60,382 nt of DNA from an uncultured bacterium. Its GTDB lineage: Bacteria; Verrucomicrobiota; Lentisphaeria; Victivallales; UBA1829. Each line of letters starts with the position of its first letter. Positions within the stretch are counted from its first letter, which is position 1. Made by a program: the position numbers and the translations under genes. Below, piece by piece: positions 1 through 60,382 of the stretch. The stretch is taken from contig CASERY010000097.1 of assembly GCA_949290385.1 (NCBI GenBank), forward strand, positions 1 to 60,382, read 5' to 3'. The notes under the pieces are model-generated. The model searched no databases. It worked only from the letters and a program-made list of their open reading frames with translations, and was not told the DNA's origin.

Positions 1-1
1 C

Positions 2-445
2 ATGCGGAAGCCGCAAAAAGTGCTGCATATTTTCTGCGGGACGGATCAGCTTCCTAAGGAATTACGGATCTGGCTGTCCTGTGGATATAAAATTGATTCG
101 GTCAAAGTGCTGGATATGTTTCCCGGGACGCCGAATCTGGAGACGGTATGTTTATTGTCCAAACTTCAAACGAAGCAACATATCGAGATAAACTTGGATA
201 TGGACGAGCTTGATCTGACCGATGCGGAGAAAAAAGCTACCTATCAGGAAATCAAGGACTTTGTTCTGGAGCATAGCGGCTTGAAGGTCAGCAGCTTATA
301 TATCGCACAGGTGAAGCAGAAATGCGGTATCATCGAGCGTGAGAATTACAATAAGCCGAAGTCTGAGGACGCTAAACAGCTGCAATGCCCGCCGGATAAG
401 GAAAAAGCAATCAAGGAGGCATTGAAGCACTTCGGCATGATTTAA
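2..445 (+). CDS. C-terminal part of a class I SAM-dependent RNA methyltransferase (RlmD/TrmA-like), 5' end outside the window
   Basis: Only the last ~147 residues lie in the window. They match the end of the TrmA/RlmD uracil-C5 RNA methyltransferase family: a FCGT stretch where the family has a conserved Cys loop, then LDMFPGTPNLETV, the usual DMFP...ETV motif that closes the methyltransferase fold. After it comes a ~95-residue extension (TKQHIEINLDMDELDLT to the C-terminal FGMI) known from Clostridia homologues. The extension's function is unknown to me. The stop is TAA and an AGGAGG site for the next gene follows at once, so the two form an operon. This gene and its neighbours look Firmicutes-derived. 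The frame is open to the left edge, so the start at base 2 is only the first ATG in view. Confidence 0.75.
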   Translation: MRKPQKVLHIFCGTDQLPKELRIWLSCGYKIDSVKVLDMFPGTPNLETVCLLSKLQTKQHIEINLDMDELDLTDAEKKATYQEIKDFVLEHSGLKVSSLYIAQVKQKCGIIERENYNKPKSEDAKQLQCPPDKEKAIKEALKHFGMI

Positions 446-456
446 GGAGGGCGGAT

Positions 457-702
457 ATGACGCATTTGATTTCTTGTGAGTTCAACATAGATACTGCTTG
501 TGTGGAACTGAAATTCACCGATGGCAGTATGATTGCGATTGACACGATTGCCGTGGAGAACGAAGTTGCGGACAATATGTATCAGCGGTCAGAACTTGAT
601 TATCTGATTTACAATGCACCGCTTGAATATGCCGACCTTATTTTGAACGGCGATCCCGAAGCATATTTGAAAACAGTAACCGAATACAAGCCTTTAGACT
701 AA
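457..702 (+). CDS. DUF6061-like small protein
   Basis: This 81-residue protein starts 11 bases after the preceding methyltransferase and has a strong AGGAGG ribosome site. It resembles the DUF6061 family: an N-terminal beta hairpin ('MTHLISCEFNIDTACVEL', 'KFTDGSMIAIDT'), then a short helix with YQRSELDYLIYNAPLEYADL and a C-terminal tail. The family is small, uncharacterised and frequent in Clostridia and their mobile elements. There are no cysteines in metal-binding spacing and no membrane segment. Its stop is TAA and a strong terminator follows, so it closes a two-gene transcription unit. Function unknown. Confidence 0.7.
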   Translation: MTHLISCEFNIDTACVELKFTDGSMIAIDTIAVENEVADNMYQRSELDYLIYNAPLEYADLILNGDPEAYLKTVTEYKPLD

Positions 703-715
703 TCTTATAGGTAAT

Positions 716-760
716 GCCGCTTGCACCGACAGTAAAAAATCAGCGCAAGCGGCGTTTTTT
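716..760 (+). terminator. Rho-independent terminator after the DUF6061 gene
   Basis: A 9-bp perfect stem (GCCGCTTGC / GCAAGCGGC) with a 20-base loop is followed by GTTTTTT. It lies between two converging genes and its U-tract touches the stop codon of the ABC exporter on the other strand. Confidence 0.85.
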
Positions 761-2570
761 ATGTTGTATAATACTGTGCCTGTGCGTTCCATAATTCATG
801 ATATTTTCCACTCACATCAGATAGAAATTCTTCATGTGAACCGTGTTGGACGATTTGTCCGTCATCAAATACCACAATCTTATTACAGAAACGGCACGAA
901 GCCAGTCTGTGAGAAATATAAACAGTCGTTTTGTCTCCGGAAATTGCATTGAAATTCGAGTAAACTTCATATTCAGAGATCGGGTCGAGCGCAGCCGTAG
1001 GCTCGTCCAAGAGAATAAACGGTGAGTCTTTATAGAGCGCACGTGCCAGCGCAATTTTCTGTGCTTCTCCACCGGAAATCTCTATGCCGGATTGGTCGTA
1101 ACCCTTGTACAGATACGTATGAATGCCTTCCGGCATTTCGTGAAGTCTATCTCCAAAATTTGCTTTTACCAAGCACTCACGCACCTTATTCTCGTCAAAA
1201 GTTTTGCTTGATGCAACAACTTCGCCGATCTTAAAGGAGAATAGGCTGAAATCCTGGAACACGACCGAAAATACTGACATATATTCATCGTAATCATACT
1301 TTTGAATGTTTACGCCGTTCAGCAGAATTTCACCCTCTGTCGGGTCATAAAGGCGACAGAGCAGTTTTATAAACGTGGTCTTTCCGGAACCGTTCATGCC
1401 GACTATTGCAAGCTTTTCTCCAATCTTGAATTTAAGATTTACATTTCTCAATGTATATGCTTCTGTATTGGGATATTTGAAGCTGACATTTCGGAATTCT
1501 ACATAGTATTCATTATCATCACGCTTTTCGACCGTCAAGGAACCTTGATACATATTGTTAGGAATATCAAAGTATGAAAAATAGCGCTTAAGATAATGGT
1601 TGTTATACAGAGCTTGTTGGGTTGTTGTGACAATATTGATCAAAGTTTCGACAAGCAGCATGATACAAGTCACATACTTCGCAACCGAACCTACCGTGAT
1701 ACCGCCTTTCAGAGCTGCATAGATAAGAACAGCGTAGATCCCAAATTTTAATACAGTATTGAGAATCGTTGCAGGAAGTGTCCACGCAGCTTTCTTATAT
1801 GAGTTTTTTAGTGCACGCTCGTAATAATCCCTTTCAAGTGTTATATAGGAATCTTTGAGAAAATCCCCCATACCATAAAGACGAATATCTTTTCCGGCTT
1901 CATAATGTTCGATATAGTTAAGAAAGTGTTCGGATATGATATTCATATCAACGGATGATGCGTTAAAATCTCGTTCCAAGTTATTTGTTCTTTTTGTTGC
2001 ATACATCTGGATTAACAGCGTTATAACCAGACCAGCCACAATAGAAAGCTTAAAAACGATTGGTACGGAAGAAATTGCAAAAAATGATACCGTAAGCACT
2101 ACAGAAGCAATTATTTTTGTGATCTGTGCTGTAAATTGCTCAATGTTATGATATAAGAAGAACAGATTGAACCCCGTTTGACTTTCCCGTCTGACACGAT
2201 AGCGCAGCTTAGTAACATCCGGGTTTTCAATCGATTTATAAGCCATCTGCATGGCTTTTTCTGAATAAGACCAATCTTCATTTCTCCACATTGCGCTGTA
2301 TGCAACATTCTTTTCGGAGGCAATGTATGTATTCAAAAGATTAACCGCAAACACAATACCAACCGTCAGAGAGACATATAGAATGACTGTTTCTATAGGC
2401 GCTTTTGTGATTAGAGAGTCAATCACTTTAGCAGAGAAATAAATCGGAACATAGTCGATGATTGATGAAAGAAATGCGTTTACAATCAACAACACCGTGT
2501 ATTTCCTATTTGTCGAGAAGGTAAACTTAGCCGCTCGTCTGAAAATCTGGAAATGATCTCTTAGTTTCAT
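759..2570 (-). CDS. ABC exporter half-transporter (permease fused to ATPase), second gene of a pair
   Basis: The 603-residue protein has the exporter layout: an N-terminal six-helix membrane domain (about residues 20-310) and a C-terminal ATPase. In the ATPase one sees Walker A GMNGSGKTT near residue 397, the signature ISGGEAQK, Walker B FILLDEPTAALDP and the switch histidine in YISHRLAS. Its ATG overlaps the TGA of the upstream exporter (ATGA, 2567-2570), so the two are translationally coupled and probably form a heterodimer. The substrate is unknown; peptides, drugs or lipids are all possible for this family. Residue style and neighbours point to a Clostridia origin. It contains no internal TAG and ends in TAA. 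Confidence 0.9.
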   Translation of the reverse strand: MKLRDHFQIFRRAAKFTFSTNRKYTVLLIVNAFLSSIIDYVPIYFSAKVIDSLITKAPIETVILYVSLTVGIVFAVNLLNTYIASEKNVAYSAMWRNEDWSYSEKAMQMAYKSIENPDVTKLRYRVRRESQTGFNLFFLYHNIEQFTAQITKIIASVVLTVSFFAISSVPIVFKLSIVAGLVITLLIQMYATKRTNNLERDFNASSVDMNIISEHFLNYIEHYEAGKDIRLYGMGDFLKDSYITLERDYYERALKNSYKKAAWTLPATILNTVLKFGIYAVLIYAALKGGITVGSVAKYVTCIMLLVETLINIVTTTQQALYNNHYLKRYFSYFDIPNNMYQGSLTVEKRDDNEYYVEFRNVSFKYPNTEAYTLRNVNLKFKIGEKLAIVGMNGSGKTTFIKLLCRLYDPTEGEILLNGVNIQKYDYDEYMSVFSVVFQDFSLFSFKIGEVVASSKTFDENKVRECLVKANFGDRLHEMPEGIHTYLYKGYDQSGIEISGGEAQKIALARALYKDSPFILLDEPTAALDPISEYEVYSNFNAISGDKTTVYISHRLASCRFCNKIVVFDDGQIVQHGSHEEFLSDVSGKYHELWNAQAQYYTT

Positions 2571-4402
2571 TCGCCATCGCCTCCTTCCATATCCTCTTTA
2601 TACCAACAGCTTTGTATATCAAATAACCCTTTGTACGTTCCGTTGGCACCCATCAACTCTTGATGTGTACCTTCTTCTGTGATGTTACCGTTTTCAAGAA
2701 GAATAATTCTGTCACAAAATGATGTGGAAGCAAGTCTATGGGAGATAAACAACGAGGTCTTATTCTTCGCCATAACATTAAATTCGTTGTATATCTTACT
2801 TTCAGCAATAGGATCAAGTGCTGCTGTAGGCTCGTCCAAAATCAAAAGAGGGGCATCTTTGTAAAGAGCACGGGCAAGCATAAGTTTTTGTGCTTCACCG
2901 CCGGAGAGTTCGGTTCCGTTTTCGTGAACCTTTTTGTTTAGCTTCGTATGGATACCATCGGGGAGCGCATCAATCTTTGCGCCCAACCCGGCTTGACGCA
3001 TACATGTTTCTGCTTTTTCTAAGTCTGTTTCTGCTGTACTTTTTCCGGAAACCGTTTCAGCAAGTGAGAAAAATGCTGTTCGTATTTCTTGAAAAACAGG
3101 AGAGATCAGTTTGTAATAGTCTTCTCGCTTAAAATCAGAAAGAGGAATGCCGTTGAAAAAGATTTCGCCGGATGTAGGTCTGTAGAGACCGCACAGTAGT
3201 TTTACAAGAGTGGTTTTACCGGCACCGTTGAGACCAACAAGTGCAAGTTTTTCACCGCTTTTGATTTTAAGTGACAGATCGTGAATGGTATCCTGTTCAG
3301 CGCCGTCGTATCGGAAGCTAACATTTTTGAACTCAATTTCCGGCACAGTATTCATATGGTCTACAGCTTTGGCAATTCCGCTTCCATCATATTCCGGATA
3401 ATCAACAAAATCTCTGAAATCGCACAGCTTGAGACTTACTGTATTCGCTTTATTCCAGCAAGAGATGATACCGCCCACCCATGAAGCAAACGAAGATATG
3501 GCGGCAAAATAGAGAACAAATTCATCAATGCCGATTTTGCCACTGTAGAACATATGGATTAAAAGTGCATATGCTCCGCCGTCACGGATAAGAATGACAA
3601 CCAAATCGGCAATACGAGAAAGAAAGCTCTTTTTTACAACATTTCTATCCCATTTTGATCGTTGGTCAGATAAATCCCGATAACACTCACGAAGCCAGGA
3701 TGCCATGCTGTAAATACGGATATCCTTTGCCGCTGCGAAATCGTCGGGGAGTTCTTCGACATGACCGAGTTTCTGATTCAGATCAGTCATCTTGCTTCTA
3801 TGAGCGTATTCCCATTTGTTATAAGCTTTTACGGAAAGAATATTAACAATAGGTGCAACGGTTAGTATCGGAACCAGCCAAGGACTTGCAAAAGAAATTA
3901 CGGAACCGAAAAGTATGTAACCCAAAAGATTCTCAAGCATTCCGAAACCGTTGTATACAATATCAGTGAGAGGTTGAACACCATCCCACATCTGCGTGGC
4001 ATTACTTGCTCTGTTGGCAAGGTCACGAACTTCCTTTTGCTCGTATGTTTGATAGAACATGGAAAGTTGTTTCCTTGTAACAAGAGCGGTCATTTTGTAG
4101 CGGTATATGCCGAGCGTCGAATTTCTGATATGCCCCAATGCTTGAACAATAATATTTCCAAGCATAATCAGTAACATAACAATTCCTATCGACAACAATG
4201 AATGAGTGAGCGTTTGACCGTTTGTTATCTCTGATACTACAAGCGACGGCAGGTATATTTCCAGATACCTAAGTCCGATGTTGATAGGTATAAATAAAGC
4301 TGTAATAAAGAAAGCCGCCTTACTATATTTTAAGAGCATTTTCAGTGACCATGCAAAGTTTGAAAATACGGAATGTGTTGGCTTTTTCTTTTTCATTATC
4401 AC
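2567..4402 (-). CDS. ABC exporter half-transporter (permease fused to ATPase), first gene of a pair
   Basis: This 611-residue exporter has an N-terminal six-helix domain (about residues 30-320) and an ATPase with Walker A GLNGAGKTT, signature ELSGGEAQK, Walker B LLILDEPTAALDP and FISHRLAS. I keep the GTG at 4402 because AAGGAG stands at good spacing before it; ATG at 4396 is an alternative. The gene overlaps the next exporter by four bases. The two ATPases are similar but not identical, as expected of a heterodimeric exporter. It has no internal TAG and ends in TGA. No substrate gene is visible nearby. Confidence 0.9.
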   Translation of the reverse strand: MIMKKKKPTHSVFSNFAWSLKMLLKYSKAAFFITALFIPINIGLRYLEIYLPSLVVSEITNGQTLTHSLLSIGIVMLLIMLGNIIVQALGHIRNSTLGIYRYKMTALVTRKQLSMFYQTYEQKEVRDLANRASNATQMWDGVQPLTDIVYNGFGMLENLLGYILFGSVISFASPWLVPILTVAPIVNILSVKAYNKWEYAHRSKMTDLNQKLGHVEELPDDFAAAKDIRIYSMASWLRECYRDLSDQRSKWDRNVVKKSFLSRIADLVVILIRDGGAYALLIHMFYSGKIGIDEFVLYFAAISSFASWVGGIISCWNKANTVSLKLCDFRDFVDYPEYDGSGIAKAVDHMNTVPEIEFKNVSFRYDGAEQDTIHDLSLKIKSGEKLALVGLNGAGKTTLVKLLCGLYRPTSGEIFFNGIPLSDFKREDYYKLISPVFQEIRTAFFSLAETVSGKSTAETDLEKAETCMRQAGLGAKIDALPDGIHTKLNKKVHENGTELSGGEAQKLMLARALYKDAPLLILDEPTAALDPIAESKIYNEFNVMAKNKTSLFISHRLASTSFCDRIILLENGNITEEGTHQELMGANGTYKGLFDIQSCWYKEDMEGGDGE

Positions 4403-5150
4403 ATCAACTCCTTTCGCTTACAGTATATCAGAAAAAAGAAAAGGAAAATAAATTCGTGCACTAATTGCTTCTGACAGTGCACGAATTGCAAATCTCTATT
4501 CTTTTTGCTGTTACACGGATACACTTACAGCATCTTCAAACCTTGGGAATCCGGGATGTCTTCTTTCTATTTCCGCCCTTTCGCAAATCTTCACTACAGA
4601 AGTCCGGAGCCTCCTTTTACAGTCTGACTGAAACCGTCAAGTCCGCCATTCGTATAAGACAATCTGCCTGGAATACGAAATTTTTGAATCTACTCCCCCT
4701 CCTCCATTAGAACTGCGTGAAACTTTCTCCATCGTTCCCCTTCTCCAAAACAGACGTCTCTTTCAGGGAAAAAAACAAAATGCGGGAAGATAAAAACCTT
4801 CACTCAAAAGGCTCTTTCTTCCCGCATTTCTTTTTCAATTTCAAATCTTGAATCTTGAACATTCCCCATTCTCCTTCCCCAGGAGAAAACAAGGCGTCAA
4901 GTTCTGCTCAAAAGCGCAACAACTCTGTCAAGAACGGCTTCCTTCCTGCACCGACCAATCAGACCACAAAAGCAGGAAGGCAAATACATTTCAGGAAGCC
5001 TTTCTCTTTCATTTCATCCGAATAGACAGCGACAGCTCAAGAAATTGTTTCAAACAGTCCATCTCCGCTCCGGAAACCGGTGAAGAATAAATTCTGTTCC
5101 ACTCTGAAAAAAATACCGCTGCAGTTCCGGAAGAATCCTCCATCAGGATC
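4403..5150. other. Intergenic region with no convincing gene, probable edge of the imported block
   Basis: About 750 bases separate the start of the Firmicutes-like exporter pair from the end of the STN-repeat gene. Open frames here are short and have no recognisable protein character, even when TAG is read as sense. The only clear structure is the hairpin at 4778-4829. I saw no tRNA fragment, target-site duplication or integrase that would mark an insertion point. Confidence 0.5.
4778..4829. terminator. Hairpin, possible terminator
   Basis: A 13-bp perfect stem (AAATGCGGGAAGA / TCTTCCCGCATTT) encloses 26 bases, and CTTTTTC follows on the plus strand. No plus-strand gene ends just before it, so the role is uncertain; it may belong to the minus-strand transcript or be a repeat remnant. 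Confidence 0.35.
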
Positions 5151-6194
5151 TCAAAGATCACTGTAGATTATCAGGGTATCTCCTTCAATTCTCATAGAGG
5201 TTCCGCTGGCATCGCAGGCATATTTGAGCACGTCAATCAGCGCACAGGAATCCGTCGCTCCGGAAACGGCATAAAACTGCAGATCCTCTTCAGGAATATC
5301 GATTTTGATTTTCAGAGGCTCCTGTTCAGGCGCATTCTTCTTCTACTGGGCAATCACTTTCTCAACGACTTCCGTTAAGGGCATTTCCCGGAACTTCATT
5401 GCAGGCATCTGCTGGGTCTCAAGCCGGGATCTTAAAGACATGTTCCGGACAACAATCTATTCATTATTTTTCTGTTTTCCCACAGATCCATCTACAATGA
5501 CCACACCAAACGGTTCAATGTAATAAGAAAGATTCTTTGCTCTGCAGACAGAATCCAGCACCTCTGTGAAATTCACATTCCGCTGGTACAGATTGAAACG
5601 GATAGGACGGTCAATCAGACAGATGAAATTCAAATCCGGCGTTTCTCCCTCCACCCGCACAAGGGTTTCAGAAAGATATTTGCAGAAGTCCGAAAGATTT
5701 CCAGTAAATTTCACCATATTGATTTCATTGTTGTAAAGTCTCTTATGAGCCGAGATGTCTGAATACGGGGAAAGATCCAGCACCGGTTCAGAGGATGCTT
5801 CAAAGATAATGTTCCTGCCGGAACAGGACACCTTCAGCTGTCCCGTCATGCAGATAAGGCGGATCACATCATAAGCAGTCACATCTTTCAAATCAAGCTA
5901 AACGCTGCGTTTGTTATTCTCCACCACAGACAGCTTGCTTACAAACCGATAGCCCGTATCCCTGAAAACTGAATTCAGCTGCTGGATGGCAGCCACAGGA
6001 TTTGTCTTATTGATGAGCAGCTTGCGGACTTTCACTCTGCTCAGATCTTTTTTCACATCTTTCAAGGAATCTGCAATCATGGTAACACTGCCATGATTAC
6101 GCGTCTAAGATGATTCCTGGGCAAACGCGAAATTTCCGGAAAAGACCAGAAAACCAGCAGCAACAGCCAGCATACAGCAGCTTTTGAAGTTCAT
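5151..6194 (-). CDS. Secreted protein with three STN-like repeats, read through four UAG codons
   Basis: ATG at 6194 has GGAG upstream and begins a signal peptide (MNFKSCCMLAVAAG...FAFAQ, cleavage about residue 26). The frame contains four TAG codons, at residues 30, 99, 246 and 284 (6105-6107, 5898-5900, 5457-5459, 5343-5345), and ends at TGA 5151. Read through, the ~347 residues hold three copies of one pattern: a helix, then strands of the type 'SVxLDLKDVTAYDVIRLIC' ending in 'GRNIIFE', 'FGVVIVD' and 'GDTLIIY'. This resembles the secretin/TonB short N-terminal domain (STN), an outer-membrane-associated module, but no secretin or barrel domain follows. UAG 99 falls in an alternating strand position (V-x-L-D-L), where a polar residue fits. 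Function unknown. Confidence 0.75.
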
Positions 6195-6490
6195 AGGGAT
6201 CTCCTAAATTTATGAATAAACAATTTTCCAACTTGCTCTTTTTTCACGGAACAATTCCCCAAACGCAAACGCACCCTTTCAACCCTGTTTTTAATTCGGG
6301 ATAACGGTTCAATGCCCCCGGTAAAAGTCCGTTGAAAATAATGATAGCATTTCCATCCGTAAAAATCAAGCAGGAAAAAGTACGAAATATCCTTGATTTT
6401 CTATTTGGATCCTGTAAATTGAGCTGGGACTGTACAGACAGTCCGCTTAAAACAGTTTTACAGCTAAAAATAAACACTGGACTTTCATTT

Positions 6491-7879
6491 ATGGAACGGG
6501 AAAAACTTGGTTCACGGCTCGGATTCATTTTCCTGGCGGCAGCATGCGCCATTGGACTTGGCAACATTTGGAGATTTCCTTATATTACAGGAACCAACGG
6601 GGGCGCCTGTTTTGTGCTTCTGTATTTAATCTTTCTGGCCATTCTCGGATATCCTGCACTGATCATGGAGCTTGCCATGGGCAGAGCCTCCCAGAAGAAC
6701 ATGGTTGGAGCCTACAGAGTTCTGAAAAATCCGAAACATCCCTTCCCCTGGGAAAAGCCTGCCCTGTAGTTCTTCTGCGGCAACGCCCTGCTGATGATGT
6801 TTTATACCACCATTACAGGATGGCTCCTTGCCTATACGGTCCAGTACGCCTCCGGCACTATGATGGACCTCCATACGCCGGAAGCAGTAGGAGCGCATTT
6901 CAGTACATTTACCGCAAGCGCTTCTCAGGCAATTCCTTACTTGCTTCTAACAACCTTCATCAGTGCGGGAATTTGTGCTCTCGGCGTCCAGAACGGGGTA
7001 GAAAAAATAATTAAGTATATGATGATTTTTCTGCTCTTCATGCTCTTCTTCCTGGCAGCCAGAGCCCTTACCATGCCCGGAACCGGGAAAGCCCTGGCAT
7101 TCTATCTAAAACCCGATATCTCCAATTTCATGCAGCGCGGTCCGGCCAATGTCATCTTTGATGCCATGGGACAGGCATTCTTCACCTTGAGCATCGGCAT
7201 CGGATCCATGGAAATTTTCGGTTCCTACATTGACAAAAAACATTCTCTGGGAACTGAAAGCATCTGGATCATAGCCCTGGACACCCTTGTAGCTCTGATG
7301 GCCGGACTGATTATTTTTCCCATCTGCTTCTCCTACAATGTAGATCCGGGAAGCGGTCCGGCACTGATCTTTGTAAGCCTTCCAAACATCTTTACCCAGA
7401 TCCCCGGTGGACGCTTCTGGGGCCTACTCTTCTTCGCATTTCTTTCAGCAGCCGCTCTGACCACAGTCATTGCCGTTTTTGAAAATATGATTGCATTCCT
7501 GATGGATGAATTGCATTTTTCCAGAAAAAAAGCCTCTTTTTCCGTTTTTGCGGCCATTTCTATCCTATCGCTTCCCTGCACGCTGGGGTTCGGCATTCTC
7601 AAAAATATTCATCCGATGGGAGAATCTTCCTCCATCCTGGATCTGGAAGACTTCATCGTAAGCAACAATCTGCTGCCTCTCGGCGCACTGTTCCTGGTTT
7701 TCTTCTGCACCCTTAAACGCGGATGGGGATGGCATAATATGATCCAGGAAGCCAATACCGGAAAAGGCATCAAGCTGTCTGGCGGGAAATTTTTTCAGTT
7801 TTATGTTACATGGGTGCTTCCGCTGATTATTCTCTTCGTCTTCTTCATGGGATACTATCAGAAGTTCTTTCAGAAGTAA
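6491..7879 (+). CDS. Sodium-dependent neurotransmitter:sodium symporter (SNF/NSS) family transporter, one UAG codon
   Basis: The ~462-residue membrane protein begins with MEREKLGSRLGF and the hallmark GLGNIWRFPYITG of transmembrane helix 1, which in this family unwinds to bind Na+ and an amino-acid-like substrate. The frame has TAG at residue 93 (6767-6769); directly after it FFCGNALLMMFYTT continues helix 3, and the remaining helices follow to the TAA at 7879. Length fits bacterial NSS proteins (~450 residues) only if both parts are one gene. No good ribosome site precedes the ATG. It is divergent from the STN-repeat gene. The likely role is Na+-driven uptake of an amino acid; the substrate cannot be told. 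Confidence 0.85.
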
Positions 7880-8265
7880 TCAGTCCAGGACCACGAATGT
7901 TTCTATTCCGGTCCGACTGGGCAGTGCATGCCTGGAAAATGGTCTGCTATGGCATTTGCTTGAAGTTTTTCGTTTCCGGGAGAGAAACAATCTGCCGTTT
8001 CGGGTTCGCCATTTCCGACAGTTGCGTTGGAATGCCATCTTCCTGCCGCCGTCGGAACTACAGGAATCAAAAAAACATTCACTTGTACCGGTTACACACA
8101 GTTGGACAAATACAGATCGATTCCGGAGGGTAAAAAAAATCAAAAAAACAAACTTCTTCACGGCAAAAATACTCCATTTCTCCTGTCTAATCTGGATGAA
8201 TTCGGAATTCAGTATCTGCCATTATTTTTCTCAATCAACCCCAAAACGCGGAAAGGAACCATCTT
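7880..8265 (+). other. Short region with a weak coding candidate (8027-8269)
   Basis: A frame open from TGA 7961 gives a TTG-started ORF of 80 residues at 8027-8269 whose TGA overlaps the ATG of the TM2 gene (ATGA), an arrangement typical of coupled genes. It lacks a credible start and ribosome site and I recognise no family. A second frame just upstream has similar composition, so this could be a decayed gene. I do not annotate it as a gene. Confidence 0.3.
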
Positions 8266-8742
8266 ATGACTGATCCAGCAGAAACCCCTCAGATCCAGAG
8301 GCCCAGCCTGCCCAAAGACCGTTTTATCTACACCATGCTGGGACTTTTCATCGGAGTATTCGGTGTACACAATTTTTTTGCTGGCAGGAAAAAATCTGCA
8401 TTCATACAGCTTCTCCTGGGAATTCTCTGGATTTTTCTGCTGAGTTTCCCTGTTGCAAAATGGACAGGCTGTTCAGAGGAAACCTGCAATACATGGACCA
8501 TTGCAATTTTTTCCGTGGAGCTGCTTTGGGTTTATTTGGAAGTTTTCCTGGTCCAGCGCGATGGAAACGGGAACTATATGGATGATCCGGCACGTCCGGC
8601 CCGTATTCTTTTAGCTATTCTTGTTCTGGTAGCCTTTGTAATCCTGCCTGCTCTTCTCTACTTCTACCAGAGCTATCTGGACCGAAAGCAGCAGGATCAG
8701 GGCGGGAATATTCAGACAGAAACACTGTCTCACATGCAGTAA
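8266..8742 (+). CDS. TM2-domain membrane protein
   Basis: This 158-residue protein carries a TM2 domain: a hydrophobic stretch with the pattern GLFIGVFGVHNFFAG (about residues 22-40), a polar turn RKK and a second membrane helix (QLLLGILWIFLL). Two or three further hydrophobic segments follow (about residues 70-90 and 110-130), then a charged C-terminal tail. AAAGGAA precedes the ATG at good distance. TM2 proteins are widespread, small and mostly uncharacterised; some are linked to membrane homeostasis. The stop is TAA, with no clear terminator. Confidence 0.8.
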   Translation: MTDPAETPQIQRPSLPKDRFIYTMLGLFIGVFGVHNFFAGRKKSAFIQLLLGILWIFLLSFPVAKWTGCSEETCNTWTIAIFSVELLWVYLEVFLVQRDGNGNYMDDPARPARILLAILVLVAFVILPALLYFYQSYLDRKQQDQGGNIQTETLSHMQ

Positions 8743-9376
8743 CAGACTGCTTCCGGTTGCCAAAAGCATTCGTAAGGGAAAGTTCGCAAGCAAAATCTGC
8801 ACCTGCTGATACCCTTCTGTGCAGAAGTCCGGAATTTCCGGTCCCCCCTTCTCCAGCCGCCGTTCATTTCACAGGTGTCGCCCTGCCTGGGAATGGATTA
8901 CCCCATTCCCGCCAGGGACTGCCGGCTTTTCCTCTGACCCCCTCCGGAACCTGTTCCGTGTCATACTTACGGAGTGCCTCCCGAGCACCCCGGTTTTCCA
9001 TAAAGAATCAGGATTCTTCTTCTAAATAAATATTGCCCCTTTCCAACCCCTACATTATCCCGCTTTCTGAAAAGAGAAGCTGGAAAGAGGTTTTTCTCTC
9101 CAGGAGCCACCATTTTTGTTGCCTTTCTGCCAGAGGTTTTCATTTAACGCGTTTTATCTACGCTGCATTGATTCAGCATCAGCTACTTTTACTTTATAAA
9201 GAGGATTCTTTAACGAACACGGCCCGGGAAACCAAAAATACAATCAGAAAATTTTGGAATCAGAACTTCTGTATATTCAGATGATTAGATATACAAATTT
9301 ATTCGATATCCCAAAGATTTTTAAATTTAATTTATTAAAAGCAGTCGGAGATTTCGCCTAGAATAATATTTCGCAC
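8743..9376. other. Intergenic region, no gene seen
   Basis: About 630 bases before the MarR promoter. The open frames are proline- and serine-rich and lack ribosome sites or family character. The last ~100 bases become strongly AT-rich, as expected just upstream of a promoter. Confidence 0.5.
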
Positions 9377-9404
9377 TTGCAAATAATTTTCCTTATGTTA
9401 TATT
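9377..9404 (+). promoter_or_regulatory. Sigma70-type promoter of the efflux operon
   Basis: TTGCAA (9377-9382) and TATATT (9399-9404) are separated by 16 bases, in an AT-rich stretch about 70 bases before the marR start. The tandem repeat at 9422-9462 lies in the early transcribed leader, where a bound repressor could block transcription. Confidence 0.7.
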
Positions 9405-9421
9405 AAGGCTCATTCATTTAA

Positions 9422-9462
9422 AAAGTCAACCAACAGACAGGAAAGTCAATCAAACAACAAGG
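9422..9462 (+). repeat. Two tandem ~20-bp direct repeats in the marR leader, possible operator
   Basis: AAAGTCAACCAACAGACAGG is followed without a gap by AAAGTCAATCAAACAACAAGG. The copies share the AAAGTCAA head and a similar A/C-rich tail. They sit between the promoter and the MarR start codon; the end of the second copy supplies the AAGGA ribosome site. MarR proteins usually bind inverted repeats, so autoregulation through this site is inference. Confidence 0.5.
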
Positions 9463-9472
9463 ACTGTCCATA

Positions 9473-9946
9473 ATGAAGACAATAGACAAGACAGAGTTCC
9501 GTTTCTGGAAAACAATGGCTGTTATTGTAGACTGCTTCCGCGAAAAAGCCACAGAACAATGCATTTCGCAAGAGACCTTTGATATGAGTATACGTCAAGG
9601 TCTGGTCATGAAAAAAGTCTGCGTTCTCACAGAGGATGAACCGGAAGGAATTCCGTTGAAAAGACTTGCGGAAGAGCTGCATTTGACTCCAGGCACGGTT
9701 TCCGAAGTTGTGGATACCATGGTCAGGAAAGGAGGACTTGACAGAATCATCAACCCCAATGACCGCAGAGCAGTCATGATCCGTTTGACAGAAAAAAGTC
9801 AGTCATATATTGACAGCATCAATGAAAAAATTACGGAAATGAGCACATCTCTGCTGTCCGACTTCACTGAAGAAGAAAAATACACACTAGTAGCAACCTT
9901 GGAAAAACTCCAAATTAAATTGAATAAAAGTCTGAAAAAGGATTAA
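9473..9946 (+). CDS. MarR-family transcriptional regulator
   Basis: The 157-residue protein has the size and layout of MarR repressors: dimerising N-terminal helices, a winged helix-turn-helix at about residues 55-100 ('IPLKRLAEELHLTPGTVS' as reading helix, then the DRR wing motif in NPNDRRAVMIRLT), and a C-terminal helix. It is the first gene of an operon with a membrane-fusion protein and an RND pump, only three bases before the next gene. By analogy with MexR-type systems it probably represses its own operon until a drug or phenolic ligand binds. Its own promoter and the tandem repeat upstream support autoregulation. Confidence 0.9.
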   Translation: MKTIDKTEFRFWKTMAVIVDCFREKATEQCISQETFDMSIRQGLVMKKVCVLTEDEPEGIPLKRLAEELHLTPGTVSEVVDTMVRKGGLDRIINPNDRRAVMIRLTEKSQSYIDSINEKITEMSTSLLSDFTEEEKYTLVATLEKLQIKLNKSLKKD

Positions 9947-9949
9947 AAG

Positions 9950-11119
9950 ATGAAGCACCCAGTAAAACTTCTAGTCGGAATCACTTCCATGCTGGTTCTT
10001 CTGACAGGAACCAGTACAGTTTTGCACGCTCAAGGCAATATTCCGCCGGTAGTAACAGTCGATACTGTTACAGAAGTTGCGGAATCAGGAAGCCGCAAGT
10101 ATATGGGCAGAATCGAGGCCATTGAAAATGTTTCTCTGATTGCGCGCGTATCCGGATTTCTGGAAAAAATCAACTTCAAGGAAGGAGACCTGGTAAAAAA
10201 AGGCGATCTTCTTTTTGAAATTGAGGACACTACCTACGTAGCAGCCGTCAAAGCCGCCGAAGCCCAGCTCAAGCAGGCTCAGGCAGAACTGGAATATGCC
10301 ATTAAAAATTATGACCGCCAGAGCAGCTTGTCAACGAGCAAGATTGTCTCCGAAAGCACCATGGAAGATGCCGTCAGGACCAAAGCACTGGCAGAAGCCT
10401 CCGTTCTGGAGAAAGAAGCCGCTTTGATTGATGCGCAAAATAATCTGTCCTATACCAAGATCTATGCTCCCATCAGCGGCAGAATCGGCAAATCCACGTA
10501 TTCCGTGGGCAACTATGTAACCCCTGAAAGCAGCGCTCTTGCTAAAATTGTCCAGGAGGCGCCCATCTATGTTACATTTGCGATTACGGAACCCGATTTT
10601 GACAAAATGTTCGGCAATGCGGAAAATATGAAAAAGGAAGCTGTCATCCGGTTGAAAACCGCAGATCGTCAGTACTACAGTTCAAAAGACGCAGCAGGCA
10701 ATGACGAAAGTCTGGGAAAAGTTACGCTGGTTGACAACACGGTGGATTCTTCAACCGGCACAATCTTTGTGTGGGCAACCTTCCCGAACAGCGAAGATAA
10801 ACTTCTGCCCGGCGGCCTGGTGGATGTCTTTATTTCCAAGAAGACCAAAAAGGCTCTTCCGGCCATTCCCATTACAGCGGTTATGATTGATTCTACCGGC
10901 AAATATGTTTATGTTGTGGGCAAAGACAATGTGGTTGAGCGCAGGAATATTGAAACAGAAGAAATTGTCGGTGGAATCTACCTTATCCGAAGCGGTCTGA
11001 GCTTAGGAGAAACCGTGATCATTGACGGAACACACAAAACCCGTCCCGGAGCCACAGTCGTCCCTGTTCCGGCCAATGCCCAGAACGCCAAAACGAATCA
11101 AGTCCAGGCTGATAAGTAA
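9950..11119 (+). CDS. RND efflux periplasmic adaptor (membrane-fusion protein)
   Basis: This 389-residue protein has a signal peptide ending about ...TVLHAQ (residue 27), then the adaptor layout: a lipoyl/biotinyl-type half-motif (VSGFLEKINFKEGDLVKKGDLLFEI), a coiled-coil hairpin (about residues 100-165, rich in Ala, Gln and Glu), the returning lipoyl half (YAPISGRIGK), and beta-barrel and membrane-proximal domains (LLPGGLVDVFI, VVGGIYLIRSGLSLGETVII). It links the RND pump to an outer-membrane channel. No TolC-type channel gene is present nearby. It lacks a lipobox cysteine. It starts 3 bases after marR and ends in TAA. Confidence 0.9.
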   Translation: MKHPVKLLVGITSMLVLLTGTSTVLHAQGNIPPVVTVDTVTEVAESGSRKYMGRIEAIENVSLIARVSGFLEKINFKEGDLVKKGDLLFEIEDTTYVAAVKAAEAQLKQAQAELEYAIKNYDRQSSLSTSKIVSESTMEDAVRTKALAEASVLEKEAALIDAQNNLSYTKIYAPISGRIGKSTYSVGNYVTPESSALAKIVQEAPIYVTFAITEPDFDKMFGNAENMKKEAVIRLKTADRQYYSSKDAAGNDESLGKVTLVDNTVDSSTGTIFVWATFPNSEDKLLPGGLVDVFISKKTKKALPAIPITAVMIDSTGKYVYVVGKDNVVERRNIETEEIVGGIYLIRSGLSLGETVIIDGTHKTRPGATVVPVPANAQNAKTNQVQADK

Positions 11120-11148
11120 TTCATTCAGCAGAAAGCAGGTTGAATAGA

Positions 11149-14100
11149 ATGTTTTCACAAATTTTTATTGACCGGCCAAAGCTGGCTATGGTAGTTTCCA
11201 TTATCATGGTCTTTGCCGGGGTTCTGTGCATTAATAAAATCCCGATTGCAGAATATCCGGAGATTTCTCCCCCGTCCCTGATGGTAATGGCCACTTATCC
11301 TGGAGCAAGTTCAGAAGTTATTGCTGACACACTGGGGTCCATTATTGAAGAAGAAATGGCCGGACTGGATGATCTTCAGTATTTCTCGTCCGACTCCAAC
11401 AACAACGGATCCTATACACTGCATATCACCTTCCAGCCCAATACCGATATTGATATGGCCCAGGTCAATGTGCAGAATGCTTTGTAGCGAGTTGAATCCA
11501 AACTGCCGGCAGAAGTGCTGGCCCTTGGAGTCAATGTCTATCAGCGAAGCAGCGACATGCTGGGCATGTATTAGTTTACTCTTGAGTCAGATAAAACCGA
11601 CATGAGTCTGCTTGAGCTGTCCAACTATCTGAGAACGCACGTCAAGGATGAACTGGTAAAAATTCCAGGACTGAGCCAGGTGGATATGATGGGAACCAGT
11701 CCCTACTCCATGCGAGTATGGCTGGACACAACCAAGATGGCAGCTCTGGGTATCGATGTATCTGAAGTATCCTAGGCCATTGAAGACCAGAATATTTCTG
11801 CAACTGCAGGCTCCATCGGAACAGAACAGAGCAGCAAATATCTTCAGTACAAGATTAATGCTGTAGGCCGTCTGAATTCTGTTGAAGAGTTTGAAAACAT
11901 TGTTGTTCGCTCCACAGAGGACGGACGCATGGTCAAGCTCGGAGACATTGCCCGGATTGAGCTGGGATCTGAAGAATACACCACCTTTGCCACAAATAAC
12001 GGCCATCCAGTTATCATGATGATGATCTACCGCAATACCGATGCCAATGCCATCAACGTAGTTGACCAGGCCAATAAGAAACTTGCAGAACTGGCAAGAC
12101 ATTTTCCGGAAGGAGTCTCGTATCATATGGGATACGACCCCACGGAATACATCAGAACCAGTATGAGAGAAATTGTTATGACTCTGATTCTGACTCTGGT
12201 CTTGGTGGTAGCCATTACCTATCTGTTCCTGCAGAACTGGCGTGCAACACTGATTCCGACACTGGCCATTCCGGTATCTATCTTTGCAACGTTTTTCTGT
12301 CTGTATTTCATGGGATTCTCCCTGAACCTGCTGACAATGTTCGCTTTGATTCTGGTGATTGGATCGTTGGTGGACGATGCCATTGTGGTGGTTGAAAACG
12401 TCATACGAATTATGCAGGAAGAAAATCTGCCGGCCAAGGAAGCCACGGAAAAAAGCATGAAACAGATCACAGGTGCAGTCATAGCCACGACCCTGGTGAT
12501 CATCGCCATTTATGCGCCTATCGGCTTTTACGGAGGAATGGTGGGAACCATCTATCTGCAGTTCTCTGTAACCATGTGTATTGCGCTGATTTTCTCCATG
12601 ATCAATGCCTTGACCCTGAGTCCGGCTCTGTGCGCCATGATTCTGAAACCGGCCAAACCGCTGAAGATCTTCAAGCCTTTTGATATCTTCCTGGGATGGA
12701 ACAAGTCCATCTACCTGTTCTTCACCAGATTCCTGGTCAGGTCTTCACTGATTACCATTATAGTCTTTCTGGTTGTGTGTGCAGTATGCTATTTCTTCTA
12801 CAGTAAAACGCTGACATCCTTCCTTCCGGATGAAGATAAAGGTGCGCTGTTCTGCATGGTGGAACTTGACCCGGGAGCCACGCTTTCCAGGACCAGTGAA
12901 GTGATGCAGAAAATTCAGAAAACCGTTCAGCCTCTTCCCGGAGTAAAGGAAGTTATCGCCATCAGCGGATTCAGCATGATGGGTGGACAGGGAGAAAATC
13001 TCGGGTTCGCAGTGATTGGCCTGAAGGACTGGGATGAACGCAAAACGGAAGAAACTTCCATTGCAGCATTGACCCAGAAGATTCAGGAGCTGACCTATTC
13101 CATTCCAGGTGCCTCCATCCGAGTCAATTAGCCTCCTGCCATTATGGGTCTGGGTGTTACCGGCGGTGTTTCGTTCATGCTTCAGACAAAAGCGGGACAG
13201 TCCGCCCAGGAACTGGAATCATAGGTAAGAGATCTGATTATAGAACTGAACAGCTGTCCTGAAACGGCCATTGCCTATACGACGTTCAATGCCTCGACCC
13301 CACAGATCTTTCTTGATATCGACCGTGATAAAGCTAAGGCATTGCACGTTCCTGTAAGCAGAATTTTCTCGACTCTGCAGTCCAAACTGTAGGCCAGTTA
13401 TATCAATGACTTCAACTTGGAAGGATATTCATTCCAAGTGAAAATCCAGGCGGATGCCATGGATCGTGAGAATGTAGAATCTCTGCTTGAAATCACTGTA
13501 CTCAATGAAAACGGTGAAATGGTTCCGTTAAGTGCATTTGCGACCCAGTCTTATACGGTGGGGCCGCGAGTTGTCACCCGTTTCAATCAGTCGGTCAGTG
13601 CGGAAGTCAATGCGTCCGTAAAACCGGGTTACAGTTCCGGCCAGCTGATGAAAACCATTCAGAAGATTGTTGACGAAAAGTTCCAGGGCTATGAAATTGC
13701 CTGGACAGATATGAGTTACCAGGAACAGGGCAATGAAGGAAAAGTTGTTACCCTGATGCTGCTGGCACTTATTTTTGCCTATCTCTTCCTTGTGGGACAG
13801 TACGAAAGCTGGACAATGCCTGTATCCGTGATCCTTTCTGTTTCCGTAGCTGTGCTCGGTGCACTGATCGGCCTGAAAATAGCCGGATTGTCTCTGAGTA
13901 TTTACGCCCAGTTAGGACTGATCATGCTCATCGGACTCTCCGGAAAGAGTGCCATTCTTATGGCTGAATTCTCCAAACAGGCACGTGAAGAAGGCTTGTC
14001 CATTGATGAGGCAGCCATTCAGGGCGGCAGCAAGCGTTACCGTGCAGTGCTGATGACTGCTTGGTCCTTCGTGATCGGTGTGTTCCCCATGGTCATTGCT

Positions 14101-14268
14101 ACGGGTGCGTGCTCCGGAAGCCGACAGGCTATCGGTGTTACGACCTTCTCCGGCATGGTGGTTGCAACGCTGTTCGGAATTATGCTGGTTCCGCCGCTGT
14201 TTGCAGTATTCCAGAGACTCCGTGAGTTCTTCCAAAGACTTCACAGGCCCGCTCCGGAGACAAAATAA
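11149..14268 (+). CDS. RND multidrug efflux pump (AcrB/HAE1 type), read through six UAG codons
   Basis: The frame from ATG 11149 (MFSQIFIDRPKLAMV) to TAA 14268 gives 1039 residues, the normal AcrB length, and follows AcrB from end to end: first membrane helix, porter domain, GxxVDDAIVVVEN in helix 4 with the proton-relay aspartates, FLPDEDKGA, and GLSGKSAILMAEF in helix 10. Six TAG codons interrupt it at residues 113, 142, 209, 661, 692 and 748 (11485, 11572, 11773, 13129, 13222, 13390). No TAA or TGA occurs in frame. UAG 113 (VQNAL-x-RVESKLP) coincides with the Gln of the AcrB stretch VQNKLQ; the other sites are variable positions. It is the last gene of the marR operon. If UAG were a stop the pump could not exist. 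Confidence 0.9.
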
Positions 14269-14342
14269 AGCCTTGTGATTTCTGTAAAAGATTTCACTTA
14301 TTCTTTCCCCTTCTTTTTTCAAAAGGAGGAGAAAAAAAGTAG

Positions 14343-14374
14343 AAAAGCCGTCTTCTTCAAGACGGCTTTTTTCT
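14343..14374. terminator. Bidirectional rho-independent terminator
   Basis: A 12-bp perfect stem (AAAAGCCGTCTT / AAGACGGCTTTT) with a CTTC tetraloop is flanked by A- and T-runs. It ends the efflux operon and could also serve the minus-strand ORF downstream. Confidence 0.9.
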
Positions 14375-14451
14375 TTTAATCTTTCATTCTCCAAATCGGT
14401 AATAGAGATTTTTCCTTCCAGCATAGGATCTCTCACGAATATTTTTCTTTT

Positions 14452-14709
14452 TTATTTTCTGCTTTTCAGGACAATTTTTTTCACCTCTTCGTTTTCACAA
14501 ATCAGATCCATCTGCAGTTTCTGCATTTTGCAAACAAAAAAAGCACCAGATTTTCTAGGCAATCTGTCTGCTTCAACCTCTACGCCGTCAACAGGAACAA
14601 ATCTTCCAAGGTTTTCCCATATTTCCCCGGAGGATATGCTGGAAATCACATCTGCGGGTGTTATATTTCCGATAGCACGGGATAATTCCACCATGCAGTT
14701 CTGAATCAA
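14452..14709 (-). CDS. Small hypothetical protein
   Basis: An 85-residue frame with plausible codon usage, starting at TTG 14709 (or ATG 14694) and ending in TAA. It is divergent from the FHA gene, whose start lies 17 bases away. I recognise no family. The sequence has an amphipathic N-terminal part (VELSRAIGNITPADVISSIS) and a basic C-terminus (KKIVLKSRK). There is no membrane segment and no good ribosome site. It may be a genuine small gene or a chance frame; the RND terminator read in reverse would lie about 80 bases beyond its stop. Confidence 0.35.
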   Translation of the reverse strand: MIQNCMVELSRAIGNITPADVISSISSGEIWENLGRFVPVDGVEVEADRLPRKSGAFFVCKMQKLQMDLICENEEVKKIVLKSRK

Positions 14710-14726
14710 AAAGGAAAACTGTTTTT

Positions 14727-16124
14727 ATGAAGATCTTCTACCTAAACGGACCCAATGCCGGCATCTCAGAAGACCTTCGTCCACCTTCTGTATCCATCGG
14801 GCGGGAATCGGACAACGACATTCAGCTGCTTCAAGCCAATGTCTCCCGCTATCATGCCAGGCTGGACTACTATAACGGGAAATGGACACTCCGGGATCTC
14901 TGCAGTACCAACGGAAGTACTGTCAATGGAGAAAAAGTTGTCAATCCCGTGATCTTGAAAGATGGAGATGTCTTCTCCATCGGAGACCAGGAAATTTGTT
15001 TTGGATTTCATAATGGCGAAACATCCCCGGAGTCATCCGGCATGGATTTCAGTCTGCCGCTGGAGGCTACCGCACGTCATGATTTCTCCAGAGAAGAACT
15101 TTCGGAACAGGGTGAAAGAGCCCGTTTGTATGCTCTCATTTCCAGAAAACTGATTTCCATGGGAGGCATTCTACTGATTCTGTTTCTTCTCTTTGGAGCT
15201 TTGACATTCACCCGTTTTATCAAGCTCAACCGGGAAATGCGTGCCCAGGAAGAAATCAGGACCCTTTCCGGAGCCCTAGAAAAAGAAAAGGATGTCCCTT
15301 TGAAGGAAGCGCCCATTGTGCTCCGGTATGAAATAAAACATTACAACACAGACGGGCTTTATCGTCTTCTGCTGGAGTTCCGCAGGAGTTATGTGGAAAT
15401 TGTTCTGGATGACACAATAAATCGGCGACACTTTGCCACACGTGAGGCTTATCCGGATCCGGACCTGATGGATGAGCTCCGTCTAAAACTTCAGCAGACC
15501 GGATTTCTGGAACTGCAGCTTGCCAAACCGGCCAGTATTTCATTCCAGAAAAATGCCCCCTGCTTTTCTCTTCAAGTTTTCCTTGGCATTGACAACCGCA
15601 GCAATCAGGTTCAATGGGCATCGTCAGAAAAAGGTCCGGATTCTATTTCTGAGCTCGGCAACCTGCAAAAAGTGCTTTATTCCTTCATTAGGAACTGCTA
15701 TGCGGTAGATCCGGATCCCGCCCACATTCCTGCAATTCTTGAGGAAGCAGTACAGCAGTGTAAACAGGGAGATCTTCTTCTTTCTGAGGCAGCACAGGAA
15801 AATCCGCAGAAGCTGAAGGAAGCCGCTCTTCTGTACCGACGCGCTCTGCGGACTTTCTCGCAGTTCGAGCAGCCGCCGGAAGTCTGGGAAAACGCCCGGA
15901 AAAATCTGGCTGAATGCGAATCCCGTCTACAGGAAATGATCCGTCAAAAAAGTCAGCTTCTGGAAGAGGCCGGGGCGAATCAGGATGACGAATCCGCCAG
16001 ACAGATTCAGGAAGAAATTCGTTCTCTTCAGTTATCCCGGAATATCATCAGGCCTGCCATTCATCCGATCTGCGGAAAACTTTCATCTGCAGATCCGAAA
16101 GGAAGGAGAAGGCTATGGGCATAA
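14727..16124 (+). CDS. FHA-domain membrane protein
   Basis: The N-terminal ~95 residues form a forkhead-associated domain with the phosphothreonine-binding features GRESDNDIQL, SRYHARL and STNGSTVNG. After a linker, one membrane helix (GGILLILFLLFGALTF, about residues 145-165) leads to a large second part of ~300 residues, partly helical with tetratricopeptide-like character (EAALLYRRALRTF) and a Glu/Gln-rich end. The FHA part precedes the helix, so it should face the cytoplasm and the rest the periplasm. Its last 10 bases overlap the PEGA lipoprotein gene. Together with the PEGA protein and the following membrane protein it suggests an envelope signalling or assembly unit; no kinase is seen here. 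Confidence 0.85.
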   Translation: MKIFYLNGPNAGISEDLRPPSVSIGRESDNDIQLLQANVSRYHARLDYYNGKWTLRDLCSTNGSTVNGEKVVNPVILKDGDVFSIGDQEICFGFHNGETSPESSGMDFSLPLEATARHDFSREELSEQGERARLYALISRKLISMGGILLILFLLFGALTFTRFIKLNREMRAQEEIRTLSGALEKEKDVPLKEAPIVLRYEIKHYNTDGLYRLLLEFRRSYVEIVLDDTINRRHFATREAYPDPDLMDELRLKLQQTGFLELQLAKPASISFQKNAPCFSLQVFLGIDNRSNQVQWASSEKGPDSISELGNLQKVLYSFIRNCYAVDPDPAHIPAILEEAVQQCKQGDLLLSEAAQENPQKLKEAALLYRRALRTFSQFEQPPEVWENARKNLAECESRLQEMIRQKSQLLEEAGANQDDESARQIQEEIRSLQLSRNIIRPAIHPICGKLSSADPKGRRRLWA

Positions 16125-17188
16125 GGCAATGCTTCATCCGATTGCGTGCATCAAAATTGCTGAAGAAGGGTTCCGCTGCGTACAGGGAATCATCTGTCTG
16201 GAGACTTCTCCAGAAATCCGGGCAGATTCTTTTGCCTGTATTGCTGACGCTTCCACTTCTGAGTGTATTTTCTGCCTGCAGGCCCGAATACAGTCAACAG
16301 AATTCCAGTGAAGTCACAGTCATCAGTCATCCATCCGGCGCAGAAGTCATTCTTGGCGGTAAATACCAGGGGACCACGCCAGTCACGCTGAGAAACCTTC
16401 CTTCAGGGACTCACTATGCTGTCCTTAAACTGGCAGGCTTTGAGCCGGAAATTTTTACACTGGATATTCAGGATGACCCGAAATCCAGACACCGTACATA
16501 CGTTATAGAACACAAACTTGAAGAAATTCAGGGGGCTTTGCTGATTCAAACAACTCCTGCCGGGGCAGATGTTTATATTGACAGTAAAAAATGGAGCACT
16601 TCGCCCTGTTATATCATGGATCTCTCCCTGGGAGAACATCTGATCTTTGTACAGAAAAAAGGATATCGTTCACAGTCTAGAATATTCTCGGTCAAAGATG
16701 CACGTCCCCAATGCTTTGAGTTTTCCTTAACTCCGGAAGAAACCTTTGACGGGAAAGCCTACCCCCTCCCGTCCCCGTCCTCCTCCGGGACAACTGCAGC
16801 AGCGCCTCCGGCAGCATCTCCCCATCCTGAAGGAGAAAAACTTCACTCTGAAACAGACTTCTCTCTGGAAACTGGAAATCCCGATTCAGATTCAGAAGAG
16901 ACCGCGGAACCTTCTGCAGAACAGCCGAAGTCTGATACACATCCTAAGTCGTCTTCCAATGTATCTGCAGATACATCCTCTTTGACAAATGTCCCGGAAA
17001 AATCAGACCTTCAGGATATTCCAGAAAAATCCATTTCCTCCTCCGAAGAAAAACCCCAGAAGTCTGCAGTACTGTCAACGGGCCAAGGGCCTGAATCCAT
17101 CCATGCAGCAGATGCTCACGAGGAGCTAAAGAAACAAACCGTTTCCATGCCTTCTCCGGACGAACGCAAAAACAATTCAACGCAATAA
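16115..17188 (+). CDS. PEGA-domain lipoprotein
   Basis: The ATG at 16115 follows AAGGAGAAGG and overlaps the end of the FHA gene. After a long basic leader a hydrophobic stretch (ILLPVLLTLPLLSVFSAC) ends in a lipobox-like FSAC at about residue 55, so the mature protein is probably lipid-anchored. Two PEGA domains follow (about residues 66-135 and 140-205), each with the pattern 'SxPxGAxVxxxGxxxGxTPxxLxxLxxGxHxxxxxKxGY'. The last ~150 residues are Ser/Pro/Glu-rich and disordered. PEGA modules are surface beta domains thought to bind glycan or protein. No enzyme motif is visible. Confidence 0.8.
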   Translation: MGIRQCFIRLRASKLLKKGSAAYRESSVWRLLQKSGQILLPVLLTLPLLSVFSACRPEYSQQNSSEVTVISHPSGAEVILGGKYQGTTPVTLRNLPSGTHYAVLKLAGFEPEIFTLDIQDDPKSRHRTYVIEHKLEEIQGALLIQTTPAGADVYIDSKKWSTSPCYIMDLSLGEHLIFVQKKGYRSQSRIFSVKDARPQCFEFSLTPEETFDGKAYPLPSPSSSGTTAAAPPAASPHPEGEKLHSETDFSLETGNPDSDSEETAEPSAEQPKSDTHPKSSSNVSADTSSLTNVPEKSDLQDIPEKSISSSEEKPQKSAVLSTGQGPESIHAADAHEELKKQTVSMPSPDERKNNSTQ

Positions 17189-17200
17189 AGAGAGTCTTCC

Positions 17201-17761
17201 ATGATTTATTCCATTATCCTTCTCCTTCTTTCAGGCATTTTCATTCTTACAGCGGCTGCATCGATCCGCGTACGGGGTCGGACGGATCTTCTTCCAAAGC
17301 TGATCCGGATTCCCAGAGATAAGACAACGGGAATGATTCTGACGGCCGCAGTGCTGATCTGGTGTATTCCGCATGCAAAGGTAGTCCTCCCGGTGAATGC
17401 CGGCGGGTTCTTTGGGCTGATTGTGGGAACAGCACTTGTTTTTGTCCTGCTTTGTGCCTACCTGGATTATCTTCCGGCAAGAGCCTTTGCCGTTATTTGC
17501 ATTCTTGGAAGTTATACAATGCTGAATTTGACCTTTGCACGTGCTGTTCCCTGTAGTATTTTCCTTGTAACAGCCTGTTATCTGACAGGTATTTTCGGAA
17601 TTGTCCTCAGTGCCAGACCACATTGGATGAGACTGATTCTTCAAAATATTGTTTTAAAGAAAACCTACAGAACCGCAGTCTGCCTTTTCTGTCTTTATAC
17701 AGGAGCGGCCTGCGCCTTCACCAGCATTGTCTACCTCTTTGCAATGCATTCAGCAAAGTAA
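17201..17761 (+). CDS. Multi-pass membrane protein of unknown function
   Basis: This 186-residue protein consists almost entirely of hydrophobic segments, about five membrane helices (near residues 3-20, 45-62, 66-86, 90-115 and 160-180). I see no conserved catalytic or transport motif. It begins 12 bases after the PEGA gene and probably belongs to the same operon, which suggests an envelope role with the FHA and PEGA proteins. The stop is TAA. I do not recognise the family. Confidence 0.7.
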   Translation: MIYSIILLLLSGIFILTAAASIRVRGRTDLLPKLIRIPRDKTTGMILTAAVLIWCIPHAKVVLPVNAGGFFGLIVGTALVFVLLCAYLDYLPARAFAVICILGSYTMLNLTFARAVPCSIFLVTACYLTGIFGIVLSARPHWMRLILQNIVLKKTYRTAVCLFCLYTGAACAFTSIVYLFAMHSAK

Positions 17762-17815
17762 AAACAGCCGGAAACCACAACCAAAGAATTGTTTTATGAA
17801 AGGAGATTCCCGAAT

Positions 17816-18511
17816 ATGGAATCTTTTTCCTATAGAAGTCCAAACGCGGAAGAATGGACCTTCCTTGAGAAATGTCATCCTTTTGATCTGGAATCTTTTC
17901 TTCAGCGCTGTCTGATCTTTCAAAAATTTCTATATGAAACCAATGAAAAATTCAATCTTACCCGGATTCCAGTAGAGGAATTCTGGTCCAAACATGTATG
18001 CGACTCCTTGAGCCTCGCCTGCATGAAGGAGGAAATTCGCAATCAGAAAATTCGACTGTGCGATGTGGGATGTGGAGCCGGGCTGCCTTCTCTGATTCTT
18101 GCCGCGGCATTTCCGAATCTCTTCATCAACGCCATTGATTCCCGGGGGAAAAAAGCCCAGTTCACAGCGGAAGCTGCAGAGAAAATGAATCTGTCCAATT
18201 TAAAAGCTTTTCAGGCGCGTTCCAATGAACTTGGACACAAAGATCTGTACCGTCATTCATTCCGCATGGTCACAGCCAGAGCAGTGGGAACTGCCGAAAC
18301 ACTCCTGAAAGAAACATCCGACCTTCTTTCCCGTCAGGGAGAACTTGTTCTCTATCGCACACCCACTCAGGCGGAACAGGAATATCAAGCCCTTATGAAC
18401 GGGAAAAAGCGTATTCCAATAAGACTTACTGAAATGCTGGATCTTCCGGGAAATGCCGGGACACGCATGTTCATGATTCTGGAACCGGGTAAAACACTTC
18501 CTTCCAAGTAA
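17816..18511 (+). CDS. rsmG: 16S rRNA (guanine527-N7)-methyltransferase RsmG (GidB)
   Basis: ATG 17816 is preceded by AAAGGAGA at ideal spacing, so I prefer it to earlier in-frame starts. The 231-residue protein shows the RsmG pattern: NEKFNLTRI near residue 50 (family NxxxNLTxI), the SAM-binding loop CDVGCGAGLPSLILA, then NAIDSRGKKAQF and the FRMVTARAVGT segment. It methylates N7 of G527 in 16S rRNA using S-adenosylmethionine. In most bacteria rsmG sits beside mnmG or parAB near the origin; none of these are here. It follows the envelope operon by 54 bases. Confidence 0.9.
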   Translation: MESFSYRSPNAEEWTFLEKCHPFDLESFLQRCLIFQKFLYETNEKFNLTRIPVEEFWSKHVCDSLSLACMKEEIRNQKIRLCDVGCGAGLPSLILAAAFPNLFINAIDSRGKKAQFTAEAAEKMNLSNLKAFQARSNELGHKDLYRHSFRMVTARAVGTAETLLKETSDLLSRQGELVLYRTPTQAEQEYQALMNGKKRIPIRLTEMLDLPGNAGTRMFMILEPGKTLPSK

Positions 18512-18747
18512 AACTTTCCCGAAAAATTTTCACAAGGGGAAAAGATGGAACCAAACGATGGAGGATTCCAAGATCTTATAAAATGGACGCTTGAATTCTT
18601 CATCTATATGGTTATATCTTTTTATAGACATTCCAGTATCATATCTCTATAAGAAACAATCATTTTTTGAGACATATACCGAAAAATATCCCCCTTTCCC
18701 TGCGTCCTTCCCCCTTCGCAGACATCTATGTAAACGAGGAGAAAAAA

Positions 18748-21222
18748 ATGATGACAAAAAAAAATCTGCGGCCCCTTCCGGATTCACATTCACTCATAAA
18801 ACAATGGCTTATTCTCTGGATTCTTGTTTTACTTTTTACCAATTCCGCAAGTGCCACTGAAACACAGCGTCTTCCGGACTTTATCTGGGAAACCGTGGGA
18901 AACAGCAGCGTCACTTCAACGACAGACGGGAAACGTCTGTATTTCAGTTCTTATTCAGATAAAGTTCAGGCTAAGCCTGTAACACCTCTCTGTCTCGACG
19001 GTTATTAGAGACTGTCGTTCCGTGCAAGAAGCCTTTCCGACAGTCCCTTGTCTTTAAGAGTCTATCTGGAACGGGCTCTATCCCCGGAGGACAGGCGAAC
19101 CTATGAAACTTTATTCACGCTGGGGCCCGAGTGGAAGCACTACAGCATTTTTCTAAGCCGTGGCAATGAATATCCCATCAATGGCATCTGCTGTTATGTG
19201 GGCAGCATTGAGGAAGTCCAGACTCCTGCTGAACACGATCTCGGAGCTGGAGGATATCTTGAAAAACTGGTTTTCTTTGCCTCTCCGAATGCAGAAATTG
19301 AAATCATTCCGGAAACTCTGGGCCCTGAAATTCTGCCTCCTTCAGAAAAGGTGCAGGAAGTGCTGGACCGCATGAATGAGACACCGCTTGTCCATCCGTT
19401 CCGTTTTGCTGAAACGGGTAAACGGGATGCTATTCTGCTGGCAGAAAACGGAAAAGCCTTCTTTGAAATTTCTGCTCAATCCGGGACAGAATTTGCGGCT
19501 CAGGAACTCCAGCGTGTATTAAACCAGGCAACAGGTGCAGACTTTCCCATTTCTTCAGAGAAAAAACTGCCGCAAATCCGGTTGGAAGTTTTTCCACAGT
19601 CCGGGCCGGATTCTTTTCAGTGTACAGGTAATTCGGACGGTATTGTCATACGCGGGAATTCACGCCAGGCATTGCTTTTCGGAGTCTACTCATTCCTGGA
19701 AAAAGCCGTGGGGGCACGTTGGTATTCCCCCCGTCCGTATGGAGAAGTGATTCCCCGTCTTTCCAGGCTTTCTCTGCCGGAATTTTCCGACGAGTCCACG
19801 GCCCGGATCCCCTTGCGGAAAATGCACTACTGCTGTCCATTCAGCAGTGATCTGCCGGATTTGAAAGAACATGTTGCCTGTGTAGCAGACTGGGCCGTAA
19901 AAAATCGTTTCAATACAGTCCTTGAGCGTTTCAACGCACCTTCGGACTTTTACAGCAAACGAGGGAATTTCCTGCGTCTTACCGCAATTCCCAGTCACAA
20001 TTATCATATGCTGATTCCGCCCTCCGTCTACGGAGAAAGCCATCCGGAATACTATGCCTTCAACCAGGCAGCAGGAAAGTATCAGGTTGAAAATTCCCAG
20101 CTATGTGTGACCAATTGTGATGTCATCCGCATCATTGCCGAAAAGGCCCGGGAATTTTTCCGGAACAACCCGGAGGAACCCTGTTTCCCGCTAATGCAGG
20201 AAGACGGCTATTCTCTGTGGTGCCAATGTCCGGAATGCGAGGCAGTCATGCCGACTTCCGGAGGAATCTACAGTGGTTCAACAGACCGCAATGTCTATCT
20301 GGCAAATCAGGTTATGGAGCTTATCCGGGATGAATTTCCGGACAAAGGCATCATCATATTTGCCTACAGTTTCAGTGTCGAACCTCCGAAAAAGGTCATT
20401 CCTGCTCCCGGCGTGGAAATCATGTTCTGTTTCTATTCCGATGATAGAGCCCACTTGAGGCCCTGGGAATCCGACACCGTGGCTGAATACTACCTGCGCT
20501 GGCAAGAATACCCCGATGTCAAGCTCTGGTTTTACTCCTACCATTATCTGTTCCAGAGTCTGCGCATGTCTACGCCGGATGCCTTGACGGGATCCTTCCG
20601 TTTTTTTGAAACAGTCGGAATGAAGGGTTCCTCCCAAGAAAGTTCCGTCTCCTGGGGAACGCCGGATGCCTATTTGATTTATCTGGGAGCGCGTCTCGGC
20701 TGGGATCCGTTTCAGGATGAAGCGGTTCTGCGGAAGGATTATTTTGAAGGTCTGTATGGCGCCGCCGGTGCAGAGGTACAGCGTGCCTATGAACTTATCT
20801 GCGATGCACTGATCTCACGCTCCGGCAAACTCCTTTACGTCTGCTGGGCGTTTTTCCCGGCCATCTCAGATGAACGAATTGCAGAAATTGAAGCCTGTTA
20901 TGAACGGGCAGCACAGGCCGTTGAAAATGATCCACGGGCAATGGAAGCATTGAAGGATGTACGTCTTTACTTTAAGAATCTTGTCCTGACTGTATATGCC
21001 GCCAGACGGATTGATTCTTATTTCCGTTCCCCATCTCCGGAGGCCTATCATGCAGCCATTGCGGCACTGGACGAGCTGGATCAGTCCTGTCTGCCTCTTT
21101 ATGAACAGTATCTTCTGGGAAGCCGTACCATGATGCCTCACTGGCGAGACGGCATCAACAGCGATTTCCAGCGTAAATTCCCGGATTATGCACAACCCGA
21201 TCTGGAACACGATGATGAATAA
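18748..21222 (+). CDS. DUF4838 / alpha-glucuronidase-N-like secreted protein, one UAG codon
   Basis: The frame from ATG 18748 (after GAGGAG) to TAA 21222 gives 824 residues. The N-terminus is a signal peptide (WLILWILVLLFTNSASA). TAG stands at residue 87 (19006-19008) between LCLDGY and RLSFRARSLSD in a beta-rich N-terminal domain. Next come a GH67 N-terminal-type domain ('FEISAQSGTEFAAQELQRVL', 'LLFGVYSFLEKAVGARWY') and a DUF4838 domain ('HPEYYAFNQAAGKYQ', 'LMQEDGYSLWCQCPEC'). Such proteins are numerous in Lentisphaerota and Planctomycetes and are assumed to act on polysaccharides; the activity is not established. If TAG were a stop, the signal peptide would be cut off from the whole protein. 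Confidence 0.85.
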
Positions 21223-21507
21223 CAGCCCCCAAATCTGATCTTCTTTCTTTTTGCTGTATAAAAAAGAGAACCTTGAGTAATGAATTACAACTCTCAGTTT
21301 TTCTTCTTTTATTCAAAGTGAGAAGTGCAATAACCAATAAGAGTGTCGGTGCCACTGGAGCCAAAACCAAAATCCTGACAGATTCCACTTTCCCATCCCT
21401 TCTGTCCTGTACCGTATTTGGCCCATTCCCAAAAATCAAACCCGGATCCAGAAAACTCTCTGATCCGGCAGTATATCATTCCCAATAATAAACAAGGAAA
21501 ATACAAG

Positions 21508-22386
21508 ATGATTTCTTATGCAGTATCCACAGCATGCTTTCTTGAGTACGAAATGACACCAGTACTGGCAGATGCATTCCGTAAATCAAAATTCCGGAAT
21601 ATAGAAGTTTACCTTCCTTTTTTCACAAGTGACAAGCCAGGCATCCATGCCGCCAAAACTCGGACACTGGAACTTATTCATCAGGGAATCATTCGTCCCG
21701 TAAGTGCGCATCTGCCATTCGGCGGAGTCTGGGATGTTTCTTCGCTTCAGGAAAGACGCCGCCATTGTGCTGTACTGTGTCTGGAGAATATGATCCGGGA
21801 AAATGCTGCACTGCTCGGTCCGAATCTCACCCTTCATTCATCTTCAGAACCTCCTATGGAAGAACATCCTGCTAGAATCGATCAAGTCTGTAAAAGTCTG
21901 GAAGAATTGATCCCTCTTGCAGAAGAATTTGGATTTTCGTTCAATATAGAATACCTCCCTCGTACCTGCATCGGACATTCTGTAGAGGAAATTCAAACCA
22001 TCACAAGCCGCTTTAATCCGGAACATGTCGGAATTTGCATGGATGTAAACCATGTCATGGATCATGCAGAAGCACTGCCTGAAATCATCCGTACACTCAC
22101 CCCCAGAATCCGTACATTCCATATCAGCGATTATGATAATGTCGATGAAACTCACTGGGTTGCCGGTCACGGCTGTATCGACTGGCCTGCAGTTATGTCC
22201 CAAATCAGAAAAATTCCTCAGGATGTCTACTTGATTCATGAAGTTTCGTTTGTTCATGAAACATGGAACCATACCATTGATCCTGTCTGGGAACTCCGAC
22301 AGCTCGAAACTGCCACATGGTTTTTGGAAAACTGTGATCAGCTGATTCCACAAATCCGGGCATTTAAAATACCCGGTAACAATTAA
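21508..22386 (+). CDS. Sugar phosphate isomerase/epimerase-like TIM-barrel protein
   Basis: ATG 21508 follows AAGGAAA; the protein has 292 residues and ends in TAA. It has the xylose-isomerase-like TIM-barrel pattern with the metal-site strands VSAHLPFGG, NIEYLP, GICMDVNHVMD and FHISDYD, followed by HWVAGHGCIDWPAVM, typical of the AP-endonuclease-2 / hydroxypyruvate isomerase-like superfamily. These bind a divalent metal and act on sugars or keto sugars. It follows the DUF4838 gene on the same strand with a 285-base gap, suggesting work in the same carbohydrate degradation. The specific substrate is unknown. Confidence 0.85.
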   Translation: MISYAVSTACFLEYEMTPVLADAFRKSKFRNIEVYLPFFTSDKPGIHAAKTRTLELIHQGIIRPVSAHLPFGGVWDVSSLQERRRHCAVLCLENMIRENAALLGPNLTLHSSSEPPMEEHPARIDQVCKSLEELIPLAEEFGFSFNIEYLPRTCIGHSVEEIQTITSRFNPEHVGICMDVNHVMDHAEALPEIIRTLTPRIRTFHISDYDNVDETHWVAGHGCIDWPAVMSQIRKIPQDVYLIHEVSFVHETWNHTIDPVWELRQLETATWFLENCDQLIPQIRAFKIPGNN

Positions 22387-22472
22387 ATTAATCCTGATTA
22401 CAGATAAAACTGTTCCCGATGTGAAAAAGAAAAAACTTTTGTGGAAAAGGAAAAAAGATTTGATTACTATAT

Positions 22473-22557
22473 GCGAGAAGGAAAGGTTCTTTCCTTCTCG
22501 CGCTCTTCCTTTTCCAACCCTTTTTGCATCATCTTTTTCCTCAACGGAAAAAGATAA
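22473..22557. repeat. Dispersed hairpin repeat, locus A copy 1 (shortened)
   Basis: GCGAGAAGGAAA and TTTCCTTCTCGC form a 12-bp perfect stem around GGTTC; the usual inner arm is missing. The conserved tail CGCTCTTCCTTTTCC...CTTTTTGCATCATC and a second hairpin (CTTTTTCC / GGAAAAAG) follow. Confidence 0.85.
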
Positions 22558-22704
22558 AATGTGTTTTTTGAAAAATATCAGAATAAGAATAATATAAGTC
22601 TGTAAGCCATCCCCCACACGTTGCAAAGGAAAACAATTGCATAATATAGAAAACAAAGAACAAGGGGAAAAAACTCTAACGGGAAAAAGAGGGGTTATAG
22701 AACA

Positions 22705-22793
22705 TGCGAGAAAGGAAAAAAACTTTAAGGGGAAAAACTCGATAGAATATGTGAGAAAGAAAGGTTCTTTCCTCCTCGCGCTCTTCCTTTTCG
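22705..22793. repeat. Dispersed hairpin repeat, locus A copy 2 (degenerate)
   Basis: Partial copies of the 5' arm occur at 22705 and 22751, followed by AAAGGTTCTTTCC, CTCGCGCTCTTCCTTTTC. The second hairpin is absent, so this looks like an eroded copy. Confidence 0.65.
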
Positions 22794-23004
22794 TAGCATA
22801 AAAATAAAATTAAATCAGACAAATTAAATAAAACGCGATCTACAAATCCAGGAAGACCAAAAAAACTTGATCAATAAAAGCCATCCTGGTCTATGCTTTC
22901 GACAATAGTCTGTTCCCTTGTAAAAAACGGATTAAAAAAATCTCATTCTCCTGTTTTTCCAGACAGTACAGTCAAAACCTTCCAGATTTTTTACAATACA
23001 ATGA

Positions 23005-23044
23005 AAAAACAAAAAAGGATACCTCATTTTCATGAGGCATCCTC
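23005..23044 (-). terminator. Rho-independent terminator of pckG
   Basis: On the minus strand AGGATGCCTCAT / ATGAGGTATCCT forms a stem with a four-base loop, one mismatch, followed by TTTTTTGTTTTTTC. It begins about 45 bases after the pckG stop. Confidence 0.85.
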
Positions 23045-23089
23045 TTTAAGATTTCTATTCAGATCTCTGAAAAACCTAAACAGATCTTA

Positions 23090-24922
23090 TTATTTTGAAA
23101 GTCTTTCTTCAAGACCTTTGCGCTGAGCTTCAAGAGCTGCTGGAAGTCTATCAAACTTCTTGTAGTATTCGTTGATCGTTTCCAGTTCAGTCTTCCAGCC
23201 GGCTTTATCCACAGTCAGAAGCTGTTCCATATCTTCTCTGGTCACATTCGTACCGGTTCTGTCAATCGCATCAACAGTCGGCAGATAACCAATCGCAGTT
23301 TCAACAGCTTCACCCTTGCCTTCACAGCGTTCAAATACCCATTTCAGAACACGGGCGTTGTCACCGTAGCCAGGCCACAGCCATTTGCCATCGGCTGTTT
23401 TGCGGAACCAGTTGACGCAGAAAATCTTCGGAAGTTTTGCTCCAGGATGTTTTCCGATATCCAGCCAGTGCTGGAAGTAATCGCCTGCATTGTAACCGAT
23501 AAACGGAAGCATTGCAAACGGGTCACGACGCACGGTTCCAGCCTTCACGTCAAGAGCAGCAGCTGTAACTTCGGATCCCACTGTGGATCCAATGAACACA
23601 CCGTGTTCCCAGCTCATGGACTGATACACCAGCGGCAGTGTGGACGGACGACGTCCGCCAAACAGAATCGCAGAAATCGGCACACCTGCAGGATCTTCCC
23701 AGTTGGAAGCAATCGCCGGGCAGTTGTAAGCACGTGCAGTAAAGCGGGCATTCGGATGCGCTGCTTTTACAGGTTTGCCATCTGCATCCTTCATATCCGG
23801 AGTCCAGTCATTGCCCTTCCAGTCGATCAGGTGAGCAGGCTTTTCTCCGTCCATGCCTTCCCACCAGACATCGCCGTCATCGGTGAGAGCCACGTTCGTG
23901 AAGATGGTGTCCTTTGCGCAGGAAAGCATTGCATTCTTGTTGGAAGTAAAGTTGGTTCCGGGTGCAACGCCAAAGAATCCAGCTTCCGGATTGATTGCGT
24001 AAAGCTGGCCGTCAGCACCGAACTTCATCCAGGCAATATCATCACCGACTGTTTCGACTTTCCAGCCCGGAATGGTCGGAATCAGCATGGCAAGGTTTGT
24101 CTTGCCGCATGCAGACGGGAACGCACCGGTAACATATTTCACACTTCCATCTGCTTCACGGGTAAGTTTCAGGATCAGCATGTGCTCCGCCATCCAGCCT
24201 TCATCGCGAGCCTGGACTGTGGCAATACGCAGTGCAAGGCATTTCTTGCCCAGCAGCGCATTTCCGCCGTAACCGGATCCGAAGGACCAGATTTCACGGG
24301 TTTCCGGGAAGTGAGCGATGTATTTCTTTTCCATGGGAGCACAGGGCCAGACACCATGGTCTGTTTCACCGTTTTCAAGCGGTTTACCCACAGAATGCAC
24401 GCAGGGAACGAACTCACCCTTGTCTCCGAGCACTTCCAGAACTTTTGTTCCTACACGGGTCATCACATGCATGTTGATGACAACGTACGGAGAGTCTGTA
24501 ATTTCCACACCATTCTTCGCAATCGGGGAACCTACAGGACCCATGGAGAACGGAATAACATACATAATACGACCATGCATGCAGCCCTTATAAAGAGCCA
24601 CCATGGTGGTCTTGAGTTCCACCGGATCAATCCAGTGGTTTGTCGGACCTGCATCTTCCTCTTTGACAGAGGAAATAAAGGTACGGGCTTCAACACGTGC
24701 TACATCGGAAGGATCGCTGCGGAACAGAAGGCTGTTCGGGCGCTTTGCCGGATTCAGTCTAATAGCCAATCCGGATTCAACCATTTCATTGCAGAGGCGG
24801 TCATACTCTTCCTTGGAACCATCGCACCAGTAGATGCCTTCCGGTTCGCAAAGATTTGCCCAGCCTTCCACCCACTTGACCAGCTTAGGATGGTTCGGCG
24901 CAGCATTCAAATGCTTAATCAT
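23090..24922 (-). CDS. pckG: Phosphoenolpyruvate carboxykinase (GTP)
   Basis: ATG 24922 follows GGAG; the protein has 610 residues, normal for GTP-dependent PEPCK. It shows the catalytic P-loop with the reactive cysteine ([13 protein letters not shown]), the guanine/metal region ([10 protein letters not shown]), [14 protein letters not shown] and [19 protein letters not shown]. It interconverts oxaloacetate + GTP and PEP + CO2 + GDP in the cytosol. In fermenters it often runs toward oxaloacetate, fixing CO2 on the way to succinate or propionate, which fits the oxaloacetate-decarboxylase-type pump at 44-48 kb. It has no internal UAG, its own promoter and its own terminator. Confidence 0.97.
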
Positions 24923-25010
24923 CTTTTTGCTCCATTTACTTATATGGTTAATACTGTTAGAGGTAACATACTCACAGGGAGCGGATCTTATCCTTCCCAC
25001 CCGATTTTTT

Positions 25011-25038
25011 AATATACCCTTTCTCGTGGAAAATACAA
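25011..25038 (-). promoter_or_regulatory. Sigma70-type promoter of pckG
   Basis: On the minus strand TTGTAT (25033-25038) and TATATT (25011-25016) are 16 bases apart, giving an untranslated leader of roughly 80 bases before the pckG ATG. I see no riboswitch-like fold in the leader. Confidence 0.6.
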
Positions 25039-25436
25039 GTGAAACAGGATAAAAAAAGAACTTATTGCGAAAAAAAGAGCAACTTCTTTCAAAGAAAAAT
25101 TCTCACGCTCCACAAACAGGTAATATCTATTGGAACGGCTGCCCGCTGCAGAGAAGAAAAGTCCATTTTTTGCCTGAAATTCGTGTATTTCCATGGGGAA
25201 GCATACTGCGACTTCCTTTCTGGTTCCACTATCAAATCAAGGACGGCTTTCTGTGAGATTCCAATCTTGTTGGAACTCTTTTACTGCTCAAAAAATTGTA
25301 TTTCCACGGTTCTGAAAAATCCCCGGGAGAACAGGAAGATTCAAGCAGAAGGTCTTTGATGGTCTTTTTCGAAAACGGAATCTTCCGGGAAGACTTGTCA
25401 TCCGTATTCTTGTGAACGCAGTCCTGGAAAAGCAAT
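25039..25436. other. Intergenic region, no gene seen
   Basis: About 400 bases between the pckG promoter and the end of the thioesterase gene. Short frames on both strands have no family character. No strong hairpin found. Confidence 0.5.
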
Positions 25437-25865
25437 TCAAGAATTGAAGCCCTTTTCAGTTTCAATTCCTCCTGTTTGAAACATCTTTTCCTCTCTGGAA
25501 AGCGGGGTGCCCTCCCAGCAGATGGGCTTTTTTTCTCCATGGTCATCAATTGCTACAAAGGTACACTCAGCCACAAGTTTCGTCTCACCGGCAGAAACGA
25601 CCTCTAAATCAAAGGTGATACTGGTTCGGCCCTTGCGCGGATTCCCGCAGTAGAAATCTACAAGTTCCGCATGTTTTACCGGTGACTCAAAGTTAACTTC
25701 AGAAAAATGTCGTGTCACCATTTTCTTTTCTCCGGTTGCCCACATGGCATAGATGGCGGCAGCTTCATCCATCCACATCATCATTTTCCCGCCAAAAAGG
25801 TTGCCGCTGTTTCCAATATCGGAAGTCATGCAGATATGTGTGCTTACACGCCGTCTCATTTCCAT
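25437..25865 (-). CDS. Acyl-CoA thioesterase, hotdog fold (YciA/BACH type)
   Basis: I choose ATG 25865 (MEMRRRVSTHI) because GCGGGAG stands at good spacing; ATG 25880 is possible. The ~142 residues follow the hotdog acyl-CoA hydrolase pattern: GNLFGGKMMMWMDEAAAIYA, where the Asp begins the long catalytic helix, then VTRHFSEVNFESPVKHAELVDF and GRTSITFDLEVVS. The enzyme would hydrolyse acyl-CoA to free acid and CoA in the cytosol. It is followed by the ABC-F gene upstream on the same strand, with no obvious functional tie. The stop is TGA. Confidence 0.9.
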   Translation of the reverse strand: MEMRRRVSTHICMTSDIGNSGNLFGGKMMMWMDEAAAIYAMWATGEKKMVTRHFSEVNFESPVKHAELVDFYCGNPRKGRTSITFDLEVVSAGETKLVAECTFVAIDDHGEKKPICWEGTPLSREEKMFQTGGIETEKGFNS

Positions 25866-25988
25866 GTTTTTCTCCCGCATTCCATTGCTGCGCCCTGCTG
25901 AAGGGTGCATTTTTCTGCTTGTATTGACTGCATTTTCTCACCCTCCTTTTCCGGCAAAAGAAGAGGAAATCCTGAAATCAGAAAAGAA

Positions 25989-27923
25989 TCAGGATTTTTT
26001 ATTCTGTAAAAGTTTTTCTTTTTTCTCTTCCAACTCTTCCCAGCGCTCATACAGAGCCTCCAGGGCCGACCGGGCTTCCTGAAGAGCGACCTGCACTTTC
26101 GGTACGTCTTTAGGCCGGCTCGAAAACAGTTGCGGATCGGAAAATTCCTTTTCCCGTTCCGCCACCAGGGCTTCCGCTTCAGGTATGGATTTTTCCAGCT
26201 GAGCGAGTTCCCGCTCCTCCATATAAGACAACTGCTTTCTGGAACTGTTCTTTTTTTCCCGTTCTTCCATGGCAAAGGTTTTCTACCGGGCCTCCTCCGC
26301 TTTCCGGGCGGATTCCTTTTCCTGTGCAGCAGACTGTTTCCGGCTGCGGCGCTTTTCCAAATAGGTATCGTAATCGCCCAGAGATATGACAGGACTCTCC
26401 GTATTTTCAAAACCAATAATGCAGTTGCAGACACGATTCAGGAAGTAGCGGTCGTGACTTACCACAATCAGAGAAGATTTGTATGCAATCAAAGCCTCTT
26501 CCAGAATCCTCAGAGAAGAAAGATCCAGGTCATTGGTCGGCTCATCCAGAATCAGAAAATTGCCGCCGTGGCGCAGGATCTTTGCAAGGATCAGGCGTGC
26601 TTTCTCTCCGCCCGACAAATACTTCACCTGTGTGTTGATGCGCTCATCCTCAAACAGGAAACGCTTCAAATATCCCCAAACCGAAATTTTTTCAGTCCCC
26701 AGGGAAACGAAGTCCTTGTTTTCCCCAATCTCCTCCAGCACCGTCAGTTCCGGATTCAACTTCATGCGTCCCTGGTCCACATAATTGAACGTAACAGTAT
26801 CCGCCACTTCCACTGTACCTGAGTCTGGTTTAAGTGACCCGGTAATCAATTTCAGAAGACTGGTTTTCCCACATCCGTTTTCTCCTACAATTCCGACTTT
26901 CGCACCAGCTGTAAACTCATAGCTGAAATGACTGAAAAGTGTCTTTCCTCCCAGGCTCAAAGAGACATCCTTCAGGGCAACCACCTTATTTCCAAGACGG
27001 GACGGCTCCGGGATAATCAGTTCCACTTCACCAGTTCTCTCCGGAGCGGACTGAGCAGCAATTTCATAAAAACGTTTTTCCCGTCCGAGATTCTTTTTCA
27101 GACGGGCCTTCGGAGACCGCCGGACCCACTCGATTTCCTTCCGAAGAAAGGCCCTGCGCTTCTGTTCAAGCACATCCTCCCGATATTCGCGGGCAGCCTT
27201 CGCTTCCAGAAAATCCGCATAACTGCCGTTGACAGAATAAAATTTTCCGTGATCCAGCTCCACAATTCTACTGGACACCCTGTCCAGAAAATAACGGTCA
27301 TGCGTCACAAACAGGCATGTACAGCGGCTGCTCGAGAGAAATTCCTCCATCCAGTGCACGGTATCCGTATCCAGATGGTTGGTCGGTTCATCCAGCAGAA
27401 GCAGGTCCGGTTCAGCAATCAGGCAGCGGGCCAGCATCACCCGGCGCTGCTCTCCACCGGACAGACTGGAAAATGAGGCATCTTCCATGCCGCTGGATAA
27501 ATGAAGACGCCCCAGCATTGTATTAAGTCTGGTTTCCAGATTCCATGCATCGTGCATCTGAAGGAGATGCTGGACGGTCTCATATTCTGCCGAACGCGGT
27601 GAAAGTGTTTCATACTGACGGATCAGATCTTCGTAATATTTCAACCCCTGACGCACAATGTCCCGAACTCTGATGTCCCGCGGAACGTCAAATTCCTGGG
27701 GCATCATGAAAATCCTGAGATTTCTTGCCATGCTGATTTTTCCGGAAGAAACCTGTTCCTTTCCTGCAATCACCCGGAGCAACGTGGTTTTTCCGCATCC
27801 GTTCCGTCCCACCAGCGCAACTTTTTCAGACTCCGCAATACTGAAGGATGCCTGATCAAAAATAATCTGTCTTCCTATATTTAAATTCAGGGCTTCTCCA
27901 TTCCAGAGTACACGTTCCGCCAT
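25989..27923 (-). CDS. uup: ABC-F ATPase, Uup type, one UAG codon
   Basis: Two ATPase domains are complete: Walker A VGRNGCGKTT and VGENGCGKTS, signatures SLSGGEQRR and YLSGGEKAR, Walker B LLLLDEPTNHLDTD and FLILDEPTNDLDLSS. TAG at residue 547 (26283-26285) lies in the charged linker EEAR-x-KTFAMEER; the same frame continues 97 residues as the Uup C-terminal coiled coil (ELAQLEKSIPEAEAL...) to TGA 25989. The total of 644 residues matches Uup. ABC-F proteins act on ribosomes; Uup affects ribosome function and transposon excision in E. coli. Stopping at UAG would remove the DNA/ribosome-binding coiled coil. Confidence 0.92.
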
Positions 27924-28083
27924 GGTTTTTGTCTCCCGTTCTCTTTCCTGCCTTCAGAGTGCAGTCTCAAAATCCGTCAACTTCTTCAAATACGCGCAAT
28001 ATAGCATGCAAACACGCGTTTACAAAGGATTGCATCCTGGAAAAAATTTTACAGGAGGTTCTTTCTTCTGCGACTATCTTTCC

Positions 28084-28977
28084 TTATATTCCGTTTCCAG
28101 AACCATCTTCTTCCAACGGCCATGCCTCCAGCGAAAAAGACGACTCCATGCGCTCCTGTTCCTTTTCCGGCAGCACGCTGAAAAAATCAAGTCCTGTCAG
28201 TTCTTCCACTTCATCCACCGTACAGGCGAAGTCAGCAAGGCTTCTGTTTTTCACAGTTTTGTTCGGCAGGACAAAGCCAATCATCTTTCCTCCGCCATTG
28301 GGCGAATAGAGGACCTTGTAGCACGCATCCGGTACTGCAACCTGGTTCCGTCCGATCACCCGATGCTTTTTTCCGCTGTCAAAAACCGGTCCTGTCACTA
28401 CATAGACGGATCCTTCCTTCAAGGCACATTCACGAACCCTGCTTTCCAGGTTCTGCCAGGCGCCCCGGTTCAGTTCCTGGTTTTGAGGCATCATATTGCT
28501 CATATAAAAAGATTCGGACATGGTTTTGCGAGACCATCCCATGTCCGCTGCCGGAGCCAGATGTCCCCGATCGTAACCGGATTTGCTGTAATCTTCCGGT
28601 TCCGCAGACCCCGTAATGATTCTGGGATCTGCACGAAAGTCATCCGTTCTGGAAACGGTCTTGTTCCGGACCTCATCCGCAGTTAAAAGATAGCATACCC
28701 ACACTGGCTGTTCGTATTTTTCACTGTATCCCAAGGCATATCCTCTGCGGTTGACCACCTGATCACAAGGTCCGGGTTCTCCAAGATCCAGATTATCGAA
28801 CCTCCCGTAAAGAAGAGTATATACATAATCTTCCTATGAATAACAGACATTCCAGAATCTTGCTTCGATGTCCGGACGCATTTGAAACAGCAGATGGGCT
28901 GCCAGCATCAGGATAAGAATCAGGATACCCGCAATGCTTTTCCGTCTGAAAAAACCTTTTTTCGATTTTCTTGCCAT
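28084..28977 (-). CDS. DNA/RNA non-specific endonuclease (NUC1/NucA type), membrane-anchored, one UAG codon
   Basis: ATG 28977 begins MARKSKKGFFRRK followed by a membrane helix (SIAGILILILMLAAHLLF), so the enzyme is anchored with its catalytic part outside. TAG at residue 48 (28834-28836) separates FWNVCYS from EDYVYTLLYGRF. The catalytic domain follows with the family signature DRGHLAPAADM (general-base His) and MMPQNQELNRGAW (Mg2+-binding Asn). It cuts DNA and RNA using Mg2+. Total 297 residues, stop TAA. No immunity gene or ribosome site is seen. Read with a standard code, the nuclease would lack its anchor and any good start. Confidence 0.88.
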
Positions 28978-29424
28978 TTTAATTTTTAGATTTTGCAAAA
29001 TTAAAAGATTTAAACAAATTTTATAATTTCTGAAGAAACCCTCTGTTTGATGCGCTCTAAAATAATCACTTTTTCTGTAGACTTCAATATACCTCTGCAG
29101 AAAAAACAAGTGAAAGTAATACAATGTCGTCCTTGAAAAACGGGAAGACATGACCTTTCCTTTCATTCAGCTTGCTCTTTTACAGGTGGTAAGAGTCGAT
29201 CGATTCGGATTTTTGAAGAAAGAAATGGGATTCCATCGGAGTCCATCATCGGTAAAATTTGCCGGACACAACGCACGAAAAGGAAATACACGGATTTTTT
29301 TGCTTTTCATCTTCAGGATCTCCTTTCAAAACCCATGAATCCGTGCTATATTACTTTAAAATATTTTTTTATTCCGTCATTCCATAAATTTTCAGTTTTT
29401 TGAGTGAAAGGATTGCCGTTCATC
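28978..29424. other. Divergent intergenic region between the endonuclease and ackA
   Basis: About 450 bases without a gene. A possible weak ackA promoter is TATATT at 29351-29356 with TTTCAA 17 bases upstream; the -35 match is poor. Confidence 0.4.
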
Positions 29425-30636
29425 ATGAAAATTCTTGTTGTCAATGCAGGAAGTTCATCCCTGAAATACACCCTGTTCGATATGCTGGGTGAAGAAAAAA
29501 AAGTCCTCGCCTCCGGCGTCGTTGAGAGAATCGGCAGTGACAAACCGAATATTGTCTTCAAACGCCCGGATGGATTCAAGTCCAACGATCCCCTTCCCCC
29601 GAAAGCAGATCATGCAGACGGGTTGAAAGCAGTCTGTGCCAAACTGACCGATGCTGAAAACGGCGTCATTAAAGACCTCAAGGAAGTCGTTGCCATTGGA
29701 CACCGTGTGCTTCATGGCGGAGAAAAGATTACAAAACCTGTTCAGTGTACTCCGGAGGTCAAGGCAATCATTCGCGAATGCATTCCTCTCGGACCTCTTC
29801 ACAATCCTGCGAACCTTACAGGCATTGAAGCCTGTGAAAAAATTTTCCCGGGTGTTCCGAATGTGGCTGTTTTTGATACGGAATTTCATCAGACAATGCC
29901 TCCGGAAGCCTATCTTTATGCCATTCCCTATGAATATTACACGGACTATGCCATCCGCAAATACGGATTTCACGGGACCAGCCATCGTTTTGTAACGCTG
30001 GCAACGGCTGATTTTCTCGGAAAAAAACGGGATGATGTCAATCTCATTACCTGCCATCTGGGCAATGGATGCTCCATGGCCGCCGTCAAGAACGGCAAAT
30101 GTGTTGACACCTCCATGGGACTGACTCCTCTCGAAGGCCTGATGATGGGAACCCGTTGCGGGGATCTGGATCCGGCTGTAGTTGTTCGGCTGATCCAGCT
30201 GGGTAAAACCCCGGAGGAAGTGGATACGCTGATGAATAAAAAATCCGGCCTCTGCGGTGTCGGTGGAATCGGTTCCGGCGATATGCGCGACATGCAGGCT
30301 GCGGCAGCTCAGGGCAATAAACAGGCGGAACTTGCCATCAAGATGTTCATTCGCCGCATTGTCAAATACATCGGCAGTTATTTTGTACTCCTTGGCGGAG
30401 TCGATGCCCTTGTGTTCACGGGTGGAATCGGAGAGAATTGCGCCAATATCCGCGCATCCATCATGGAAGGCATCCAGGCGCTCAACATTCATCTGGATGA
30501 AGCAAAAAACAGTGAGTTCATTGGAAAGCCAGGAATCATCTCCACGCCTGACAGTGCATTCAAAGCGCTTGTCATGCCCACGAATGAGGAATTGATGATT
30601 GCCCTTTCCACCATGGATGTGCTGGGTCTCAGATAA
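29425..30636 (+). CDS. ackA: Acetate kinase
   Basis: ATG 29425 opens MKILVVNAGSSSLKYTLFD, the N-terminal phosphate motif of acetokinases. Further landmarks are GHRVLHGG, FDTEFHQTMP, YGFHGTSHRFV, CHLGNGCSMAA, GLMMGTRCGDLDP and FTGGIGEN. The 403-residue length is normal. The enzyme converts acetyl phosphate + ADP to acetate + ATP, the substrate-level phosphorylation step of acetate fermentation. Phosphotransacetylase, usually its neighbour, is absent. A strong terminator follows about 145 bases later. No UAG inside; stop TAA. Confidence 0.97.
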   Translation: MKILVVNAGSSSLKYTLFDMLGEEKKVLASGVVERIGSDKPNIVFKRPDGFKSNDPLPPKADHADGLKAVCAKLTDAENGVIKDLKEVVAIGHRVLHGGEKITKPVQCTPEVKAIIRECIPLGPLHNPANLTGIEACEKIFPGVPNVAVFDTEFHQTMPPEAYLYAIPYEYYTDYAIRKYGFHGTSHRFVTLATADFLGKKRDDVNLITCHLGNGCSMAAVKNGKCVDTSMGLTPLEGLMMGTRCGDLDPAVVVRLIQLGKTPEEVDTLMNKKSGLCGVGGIGSGDMRDMQAAAAQGNKQAELAIKMFIRRIVKYIGSYFVLLGGVDALVFTGGIGENCANIRASIMEGIQALNIHLDEAKNSEFIGKPGIISTPDSAFKALVMPTNEELMIALSTMDVLGLR

Positions 30637-30781
30637 TCATTCTGTGGTTCGTTTTGACGAAAACGGAATGGATTCATCATTCAGTTCAGAATACAGTGCC
30701 GTATTATTACAGCGATGAAAATGGTGTTGTGAGAAGCAGCCCCCATTCATAAAATAAGCATGTTTCCGCACTGTCCCACAC

Positions 30782-30817
30782 AAAAGACAGACTGAAAAAA
30801 ATCAGTCTGTCTTTTTT
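30782..30817 (+). terminator. Rho-independent terminator of ackA
   Basis: A 14-bp perfect stem (AAAAGACAGACTGA / TCAGTCTGTCTTTT) with a short A-rich loop and a T-run; strong on the plus strand. Confidence 0.9.
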
Positions 30818-30822
30818 ATTAT

Positions 30823-31317
30823 TCATTATAATAAAAATCTATGGAGAGTTCTGCTTAGAATCAAGATCAGTCTTTCAACGCCATTTTCCCTAATTTTGAG
30901 CTTAAAAATCTTATTTTTCAGGATTATTCTATTTTTTTTGCATTTTAAGCTATTTTTTGATTTGCAATTAAAAAGATAAAGTTATATACTAAAAAAAGCG
31001 GGAAATATTTTTTTGTTGCAGTGTCCTTCCGGAAAATAAAAAAATGTTTTTATGCTTGCAGAGTAGCTTTGGCTTCCGGCAGTCCTTCAATTGCTGAATC
31101 TGAAGCAGAATGAAAATCAAAATTATTCTTCAGTGCCGTTTTAACAGACTCACTGATCGGATAAACGCCACAATGATTTTTACGGATGGTTGCAGCCGTG
31201 TGCCTTTCCCCCTCACTGTCTGGTAAATTCACCTGTGGGAAAAATTGTAGATTTTTTAAGACAAAAACGGGGAGGCTTAATAACGTGTCACAAGACACAA
31301 AAGTAAAAGGACACAGA
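30823..31317. other. AT-rich region upstream of the RRM gene, one weak minus-strand ORF
   Basis: The first part is very AT-rich and probably holds the promoter of the RNA-binding protein gene; I could not fix a convincing -35/-10 pair. On the minus strand a frame ending at TAA 31050 encodes about 60 residues with normal codon usage (for example RKNHCGVYPISES, FDFHSASDSAIEGLPEAK), but the start would be GTG near 31232 without a ribosome site. I do not call it. Confidence 0.3.
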
Positions 31318-31629
31318 ATGAATATCTTTGTCGCGAACATGCCCTATGCAATGACTGAGGACCAACTCAAAACGCTTTTTACCCAGTACGGTGAAGTATC
31401 AAGCGCCCGTGTAATTAAAGATCGTGAAACCGGTCGTGCAAAAGGTTTTGCTTTCGTTGAAATGCCCAATGCCGCCCAGGCAAATACTGCTATTGAAGCT
31501 ATTAATGGAACAGAACAAGGCGGACGTGTTCTCGTTGTCAATGAAGCTCGTCCCCGCGAAGCCCGTCCTCCCCGCCGCGAAGGAGGTTTTCGCCGTGAAG
31601 GCGGATTCCGCCGCAATGAAAACGCCTGA
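31318..31629 (+). CDS. RRM-type RNA-binding protein (cyanobacterial Rbp-like)
   Basis: ATG 31318 follows AAAAGGA. The 103-residue protein is one RNA-recognition motif with RNP2 (NIFVANMP) and RNP1 (KGFAFVEM), plus a short basic Arg/Gly tail with a repeated EGGFRR element. Such small single-RRM proteins are common in cyanobacteria, Lentisphaerota and relatives. They bind single-stranded RNA and are often cold-induced. The long AT-rich leader would be compatible with cold-type leader regulation, but that is inference. Stop TGA, followed by a strong terminator. Confidence 0.93.
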   Translation: MNIFVANMPYAMTEDQLKTLFTQYGEVSSARVIKDRETGRAKGFAFVEMPNAAQANTAIEAINGTEQGGRVLVVNEARPREARPPRREGGFRREGGFRRNENA

Positions 31630-31665
31630 TCTGTTTTAATTATTCATCACTGGATACTCAAGTTA

Positions 31666-31705
31666 AAGGATTCCCGGGAAAAAATCCGGAATCCTTTTTT
31701 TTTCA
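31666..31705 (+). terminator. Rho-independent terminator of the RRM gene
   Basis: AAGGATTCC and GGAATCCTT form a 9-bp stem around 13 bases, followed by a run of T. Confidence 0.85.
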
Positions 31706-31736
31706 TGTCCCAGCCATGCCATGAAAAAAGTTAAAT

Positions 31737-31835
31737 GCGAGAAGGAAAAACCTTTTAAGGAAAGAACCTTTCCTTCTCGCGCTCTTCCTTTTCCAAACCT
31801 TTTTGAATCATCTTTTCCCAGAAGGGAAAAGATAA
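31737..31835. repeat. Dispersed hairpin repeat, locus B copy 1
   Basis: 99 bp: 5' arm GCGAGAAGGAAAAACC, inner TTTTAAGGAAAG, closing arm CCTTTCCTTCTCGC, conserved tail, second hairpin CTTTTCCC / GGGAAAAG. The inner arm reads AAAGAACCTTTCC instead of AAAGGTTCTTTCC, a local inversion-like variant. Confidence 0.9.
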
Positions 31836-31905
31836 GGAATGTCTCTTAAAAAATATCCGAACACGCATACCATGTAATGAACAGCATTGAAGCGAAATAT
31901 TAAAT

Positions 31906-32005
31906 GCAAGAAGGAAAAACCTTTTAAGGAAAGGTTCTTTCCTTCTCGCACTTTTCCTTTTCCAAACCTTTTTGAATCATCTTTTCCCAGAAGGGAAAAG
32001 ATAAG
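31906..32005. repeat. Dispersed hairpin repeat, locus B copy 2
   Basis: 100 bp copy with GCAAGAAGGAAAAACC at the 5' arm and TTTCCTTCTCGC at the 3' arm (one mismatch), then the conserved tail and second hairpin. A 70-base spacer unlike those of loci A and C separates it from copy 1. Confidence 0.9.
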
Positions 32006-32232
32006 ATCTCTTTTTTAAAAATCTCACAACAACCATCGTATGATTCTGTCAATCTTACTGGATAGCCTCAAAAATCTTTGAGAAAAATACTTTTAAATAA
32101 TCCGGCAAAATTCAATTCTCTTGTTTGAAATGAAAAATCACGGAACTACAGTAACTCTTATCTGCAGTAAACAACACCGGCCGATCAGGAATTGATCCAA
32201 TATCCAACAATATACAGGGGGAACAAGGAATT

Positions 32233-33396
32233 ATGAGCCAAAAGACAGAATCAGTATTGCTGAAAAATGGCACACTCTACACAATGGGGCCTGACGGAAT
32301 CATTCATGGAGATATTCTGATAAAAAATCAAAAGATTACAAAAATTGCAGACCATATCCGCGCACCGGCCGGCGCAAAAGTTATTGATGCCACCGACTGC
32401 AATGTCCTTCCCGGATTCATTGAAGCCCACAGTCATCTGGGATTAGCCGGCTATGGCATTGGTTATGAGGGAGAAGATTACAATGAGTTCAATGATGCAG
32501 TCACTCCTCAGCTCCGTTCCATAGACGCTTTCAATCCATTTGATCAGACAATTCGACTGGCCGTTCGGAGTGGTATCACAACGGTTCATTCAGGTCCCGG
32601 CAGTGCGAATGTTATCGGTGGCACCTTTGCCGTTTACAAATTAAAAGGCAAAACCGTGGAAGAAATGGTTATTAAGACTCCGTCAGCCATGAAGTGTGCT
32701 TTTGGTGAAAATCCGAAATACTGTTATCGTGACAAACGCATTAGAACTCGTATGACCACTGCAGCCTGTCTGCGTGAACTCCTTTTTAAAACAAAGGAAT
32801 ATGCAGAAAAGAAGAAAGCTGCAGAAACAGATCCGGCTAAAACACCGGCCTTTGATTTCAAACTGGAGTCAATGCTGCCTGTTCTCAGGAAAGAAATTCC
32901 CTTGAAAGCACATGCTCATCAGGCGAATGATATTGTTACGGCGATCCGTATTGCCAAAGAATTTGATCTTGACATGACACTGGATCATTGTACGGAAGGC
33001 CATCTCATTGCGGAGGCTGTAAAGGCATCCGGATTTCCAGTCATTATCGGCCCCACAATGATGCACGCCTCCAAATTCGAGCTGCAGAACAAATCCTGGA
33101 CTACGCCCGCCATACTTTCACGGGCAGGATGTCTGATTGCAATTACCACGGATTCGCCTTTTGTTCCCCAGCAGTATCTTCCTTTCTGTGCCGGAATGGC
33201 CGTTCAGGCTGGTCTGGATTATTATGAAGCCCTGAAGGCCATTACGATTAATCCGGCCGTAATTCTTGGACTTTCCAACCGTATCGGATCCCTGGAAGAA
33301 GGTAAAGATGCTGACATTGTTGTATGCAAAGGGGATCCTCTTTCCAATACTTCTCAAATTCGTCACGTTCTGATTAATGGAACCCCTATGGAATAA
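32233..33396 (+). CDS. Metal-dependent amidohydrolase (imidazolonepropionase-like)
   Basis: ATG 32233 follows GGGGGAACAAGG. The 387 residues follow the amidohydrolase superfamily: N-terminal beta sandwich (LLKNGTLYTM), metal motif GFIEAHSHLG (HxH), a metal-ligand region KAHAHQANDI, the later histidine in LDHCTEGH, the catalytic Asp in ITTDSP, and the C-terminal IGSLEEGKDADIVVCKGDP. It hydrolyses a C-N bond in a small molecule, peptide or cyclic amide; the substrate cannot be deduced. Family members of this subgroup often lack a signal peptide, as here. Stop TAA, terminator follows. Confidence 0.9.
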   Translation: MSQKTESVLLKNGTLYTMGPDGIIHGDILIKNQKITKIADHIRAPAGAKVIDATDCNVLPGFIEAHSHLGLAGYGIGYEGEDYNEFNDAVTPQLRSIDAFNPFDQTIRLAVRSGITTVHSGPGSANVIGGTFAVYKLKGKTVEEMVIKTPSAMKCAFGENPKYCYRDKRIRTRMTTAACLRELLFKTKEYAEKKKAAETDPAKTPAFDFKLESMLPVLRKEIPLKAHAHQANDIVTAIRIAKEFDLDMTLDHCTEGHLIAEAVKASGFPVIIGPTMMHASKFELQNKSWTTPAILSRAGCLIAITTDSPFVPQQYLPFCAGMAVQAGLDYYEALKAITINPAVILGLSNRIGSLEEGKDADIVVCKGDPLSNTSQIRHVLINGTPME

Positions 33397-33423
33397 TCCC
33401 CACAAAAGATATCCTGATCATAC

Positions 33424-33476
33424 AAAAAAATTCCGTACGACAAAGAAAAATTTCCTTTCTCGTGCGGAATTTTTTA
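33424..33476 (+). terminator. Rho-independent terminator of the amidohydrolase gene
   Basis: AAAATTCCGTACGA and TCGTGCGGAATTTT form a 14-bp stem with one G-T pair around 19 bases, followed by T residues. The A-run at the left also makes it a possible terminator for the opposite strand. Confidence 0.8.
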
Positions 33477-33537
33477 TAAAACTGTTTTTAAAAAGCAGCA
33501 GAAACCCGGGAAATCCTTTTAGACAATCTTTTATCCT

Positions 33538-34377
33538 TTACTTAACAAGTTGGCTGCTTCCCTTTCCTTCATAATCATCTGCCTCCTTGGACACATCAGG
33601 GATTAGATAACTATCCTGTTCCAGTGGATCTGGGCCGAATTCGTTTATCCCGGTCTGTCCCTTGATACAACCAAATACCAAGAAAAGGATATTGAGAGCT
33701 GCACCTAAACAATACACAATCCACATACTGCATATGGCAAATAAAGCAACTTCTGGAGAATATACAAACCACAGATACTCCACCTACACTTCTTTCAGTG
33801 AAGGTGTGAAATAATAGATATCGTATGTTTTTGTAAAAAACGAATCAATACAAAGCCCCAGAACTCTTGAAATGATCATTAAAGTTCCTAAGATTTTTCC
33901 TTTATGACCCAAATCATGAATTCGTCTCATACATAAGCTAAAAAAAATAACATAGTATATGATATCGTCTAATTGTAATACCCAAAAGCCGCTCCATCCA
34001 AACCCGAGATCAATATAGTATGTGGCTAAGAGACTAGTATAACCCTGTACAAATAATATAAAAATTGTTAGAAAAAGCATAGTTCCCCAGAATTCTCTTC
34101 TGGATGCACGTCCGCTGCAGTCTACAAATTTCTTTGTAACAGACCGTACAAAATACTGCCAGAGAGAAGGTCTTCTTTTTTTATTTTTAACGGAGCTCTT
34201 CTCCTGTGAAGGAGTATTTTGTAGGGATATATCCGGATTCTATTCATTTTCAGAAGATTTCCACTGTGCACCACATTTCGGACATATTTCTGCCGCAGAC
34301 TCTCTGTCAATCGATTCCTCTTCCACTGCGATATTATTGCCGCAAACAGGAAACACTTTTCCGATTTTACTCATCAT
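33538..34377 (-). CDS. Zinc-ribbon/DUF805-type membrane protein, two UAG codons
   Basis: ATG 34377 (or 34374) follows GAGGGAG. The N-terminus is a ribbon-like module with VCG and CPKCG; its first knuckle reads FPVC, so only three cysteines are present. TAG at residue 46 (34240-34242) joins it to a linker and a DUF805 domain: the family signature 'FVRSVTKKFVDCSGRASRREFWGTML', membrane helices, then RRIHDLGHKGK. TAG at residue 198 (33784-33786) joins LKEV to VEYLWFVYSPE and a last helix, ending TAA 33538. Total 279 residues. DUF805 proteins (E. coli YhaH) are small inner-membrane proteins of unclear role. The gene is AT-richer than its neighbours. Confidence 0.8.
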
Positions 34378-34693
34378 CGTCTCCCTCATTTTCAATTCAG
34401 AAATCCTGATGTTATATGGCATTACTGCAAATTCAGTCGATTTAGAAATAAGTATTCCATATCCAAATTCTCTATAAAGATTATAGAAGAGGTCATTTTT
34501 TTTCAAATATATTTTATTCTTTTTTTTACAAATACCTAATTTTTATAAGTATTCAAATCTTACATCAATCTTTGCATTTCTTTAGAAATCAGCTAATTAT
34601 GCATTAAAATATTTTATATAGAAGTACTTTAGATACAAAAAATCACCGTATCTGCAAAAATATTTCCATCAAAAAAACTAAAAGTCGATAAAT
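34378..34693. other. AT-rich intergenic region, no gene seen
   Basis: About 315 strongly AT-rich bases. A short imperfect hairpin (AGATAC / GTATCT) near 34630-34655 lacks a T-run. Probably holds the promoter of the DUF805 gene. Confidence 0.5.
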
Positions 34694-35233
34694 TTATGTT
34701 CCCGATGGAGCTGTCTCTGCTCTTTTACTGTAACAGTAGCGCAATTCTGTCTGAGGAGTTCCAATAATAACTTCCTTTACTGTTCCATCCTGTCGGAATG
34801 AATTCTTTTCATAAAATATTCTTGCACGGATATTGCTCTCCAGAACCCACAAGTAAATCGGCATCCTCATACGCTGAAGAAGATGATGAACACCGCAATG
34901 AAGCAAGGCTGTGCCCATTCCACAGCTCCAGTATTCAGGCGCCACATATAATCCCCCTATTTCTCCAGCGGAACTGTGCTCTTCATCCCGGTAAGAACAT
35001 ATTCCGACAAAACCTGTTATTATGCCGCCCTGTTCAGAGACATAATGGATGAAATCTGAACGGCGCAATAATTCATTCCATTGCTGACGCCGCCGAATAC
35101 CGGCCGCATGAATCGCGGAATCCGGAAGCAGTCCACAATAGGCTCTCTCCCAGGAACGAATATGAACACCTGCAAGCTGTTCAGCATCTTCCGGAACAGC
35201 TTGCCGTATCAAAAAAATCTTTTTTTCTTTCAT
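34694..35233 (-). CDS. GNAT-family N-acetyltransferase
   Basis: ATG 35233 overlaps the TGA of the cytidine deaminase gene (ATGA), so it is translationally coupled. The 179 residues show the GNAT pattern: an N-terminal strand-helix (IFLIRQAVPEDAEQLAGVHIRSW), the central strands GFVGICSYRDE and EIGGLYVAPEYWSCGMGTALL with the acetyl-CoA loop, and the C-terminal YLWVLESNIRARIFYEKNSF. The acceptor is unknown: amine, antibiotic or protein. The AlaXY-type 'R-x-A-x-x-x-D' start resembles antibiotic or polyamine acetyltransferases. Stop TAA. Confidence 0.9.
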   Translation of the reverse strand: MKEKKIFLIRQAVPEDAEQLAGVHIRSWERAYCGLLPDSAIHAAGIRRRQQWNELLRRSDFIHYVSEQGGIITGFVGICSYRDEEHSSAGEIGGLYVAPEYWSCGMGTALLHCGVHHLLQRMRMPIYLWVLESNIRARIFYEKNSFRQDGTVKEVIIGTPQTELRYCYSKRAETAPSGT

Positions 35234-35628
35234 CCTTTTTTCCATCCCCACCATTCCGGCAGCAAATCCCGGAGACGCACAATATGTTCTTCCCCCAGCA
35301 TCACTTCAAGCTCAGCATTCTTCTGCGGATCAAGCTCCATCAGGAATTCACGACAGGCTCCGCAGGGCGGCAGAAATATGCCATCCTTGTTTATGCAAAG
35401 CATTTTCAGGACAGAATGTTCTCCATGGGTCAGCATACAGGCCACAGCATTGCGCTCTGCACACATACCCAGAGAACAGGCTGAATCAATACAAACTCCA
35501 GTATAAATATGTTTCCGATCTGTCAGAATCGCGGCTGCAACGCTCCCAGTTTCAACCCATTCCGAGATCCGGCGCACTTTCAGCACAGCCTTTGCAGAAT
35601 CAAGCAGCTTTTTCCAGTCTGAATCCAT
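35230..35628 (-). CDS. cdd: Cytidine deaminase-family protein
   Basis: The 132-residue protein contains both zinc motifs of the family: CAERNAV (catalytic Glu and first Cys) and PPCGACRE. GGGGGTGC precedes the ATG at 35628. The size fits tetrameric cytidine deaminases, which hydrolyse cytidine or deoxycytidine to uridine; blasticidin-S deaminases have the same fold, so substrate is not certain. It is the first gene of a coupled pair with a GNAT acetyltransferase. That pairing would suit detoxification of a nucleoside antibiotic as well as nucleoside salvage. Stop TGA. Confidence 0.88.
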   Translation of the reverse strand: MDSDWKKLLDSAKAVLKVRRISEWVETGSVAAAILTDRKHIYTGVCIDSACSLGMCAERNAVACMLTHGEHSVLKMLCINKDGIFLPPCGACREFLMELDPQKNAELEVMLGEEHIVRLRDLLPEWWGWKKG

Positions 35629-35790
35629 AATGCACCCCCATTTGTGTCATCGCTAAGATAAAAAACAAAAGCAGAATCCACAGTCCTTTCTGAAATAATA
35701 CAGCTTATTGCAGAAGGAAAGAAACAAGCCAGAAAAGGAATTTAAACAGACAGTCGAAAGCAATCTCAATTCACGACAGAAAAAGAAAGA

Positions 35791-35875
35791 TGGTGCCAGA
35801 GGCGGGACTCGAACCCGCACGCTTTAAGGGCGGTTGATTTTGAGTCAACTGCGTATGCCATTTCGCCACTCTGGC
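35791..35875 (-). tRNA. tRNA-Leu (anticodon CAA)
   Basis: An 85-base tRNA with a 7-bp acceptor stem (GCCAGAG...CTCTGGC), encoded CCA, T-loop TTCGAGT and an extended variable arm as in leucine tRNAs. The anticodon loop CTCAAAA gives CAA, which reads UUG. It cannot read UAG by standard pairing. Confidence 0.95.
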
Positions 35876-36004
35876 AGTTCTGAACCTGCTCCAGCAGGCA
35901 CAACATTGATACTTTACTTGAGTTTAAGTCGTTTTCAAGTTGGTTCCGGATAAAAAAGCAAAAAATATCCTGCCCTCTCATTTCCCTCTTTCCATTGCAG
36001 AGGA

Positions 36005-36050
36005 CAAAAAAAGACTCCTCATCCGTATGAACCCATACAGTGGGAGTCTT
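36005..36050 (-). terminator. Rho-independent terminator of proS
   Basis: On the minus strand AAGACTCC and GGAGTCTT form an 8-bp stem around 25 bases, followed by TTTTTTT. It lies between the proS stop and tRNA-Leu. Confidence 0.8.
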
Positions 36051-36115
36051 CCATAAATCATGTAATCCAGGAGCTTCTTCTCCATAAGCGTCAGGAGCAT
36101 CTCCTGCAAAATCCA

Positions 36116-37849
36116 TCAGCAATACTTTGCCAGCTCGTCTTTGACCTTCTGTGCCATCACAGATGCCAGATTTTCCAATGGCAGAATCTGGAAATCCTTT
36201 TCTCCGCGGATCTTGAACTCCACCCCGCCGGCAGCCAGAGACTTCGGTGTAACCGTCAGTCTGAATGGAATCCCGATCAGATCCGCATCCTTGAACATGG
36301 AGCCGGCTTTTTCTCCCCGGTCATCATACAATACTTCAATGCCCTGTTTTTCCAGCTCCCGGCAGAGTTCCTCCGCCGCTTCAGAAACCCCTTCCTTCTC
36401 CGGATTCAAGGCACAGACTTCAATCTGATACGGTGCAATGGACATCGGCCAGATGGGACCATATTCATCATGGGAATCCTCTACAACAGAAGCCATGGTC
36501 CGTCCGATGCCGATTCCATAACAGCCCATAATCATATACTGGCTATTTCCATCCTTGTCCAGATAGGAAAGCCCCATGGGTTTCGAATACTTGGTTCCAA
36601 GCTGGAAGATATTGCCGACCTCAATGCCATGTCTGAACAACAGCGGTTCCCCTGTAACCGGGCATGGATCCCCTTCCCGTACACAGGCAATATCCGCCAC
36701 AATAGCGCCATCCAGATCACGACCATAATTGAAGTTCCTGTAATGGTAGCCTTCTTCATTCGCACCGACAACCAGATTGGAGGTGCCGGCCACGGACTTG
36801 TCAATAACAATCGTAACTTTTTTCGGATCCAGTCCCAAAGGCGAAGCAAATCCGGGAACACAGCCGACTTCACGAATCTGCTCATCATTCGCGAAGGAAA
36901 GTTCGGATAGATGCAGCAGATTGCAGAGTTTCGATTCATTGACTTCAAAATCACCGCGAATCATGGCAAAAATCAATTTCCCTTGCGGATCACTGTAAAA
37001 AACCGCTTTGCCAGTCTGATCGGCAGTCACCTTGAGCATTCCCGCCACATCCTCAATGGTCTTCATATGAGGTGTTGCCACTTTCTCAAGAGGAAGCTCT
37101 TCGCCGGACTTTTCAAATTTCAAGCCGGATACTGCAACCTCACGATTTGCCTTGTAGCTTTTACCATCCGGGGAAAGGAAAATACTGTCTTCTCCGCAAT
37201 CCGCCAGGAGCATAAATTCATGTGAAATGCTTCCGCCCATCATGCCGGAATTCGACAGGATCGAAACCACATGCTTCATCCCCACCCTGCGATAGATTTT
37301 TTCATAGGCAGCATGTGCCTTTTTATAATATTCATCCAGGGATTCCTGTGAAGCATGAAAACTGTAAGCATCTTTCATGGTAAATTCACGCACGCGGATC
37401 AATCCGGCACGAGGTCTGGCTTCATCCCGGTATTTTGTCTGAATCTGATACACCATGAACGGAAGCTGCTTGTAGCTGTTCACCTCGCTACGGACAAGCT
37501 GGACAACAGCCTCTTCATGGGTCATTCCCAATACCATAAGCTTGTCATTTCTGTCCTTGAAGCGGAGCAGCTCCTGCCCCACGGAACTGAGTCTGCCGGA
37601 CTCCTGCCACAAGTCTGCAGGCAGAACCACCGGCATCAGCACTTCCTGTCCGTCGATGGCATTCATTTCCTCGCGGATGATCTTTTCAATTTTTGCAACA
37701 ATGCGCTTGGCTATCGGCAGCAGAGAATAAATGCCCGCAGATACCGGACGGATATATCCGCCTCGAACCAGAAATTTATGACTTACAGTCTTCGCGTCCT
37801 TGGGATCCTCTCTCAGACGGCGACCAACCATTTGCGACATTCTCATCAT
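36116..37849 (-). CDS. proS: Proline-tRNA ligase (bacterial type)
   Basis: I place the start at the double ATG 37849/37846 (MMRMSQMVGRRL), where the family's N-terminus begins; upstream codons are not family-like. The ~577 residues contain class II motif 1 (GIYSLLPIAKRI), motif 2 (TKYRDEARPRAGLIRVREFTM, positions vary), the inserted editing domain (about residues 225-400, ANEEGYHYRNFNYGRD) and motif 3 (GCYGIGIGRTM), then an anticodon-binding domain. It charges tRNA-Pro with proline. It has no UAG and ends in TGA. No T-box leader seen. Confidence 0.96.
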   Translation of the reverse strand: MMRMSQMVGRRLREDPKDAKTVSHKFLVRGGYIRPVSAGIYSLLPIAKRIVAKIEKIIREEMNAIDGQEVLMPVVLPADLWQESGRLSSVGQELLRFKDRNDKLMVLGMTHEEAVVQLVRSEVNSYKQLPFMVYQIQTKYRDEARPRAGLIRVREFTMKDAYSFHASQESLDEYYKKAHAAYEKIYRRVGMKHVVSILSNSGMMGGSISHEFMLLADCGEDSIFLSPDGKSYKANREVAVSGLKFEKSGEELPLEKVATPHMKTIEDVAGMLKVTADQTGKAVFYSDPQGKLIFAMIRGDFEVNESKLCNLLHLSELSFANDEQIREVGCVPGFASPLGLDPKKVTIVIDKSVAGTSNLVVGANEEGYHYRNFNYGRDLDGAIVADIACVREGDPCPVTGEPLLFRHGIEVGNIFQLGTKYSKPMGLSYLDKDGNSQYMIMGCYGIGIGRTMASVVEDSHDEYGPIWPMSIAPYQIEVCALNPEKEGVSEAAEELCRELEKQGIEVLYDDRGEKAGSMFKDADLIGIPFRLTVTPKSLAAGGVEFKIRGEKDFQILPLENLASVMAQKVKDELAKYC

Positions 37850-38052
37850 CTCAGTGGAAATCCTTTTTTCAAAATTCGGAATAAACGTCTTTAATATGCC
37901 CTGAAATTGATTTTTTTCAAGTTCTTCTGTCAAAACCGGATAAAAAAAGCATGTCCTCCGGGCTGTTCCCGGCAGACATGCTTTCATTCAGTCATTCCGG
38001 ATTCCTTTTCCAGGGGACTCTTGCATTCGCCCCGGATCAGGCGTTCCGTTTC

Positions 38053-40086
38053 TCACTTTTTCTGTTTCCAGTCCAAAGCTCCCACCGGACATTCTTCAAT
38101 ACATGCACCGCAGTCTTTGCAATAGGACGGCAATCCCCGGTCAAATGCAGTCTGCACCTGTGTATTGAATCCACGCTTCATCAGAGCCAGCAGACTCTTG
38201 TTGATGACTTCCGAACAAATCTTCACACAAGTTCCGCAACGGATGCATTTGTGCTTGTCATGAATAATAAACTCGTGGCGTGTATCCACCGTGGAAACCG
38301 GTTTCTAACCCGTAAACATATCCGGCTGCACTTTGTATTCCGTGGCATGCTTCTTCAGGAAACAGTCCCCCTTCGCCGTGCAGCTGCATTCGATGCAGCG
38401 TTCAGCCTCTTTGGAAACTTTGTCCGCAGGAATCGACGGGAACAATTCTTCAAAAGTAGTTCTGCGTTTTTCCATGGAAATAAATTCCGGCTTTACGCGC
38501 TCCTCTTCCGAAATTTTCCGCAGATACACCAGATCCTCTTTCGCCAGACTGCGCCAATGTCCTCTTGAAACATTGAACACAAACGGTTCCTCATGCTTGC
38601 GGCCCGCCAGATAATCTCCAATGGAAAGCGCCGCTTTCCGACCGGCAGCCAGTGCTTCCACCACAGTCGCAGGACCGGAAACACAGTCACCCGCTGCAAA
38701 GACAGGCGCATCACCGGCACATTTCAGATCTGCCGGATCCACCTCTATGCCGCGCTTGGCAGCCGGAACGCCTTCCGGCACAACTGTGCGCTGACCGATG
38801 GCGGCAATCACAGTATCCGCTGCAATTTCAAAATCAGATCCCGGCACAGGAACAGGGGTTCTGCGTCCGGATGCATCCGCCGCCCCCAGTTCCATCCGTT
38901 GACAGGCAAGTCTCAGGGAGCCGTCCTCCGCCTTTTTCAGAGAAAGCGGAGCGGTCAGGAATTCGAACTTCACGCCTTCATCCATCGCTTCCTGAATTTC
39001 ATTTGCTTCTGCGGGCATCTCAGCGCGTGTCCGGCGGTAACACACAGTTACATCTCCGCCCAGACGGAGCGCAGTTCTGGCGCAGTCCATGGCGGTATTG
39101 CCTCCGCCTACCACAACGGTTCTTCCGGGATTTGCACAGTTCTTCCAGTTCTTTCCGGCGATATCGCCCAGCCATGCAATTCCCTGCTGTGCAAGATCTT
39201 CTCCTTCAATTCTCATGGAGCTGGAAGACCAGGATCCCACGGCCAGCAGTACGGCATCATATTCCGCTTTCAGGCATTCCAGCGTGAAATCCCTGCCCAG
39301 CTTCTGGTTGCAACGGATTTCCACATCCATTTTCTGGAAGTGAGCCAGTTCGCGTCTGAGGATGTCCTTCGGCAGACGGAATTCCGGAATGCCGTAACGG
39401 AGCATTCCACCGGGTTCCGGCATCTGCTCATAAAGAACAGACTGAATTCCCTGTTCCCGCAAATAATAAGCAGCGGAAAAACCGGCAGGACCGGCACCGA
39501 CAATAGCCACTTTTTTACCATTGAGCGGCGGAAGTTCTTCCATGTATTCGTCGTAGTAAAGGTCAGCCGCAATACGTTTCACTTCGTTGATCGCAACGGG
39601 CTTTCCATCAATATTCCGCCGGCAGTCCTTCTCGCAGAAGCGCGGGCAGACACGGCCCACAGACATCGGCAGCGGAATTCTTTTCTTAATGATTTTAAGC
39701 GCTTCCAGGAAATTGCCCTTTCTGCCGGCGCGCACGTATTCCTCCACGCTGGCATGAGCAGGACAAGCCATGGTGCAGGGTGCTTCACAGTCGCCTGTAT
39801 GCTCCGAGAGAAGCAGTCCGAGCGCGGTTCTGCGCATTTCACGCACCTCCGGAGAGGAGGACTCAATGACCTGTCCGTTGGAAGGACATGCAGAACAGGA
39901 TGGCAGGAATTTGCCAGTCTTCACATCCTTGACCACGCACACGAAGCAGGAGGTCGTTCTGGAGATTTTCTGATTGAAACAAAGAGTAGGAATATGAATT
40001 CCAACTTTCTCGGCCGCCTGAAGAATGGTTTCTCCCGGCTGAGCCGTCACTTCTTTACCGTCTAAAATAAATTGAATTTCCGGCAT
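38053..40086 (-). CDS. Electron-bifurcating transhydrogenase subunit, StnC-like (2Fe-2S + GltD-like flavoprotein + 2[4Fe-4S]), one UAG codon
   Basis: 677 residues in three parts. Residues 1-110 are a NuoG-type N-terminus with a [2Fe-2S] domain and further Cys clusters (HTGDCEAPCTMACPAH). Residues 110-560 are a GltD/NfnB-like NAD(P)H-FAD oxidoreductase with GAGPAGFSAAYYL and GGGNTAMDCARTAL. TAG at residue 594 (38305-38307) separates PDMFTG from KPVSTVDTRHEF; the frame continues as two [4Fe-4S] sites (CIRCGTCVKIC, CKDCGACIEECP) to TGA 38053. Homologues carry the same C-terminal ferredoxin in one chain. With the next two subunits it matches the Sporomusa-type Nfn (Stn) layout, which couples NADH, NADPH and ferredoxin. 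No H-cluster, so not a hydrogenase. Confidence 0.8.
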
Positions 40087-40098
40087 CTTAAGTTCGCC

Positions 40099-41841
40099 TT
40101 ACTTGGAGATTGAAGAGTTGAAGCCTTCGCCTTTGCGCACACGGGAAATCGCTTTCTTCGGGCAGACTTCAATACAGGAGTTACATCTGGTGCATTTCGC
40201 ATTGTCCACTTTGAAATCAGGGCCAATCGCGCTGACAGGACAGGTCCTGATGCACAAGCCGCAGTGAATACATTTATCCGTGTTCAGTTTTACATCCACC
40301 AGTGCGCGGCATTCCATGGCATCGCATACATGATCTTTCACATGAGCTTCATATTCGTTCCGGAAGAAACGCAGTGTGGACAGCACGGGATTCGGAGCAG
40401 TCTGCCCCAGTCCGCACAACGATCCTTTCCGGATCTTCGGACCCAGGTCTTCCAGAAAAGCAATATCCTCTTCTGTACCGTTTCCGGCAACAATGCGCTC
40501 CAGCGTTTCATACATGCGGGTTGTTCCCACACGGCAGAATGTGCATTTTCCGCAGGATTCACGATGGGTAAAGCTCAGGAAGTAACGGGCTGTCTCAACC
40601 ATGCAGCGGTTTTTTCCGATGACAATCAATCCGCCGGATCCCATGATGGCTCCCAGTTCTTTCAGGGAGTCATAATCAATTTTCACATCAAAATGTTCCG
40701 CCGGAATACATCCGCCGGAAGGTCCTCCGGTCTGTACGGCTTTTACAGAGCCCTTCTCTGCACCACCGATATCATAAACGATCTCAGCCAGGGTAATCCC
40801 CATAGGCACTTCCGTAAGTCCAGGATTCTTCACATCTCCGGCCAGAGCAAAAATCTTGGTGCCTTTGCTCTTTTCTGTGCCCACAGAGGCAAACGCCTCA
40901 CCGCCCATTGCAATCAGAGGCGGAATATTTGCAAAAGTCTCCACATTATTGATGGCAGTGGGAAGACCGTTCCAACCGCTGTCAGTCGGGAACGGAGGAC
41001 GGAATCGAGGTGTTCCACGATGTCCTTCCAGCGAATTGATCATCGCCGTCTCTTCTCCGCAGACAAAGGCTCCTGCACCTTCTTTAATGGTGATCTCCAG
41101 AGGCTTTTCGCGACCAGCAAGCTGGTCCAGTCCGGCCTTCTTCATCTCCTCAATGGCCAGCGTCAGATGCTTGATCGCCAGAGGATATTCAGCACGGCAG
41201 TAAATAAAAATCTTTGTAGCACCGGTAGCATAGGCTCCAATCAACATACCTTCCAGTACCTGGTATGGGACACTTTCCATCATGGAACGGTCCATGAAGG
41301 CACCCGGATCCCCTTCGTCAGCGTTGCAGATCAGCACTTTTTCAGGGACTTTCTTAGCTGCCAGAAAACTCCATTTCATGCCGGTGGGGAATCCGCCTCC
41401 TCCGCGTCCGCGCAGGCCGCCTTTCTTCACTTCCTCCACAACATCTTCAGGTTTCATGGAGAAAGCGCGTTTCAACGCTTCGAATCCGCCATTGGCACGA
41501 TACTCAGCCAGATCCACCGGGTTAATGCGTCCAGCAAGACGCGTTACAATATTCTTTTCCAGAGAAGCCCGTTTCTCCGGGATGGAAAAACGCCCTTCAT
41601 CGCTCAGTGCAATGATTTTTCGGGCAGCATCGTCTGTTCCGGCGACCCTGCTGTAGAAAATACTGGATCCGTCTTCACATTCCACTTCCACTATCGGCTC
41701 AGCGTAGCAATGGCCGATACAGCCGACTTCCACCACAGGAATGTTGCCGGCATTGCGTTTGACCGCCTCCAGCACAGCGCCGGAACCCGCGGCAAGACCG
41801 CAGGATGCGGTACCAACTTTAATTCTCTTAATATTTGCCAT
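40099..41841 (-). CDS. NuoF/HydB-like NADH-binding subunit of the bifurcating complex (StnB-like)
   Basis: Start ATG 41841, 12 bases after the NuoE-like gene. The 580 residues comprise an N-terminal thioredoxin-like [2Fe-2S] domain, the FMN/NADH site (GLRGRGGGGFPTGMKW, CNADEGDPGAFMDR), the SLBB domain, the [4Fe-4S] motif ESCGKCTFCRVGT and a C-terminal pair of [4Fe-4S] motifs (CIHCGLCIRTCP, CTRCNSCIEVCP). This architecture is that of HydB/StnB in electron-bifurcating complexes, where the FMN is the proposed bifurcation site. Soluble, cytoplasmic. Stop TAA. No internal UAG. Confidence 0.92.
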   Translation of the reverse strand: MANIKRIKVGTASCGLAAGSGAVLEAVKRNAGNIPVVEVGCIGHCYAEPIVEVECEDGSSIFYSRVAGTDDAARKIIALSDEGRFSIPEKRASLEKNIVTRLAGRINPVDLAEYRANGGFEALKRAFSMKPEDVVEEVKKGGLRGRGGGGFPTGMKWSFLAAKKVPEKVLICNADEGDPGAFMDRSMMESVPYQVLEGMLIGAYATGATKIFIYCRAEYPLAIKHLTLAIEEMKKAGLDQLAGREKPLEITIKEGAGAFVCGEETAMINSLEGHRGTPRFRPPFPTDSGWNGLPTAINNVETFANIPPLIAMGGEAFASVGTEKSKGTKIFALAGDVKNPGLTEVPMGITLAEIVYDIGGAEKGSVKAVQTGGPSGGCIPAEHFDVKIDYDSLKELGAIMGSGGLIVIGKNRCMVETARYFLSFTHRESCGKCTFCRVGTTRMYETLERIVAGNGTEEDIAFLEDLGPKIRKGSLCGLGQTAPNPVLSTLRFFRNEYEAHVKDHVCDAMECRALVDVKLNTDKCIHCGLCIRTCPVSAIGPDFKVDNAKCTRCNSCIEVCPKKAISRVRKGEGFNSSISK

Positions 41842-41853
41842 GATCGCCAACCA

Positions 41854-42309
41854 TCATTTCATTTTTCTGTACTCATTGAGAATGCGCGTAAGCCCCTTGC
41901 GGTCGAGTTTTCCATAAACTTTCCCGTTGATGGACAGCACCGGAGCCAAACTGCAACATCCAAGACATGCCACAGTAACCAGGGAAAAGAGTCCATCCGG
42001 AGTTGTCTCTCCGTCCTTGATTCCCAGTTCAGCAGAGACCCATGCCTGAATCTGCGTGGACCCTTTAATATGACAGGCTGTTCCGTCGCAGACGCTGATC
42101 TGGTACTTGCCCGGCTTCACGCGTTTGAACTGCGCATAAAATGTCAATACGCCCTCGACTTCCGCCTCAGGCACGGAAAAATGTTTCGAAACGGCGCAGA
42201 TAGCCTCGTCAGAAACATATCCTTCCCTGGACTGAACAAGCTGAAGCCCCTTGATCAGGTCGCCCTTATCGGAACCCAGCTGGTTCAGGTAGGAAAACTC
42301 CTCGCTCAT
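41854..42309 (-). CDS. NuoE/HydC-like [2Fe-2S] subunit of the bifurcating complex (StnA-like)
   Basis: ATG 42309 follows GGAGGAAAG. The 151 residues are a thioredoxin-like ferredoxin: helical N-terminus (GDLIKGLQLVQSREGYVSDEAI), then the four cluster cysteines in VCDGTACH and CLGCC. It passes electrons to the NuoF-like subunit encoded 12 bases downstream. It is the first gene of a three-gene operon and has a clear promoter containing a palindrome. Stop TGA. Confidence 0.93.
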   Translation of the reverse strand: MSEEFSYLNQLGSDKGDLIKGLQLVQSREGYVSDEAICAVSKHFSVPEAEVEGVLTFYAQFKRVKPGKYQISVCDGTACHIKGSTQIQAWVSAELGIKDGETTPDGLFSLVTVACLGCCSLAPVLSINGKVYGKLDRKGLTRILNEYRKMK

Positions 42310-42363
42310 CTTTTCTTTCCTCCAAAAATAATGATTGTTCAAATCCTGGCATAAATTCCTTTT

Positions 42364-42392
42364 AAAATAACACAGATCTGTGAAAAATACAA
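42364..42392 (-). promoter_or_regulatory. Promoter of the bifurcating operon with a perfect 12-bp palindrome in its spacer
   Basis: On the minus strand TTGTAT (42387-42392) and TATTTT (42364-42369) are 17 bases apart. CACAGATCTGTG (42371-42382) fills the spacer and is a perfect inverted repeat, in the place where a repressor would exclude RNA polymerase. It is not a Rex site (TTGTTAA...TTAACAA) nor a CRP site. Confidence 0.6.
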
Positions 42393-42410
42393 TCTTACGC
42401 CGGAACAACC

Positions 42411-42438
42411 TTGACATTTTTTCTTCATGGCGTATGCT
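42411..42438 (+). promoter_or_regulatory. Sigma70-type promoter of the phosphate-binding-like gene
   Basis: Consensus TTGACA (42411-42416), 16-base spacer, TATGCT (42433-42438), then AAAAGGAGA before the ATG at 42473. It is divergent from the bifurcating-operon promoter, whose palindrome is about 30 bases away. Confidence 0.7.
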
Positions 42439-42472
42439 CTTCTTTAGACAACCAGAAAAGGAGATCTTTTTG

Positions 42473-43693
42473 ATGAAAACAGTCTTTTTTTCTTTTTCAT
42501 TTCTGCCTTTTTTCTTGTTCCTGTTCTTTCTCCCTGCATGGACGTTCTCTCTTGTTGCCCATGCAGAAACTTTGTCCGAACGTGATTTCTCGCAATCTTC
42601 TTCATCAGATGAAAAGAATACTTCCCAGTCTTCCGGTCAGTTCTTCAACGGGTCCACCCCAGCCCGAAACTCACCTCTTCCTCCTCTTCCAACAACCTCT
42701 TCGGCTCCCTCCTCAGGAAAACCTTCTCAGACTTCTTCTGCTTTATGGATTTACTCCACTCGGGAACTCGCCCCTTTGGCAGCCCGAATTGCGGCACCAG
42801 TGTTTTCCGGAGAACCGGATGGGACAAACAAAATTCATCATGGAATAGAAACAGCCCAGCCGGCAAAACTTCCGCCCATTAGAAAATTTCTGGCTGTTTC
42901 CCCGGAAGAGCTTCCGGATTTTGAGTTTCCACAGGATGGGGCATACTCTATAGCCCTGCTTCCAAAAGTTCTTTCAGAATATGCAGAACCCATTGCAGTT
43001 CAGGGAATATACCTGGCAGTTCACCCGGACTCTTCTGTCTCTGGAATCTCTCTGAAACAGGCTCAGAATCTTCTTCAGGGGAACCCGGTCTTCTGGAAGG
43101 ATTCTGACGGAAAACAAGTTCCTGTTCACGTCATCCGGACTCGAAAAAGTTCTGACTTGTTTGAAATCTCACAAAAAACCGCCAATCTGGCTGCAAACCA
43201 TCTCGCCAGTGAAAATCAATGCTCTCTCAACCTCCCGGACGAACATGCGTCATCCGGGGAAGTGCCGATTTCCCGGAATCTGAAAGATTCAAACAGGCAT
43301 AATCCCGGCCTGAACCAATCCAGCATACTGTATGTTCCCGATGATTATACGGCTCTTTCGCTTGTTTCAGAAGATCCTGATGCACTGGCAGTTGTCTCCC
43401 TGCCTTGGGTGCCGGATGCCTCTATAGCAGTCAAATTCCTGTCCGTTGATCAGATAGACTGTTCCCTGGAAAATCTTTATGCAGGACGGTATCCTCTGGC
43501 CCGCATTTTCTACCTTTCATGGCAGGCTTCCTCTTCTTCCGGGAACTCCACGGATCCTCTTGTCCTTCTAATGGAACGCATTCGCAGCCAAGCCTTTGCA
43601 GACGCCCTTTTAAATGCAGGATTTCTACCGCTGACTACGCTGCCTGAAAAAATCCGGAAAACCATTCCTGTTCCACCTTTCAAAGCAGGATAA
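42473..43693 (+). CDS. Secreted PstS-like substrate-binding-fold protein
   Basis: ATG 42473 follows AAAAGGAGA and opens a signal peptide (FFSFSFLPFFLFLFFLPAW...AHA, cleavage about residue 29). After a Ser/Pro-rich linker (residues 30-80) the remaining ~320 residues resemble the PstS/PBP-like fold: 'SIALLPKVLSEYAEPIAVQGIYLAVHP', 'LKQAQNLLQGNPVFWKDSDGK', 'ARIFYLSW' and a C-terminal helix. The usual TGAG phosphate motif is not evident, so the ligand may differ or it may be a structural relative. No ABC permease genes are adjacent. Stop TAA. Confidence 0.6.
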   Translation: MKTVFFSFSFLPFFLFLFFLPAWTFSLVAHAETLSERDFSQSSSSDEKNTSQSSGQFFNGSTPARNSPLPPLPTTSSAPSSGKPSQTSSALWIYSTRELAPLAARIAAPVFSGEPDGTNKIHHGIETAQPAKLPPIRKFLAVSPEELPDFEFPQDGAYSIALLPKVLSEYAEPIAVQGIYLAVHPDSSVSGISLKQAQNLLQGNPVFWKDSDGKQVPVHVIRTRKSSDLFEISQKTANLAANHLASENQCSLNLPDEHASSGEVPISRNLKDSNRHNPGLNQSSILYVPDDYTALSLVSEDPDALAVVSLPWVPDASIAVKFLSVDQIDCSLENLYAGRYPLARIFYLSWQASSSSGNSTDPLVLLMERIRSQAFADALLNAGFLPLTTLPEKIRKTIPVPPFKAG

Positions 43694-44354
43694 ATCAATT
43701 CTGTGGTTAGCATCTTTCTGACTCCCATATCAACTCCCCAATGCAATCATTTTATCCATGCTTTCTCATGGGTGTTCTGTCATCATTCCATCTCCAGAAA
43801 AATATATAATTCTCCGGGAGCAGCCAAAGAAACTTCTTCCAACTCTTATCGTCCCATGTCCAGCAGGCAGGGCAGGTTTTATACTAGATCTGGAGCATAT
43901 CCACTTTTGATTACATAGATATCTCTACGCATTTCCCTATCCCCCCTGACTTGACTCTAAAAGAAACACAGCATTTCTGGATTTCTCAAGGCAAAAAGCA
44001 CTTCAGCATTCAAGACCGAGCAAGGACAATTTTCAAGCTTCAATTTCTATCCTGCCTTCTTTTTGTTTTATAAAAAACAGTTTTACACATCTATTCTATT
44101 AATCTTCTATATTATCAAGCATGAAATATTCATGGTATATCTTCCGCGATACTTTTGAATTACCATTATTATATATATCATCAAGCAGTCTGTATTGGAT
44201 GACTCTCCCTTTTCCCAGTACCATTCCATATACGGTGCTGAAACGACACCGTTTTTGTCTTATTCTGATTCTTTAAGTTATCTCCATATAATTCTTTTAT
44301 TCGGCTTTCTCTTCAGTCAAACTGTCCTGTTTATTCAATCGCAAATTGCTGCAT
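43694..44354. other. Intergenic region, no gene seen
   Basis: About 660 AT-rich bases between converging genes. Frames read with TAG as sense are still broken by TAA and TGA, and no family is recognisable. Confidence 0.6.
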
Positions 44355-44393
44355 AAAAAAAGGCTTTCCTGCATCTAAAACAGGAAAGCCTTT
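44355..44393 (-). terminator. Rho-independent terminator of the oad operon
   Basis: On the minus strand AAAGGCTTTCCTG / CAGGAAAGCCTTT forms a 13-bp perfect stem with a nine-base loop, followed by TTTT. It lies 40 bases after the oadB stop. Confidence 0.9.
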
Positions 44394-44431
44394 CAGATTC
44401 TAAAATAAGTGACAGAAACAGCTGCAACGAA

Positions 44432-46114
44432 TTAAAGTCCGCCACAAAGCTTCAGCAGTACACCAGCTGCCACCGCAGAACCAATCACACCAGCCACATT
44501 CGGACCCATTGCGTGCATCAGCAGGAAGTTCTGGGAATCATATTCCAGACCAAGCTTGTTGCTTACACGGGCCGCCATCGGCACAGCGGATACACCTGCA
44601 GAACCAATCAGAGGATTGATCTTGTCCTTGCTGAACACGTTCATAAACTTTGCAAAGAGCACGCCGGCCGCAGTCGCCAGACAGAAGGCAATGCAGCCCA
44701 GCAGCAGAATACCCAGCGTCTGAGCGCTCAGGAACTGCTCTGCAGACAGTTTGGATCCGACAGCCAGACCCAGGAAAATGGTCACGGTGTTCATCAGAGC
44801 ATTCTGAGCAGTATCGCAGATACGATCCACAACACCGCACTCTCTCATCAGATTTCCAAACATCAGCATACCCATCAGCGGAGCTGCATCCGGCAGGAGG
44901 AAAGCGCACAGCAAGGTAATCAGAATCGGGAAGCAGATCTTCTCAATCTTAGATACATTGCGTGTCTGTTTCATACGGATCTTGCGTTCCGCTTCCGTTG
45001 TGCACAGTTTCATGATAGGCGGCTGAATGATCGGCACAAGTGCCATGTAGGAGTATGCCGCAACAGCAATTGCGCCCAGCAGAGACGGAGACAGGCGGCT
45101 CGTCAGGAAGATCGATGTCGGGCCGTCAGCACCGCCGATAATTCCAATAGAGGCTGCATCTTTGATATTGAAGTCAATACCCGGCACCACGTTCAGGACC
45201 AGAGCACCCAGCAAGGCTCCAAAGATACCAAACTGTGCAGCACCGCCCAGGAGAGCCGTCTTCGGGTTTGCCAGAAGAGGACCAAAGTCTGTCATGGCAC
45301 CCACGCCCATGAAGATCAGCAGCGGGAACACTCCGGACTCAATACCCACCTGATAAATCATCCACTGAAGTCCGCCTGGCGCTGAAATACCAGCCAGAGG
45401 AATGTTGGCCAGCAATGCACCAAAACCGATCGGGAGCAGCAACAATGGCTCAAATCCCTTAAAGATGGCAAGCCAGATAAGTACCAGACCCACCAGCATC
45501 ATGATTACACGGCCAAGTCCCAGAACCCATGTATGGGAGAAGTCCGCTGTAGTCTGATGGATAATGTCATAGATTCCTGTGCTCTTCCAGAGACCGACAA
45601 AGCATTCCGAGAAAGAAGGAAGACTCTTCAGTTTCGTGCCTGATTTTGAAAGAGAATCATTGGAAACAAGGAAGGGTTTGAATTTGGCTACAACATCGCC
45701 GGGATTCAATGTGGAAGAAGATTCCAGACCCGGACGAATATCAACACATTTCATAGCCTGGGAGATTTTCAGTTTCCCTTTTGTTCTGTCCTGCGGCAGG
45801 AACGTCATCACTTCCGACCAGTCGTGATAGCTTACGTTCTTGCTCAGAGACAAAGAATAAACGGTTGCAGGCTTTTCCCAGGTATAAACAAGATAGACAA
45901 AACCTTCATCATCCACATAATAAGTAAAACACTCATCATGCAGAAGCGTATCGACGGGAACAATATTTTCTGAAAATTCGCTGGAAGTCATCGGGAAAAC
46001 TATTTCTTCAGGAGCTTCCTTGATAACAGCCTCCGGATTTTCCTGCGCGACTGCCACGTTCACGGTAAAAAGCACCGCAAGACAGGCAATCCATAATGTG
46101 ACGAACTTCTTCAT
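44432..46114 (-). CDS. oadB: Na+-translocating oxaloacetate/acyl-CoA decarboxylase beta subunit with N-terminal secreted-type extension
   Basis: The C-terminal ~380 residues are the OadB/GcdB/MmdB membrane pump: many hydrophobic helices, the signature [18 protein letters not shown] and the conserved [19 protein letters not shown] region. It couples decarboxylation of the carboxybiotin carrier to Na+ export. Unusually ~180 residues precede it: a signal peptide ([21 protein letters not shown]) and a soluble part with [36 protein letters not shown]. Typical OadB has ~430 residues; this has 560. Start ATG 46114, five bases after oadA with AAGGAGAA. Stop TAA. Confidence 0.93.
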
Positions 46115-46119
46115 CGGAT

Positions 46120-48183
46120 TCAATTCTCCTTGATGGTCAGAATGGTCTGTCCGGCCACAACGACGTCTTTTGGATTGACCATGACTTCCGCTACAACACC
46201 ACTCACAGCAGACTTGATTTCAGTTTCCATTTTCATGGCTTCAATGACGGCCACCACGTCGCCGGCCTTCACCTCATCGCCGGCAGCGACTTCAATGCGC
46301 ACCATGGTTCCGGGCATCGGAGCAGCGACTTCCGTTTCAGCTCCACCAGCAGCACCACCCTCAGACTGAAGCGTAAGGATCGGCTGACCGGCAGTAACAA
46401 CTTCTTTCGCATCCACAAGAACTTCTTTAACAATTCCGCCTTTTTCAGCTTTGATTTCAGTTTCCATTTTCATGGCTTCAATGACGGCCACCACATCGCC
46501 AGCCTTCACTTCATCGCCGGGCGCAACTTCAACACGAACAATGGTTCCAGGCATCGGAGCTTTAATTTCCACAGCGGCACCGGAAGCAGAAGCAGCTTTC
46601 TTTGCAGCTCCGCCTTCTACATACTGGCCATTCAGGTCTGCGGTAATCACGCCGCCTTCCTTGACCTGTACGTTGAAGGTTTTTCCTTCCACGGTAACGG
46701 TATAAGCTGCAGGAGTGTCATTTTTGGCAGCTTTCTTTTCCATATCGGCTTTGTAACGGATTCCCATGGGTCTGTCGCCTTTCAGGAAGGCAATGCCTTT
46801 TTCTCCGCACGCAGCAGCAATGAAGATGTTTTCATCGGTTACTTCAATACCTTCCTTCTGCAGAAGTTCGGTATTGTATTTGATGCCCAGTTTCGGATTG
46901 GCATCATTGATCTCCACAACGGATTTCGTAGTGGGCTCAAGTTTCAGCTGTTCGGAAGCCCATTTCACCAGTTCCGGATCGGGCGGAACCGGAGTCTTTC
47001 CGAAGTAGCCGAGGACCATTTTTCCGTAGCCTTTGGGATCCATTTTCCAGGAACCGTCGGCATTTTTACCCTGAACGGCGTTACGGAACGCCTGCTGGAA
47101 GTAGAACTGGGATACCGGAGTAACGGAGGTACCGAATCCACCGCGTGCAACGACTTCGCGCATTTCATCAATGCAGGCATCGTATTTATCCAGGCAGTTG
47201 TTGTCGCGCATCATCTGGGTATTGGCGGTGAGAGCGCCGCCCGGCATCGGGCTGAAAATAATCTTCGGAGAAACCTGCATGGATTCAGGAGGCATGAAAT
47301 ATTTGTCCATGCATTTTTCAAAGACTTTCTCCACGCCAAGGATCTTTTCAGGATCAATATCAAGGGTATAGTCCGGATCGCCGTCAAGCACATGATACAT
47401 GGTCAGGATATCCGCTTCACAAGTTCCTCCGGAAAGCGGACTCATGGCAAGGTCAATGATATCTGCACCGCCACGGATGGCAGCCAGGTTGCAGGCTACA
47501 GCGCCACCGGCTGTGTCATGGGTATGGAACTGAATTTCCTTGACGCCTTTTCCGAAATTGGCATCCAGGATTTCACGGGCCTGTTTGACGGTTTCGTAAA
47601 CAGTCGTGGGTCTTGATGTGCCGGACGCATCCTTGAAAGCAAGAGAATCAAACGGAATACCGCTGTCAAGGATCTCTTTCAAACGGTCGATATAGAATTT
47701 CGGAGTATGTGCGTATGTCTCGTGCAGATTCGGAGCCAGACCCATCATGGTGATGGTTACCTGATGTTTCAGACCATGTTTTGCAATAGCGCGTCCGGAA
47801 ACATCCAGGTTGCGCACATCGTTCAGGGCGTCAAAGTTACGGATCTGAGTGATGCCATGCTTCTTGAAAAGTTTGGCATGAAGATCAATGATGTCGGAAG
47901 ACTGAGAAGAAAGACCTACAACGTTGACTCCGCGGGACAATGTCTGCAGATTGACATCCGGTCCCACAATTTCACGCCATTTGTCCATTTCTTCAAAAGC
48001 GTTTTCCTGGGTGTAGAAGAAAAGGCTCTGAAAACGGGCTCCACCGCCGATTTCAATGTGGTTAATACCAGCTTTTGCTGCAGCTTCCAGGGCGGGAGCA
48101 AAGTCTTCTGTTCTTGCGCGCGCTCCGATACAGGACTGGAATCCGTCACGGAACGAGCAATCCATAAATTTGATTTTCTTCAT
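46120..48183 (-). CDS. oadA: Oxaloacetate decarboxylase/pyruvate carboxylase-B-type carboxyltransferase with two biotinyl domains
   Basis: Start ATG 48183 ([14 protein letters not shown]). Residues 1-300 form the HMGL-like TIM barrel with [10 protein letters not shown] and the metal motif FHTHDTAGG; residues 300-480 are the conserved carboxylase domain. Two biotin-carrier domains follow, with lysines in EAMKMETE at about residues 572 and 651; they are nearly identical over ~60 residues and separated by a Gly/Ala-rich linker. Typical OadA has one. The enzyme transfers CO2 from oxaloacetate (or a related acid) to biotin, which OadB decarboxylates. 687 residues; stop TGA. Confidence 0.94.
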
Positions 48184-48201
48184 TCTCTTTGATACCTTGA
48201 G

Positions 48202-48229
48202 TTTATATGATGTTGTTTCACTATTGCAA
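48202..48229 (-). promoter_or_regulatory. Sigma70-type promoter before oadA
   Basis: On the minus strand TTGCAA (48224-48229) and TATAAA (48202-48207) are 16 bases apart, about 19 bases before the oadA ATG, so the leader would be very short. It suggests oadAB can be transcribed apart from oadG. Confidence 0.45.
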
Positions 48230-48266
48230 TTCAGAAATTCAGGCACGGTCTCTTCCGCAGAAAAGA

Positions 48267-48524
48267 TTACTTTTCTCCACGGTACATCTTGACTGCTTCA
48301 ACAGCGGCTTTTGCCAGAAGCTTGTCCTCTGCGGAAAGCGCCTTTGCTCCGGATGCCTTTTTAGCTGCCTTCTTCGGGGCAACAGGCTTCTCAAGCAAAT
48401 TGGCAAAGGGTTTCAGAAGTCTGGACATGATATTCATCAGAATAATCATGATGACCAGGAACACAAGGACCATGCACATTCCAAGAACCATGGCCTTTAG
48501 TCCGTCCAACAGCAATATCCCCAT
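48267..48524 (-). CDS. oadG: Oxaloacetate decarboxylase gamma subunit (OadG)
   Basis: This 85-residue protein has one membrane helix near the N-terminus (GLKAMVLGMCMVLVFLVIMIILMNIM), then a Pro/Ala/Lys-rich linker and a helical tail (AEDKLLAKAAVEAVKMYRG). That is the OadG layout: the helix anchors the complex and the tail binds the carboxyltransferase. Position upstream of oadA and oadB on the same strand supports the call. Stop TAA. Confidence 0.9.
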   Translation of the reverse strand: MGILLLDGLKAMVLGMCMVLVFLVIMIILMNIMSRLLKPFANLLEKPVAPKKAAKKASGAKALSAEDKLLAKAAVEAVKMYRGEK

Positions 48525-48599
48525 AACACATACCTCATTTTTTGTTGTGATTTTCGTATGTTATTGAATTGATTCATATTCAATTCACGATTTTCTCAT

Positions 48600-49355
48600 T
48601 CATTCTCTCTCTGTCAGAGATTCCTTCAAAATCCGAAGATCTCCGCAATCAAAACGGACAATCTCTCCATTCTGTTTCTGGATCAGCACAGCTCCATCCT
48701 GTCCGATATCACGCATAACAGCCCGAAATGCGGTTCCGTCCGGAAGAATGAACTCCAGCAACCGGCCAATCAGGCGGTTTTCTTTTTTCCACAGAGAGAA
48801 AACCTGATCTGGAAAACTTGAATATAAAATATAACATTCAAACAGCTGTTTTGCCAGTTCTTCTGTAATTTTTTTCAAATTAAATTCTGTTCCGCACAGA
48901 GAAAACAGGGAAACTGCCCTCTGATCAATTTCTGCAAGAAGTTCCGGTGCCAGATTGATATTGACCCCCATCCCGGTAACAATCCCTGCCAGTTTTCCTC
49001 CGGACCAGATGCCCTCTGAAAGAATGCCTGCAATTTTCGCATCACCCACATAGACGTCATTCGGCCACTTGACATAAAAATCCAGATCCGGCGCAGCAGC
49101 GCGCAGCGTGTGGATAACGGAAAGCGAAGATACAATCGTGGCATGAAATGCCTGACCTACATTTTTCATCATGAATGAAGCATAGATGTTCTGGCCTGGA
49201 GGAGAAATCCACTTCCGATTCAGACGGCCTCTTCCTGCTGTCTGCTCACCTGCGCTTACAAAAGTGGCATCTGGAAGAATCTCAAAGCGATCCTTCAGAT
49301 ATGTATTGGTGGAATCAACGCTTTCCAGATAGATCTTATTCAATTTCAATGTCAT
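48600..49355 (-). CDS. birA: Biotin-[acetyl-CoA-carboxylase] ligase (BirA, without DNA-binding domain)
   Basis: ATG 49355 follows GGAG. The 251 residues contain only the ligase: DSTNTYLKD, the biotin loop SAGEQTAGRGRLNRKWISPPG, YVKWPNDVYVGDAKIAGIL and GMGVNINL. There is no N-terminal helix-turn-helix, so it should not act as a repressor. It attaches biotin to the lysine of AMKM motifs, and the gene stands 75 bases before the oadG-oadA-oadB set whose product carries two such motifs, which explains the neighbourhood. Stop TGA. Confidence 0.93.
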   Translation of the reverse strand: MTLKLNKIYLESVDSTNTYLKDRFEILPDATFVSAGEQTAGRGRLNRKWISPPGQNIYASFMMKNVGQAFHATIVSSLSVIHTLRAAAPDLDFYVKWPNDVYVGDAKIAGILSEGIWSGGKLAGIVTGMGVNINLAPELLAEIDQRAVSLFSLCGTEFNLKKITEELAKQLFECYILYSSFPDQVFSLWKKENRLIGRLLEFILPDGTAFRAVMRDIGQDGAVLIQKQNGEIVRFDCGDLRILKESLTERE

Positions 49356-49525
49356 AAATTTTCTCCATCTTCCAATTTCCGATCTTCCTTCTGGAATGTT
49401 CTCCCGGACAGTCGGCAAAATAGTCTTTTTAATACATGATTCTAGGCATTCTGTTTTTGATGGCCGGAATGTCTCATTCAAACGGGAAATCCAGTAAAAT
49501 TTTTCATGTTTTGAGTCTTTCCTGC

Positions 49526-49554
49526 TTGTTTTTTTACAAACTGAGTTTTATATT
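49526..49554 (+). promoter_or_regulatory. Sigma70-type promoter of tRNA-Glu
   Basis: TTGTTT (49526-49531), 17-base spacer, TATATT (49549-49554), about 22 bases before the tRNA 5' end. Confidence 0.7.
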
Positions 49555-49576
49555 ACGTTTATGTGCTTCGGGATAT

Positions 49577-49652
49577 GTCTCCATCGTCTAGAGGCCTAGG
49601 ACACCAGGTTCTCATCCTGGTAACATGGGTTCGAATCCCATTGGAGATGCCA
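49577..49652 (+). tRNA. tRNA-Glu (anticodon CUC)
   Basis: A 76-base tRNA with encoded CCA; acceptor stem GTCTCCA / TGGAGAT with a G-U first pair, discriminator G, D-arm with the glutamate-type CGTCTAGAGGCCTAGGACA, anticodon loop TTCTCAT giving CUC, and T-loop TTCGAAT. It reads GAG, not UAG. Confidence 0.95.
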
Positions 49653-50198
49653 TTTTCCTTTCTATCTGTTTTCTTCAGTTGGTTCCACTTCTCTGCAGGA
49701 TCAATCCAATTTTCAACAGCTTTTTTCTGCAACATTGAACGACTTGGGCATCGGCTGTTGTTATTCCAGGATACCCTCGGAAGCAAATCCTACATCCATT
49801 GCAATCCGCATCTGGGCATCGACTGTTATCCCAGTATCATGGGGCCATTCATGAAAAACTTGATTAAAAATATTCCATTTTTCACAATTTACCATTCTTC
49901 TTTTGTTCTTTTCTGAGAGTTTTATGATTTCTGCAGGATGGAATCGTCCTTTTATTGAATTCATTCGACTCACAGTCTTCCGGCAAATGCAACGATCAAA
50001 ACAAAAGAGGAAAAACAAAACTTCTTGCTTGGCTGGGTCATAAGCAAAATTCAGAAGAAAACGGGACTTTGTCCCTCCTCTCATGCGGTATAGAATATAA
50101 TACGAGGAAAAGAAAGGGACCTGTCCCTAATCTGACTGCAAAGCCGCTTTCTGAACAGCCCGACGACCAATATAAAAATCCGTAGCAGCTTCTTTCTT
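49653..50198. other. Intergenic region with a diverged direct repeat and GGGAC motifs
   Basis: About 545 bases between tRNA-Glu and the AAC(3)-like gene. Two stretches near 49747-49773 and 49811-49840 are imperfect copies (TGGGCATCGGCTGTTGTTATTCCAG versus a shorter relative). Further right, GGGACTTTGTCCCT and GGGACCTGTCCCT form short inverted elements at about 50064-50078 and 50117-50129. A minus-strand frame 49761-50084 is open but unrecognised. I call no gene. Confidence 0.4.
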
Positions 50199-50947
50199 TT
50201 ACAGATGGGTAAAATATCCAGGATCTTCACGCAAACGTTTCAGGGCAATCTCTCCAGCCGGACGGCTTTGCAACACAATCATTTCCGCATCCCCGAAACG
50301 GGCAGTACGCAAAGCTCCGGCCGCGACAAAGTCGTCATACATTTTTCCGTAAAACTGTGAATGCTCCGGATCGCAGCGATGGCTACGGGATGGCACCGCA
50401 ATACGTTCGCCATTTTCAAGCGTAACAAAAAGCTTTGCTGCTTCTTCAGTCAGGATATTCGGCACACCGGCGCGTTCTTCAATACCGTGGAGAAAAGTAT
50501 TGCAGACAATGCCAGTACCGATAAATGCGATTTTAGCATTGCATTCCATCAGTCTTCCCCAGGGCGACTTCGGAGCACAGGGAGTATCAAAAAATTCATG
50601 TCCGGCGAGAAAACTCCGGGCATCCTTACCGAATCCTGCGATTGAATGTGTGGGATGAGCTGAACGCACAACCCCGGGACGCTGACGGAATAACTCAGGC
50701 AGGATACCGACAATAGTCGGAGTGGAAGACACGGAAAACTCTGGATTTTTTGCATTCAAATGATAACTCAATGTTGGAAAAAGCAACAGCCCCCGTTCAC
50801 CTAAATACTGCATCAAAGCATCAAGCACGGTATCGGCCCCGCCCTCGACAGGTCCGATTTTTTCATTGACGAATGGATCAGCAATGTATCATCCGGCAGA
50901 ATTCCTGCCTCACACAGCTCCTTTTTCAGTGTATTGACAGTATACAT
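50199..50947 (-). pseudogene. AAC(3)-family aminoglycoside N-acetyltransferase-like gene with a one-base frameshift
   Basis: ATG 50947 follows GGAGGAA and starts MYTVNTLKKELCEAG...DDTLLIHSSM, the normal AAC(3) N-terminus. The frame is then lost: to continue as KKIGPVEGGADTVLDALMQYLGE a seventh A is needed in the A6 run at 50858-50863. The rest, to TAA 50199, is intact, with HPTHSIAGFG, SPWGRL and FIGTGIVCNTFLH. The family moves an acetyl group from acetyl-CoA to an aminoglycoside or similar amine. A single indel in a homopolymer may be a sequencing error, a recent mutation or a slippery site; the rest shows no decay. Different from the UAG sites, since the frame really changes. Confidence 0.75.
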
Positions 50948-51170
50948 AGTGCATATTCCTCCTGCTGATTGAAAGTTAATAAAGAAATATACCTGTAGGT
51001 ATTTTTTTTACAACATTCCATTCCATCCAGGAGGACCCGCTTTCAGTATCCATCTTTCTCCATTTTCTGCTGGATGCCTTTTTCTGAGTCTGACAGGATC
51101 CTCTGAATCCGATGACGACAAAAAAAGATAGGATCTGCCTGCATCCTCAATAGCAGACAGAAAGACGCAA

Positions 51171-51210
51171 AAAAATACCGCAAAGGCTGGTTTTCCTCTG
51201 CGGTATTTCT
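51171..51210 (-). terminator. Rho-independent terminator of the Gfo/Idh gene
   Basis: On the minus strand AAATACCGCA / TGCGGTATTT is a 10-bp stem with a 16-base loop, followed by TTTT. It begins about 30 bases after the TAA at 51238, the stop reached only by reading through UAG 51277. Confidence 0.85.
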
Positions 51211-51237
51211 ATTCTCATCCAAAAAGCAAATACTTTA

Positions 51238-52596
51238 TTATTTCTTCTTTTTAGCCGGTGATTTTTTCACAGAAGTCTAAGATTTTGCCGGAACAGCTTT
51301 CTTTCCAGTGGCCGCAGAAGCCTTGACTTCGTCAGTCTTTTTGGCTGGAGATTTCTTAGAAGCGGTTTTCCGGACAGGCTTCTGGCCGTTGTTGAAGTAT
51401 TCAACCAGATCTTCTGCCGGAGGCGGAATTTCCTGAGGCATGTTGCCGTTGCGGATGGAATATGTTCCAAGGACGCCTGTCGCCACAGAATTTCTGGCGG
51501 CAATCGGAGAATTGCTTGGAATGCTTTCTCCATTTTTTGCAAAACGGACAAACGCCGCCACGATATCCGGATCCGCACCGCCATGGCCGCCCGCCACATC
51601 GCGCAGATAGAAGGACTGGTCCGGCATACCGAATCCGCCGCGAGTTGTATAGACATCGATACGTCTTCCATATCCGTCACCATAGTTCTCAATCCGGCCC
51701 TTGTCTCCGATAAACGTATAGTTGCGGCAATGGTCAGGAGTATAATGGCACTGCATGTAGTTGGCGAGCACGCCATTGTCCAGCTGCATCATCACAGTGC
51801 TTTCGTCTTCCACATCAATGACCGGAGAAATTCCTTTGAGTTCCAGCGGCGGCCAGTTGCTCTCGCTCCAGGTCACGATACCGCGTTCAGAAGCCTTCCT
51901 GCGGTTCTTGCAGCGATTGTAAACAGAAAGTCTTCCCATGCCGACAACACGTTTTGTATAGCCGCCGGAAAGCCAGTGAATCACATCAATATCATGTGCG
52001 CCCTTCTGCAGGAGAAGGCCTGTGGTATTTTTGGCCTCTGAATGCCAGTCCTTGAAATAGGCATCTCCTCCATAGCTGATGAAATGACGGCACCACACAG
52101 TCTGAAGTTCCCCAATGATACCGGAATCAATGAGTTCCTTCATTCGGATAATATAATCCATATGACGCATGTTGTGTCCCACGAAAAGCCGGGATCCTGT
52201 TTCCATAGCGGTCCGCAGGATGCGGTCGCATCCTTCAATGGTAATGGCCATGGGTTTTTCAAGATAGACAGTTTTTCCAGCCTTCAGGGCAGCCACCGCG
52301 AATTCTTCATGAAGATAGTCGGGAACTGTAACGAAGACAGCATCCACATCTTTGCGGGCAAGGACTTTTTTATAATCATCCGTTCTGAAAATGGATTTGT
52401 CATTTTTTAAAGATTTCCATGCGGGACTTTCAAAGGCTTCCGGACGAATATCGCAGAGAGCCGTAATTACTGCGCCGGAACCTTCCTGCAGGACATTGCT
52501 TGCAAGGCCGCCACGTCCGCCGGCACCCAGGACTCCGATCCGGAGAACCCGGTCATCTTTTTTTGCAGATTTTTCAACTGTCTTTTTTTCAGCCAT
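51238..52596 (-). CDS. Gfo/Idh/MocA-family oxidoreductase with Lys-rich tail, one UAG codon
   Basis: ATG 52596 follows GAAGAGG. After a basic leader (AEKKTVEKSAKKDD) the Rossmann fold starts with RIGVLGAGGRGGLASNV; the EKP motif is in VYLEKPMAI, and the C-terminal alpha/beta domain carries HYTPDHCRNYTFIGDKGRIE. It would oxidise or reduce a sugar or sugar-like alcohol with NAD(P). TAG at residue 440 (51277-51279) lies in a Lys/Ala/Pro-rich tail: PAKS-x-TSVKKSPAKKKK, then TAA. The composition is the same on both sides. 452 residues. The tail resembles histone-like extensions and its role is unknown. Confidence 0.85.
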
Positions 52597-53403
52597 TCTA
52601 AAACCTCTTCTTTGTTTGTTTACAGGATTCCAACAGATTGATGCAAAGTTAAGGTACACTTTCATGGAGGAAATCTCAATATTTTTCAAATTGTTTTTGC
52701 TGATTTTTTTGATATTTCTTCATACTTTTCGGATTTTTTTCAAAGGCTTTTCAGAAAAAAATGGATTTTCCTTTAAACAAAGTCCGTCTCTGAAAAACCC
52801 CATGATCGGAGATGGGCGAAAGGAAGAGAAACGATTGACAGAAGAAACGCAACAGGATTCTCTAAAATTCAAACGAACTGGAATCAAAAAAATGCAAAAT
52901 CCTCCTCAATCCGGCCATTTTCTGAATTCAGCAGAGCCTTCCTCCGCCCGCACATGGTTCCTGCAGGTCGCAGAACCGCTCACAGAAAAGTTTCATCTTT
53001 ATCCGGCAGAGACTCTCTCGAGGAGTTTTTCCCCCGACAGAATCCCTGTTGACGGATTCGCAGAAAGAGTTAGAGAGTAAATCACAAGAACCCGAGCCCA
53101 TTTCCTCCCCGTATCACAAATTCGTCTCAGCCTGCATACACAGCAAGGTTTCCTTATTTTTCCGGAAAAGAAACATTGTTTTTTTCAATCGCCCGCTTAT
53201 ATTTACCCCAGAGACGAACTGCAGAATGGGTAAAATAATGTTTTACTACGGAATGGAAGTCTCACAAAAAGTATGGATATATCACATTTTGTATCCTGCA
53301 GAGCATTTGAAAGATGCGTGCAAATCATTAAATTGAATGACTGAACAGAGAAATCTGAATCGTCCGGAATAACATAAAAACAATTATTACAAGGAGATTA
53401 AGA
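52597..53403. other. Intergenic region with one weak ORF (52664-53080, +)
   Basis: About 800 bases between divergent genes. A plus-strand frame of 138 residues from ATG 52664 has a hydrophobic start (IFFKLFLLIFLIFLHTF) and a polar remainder, preceded by AAGG. It has no recognisable family, overlaps the likely promoter of the minus-strand Gfo/Idh gene, and I do not call it. Confidence 0.3.
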
Positions 53404-54210
53404 ATGGCTAGACCTCTTGCAGTGCAGCTGTACTCCCTTAGACAGTATGCGGAAAAAGATTTTGTTTCCGTCCTGAAAAAAGTTGCAGACATCGGTTACA
53501 AAGGTGTGGAACCTGCCGGATTCTGGAACTTGAGTCCTGCAGAATTCAAGAAGATCATTGATGATCTCGGACTTGAAATGTACTCCTCTCACTCTCCGTG
53601 GGCGCGTGGACTTGATGGACTGAATGAAATTATTGACACCCTGGGCGTACTCGGTTTGAAGAACTGCGTCTGCGGTTACGGTCCGGATGACTTCAAAGAT
53701 CTGGATGCCATCAAAAGAACCGCCGATATCACCAATTCCATGATCGAACCTCTGAAGAAAGCCGGCATTACCCTTTTCCAGCACAACCACTACTGGGAAT
53801 TCGAACGCATCAACGGCAAGCTCAAATACGAATATTACAAGGAACTCTGTCCGGAACTCAAATACGAAATTGACTCCTTCTGGTCCACCAACAAAGGCAC
53901 TGAAGATCCTGTTGAAATGCTTGCAAAATTTGCGGACAAAACCATCCTTCTGCATATGAAAGACGGTGTCTGCAAACAGGAAGCAGGCGGTGGAAACATG
54001 GTCAATGGTCTCCTTGATATGAAGATTGAACTTCTTCCGCTGGGAACCGGCTCTCTGCCCATCAAGAAAATTGTGGATTCTGCTCCGGCCCAGGTCAAAG
54101 CCATCATCGTGGAACTTGACTATGTGGCTGAAGGCCTCGACATGTGGGAATCCATTGAAAAATCCTATAAATTCATGACTTCCTCCGGTCTTGCCGAAGG
54201 AAACAAGTAA
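53404..54210 (+). CDS. Sugar phosphate isomerase/epimerase (TIM barrel)
   Basis: ATG 53404 follows AAGGAGATTAAGA. The 268 residues show the AP-endonuclease-2-type TIM barrel: AVQLYSLRQYAEKDFVSVLKKVADIGYKGVEP, MYSSHSPWARGL, FQHNHYWEFE, YEIDSFWSTNKG and ILLHMKDG, with metal ligands Glu, His and Asp at the usual strand ends. Proteins of this type epimerise or isomerise keto sugars and inositol derivatives. A Gfo/Idh oxidoreductase gene follows 38 bases later in the same direction; such pairs are common in sugar and inositol catabolism. Stop TAA. Confidence 0.9.
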   Translation: MARPLAVQLYSLRQYAEKDFVSVLKKVADIGYKGVEPAGFWNLSPAEFKKIIDDLGLEMYSSHSPWARGLDGLNEIIDTLGVLGLKNCVCGYGPDDFKDLDAIKRTADITNSMIEPLKKAGITLFQHNHYWEFERINGKLKYEYYKELCPELKYEIDSFWSTNKGTEDPVEMLAKFADKTILLHMKDGVCKQEAGGGNMVNGLLDMKIELLPLGTGSLPIKKIVDSAPAQVKAIIVELDYVAEGLDMWESIEKSYKFMTSSGLAEGNK

Positions 54211-54248
54211 TTTCCTTACAAACATCCTTAACGGAGTAATTTGCAAAA

Positions 54249-55466
54249 ATGGCTAGAGAACTCAAAACGGATCCGGCAACTGGACTTTTCCATCCGACTC
54301 AGAAATATCTGGATGCAGTCAATGCCATCCCGGAAAAGAAGACCTTCCGTAAAATCAAAATGGGTATTATCGGATGCGGAATGATTTCCGATACCTACTT
54401 CCAGGCTTCTAAAAAATTCAATGTGATTGAAGTTGTGGCTTGTTCCGATATCATTCCTGAACGCGCCAAAAAGAAAGAGGAAATGTATGGCTGCAAAGCC
54501 ATGACTAATGAAGAACTTCTCGCAAGAGATGATATTGAAATCGTTCTGAACCTTACTCCTCCGCAGGTCCACTCAAAAATCGCTATTGACACTCTCAATG
54601 CCGGCAAACATGCCTACAGTGAAAAACCCTTCGGTGTGGATGAGGCTGATGCAGCCAAAGTCATGGCTCTTGCCAAGGAAAAAGGTCTCCGCGTCGGTTG
54701 TGCTCCGGATACCTTCCTGGGCGCAGGACTCCAGACTTCCCGCAAGATCCTCGATGACGGATGGATTGGAAGACCTGTCGCAGCCACTGCCATGGTTCTC
54801 GGACGCGGTCCCGAAAAATGGGGTCAGGCTCCGTTCTTCTATGACTACGGTGCAGGTCCCATGCTTGACCTCGGTCCGTACTATATTACGGCTCTTGTCA
54901 ACTTCTTTGGTCCGGCCAAACGCGTTACCGCTATGACCACCAAAGGTGAAGAGTTCAGAACTCTGGGCGCAGAAGTCGGCGAAACCTATAAAGACTTCTA
55001 TAAACCATTTGACCGCTATCCTGTCACAGTGTCCACACACCTGACCGGAGTGGTTGAATTCCAGAATGGTGTTCTCGCTACTGTCATTGCATCCTTCGAC
55101 TGCTATGCACATAATCATCCGCCCATTGAAATTTACGGTACTGAAGGCACTCTTTCCGTTCCGGATCCCAACACCTTTGGCGGCCCGGTGAGACTGTACC
55201 GCGCAAGCGAAGGCAAATGGACCGATATGCCTCTTTCTCATATCTATGCAGAAAACAGCCGCTCCATCGGTGCTGCAGATATGGCAATTGCCATCCAGAC
55301 CGGCCGTAAACATCGTTGTAACGGAGAACAGGCAAACCACGTTCTCGAAATCATGCTTGCCTTTGACAAGTCTCAGAAAACTGGTATGCCCGTAGATCTC
55401 AAGACCACCTGCGAAAGACCTGCTCCGCTGCAGCTTGGTCTTGAATTCGGCGAAGTTGAAAAATAA
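54249..55466 (+). CDS. Gfo/Idh/MocA-family oxidoreductase
   Basis: 405 residues with the NAD(P)-binding IKMGIIGCGMISDTYFQ, the DIxxE-type region and the catalytic-lysine motif HAYSEKPFGVD. The C-terminal domain has GAGPMLDLGPYYITALVNFFGPAKRV, typical of the family. It forms a pair with the preceding TIM-barrel protein and the two probably act on the same sugar in sequence. The substrate is unknown. It has no UAG, unlike the Gfo/Idh gene at 51.2 kb. Stop TAA, strong terminator after 25 bases. Confidence 0.92.
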   Translation: MARELKTDPATGLFHPTQKYLDAVNAIPEKKTFRKIKMGIIGCGMISDTYFQASKKFNVIEVVACSDIIPERAKKKEEMYGCKAMTNEELLARDDIEIVLNLTPPQVHSKIAIDTLNAGKHAYSEKPFGVDEADAAKVMALAKEKGLRVGCAPDTFLGAGLQTSRKILDDGWIGRPVAATAMVLGRGPEKWGQAPFFYDYGAGPMLDLGPYYITALVNFFGPAKRVTAMTTKGEEFRTLGAEVGETYKDFYKPFDRYPVTVSTHLTGVVEFQNGVLATVIASFDCYAHNHPPIEIYGTEGTLSVPDPNTFGGPVRLYRASEGKWTDMPLSHIYAENSRSIGAADMAIAIQTGRKHRCNGEQANHVLEIMLAFDKSQKTGMPVDLKTTCERPAPLQLGLEFGEVEK

Positions 55467-55491
55467 TCTTTCTTCTCGTCTGATCTAATTC

Positions 55492-55531
55492 AAACGGAAT
55501 CCTGTCTTGATGACAGGGTTCCGTTTTTTTT
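55492..55531 (+). terminator. Rho-independent terminator of the TIM-barrel/Gfo operon
   Basis: AAACGGAATCCTGTC / GACAGGGTTCCGTTT forms a 15-bp stem with one mismatch and a five-base loop, followed by TTTTT. Confidence 0.9.
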
Positions 55532-55595
55532 ATACCCGCTTCTGAATAGGGAATAAATCTTATAGGCAGGTAAGTGAGAAAGAAAAAATATGAAT

Positions 55596-55695
55596 GCGAG
55601 AAGAAAAAACCTTTTGAGGAAAGGTTCTTTCCTTCTCGCGCTCTTCCTTTTCCAAACCTTTTTGCATCATCTTTTCCCTCAACGGGAAAAGATAA
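55596..55695. repeat. Dispersed hairpin repeat, locus C copy 1
   Basis: 100 bp: GCGAGAAGAAAAAACC arm, inner TTTTGAGGAAAGG, arm TTTCCTTCTCGC, tail CGCTCTTCCTTTTCC...CATCATC, second hairpin CTTTTCCC / GGGAAAAG. Confidence 0.92.
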
Positions 55696-55833
55696 AATAC
55701 ATTTTTTGAAAAATATCAGAATAATATAAGTCTGTGAATCATATCCACATACGTTGCAAAGAAAAACAATTGCATAATACAGAAAACAAAAAACAATGAA
55801 AAAACTCTAATGCGAAAAGGGTTGATAGGATAT

Positions 55834-55932
55834 GCGAGAAAGAAAAACCTTTTAAGGAAAGGTTCTTTCCTTCTCGCGCTCTTCCTTTTCCAAACCTTTT
55901 TGCATCATCTTTTCCCTCAACGGGAAAAGATT
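55834..55932. repeat. Dispersed hairpin repeat, locus C copy 2
   Basis: 99 bp copy nearly identical to copy 1, with GCGAGAAAGAAAAACC as 5' arm and the same tail and second hairpin. Confidence 0.92.
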
Positions 55933-56011
55933 AGGGAGTTAAATTCAAAACTGATATAAGACACATTTGTTAAACACAAAGGATAAGTATAAAGTATGAA
56001 AAGCAAAAAAG

Positions 56012-57169
56012 TCAAAAGGACCTTGTTACAAAATCCCGGCTGACGCCCCCCGTAGCAGAAAGTTCCATATTCTGGAAACAAAGGCCTTCCGTATATCTTG
56101 CCACCAGCGGTACTTCAGACTTCACAATTCCAGTAAAATCTGAAAAACACAGATCTTTCAAAACAGTTCTATCATTTCCCTCCAGATCCACCGGCATTCC
56201 GGAATGAACCCGGAAATGGCTGAATCTGATCCGTTCCAGACTGCGCAGCCGAATAGAATCCTCTACAAAAATACGAACAGGGCAACCCTCTGAAACGATA
56301 TCAAAATGATCAAAGGAAATATCGCTTATCCTCTAATATCCGTGGCAATCTTTCTAAAGGTATCGTAACGGATATTCAAAGTGAATGCCATTTCCCTGTC
56401 CCCGGAAAACAATATGGCTGAAACTGCAGTGCCGGATCGTATCATCGCTGGGACATCCCACTCGAATTCCCTGACAGCGGCTGTCCAGAAAACAATTCGA
56501 CACCATAACATCCTCGCATACACATTCCGTCTCCGGCAGTCGCCGGATTGCCCGGAGAATCAAGCAGTCGTCTCCTGTACGGAATGTACTGTCACATACT
56601 GTTACGCGCCTGCATCCGTCAATATCAATTCCATCGTTATTGATCATCTGCTGGCATCCTGTAATGTGCACATGGCGGATACAAACATCTTCACAGGCAA
56701 TCAGCCATACTGTCCACCCCGGAGAATCTTTCAGGGATATATTTTCAAGCCTCACATTCCGGCAGTCATATAGCTGAATCATCCGCGGTCGCGGTTTCGA
56801 TGGTTTCGCAAAAAAGGCACCGGCCGGTACATTTCGGTTGTAAAATTCCGGACCCCTTCCATCAATCTCTCCGCTTCCGGTAATGGCAATATTTTCACAG
56901 GATGCACAGGCGATCAAGCATTTACGGCTTCCTTCCGGTACGACTGCATCCAAGCCGGGATTTCGAAAATCATCATAGGCTTCACTGAATGGATACCCGA
57001 GAATTCTGGCTCCTGCCGGCACATGCAGTTCCACATTGCTTTTTAAATAGAGGGTTCCGGAAAGGTAAGTCCCCGGCTGCAAAACCACACGTCCGCCTCC
57101 CGTAGAAGCGGCATGGTCAATAGCCTGCTGAATAGATTTTCCTGTCATTTCTTCTGGTATATAATCCAT
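56012..57169 (-). CDS. GH28-type polygalacturonase-like glycosidase, two UAG codons
   Basis: ATG 57169 follows GGAG. The frame runs 385 residues to TGA 56012. It is a right-handed beta-helix of family GH28: NNDGIDIDGC and TGDDCLIL supply the three catalytic aspartates, and CQGIRVG replaces the family's GHG region, with no His, which is unusual. TAGs at residues 272 and 279 (56354-56356, 56333-56335) flank KDCHGY in the last third; the beta-helix pattern goes on afterwards (RISDISFDHFDIVSEGCPVRIFV...). No signal peptide, so it may act inside the cell on oligogalacturonides or related sugars. It is alone and converges with the sugar operon. Confidence 0.88.
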
Positions 57170-57496
57170 AGCTCCAACCTCATTTCGCTTCTTGACATTT
57201 TCTCAAAAAACTGTTCTGTACAATCTGTTGCCACGAAAGGCAGAAGTGTTGTCTCTGAAAATTTGGATAAGGATAGACAGTTTCAATGCAAAGCCTGTCT
57301 GCATGCTGACTTTATCCGGCTCCCTTCCCCGCCTGGTCCGATTCCTGACAGTAAATTTCAGAACAAAGATGTCCACATATCCGTAACAAAACGGTATTCT
57401 CTTTGTTCTCTCCAGGATGCCATTCTCTTGACCTTTCGGCTGTTTGGCGGCAATGACAAAACCATTCTCTTTACGCTCTCTCCGCAGAGAATACCG
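57170..57496. other. Intergenic region with a widely spaced inverted repeat
   Basis: About 325 bases. ACGGTATTCTCT (57391-57402) and AGAGAATACCGT (57486-57497) are perfect 12-bp inverted copies 83 bases apart; the right copy ends at the first base of the HAD stop codon. TTGACA at 57193 on the plus strand has no -10 at proper distance. No gene seen. Confidence 0.5.
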
Positions 57497-58123
57497 TCAA
57501 CCTCGTATAATGGCAATCAGATCTTCCGGGTTCTGCACAGAATAACGTGCAGGAATTGTCCGGCTTCTGCTTCCCCATAAAGCCAATGCAAAGTCCACAC
57601 CTGCAGCAGCTGCGCATTCACTGTCACAGGGGCTGTCTCCAATATACAGAACATTCTCCGGCACGGTTTTCTCCAGTTCCATCCATCGGATCAATGGATC
57701 CGGATAAGGTTTGCACTTCTCTGTCTCTCCCGCGCAAACCTAAGACTTAAAATAACGGACTATTTCAAACCGGCAGAAATCATGATTGAATTCATCTCTG
57801 TTTTTAGCCGTTACAATTCCCGCTGTTCCGCCGGAATCTGCAATAAATTTCAAAACCTGCTCCATGCCCGGAAATACCTTGACTTTATCCATGTAATGAT
57901 CCATGTTTTCCGTCCATTTGTGGAGTTTTTCTGAAATGTTTTCTCCAAGATTGAGATGTTCAAAGACTCCCTGGCCCGTCAATTCCAGGACAAAATTCAA
58001 ATCTTTGCCGGCAATCTCCTGTCCAGTGAGTTCCCGTACAGTATCCTGCAGAGAATGAATCAAAGCATATGCCGTGTCCAACAGAGTTCCATCGATATCA
58101 AAAACGATATGTGTATATTTCAT
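57497..58123 (-). CDS. HAD-superfamily phosphatase (phosphoglycolate phosphatase-like), one UAG codon
   Basis: ATG 58123 begins MKYTHIVFDIDGTLLDT, HAD motif I with the nucleophile Asp. A helical cap follows (residues 15-80), then motif II in GIVTAKNR. TAG at residue 128 (57740-57742) lies in RYFKS-x-VCAGETEKCKPYPDP, where the Lys of KP is motif III, and motif IV is GDSPCDSECAAAAG. Both catalytic halves are thus on opposite sides of the UAG, so the protein works only if it is read through. 208 residues, stop TGA. Likely substrate is a small phosphate ester. It stands alone. Confidence 0.9.
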
Positions 58124-58343
58124 TTTCTTATGTCCTACTTTACAGTCTGTTTTCAGTCAAACTGTTGTTTTTATTTCTCTACCTCTCCGCTTCTGCAGAA
58201 TCGATCAAAGGAAGAGAGGAAGAAAGACAGCCTATTGCACTCCAGTTTATAATGCTTTGTTTCTATAAACTGTAATAATTAATTTGCAGTTTTTTCAGCA
58301 TCCCTGAAACACAGGGATTTTCCGGCTATCTTCTTTTTCAATT

Positions 58344-58781
58344 TCAATCATCTCTGTCCTGTTCCAGCATACAGCATTCATCTTCGTCCAGGGAAGCGAT
58401 AAAAGACACGGCTATTCTCCGGGGACGTGGTCCATCAAATTCACAAAGATAAATCCCCTGCCAGGTTCCCAGCGCCAGGCGTCCTCCTTCAATGGGAAGA
58501 GTGAGATCAAATCCCATCATGGAGGCTTTTACATGAGCAGCACTGTTCTCTTCAATATGCTGATAGGCAGAATCTCTCCACGGAACACAGCGCTCCAGTG
58601 CGTAAAGAATGTCATGACGGACGTCCGGATCGGCATTTTCATTTACGGTCAGACCCGCTGTCGTGTGGATGCAGAAAAGGTGACATACACCACTGAAATT
58701 CTCCGGAATCAATTCTTCCACACGGCTCGTAATATCAATCATTTCCGCATGACTGCGGCTGGATACAGTAAGATATCTCAT
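58344..58781 (-). CDS. yjbQ: YjbQ/UPF0047 family protein
   Basis: 145 residues with the family pattern: HLFCIHTTAGLTVNENADPDVRHDI, HIEENSAAHVKASMMG and GRLALGTWQGIYLCEFDGPRPR, a conserved His cluster. Some members have weak thiamine-phosphate-synthase activity; the physiological role is unknown. Its ATG overlaps the murC TGA (ATGA at 58778-58781), so the two are translated together. Stop TGA. No terminator with a U-run follows. Confidence 0.93.
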   Translation of the reverse strand: MRYLTVSSRSHAEMIDITSRVEELIPENFSGVCHLFCIHTTAGLTVNENADPDVRHDILYALERCVPWRDSAYQHIEENSAAHVKASMMGFDLTLPIEGGRLALGTWQGIYLCEFDGPRPRRIAVSFIASLDEDECCMLEQDRDD

Positions 58782-60235
58782 ATACGGCCTCCTTCTGCTA
58801 TGTGTTCAGCCCATGTCGAAAGGGAATGGTCACGAGCGCCCATGACAACCACCAGATCTCCGGCTTCCGCCTGTGAATAAATCAGCTGCTCCGCATCGGA
58901 ACGTTTTTTACAGTATTTATAACAATCTCTGCGGCTCACGCTTTTTTTGCAGTAATCTGCAATCACTTCGCTGCTTGTCGGAGTAAATGCGGCAGTTCCA
59001 CCGGCATAATAAACCGGCATCATAATAAAGCGGTCCTCCTCTCGCAGAAAACCCTCCAGTGCATGAAACAGTTCCTCCCGCATGAATTTCAACGGGCCGA
59101 AGCCGTGCGGCTGAAAAACCGCAAAAAGACGTCCTCCGCACAAGGATCTGGCACCGGACAGACAGGAAAGGATTTTCTCCACATTGTGTGCATAATCGTC
59201 ATAGACTGGCACTCCGGATCCGGGAATACTCCCGGCATAGTCAAAACGTCTCCAGACACCATGGAAATTCTCCACGGCTTTCAAGGAATCTCCGGCAGCG
59301 TATCCCAATTCCAGCAGAAGCGTATACACGGCCAGCGCATTCACCGCATTGTGAATTCCCGGGTACGGAAGACGGATTTCCGGCATACCATCAAAGGAAC
59401 AGAATACTTTTCCATCGCGGACTTCATAATGATCCAGTTTACGCACTTTTCTGCCAGCTGTTTCCGACGGTGCATCCAAGCGGGAGCTGAAAACAACCAC
59501 GTTTCTATCCGCAAACGCTTCCGGCCCCATTTTCAGAAAAGCATCCTCTTCAATCACAGCCACTCCCTGTCCGCTTTCCAGAATGAATTCCCGGAAAACC
59601 CGTGCCAGTTCCTCTTTGCTGTAATGATCTGTTCCGATATTCATAACAACTACAGAATCAGGATGATAATTCAGAAGACTCTTATCGCTTTCATCGGCTT
59701 CCAAAACAAAAAAACGTCCCTTGCCCGCTTTAAAATTGCCCGCCTCCTTTTCCGAAACAAAAGCATTGACAAGCCCTCCTCCCAGGAATCCTGGATCAGC
59801 TCCAAGATTTTCCAAAGCTTCTGCGACCCAAGCGCTTACCGTTGTTTTTCCACAGGTCCCTGTAACCGCAACCGTGTGACGGCCGCTCAAAGCAGAAACA
59901 CTCAGAGCCAATGCCTGAGAACGATGAATACGGGGAATTCCCGCAGGCGCCTTTGAAAAGTCCGCATTATCCTCTTCAATGGCGGTCGAATATACAATGG
60001 CTCCGGGTGTACAGTGCTCATACACGGATCCGTCCTGCGGATACAGAGCAATCCCCTGCGCTTTCAACGCATGAAAAATCCGCGCATTTTCAGGAGATTC
60101 CGCCGCACGGTCGCTTCCGCTGACTCTGCGACCCAGCGCAATGCTCATCTGAGCAAGTCCGCTCATTCCGATTCCGCCGATTCCGACATAATGAAGAGAA
60201 TCCGGCAAATGATCTATTGGATGATTTGATTTCAT
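58778..60235 (-). CDS. murC: UDP-N-acetylmuramate-L-alanine ligase (MurC)
   Basis: 485 residues with the Mur ligase layout: N-terminal UDP-binding domain (YVGIGGIGMSGLAQM), central ATPase with VAVTGTCGKTTVSAW, LEADESDKS and MNIGTDHYSKEE, and a C-terminal domain (DDYAHN, the conserved DYxHxP region, GGRLFAVFQPHGFG). It adds L-alanine to UDP-MurNAc in peptidoglycan synthesis. It is not in a dcw cluster here but is coupled to yjbQ, which is odd. Mpl or other muramyl ligases are alternatives, but length and motifs favour MurC. No UAG; stop TGA. Confidence 0.88.
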   Translation of the reverse strand: MKSNHPIDHLPDSLHYVGIGGIGMSGLAQMSIALGRRVSGSDRAAESPENARIFHALKAQGIALYPQDGSVYEHCTPGAIVYSTAIEEDNADFSKAPAGIPRIHRSQALALSVSALSGRHTVAVTGTCGKTTVSAWVAEALENLGADPGFLGGGLVNAFVSEKEAGNFKAGKGRFFVLEADESDKSLLNYHPDSVVVMNIGTDHYSKEELARVFREFILESGQGVAVIEEDAFLKMGPEAFADRNVVVFSSRLDAPSETAGRKVRKLDHYEVRDGKVFCSFDGMPEIRLPYPGIHNAVNALAVYTLLLELGYAAGDSLKAVENFHGVWRRFDYAGSIPGSGVPVYDDYAHNVEKILSCLSGARSLCGGRLFAVFQPHGFGPLKFMREELFHALEGFLREEDRFIMMPVYYAGGTAAFTPTSSEVIADYCKKSVSRRDCYKYCKKRSDAEQLIYSQAEAGDLVVVMGARDHSLSTWAEHIAEGGRI

Positions 60236-60382
60236 AACAACACTGTCCCGGACAGGAAAATCATAATGATCCTGTATTCAAAAATTTTTAATTGACATCC
60301 TTGACATACCGCAGAAAAAACCGGGAGAAACCGAACATCCGGATCTCCTCCTCTCTGAGCGTACAATAGACAGAAAAATGCT

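Follow-up and report, generated by a model that had tools for sequence, protein, structure and literature searches.

The sequence data suggest that in this uncultured bacterium of the order Victivallales, a relative of rumen Lentisphaeria, UAG specifies an amino acid, most likely glutamine, and that this state probably arose after loss of release factor 1 (RF1). In-frame TAG codons lie in core genes, and UAG is almost surely a sense codon. This reading, proposed earlier for the window (the whole stretch of 60,382 nucleotides that was analysed), is now strongly supported by a genome-wide excess of TAG inside genes and by the absence of RF1 from the assembly, which consists of 168 contigs and is 78% complete.

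A recount confirmed exactly the tally of the first-pass annotation for the window: 11 genes with, between them, 21 in-frame TAG codons (Table 1). The terminal stops of these genes are TAA (6) and TGA (5). It had also been claimed that beyond each TAG the frame continues as the expected protein. At 15 of these sites, in eight genes, homology reaches across the TAG or is present on either side of it: AcrB (6), GH28 (2), DUF805 (2, weak), FecR (1, weak), SNF, Uup, Fer2 and HAD (one each). At the other six, found in the DUF4838, Endonuclease_NS and GFO/IDH genes and at three positions of the FecR-like gene, the matches obtained do not extend across the TAG and only the open frame indicates continuation. 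The length of open frames was rejected as evidence in its own right, being uninformative alone: frames of at least 300 codons that require a stop codon to be read as sense number 13 for TAG, 31 for TAA and 45 for TGA.

Table 1. Genes of the window containing in-frame TAG codons, with codon starts given in plus-strand coordinates.
Gene	Position	Strand	TAG codons	TAG codon starts	Homology around TAG
FecR-like	5151..6194	-	4	6105, 5898, 5457, 5343	weak PF16344 match (28 bits, residues 93-130) spans 1 of 4 (codon 99)
Sodium:neurotransmitter symporter (SNF)	6332..7879	+	1	6767	codon 146; alignment with 4us3_A, residues 56-513, runs through TAG
RND (AcrB-type) permease	11140..14268	+	6	11485, 11572, 11773, 13129, 13222, 13390	PF00873, residues 5-1024 of 1042
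DUF4838	18667..21222	+	1	19006	codon 114; matches begin at residue 252 or later, TAG unspanned
Uup-type ABC-F	25989..27923	-	1	26283	codon 547, ahead of C-terminal ABC_tran_CTD; G004 aligned on both sides, 59% identity
DNA/RNA non-specific endonuclease (Endonuclease_NS)	28084..29166	-	1	28834	codon 111; matches begin at residue 124 or later, TAG unspanned
DUF805	33538..34506	-	2	34240, 33784	codon 241 within PF05656 match; weak alignment (E 1e-5, 23%) covers both
Fer2/pyridine-nucleotide (Pyr_redox) oxidoreductase	38053..40086	-	1	38305	codon 594, between oxidoreductase domain and C-terminal ferredoxin domain
GFO/IDH/MocA oxidoreductase	51238..52689	-	1	51277	codon 471 of 483; no match beyond residue 447, TAG unspanned
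GH28/beta-helix	56012..57169	-	2	56354, 56333	alignment with Lentisphaeria contig, residues 12-354, 33% identity, runs through both
HAD hydrolase	57497..58123	-	1	57740	codon 128, within HAD_2 domain; PF13419, residues 6-180

The reported lack of TAA and TGA interruptions is true by construction in the window, where frames were delimited from one TAA or TGA to the next, and the real test is genome-wide. For this, 677 kb of the assembly were compared with the nearest well-assembled relative, designated G004. Inside the aligned genes (69,157 columns) there are 59 TAG codons versus two TAA and four TGA; only four of the 21 window TAGs, all from the AcrB gene, pass this alignment filter. Of the six internal TAA and TGA codons, three sit shortly before a Met, where the alignment extends past the start, two are in frames judged non-coding, and a single TGA (L092:14646) is without explanation. 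The reverse control, in which frames of the uncultured bacterium were aligned to the DNA of G004, gave two TAG, three TAA and two TGA codons in 72,064 columns; both TAGs stand opposite TAG in the uncultured bacterium, and one belongs to a frame judged antisense to a tRNA. TAG was found in 28 of the 41 stretches compared, and the TAG-containing frames scoring above curated cut-offs include rpoC, secY, recJ, uvrC, rpoA, alaS, ruvA, dapA and prfB. Among triplets in the aligned columns only TAA and TGA are rarer than TAG, which stands at 0.85 per 1000.

The first stop codon was scored at 222 gene ends with a G004 match: TAA accounts for 114, TGA for 98 and TAG for 10. Half of the TAG-first ends fall no more than 15 codons from where the alignment finishes; two of these five belong to frames judged spurious, and in the remaining three an in-frame TGA follows at +3, +5 and +18 codons. 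TAG thus appears to be no longer used as a gene end, with TAA and TGA as the working stops. In G004 itself just 3 of the 210 closed matched genes have TAG as their stop, which suits a route where the codon first became rare.

A functional RF1, named in the first-pass annotation as the main observation that would tell against recoding, was looked for and is absent from the assembly: no profile match over the cut-off was obtained on any assembled contig. RF1 is present in 114 of 120 genomes of the order. Two relatives, G074 and G086, give no match at RF1 level, but these genomes are only 72% and 69% complete. In all 21 relatives examined, its gene prfA adjoins rpmE, an ABC gene or both, with rpmE directly ahead in 20 and the ABC gene directly after in 10. 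This ancestral locus is assembled but empty in the uncultured bacterium, where rpmE is followed by about 400 bp and then by that ABC gene, and the gap contains no clear prfA remnant (best E 0.47). We infer that RF1 has been lost. Its counterpart prfB is present, as the earlier proposal expected, and encodes an ordinary RF2 with the usual SPF and GGQ motifs, 82% identical to that of G004. Recognition of UAG by this RF2 was considered and rejected, as no supporting change was seen among the 27 relatives compared. The prfB gene has a TAG of its own at codon 42, a column occupied in 29 relatives by Gln (13), Lys (10) or Arg (6).

A tRNA with anticodon CUA and glutamine identity had been suggested as a further check. 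No CUA-anticodon tRNA is among the 46 tRNA matches recovered from this incomplete assembly in a search extended to E=10. However, the assembly also lacks 5 of the 31 tRNA species present in G004, and a CUA tRNA could therefore be unassembled. An altered tRNA-Gln(CUG) was rejected as the decoder, its anticodon arm being identical to that of G004. A tRNA-like element with the loop TTCTAAA (C164:65-149, minus strand) scored 19.4 bits against the tRNA-Sec gathering score of 47 and had a folding z-score of 0.08; patterns of this type gave 6 matches versus 21 for a backward-pattern control, and the element is treated as a chance occurrence.

The identity of the inserted residue was assessed by likelihoods over 57 of the 59 TAG columns, two columns of locus L194, with a frame judged non-coding, being left out. 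Among orthologues with at least 65% identity (21 sites), the log-likelihood is -52.7 for Gln, -62.8 for background and -64.6 for Lys; Lys is thus 12 and Ala more than 25 log units below Gln, and Gln is best in 906 of 1000 bootstraps. Over all 57 sites background (-165.4) is slightly ahead of Gln (-169.5). TAG does not align with glutamine as CAG does, since Gln occupies 8 of 57 TAG columns versus 930 of 1803 CAG columns. Summed Pfam scores over eight domains with TAG inside, read as Ala, Gln or Lys, are 2292.1, 2298.1 and 2296.8 bits, respectively, and are not decisive; Glu, Ser or Arg were tried for some domains, and PGI and UvrC were not summed because the TAG is outside the domain reported. 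The earlier assignment to glutamine consequently stands insofar as no other single residue does better in conserved orthologues, but is weakened by the small share of Gln in the columns as a whole, by individual sites of Lys or Ala type and by the lack of a CUA tRNA among the matches.

Individual sites differ. In the AcrB gene, the six TAG columns in 27 non-redundant homologues hold, in order, K/R, A/V/S, A/S/N, Q, A and A/S. The fourth, residue 664, is Gln in 16 of 27 homologues, and residue 123 of an amidohydrolase is Gln in 42 of 85. Other positions are ill-suited to glutamine, with Ala in 24 of 27 homologues at one and Ile in 59 of 85 at another.

In the explanation regarded as the most probable, prfA would have been lost in an ancestor that already made little use of TAG as a stop. 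Without RF1, elongation would be the only possible outcome at a TAG, and such codons would have built up chiefly where the protein tolerates substitution. UAG would be decoded by a tRNA-Gln, which may be a tRNA-Gln(CUA) missing from the assembly or the ordinary tRNA-Gln(CUG), pairing with UAG through a G-U pair at the first position in the absence of competing RF1; some misreading by lysine tRNA may occur alongside. A point against this explanation is that E. coli without RF1 still shows some termination at UAG (PMC4434889).

A less probable but serious alternative is that UAG is sense without a fixed meaning: RF1 was deleted, there is no tRNA specific to the codon, and near-cognate tRNAs of several kinds (Gln, Lys and others) read it ambiguously, mostly as Gln, in an ordinary-sized genome caught in the middle of reassignment. 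TAG would then persist at positions that accept many residues, and the bacterium would be a counterpart in nature of laboratory E. coli deleted for RF1, with UAG spread through its core genes. The tRNA search and the unchanged tRNA-Gln(CUG) anticodon arm agree with this, as do the rarity of TAG and the mixture weights of Ala (0.24), Gln (0.22) and Lys (0.21). Further, no residue fits the 11 profiled TAG sites (of 12, one having too few homologues), where Ala scores +2.2 bits as the best of 20, Gln -13.7 and Lys -19.4. In the corresponding control, 53 sense codons are assigned correctly in 197-200 of 200 draws, although this control somewhat favours sense codons because homologues were chosen by likeness to the query genome. 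The same behaviour is described for E. coli without RF1, in which Gln is among the residues inserted at UAG (PMC6207430, PMC4434889). On the other side are the clear preference for Gln in conserved orthologues, the tRNA species missing from the assembly, and the occurrence of up to six TAGs in one gene, where slow reading would be penalised.

An unlikely variant assigns UAG to another fixed residue, chiefly Lys or Ala, with a CUA tRNA specific for it lying outside the assembly. Its best examples are the TAG site of a NuoN-like protein, where Lys is found in 65 of 65 non-redundant homologues and in the five PDB chains shown, and that of rpoA, where the five chains shown have Ala or Val; Ala is also the commonest residue in the pairwise TAG columns (12 of 57) and leads at the profiled sites. 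However, both residues fall well below Gln in conserved orthologues, and neither fits the Gln-type sites of AcrB and the amidohydrolase.

An artefact, whether decaying pseudogenes, sequencing errors or contigs of a recoded phage or eukaryote, is highly improbable. The assembly is fragmented and incomplete, and a 2021 screen warns that ciliate contamination mimics UAG/UAA recoding (PMC8629427), but decay or error would yield TAA and TGA too, and the TAGs are spread over many contigs in bacterial housekeeping genes closely similar to those of G004 (87% identity for rpoA, in addition to RF2). Although UAG is the pyrrolysine codon, pyrrolysine insertion, or occasional readthrough with RF1 kept, can practically be dismissed, given the missing RF1, the TAGs in many unrelated housekeeping genes and a best PylS (TIGR02367) match of 20.2 bits against a cut-off of 178.15, with sub-cut-off matches likewise in 12 of 14 control genomes.

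Bacterial reassignment of UGA is known to tryptophan in Mycoplasmatales and some symbionts, and to glycine in Absconditabacteria and Gracilibacteria. No bacterial precedent for UAG as a sense codon was found in the published literature, and according to the 2021 screen of more than 250,000 genomes, every stop-codon change known in bacteria concerns UGA (PMC8629427). The verrucomicrobial symbiont Ca. Organicella is alike in that a stop became sense and the matching factor is absent, but there the codon is UGA, the lost factor RF2, and a UCA-anticodon tRNA is present (PMC8204192); in the uncultured bacterium the codon is UAG, RF1 appears lost and no CUA tRNA was found in the assembly. Gut phages using code 15 (TAG = Gln) share the codon and, if glutamine is right, the residue (PMC9523058), whereas here the TAGs are in housekeeping genes of a bacterial chromosome and the cell itself seems to be without RF1. 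RF1-deleted E. coli (a recoded strain, PMC6207430, and B-95.dA, PMC4434889) is similar in its absence of RF1; in those strains UAG has no dedicated tRNA, and endogenous tRNAs insert Gln and other residues. They are engineered, with UAG stops removed first, while the present case is a natural one, with UAG built up within genes. Reassignment of stops to Gln, as in the UAG/UAA = Gln nuclear codes of ciliates and some algae, is the commonest such change in nuclear genomes of eukaryotes (PMC8629427). That code is eukaryotic and usually involves UAA and UAG together. Its recoding proceeds by alteration of the single release factor eRF1.

If the proposed reading is true, RF1, and not only RF2, can be lost naturally without extreme genome reduction, since the sequence here amounts to at least 2.7 Mb. 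If no dedicated tRNA exists, the ambiguous-intermediate stage of a code change would become directly testable. Gene callers using code 11 would fragment TAG-containing genes of this kind and may understate completeness.

The genome to which the window, contig C97, belongs comprises 2.68 Mb in 168 contigs, with estimates of 78.5% completeness and 2.0% contamination, and is the only representative of its genus among the genomes searched. The nearest named genomes in a search with release factor 2 (RF2, the prfB product) were Lentisphaeria and Victivallales assemblies, several of them with sheep, goat or yak rumen in their titles. The relative used for comparison, G004, is the closest one with a good assembly; it belongs to the same family, is 97% complete and has an RF2 82% identical to that of this genome. 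The comparison covered 677 kb of this genome, including the window, and 1.53 Mb of G004.

Translated G004 frames were aligned to the DNA of this genome, giving 279 alignments with 69,157 columns, inside which 59 in-frame TAG, 2 TAA and 4 TGA codons were found. Three of the six TAA and TGA codons lie directly before a methionine, where the alignment overruns the start upstream, and two were judged to sit in non-coding frames; the single TGA without explanation is on locus L092. The reverse comparison, on G004 DNA, gave 2 TAG, 3 TAA and 2 TGA in 72,064 columns. Of 41 stretches fetched from this genome, 28 contain TAG, which is therefore not a trait of a few foreign contigs.

Within the window, a recount reproduced exactly the 21 in-frame TAG codons in 11 genes reported in the first-pass annotation, the terminal stops being TAA in six genes and TGA in five. 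That no TAA or TGA interrupts these frames is true but uninformative, since it follows from the way the frames were constructed. The further claim, that the same protein continues past each TAG, holds in part: in eight genes, 15 of the 21 TAGs lie within or between regions of homology, but matches stop short of the TAG in the DUF4838, Endonuclease_NS and GFO/IDH genes and at three of the four FecR TAGs. Frames containing TAG scored above curated NCBIfam cut-offs for rpoC (1747 bits), secY, recJ, uvrC, rpoA, alaS, ruvA, dapA and the RF2 gene; a glucose-6-phosphate isomerase frame with TAG reached 548 bits, below its cut-off. Several of these core genes are indispensable to most bacteria, and not all can therefore be pseudogenes. 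The TAG of the RF2 gene is codon 42, a position occupied in 29 relatives by Gln (13), Lys (10) or Arg (6).

The check named beforehand, a missing RF1 (the prfA product) with RF2 present, was borne out in the assembly: the RF1 model had no match above cut-off in this genome, and its two matches below cut-off were RF2 itself, which scores 524.7 bits with the RF2 model, and a protein of 192 residues that most resembles release factor H yet falls far short of that model's cut-off. RF2 has intact SPF and GGQ motifs and deviates from 27 relatives at just two well-conserved positions, thus giving no sign of reading UAG. RF1 was found above cut-off in 114 of 120 genomes drawn from the order; the other six are this genome, one barely below cut-off, and four at 69-78% completeness. 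Two genomes of the family, G074 and G086, had no RF1-level match, yet their completeness is only 72% and 69%; neither has an in-frame stop in its RF2 gene.

In order to tell loss from an assembly gap, the surroundings of prfA were examined in 21 family relatives, namely G004 and 20 picked from 33 with an RF1-level match. The gene rpmE lies immediately upstream of prfA in all but G004, an ABC transporter gene lies immediately downstream in 10, G004 included, and one or both adjoin prfA in all 21. This genome carries, inside contig C43, rpmE (ribosomal protein L31, 94.6 bits), about 400 bp and the orthologous ABC gene (60% identical) in the same order, without prfA. A loose search of the gap for a prfA remnant returned nothing convincing (best E 0.47), and no recognisable gene. 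Judged by gene order, this gap is the ancestral place of prfA, now lacking that gene. Relocation of prfA to the unassembled part of the genome seems unlikely. Two genes resembling the gene found before prfA in G004, weakly matching glutamine synthetase and which we take to be of type III, occur on contigs C99 and C32, with prfA after neither in the stretch seen.

Positions of individual features in this genome (C, contigs; L, fetched DNA stretches)
Feature	Contig position	Locus position	Strand
rpmE, gap and ABC transporter gene	C43:944-3355	L285:898-3309	
Glutamine-synthetase-like gene	C99:2330-4459		
Glutamine-synthetase-like gene	C32:10796-12838		
tRNA-Gln(CUG)		L033:101-174	
tRNA-Sec-like candidate	C164	L182:65-149	-
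In-frame TGA without explanation		L092:14646	
TAG at invariant Lys, NuoN/HyfF-like subunit		L201:11032	-

In the assembly, prfA is missing from its locus, TAG occurs within genes, and TAA and TGA are the stops. Without RF1, UAG would be elongated, and glutamine would be expected either from a tRNA-Gln(CUA) in the unassembled part or from tRNA-Gln(CUG) decoding UAG through G-U pairing at the first base of the codon. All 46 tRNA matches in this genome were read, with ARAGORN or, for one clipped copy at a contig end without an ARAGORN call, as tRNA-Glu; none in this 78.5%-complete assembly has the anticodon CUA. Loosening the threshold to E = 10 added only a 13.7-bit match within the tmRNA gene, and a CUA-loop pattern search gave 6 matches against 21 with a backward control. 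One tRNA-Sec-like candidate, which scores 19.4 bits and has a T-loop as well as the loop TTCTAAA, folds no better than shuffled sequences and is probably a chance match. Since 26 of the 31 tRNA species in the fetched part of G004 were found here, this assembly would be expected to lack about one species in six. PylS was not found in this genome. The two tRNA-Gln genes are CUG and UUG. The former has the same anticodon arm as in G004, but the base preceding CCA is A; G004 and almost every relative among the matches listed have G there, at a position that serves E. coli GlnRS as an identity element.

According to one report, the own tRNAs of RF1-deleted E. coli put Gln, Tyr, Asp and Val at UAG (PMC6207430); a second describes insertion of Gln, Tyr and Trp and residual termination (PMC4434889). 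Among the best-ranked matches in the full-text literature, no paper described a bacterial genome with UAG reassigned, though subscription papers may contain one, and the same literature yielded nothing on its reassignment to glutamine in the Lentisphaer- group. As stated in a 2021 screen of more than 250,000 genomes, every known bacterial stop change concerns UGA, and its five new code changes all involve arginine codons (PMC8629427). The subject of a 2026 survey covering 42,109 bacterial genomes is UGA = Trp and four-base-pair anticodon stems (PMC13092985).

Residue analyses excluded two doubtful TAGs, on locus L194. Opposite the remaining 57, G004 has Ala 12, Lys 10, Gln 8, Arg 5, Gly 4 and others, and background composition (log-likelihood -165.4) fits better than Gln (-169.5), Lys (-177.5) or Ala (-194.9). 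Among orthologues of at least 65% identity (21 sites: Gln 6, Ala 4, Lys 4, Glu 2, others), Gln fits best (-52.7, against -62.8 for background and -64.6 for Lys) and wins 906 of 1000 bootstraps, or 751 to 801 at other identity limits; the same method recovered the right residue for six sense codons in 300/300 draws each. Homologue profiles of three proteins gave mixed TAG sites, with Lys in 65/65, Ala in 24/27 and 19/27, Ile in 59/85, and Gln in 16/27 and 42/85. Summed over 11 profiled sites, no residue performs well (Ala +2.2 bits, Gln -13.7, Lys -19.4), while 53 sense codons in the same proteins, a control that somewhat favours sense codons, gave the right residue in 197-200 of 200 equal-size draws. 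Pfam scores summed over eight domains place Gln barely above Lys and 6 bits above Ala. The earlier assignment of UAG to glutamine is thus partly supported, Gln being the best single residue in conserved genes, while the profiled sites fit no residue. Gln faces 8 of 57 TAG sites against 930 of 1803 CAG sites, and only TAA and TGA are rarer triplets than TAG (0.85 per 1000). TAG is therefore no mature synonym of CAG; it behaves like a codon tolerated chiefly at permissive positions, with Gln as its best single meaning in conserved genes. One TAG replaces a Lys invariant in 65/65 homologues of a NuoN/HyfF-like proton-channel subunit, which is hard to square with Gln unless the protein is relaxed or the reading mixed.

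The first stop at 222 gene ends matched to G004 was TAA 114 times, TGA 98 times and TAG 10 times. Of these TAGs, five lie at most 15 codons from the alignment end; two of the five were judged to belong to spurious frames, and in the other three a TGA follows 3, 5 and 18 codons later. In G004, where RF1 is retained, just 3 of 210 closed matched genes terminate in TAG (fetched loci L097-L176). TAG stops are thus already rare in that relative, which makes losing RF1 cheap.
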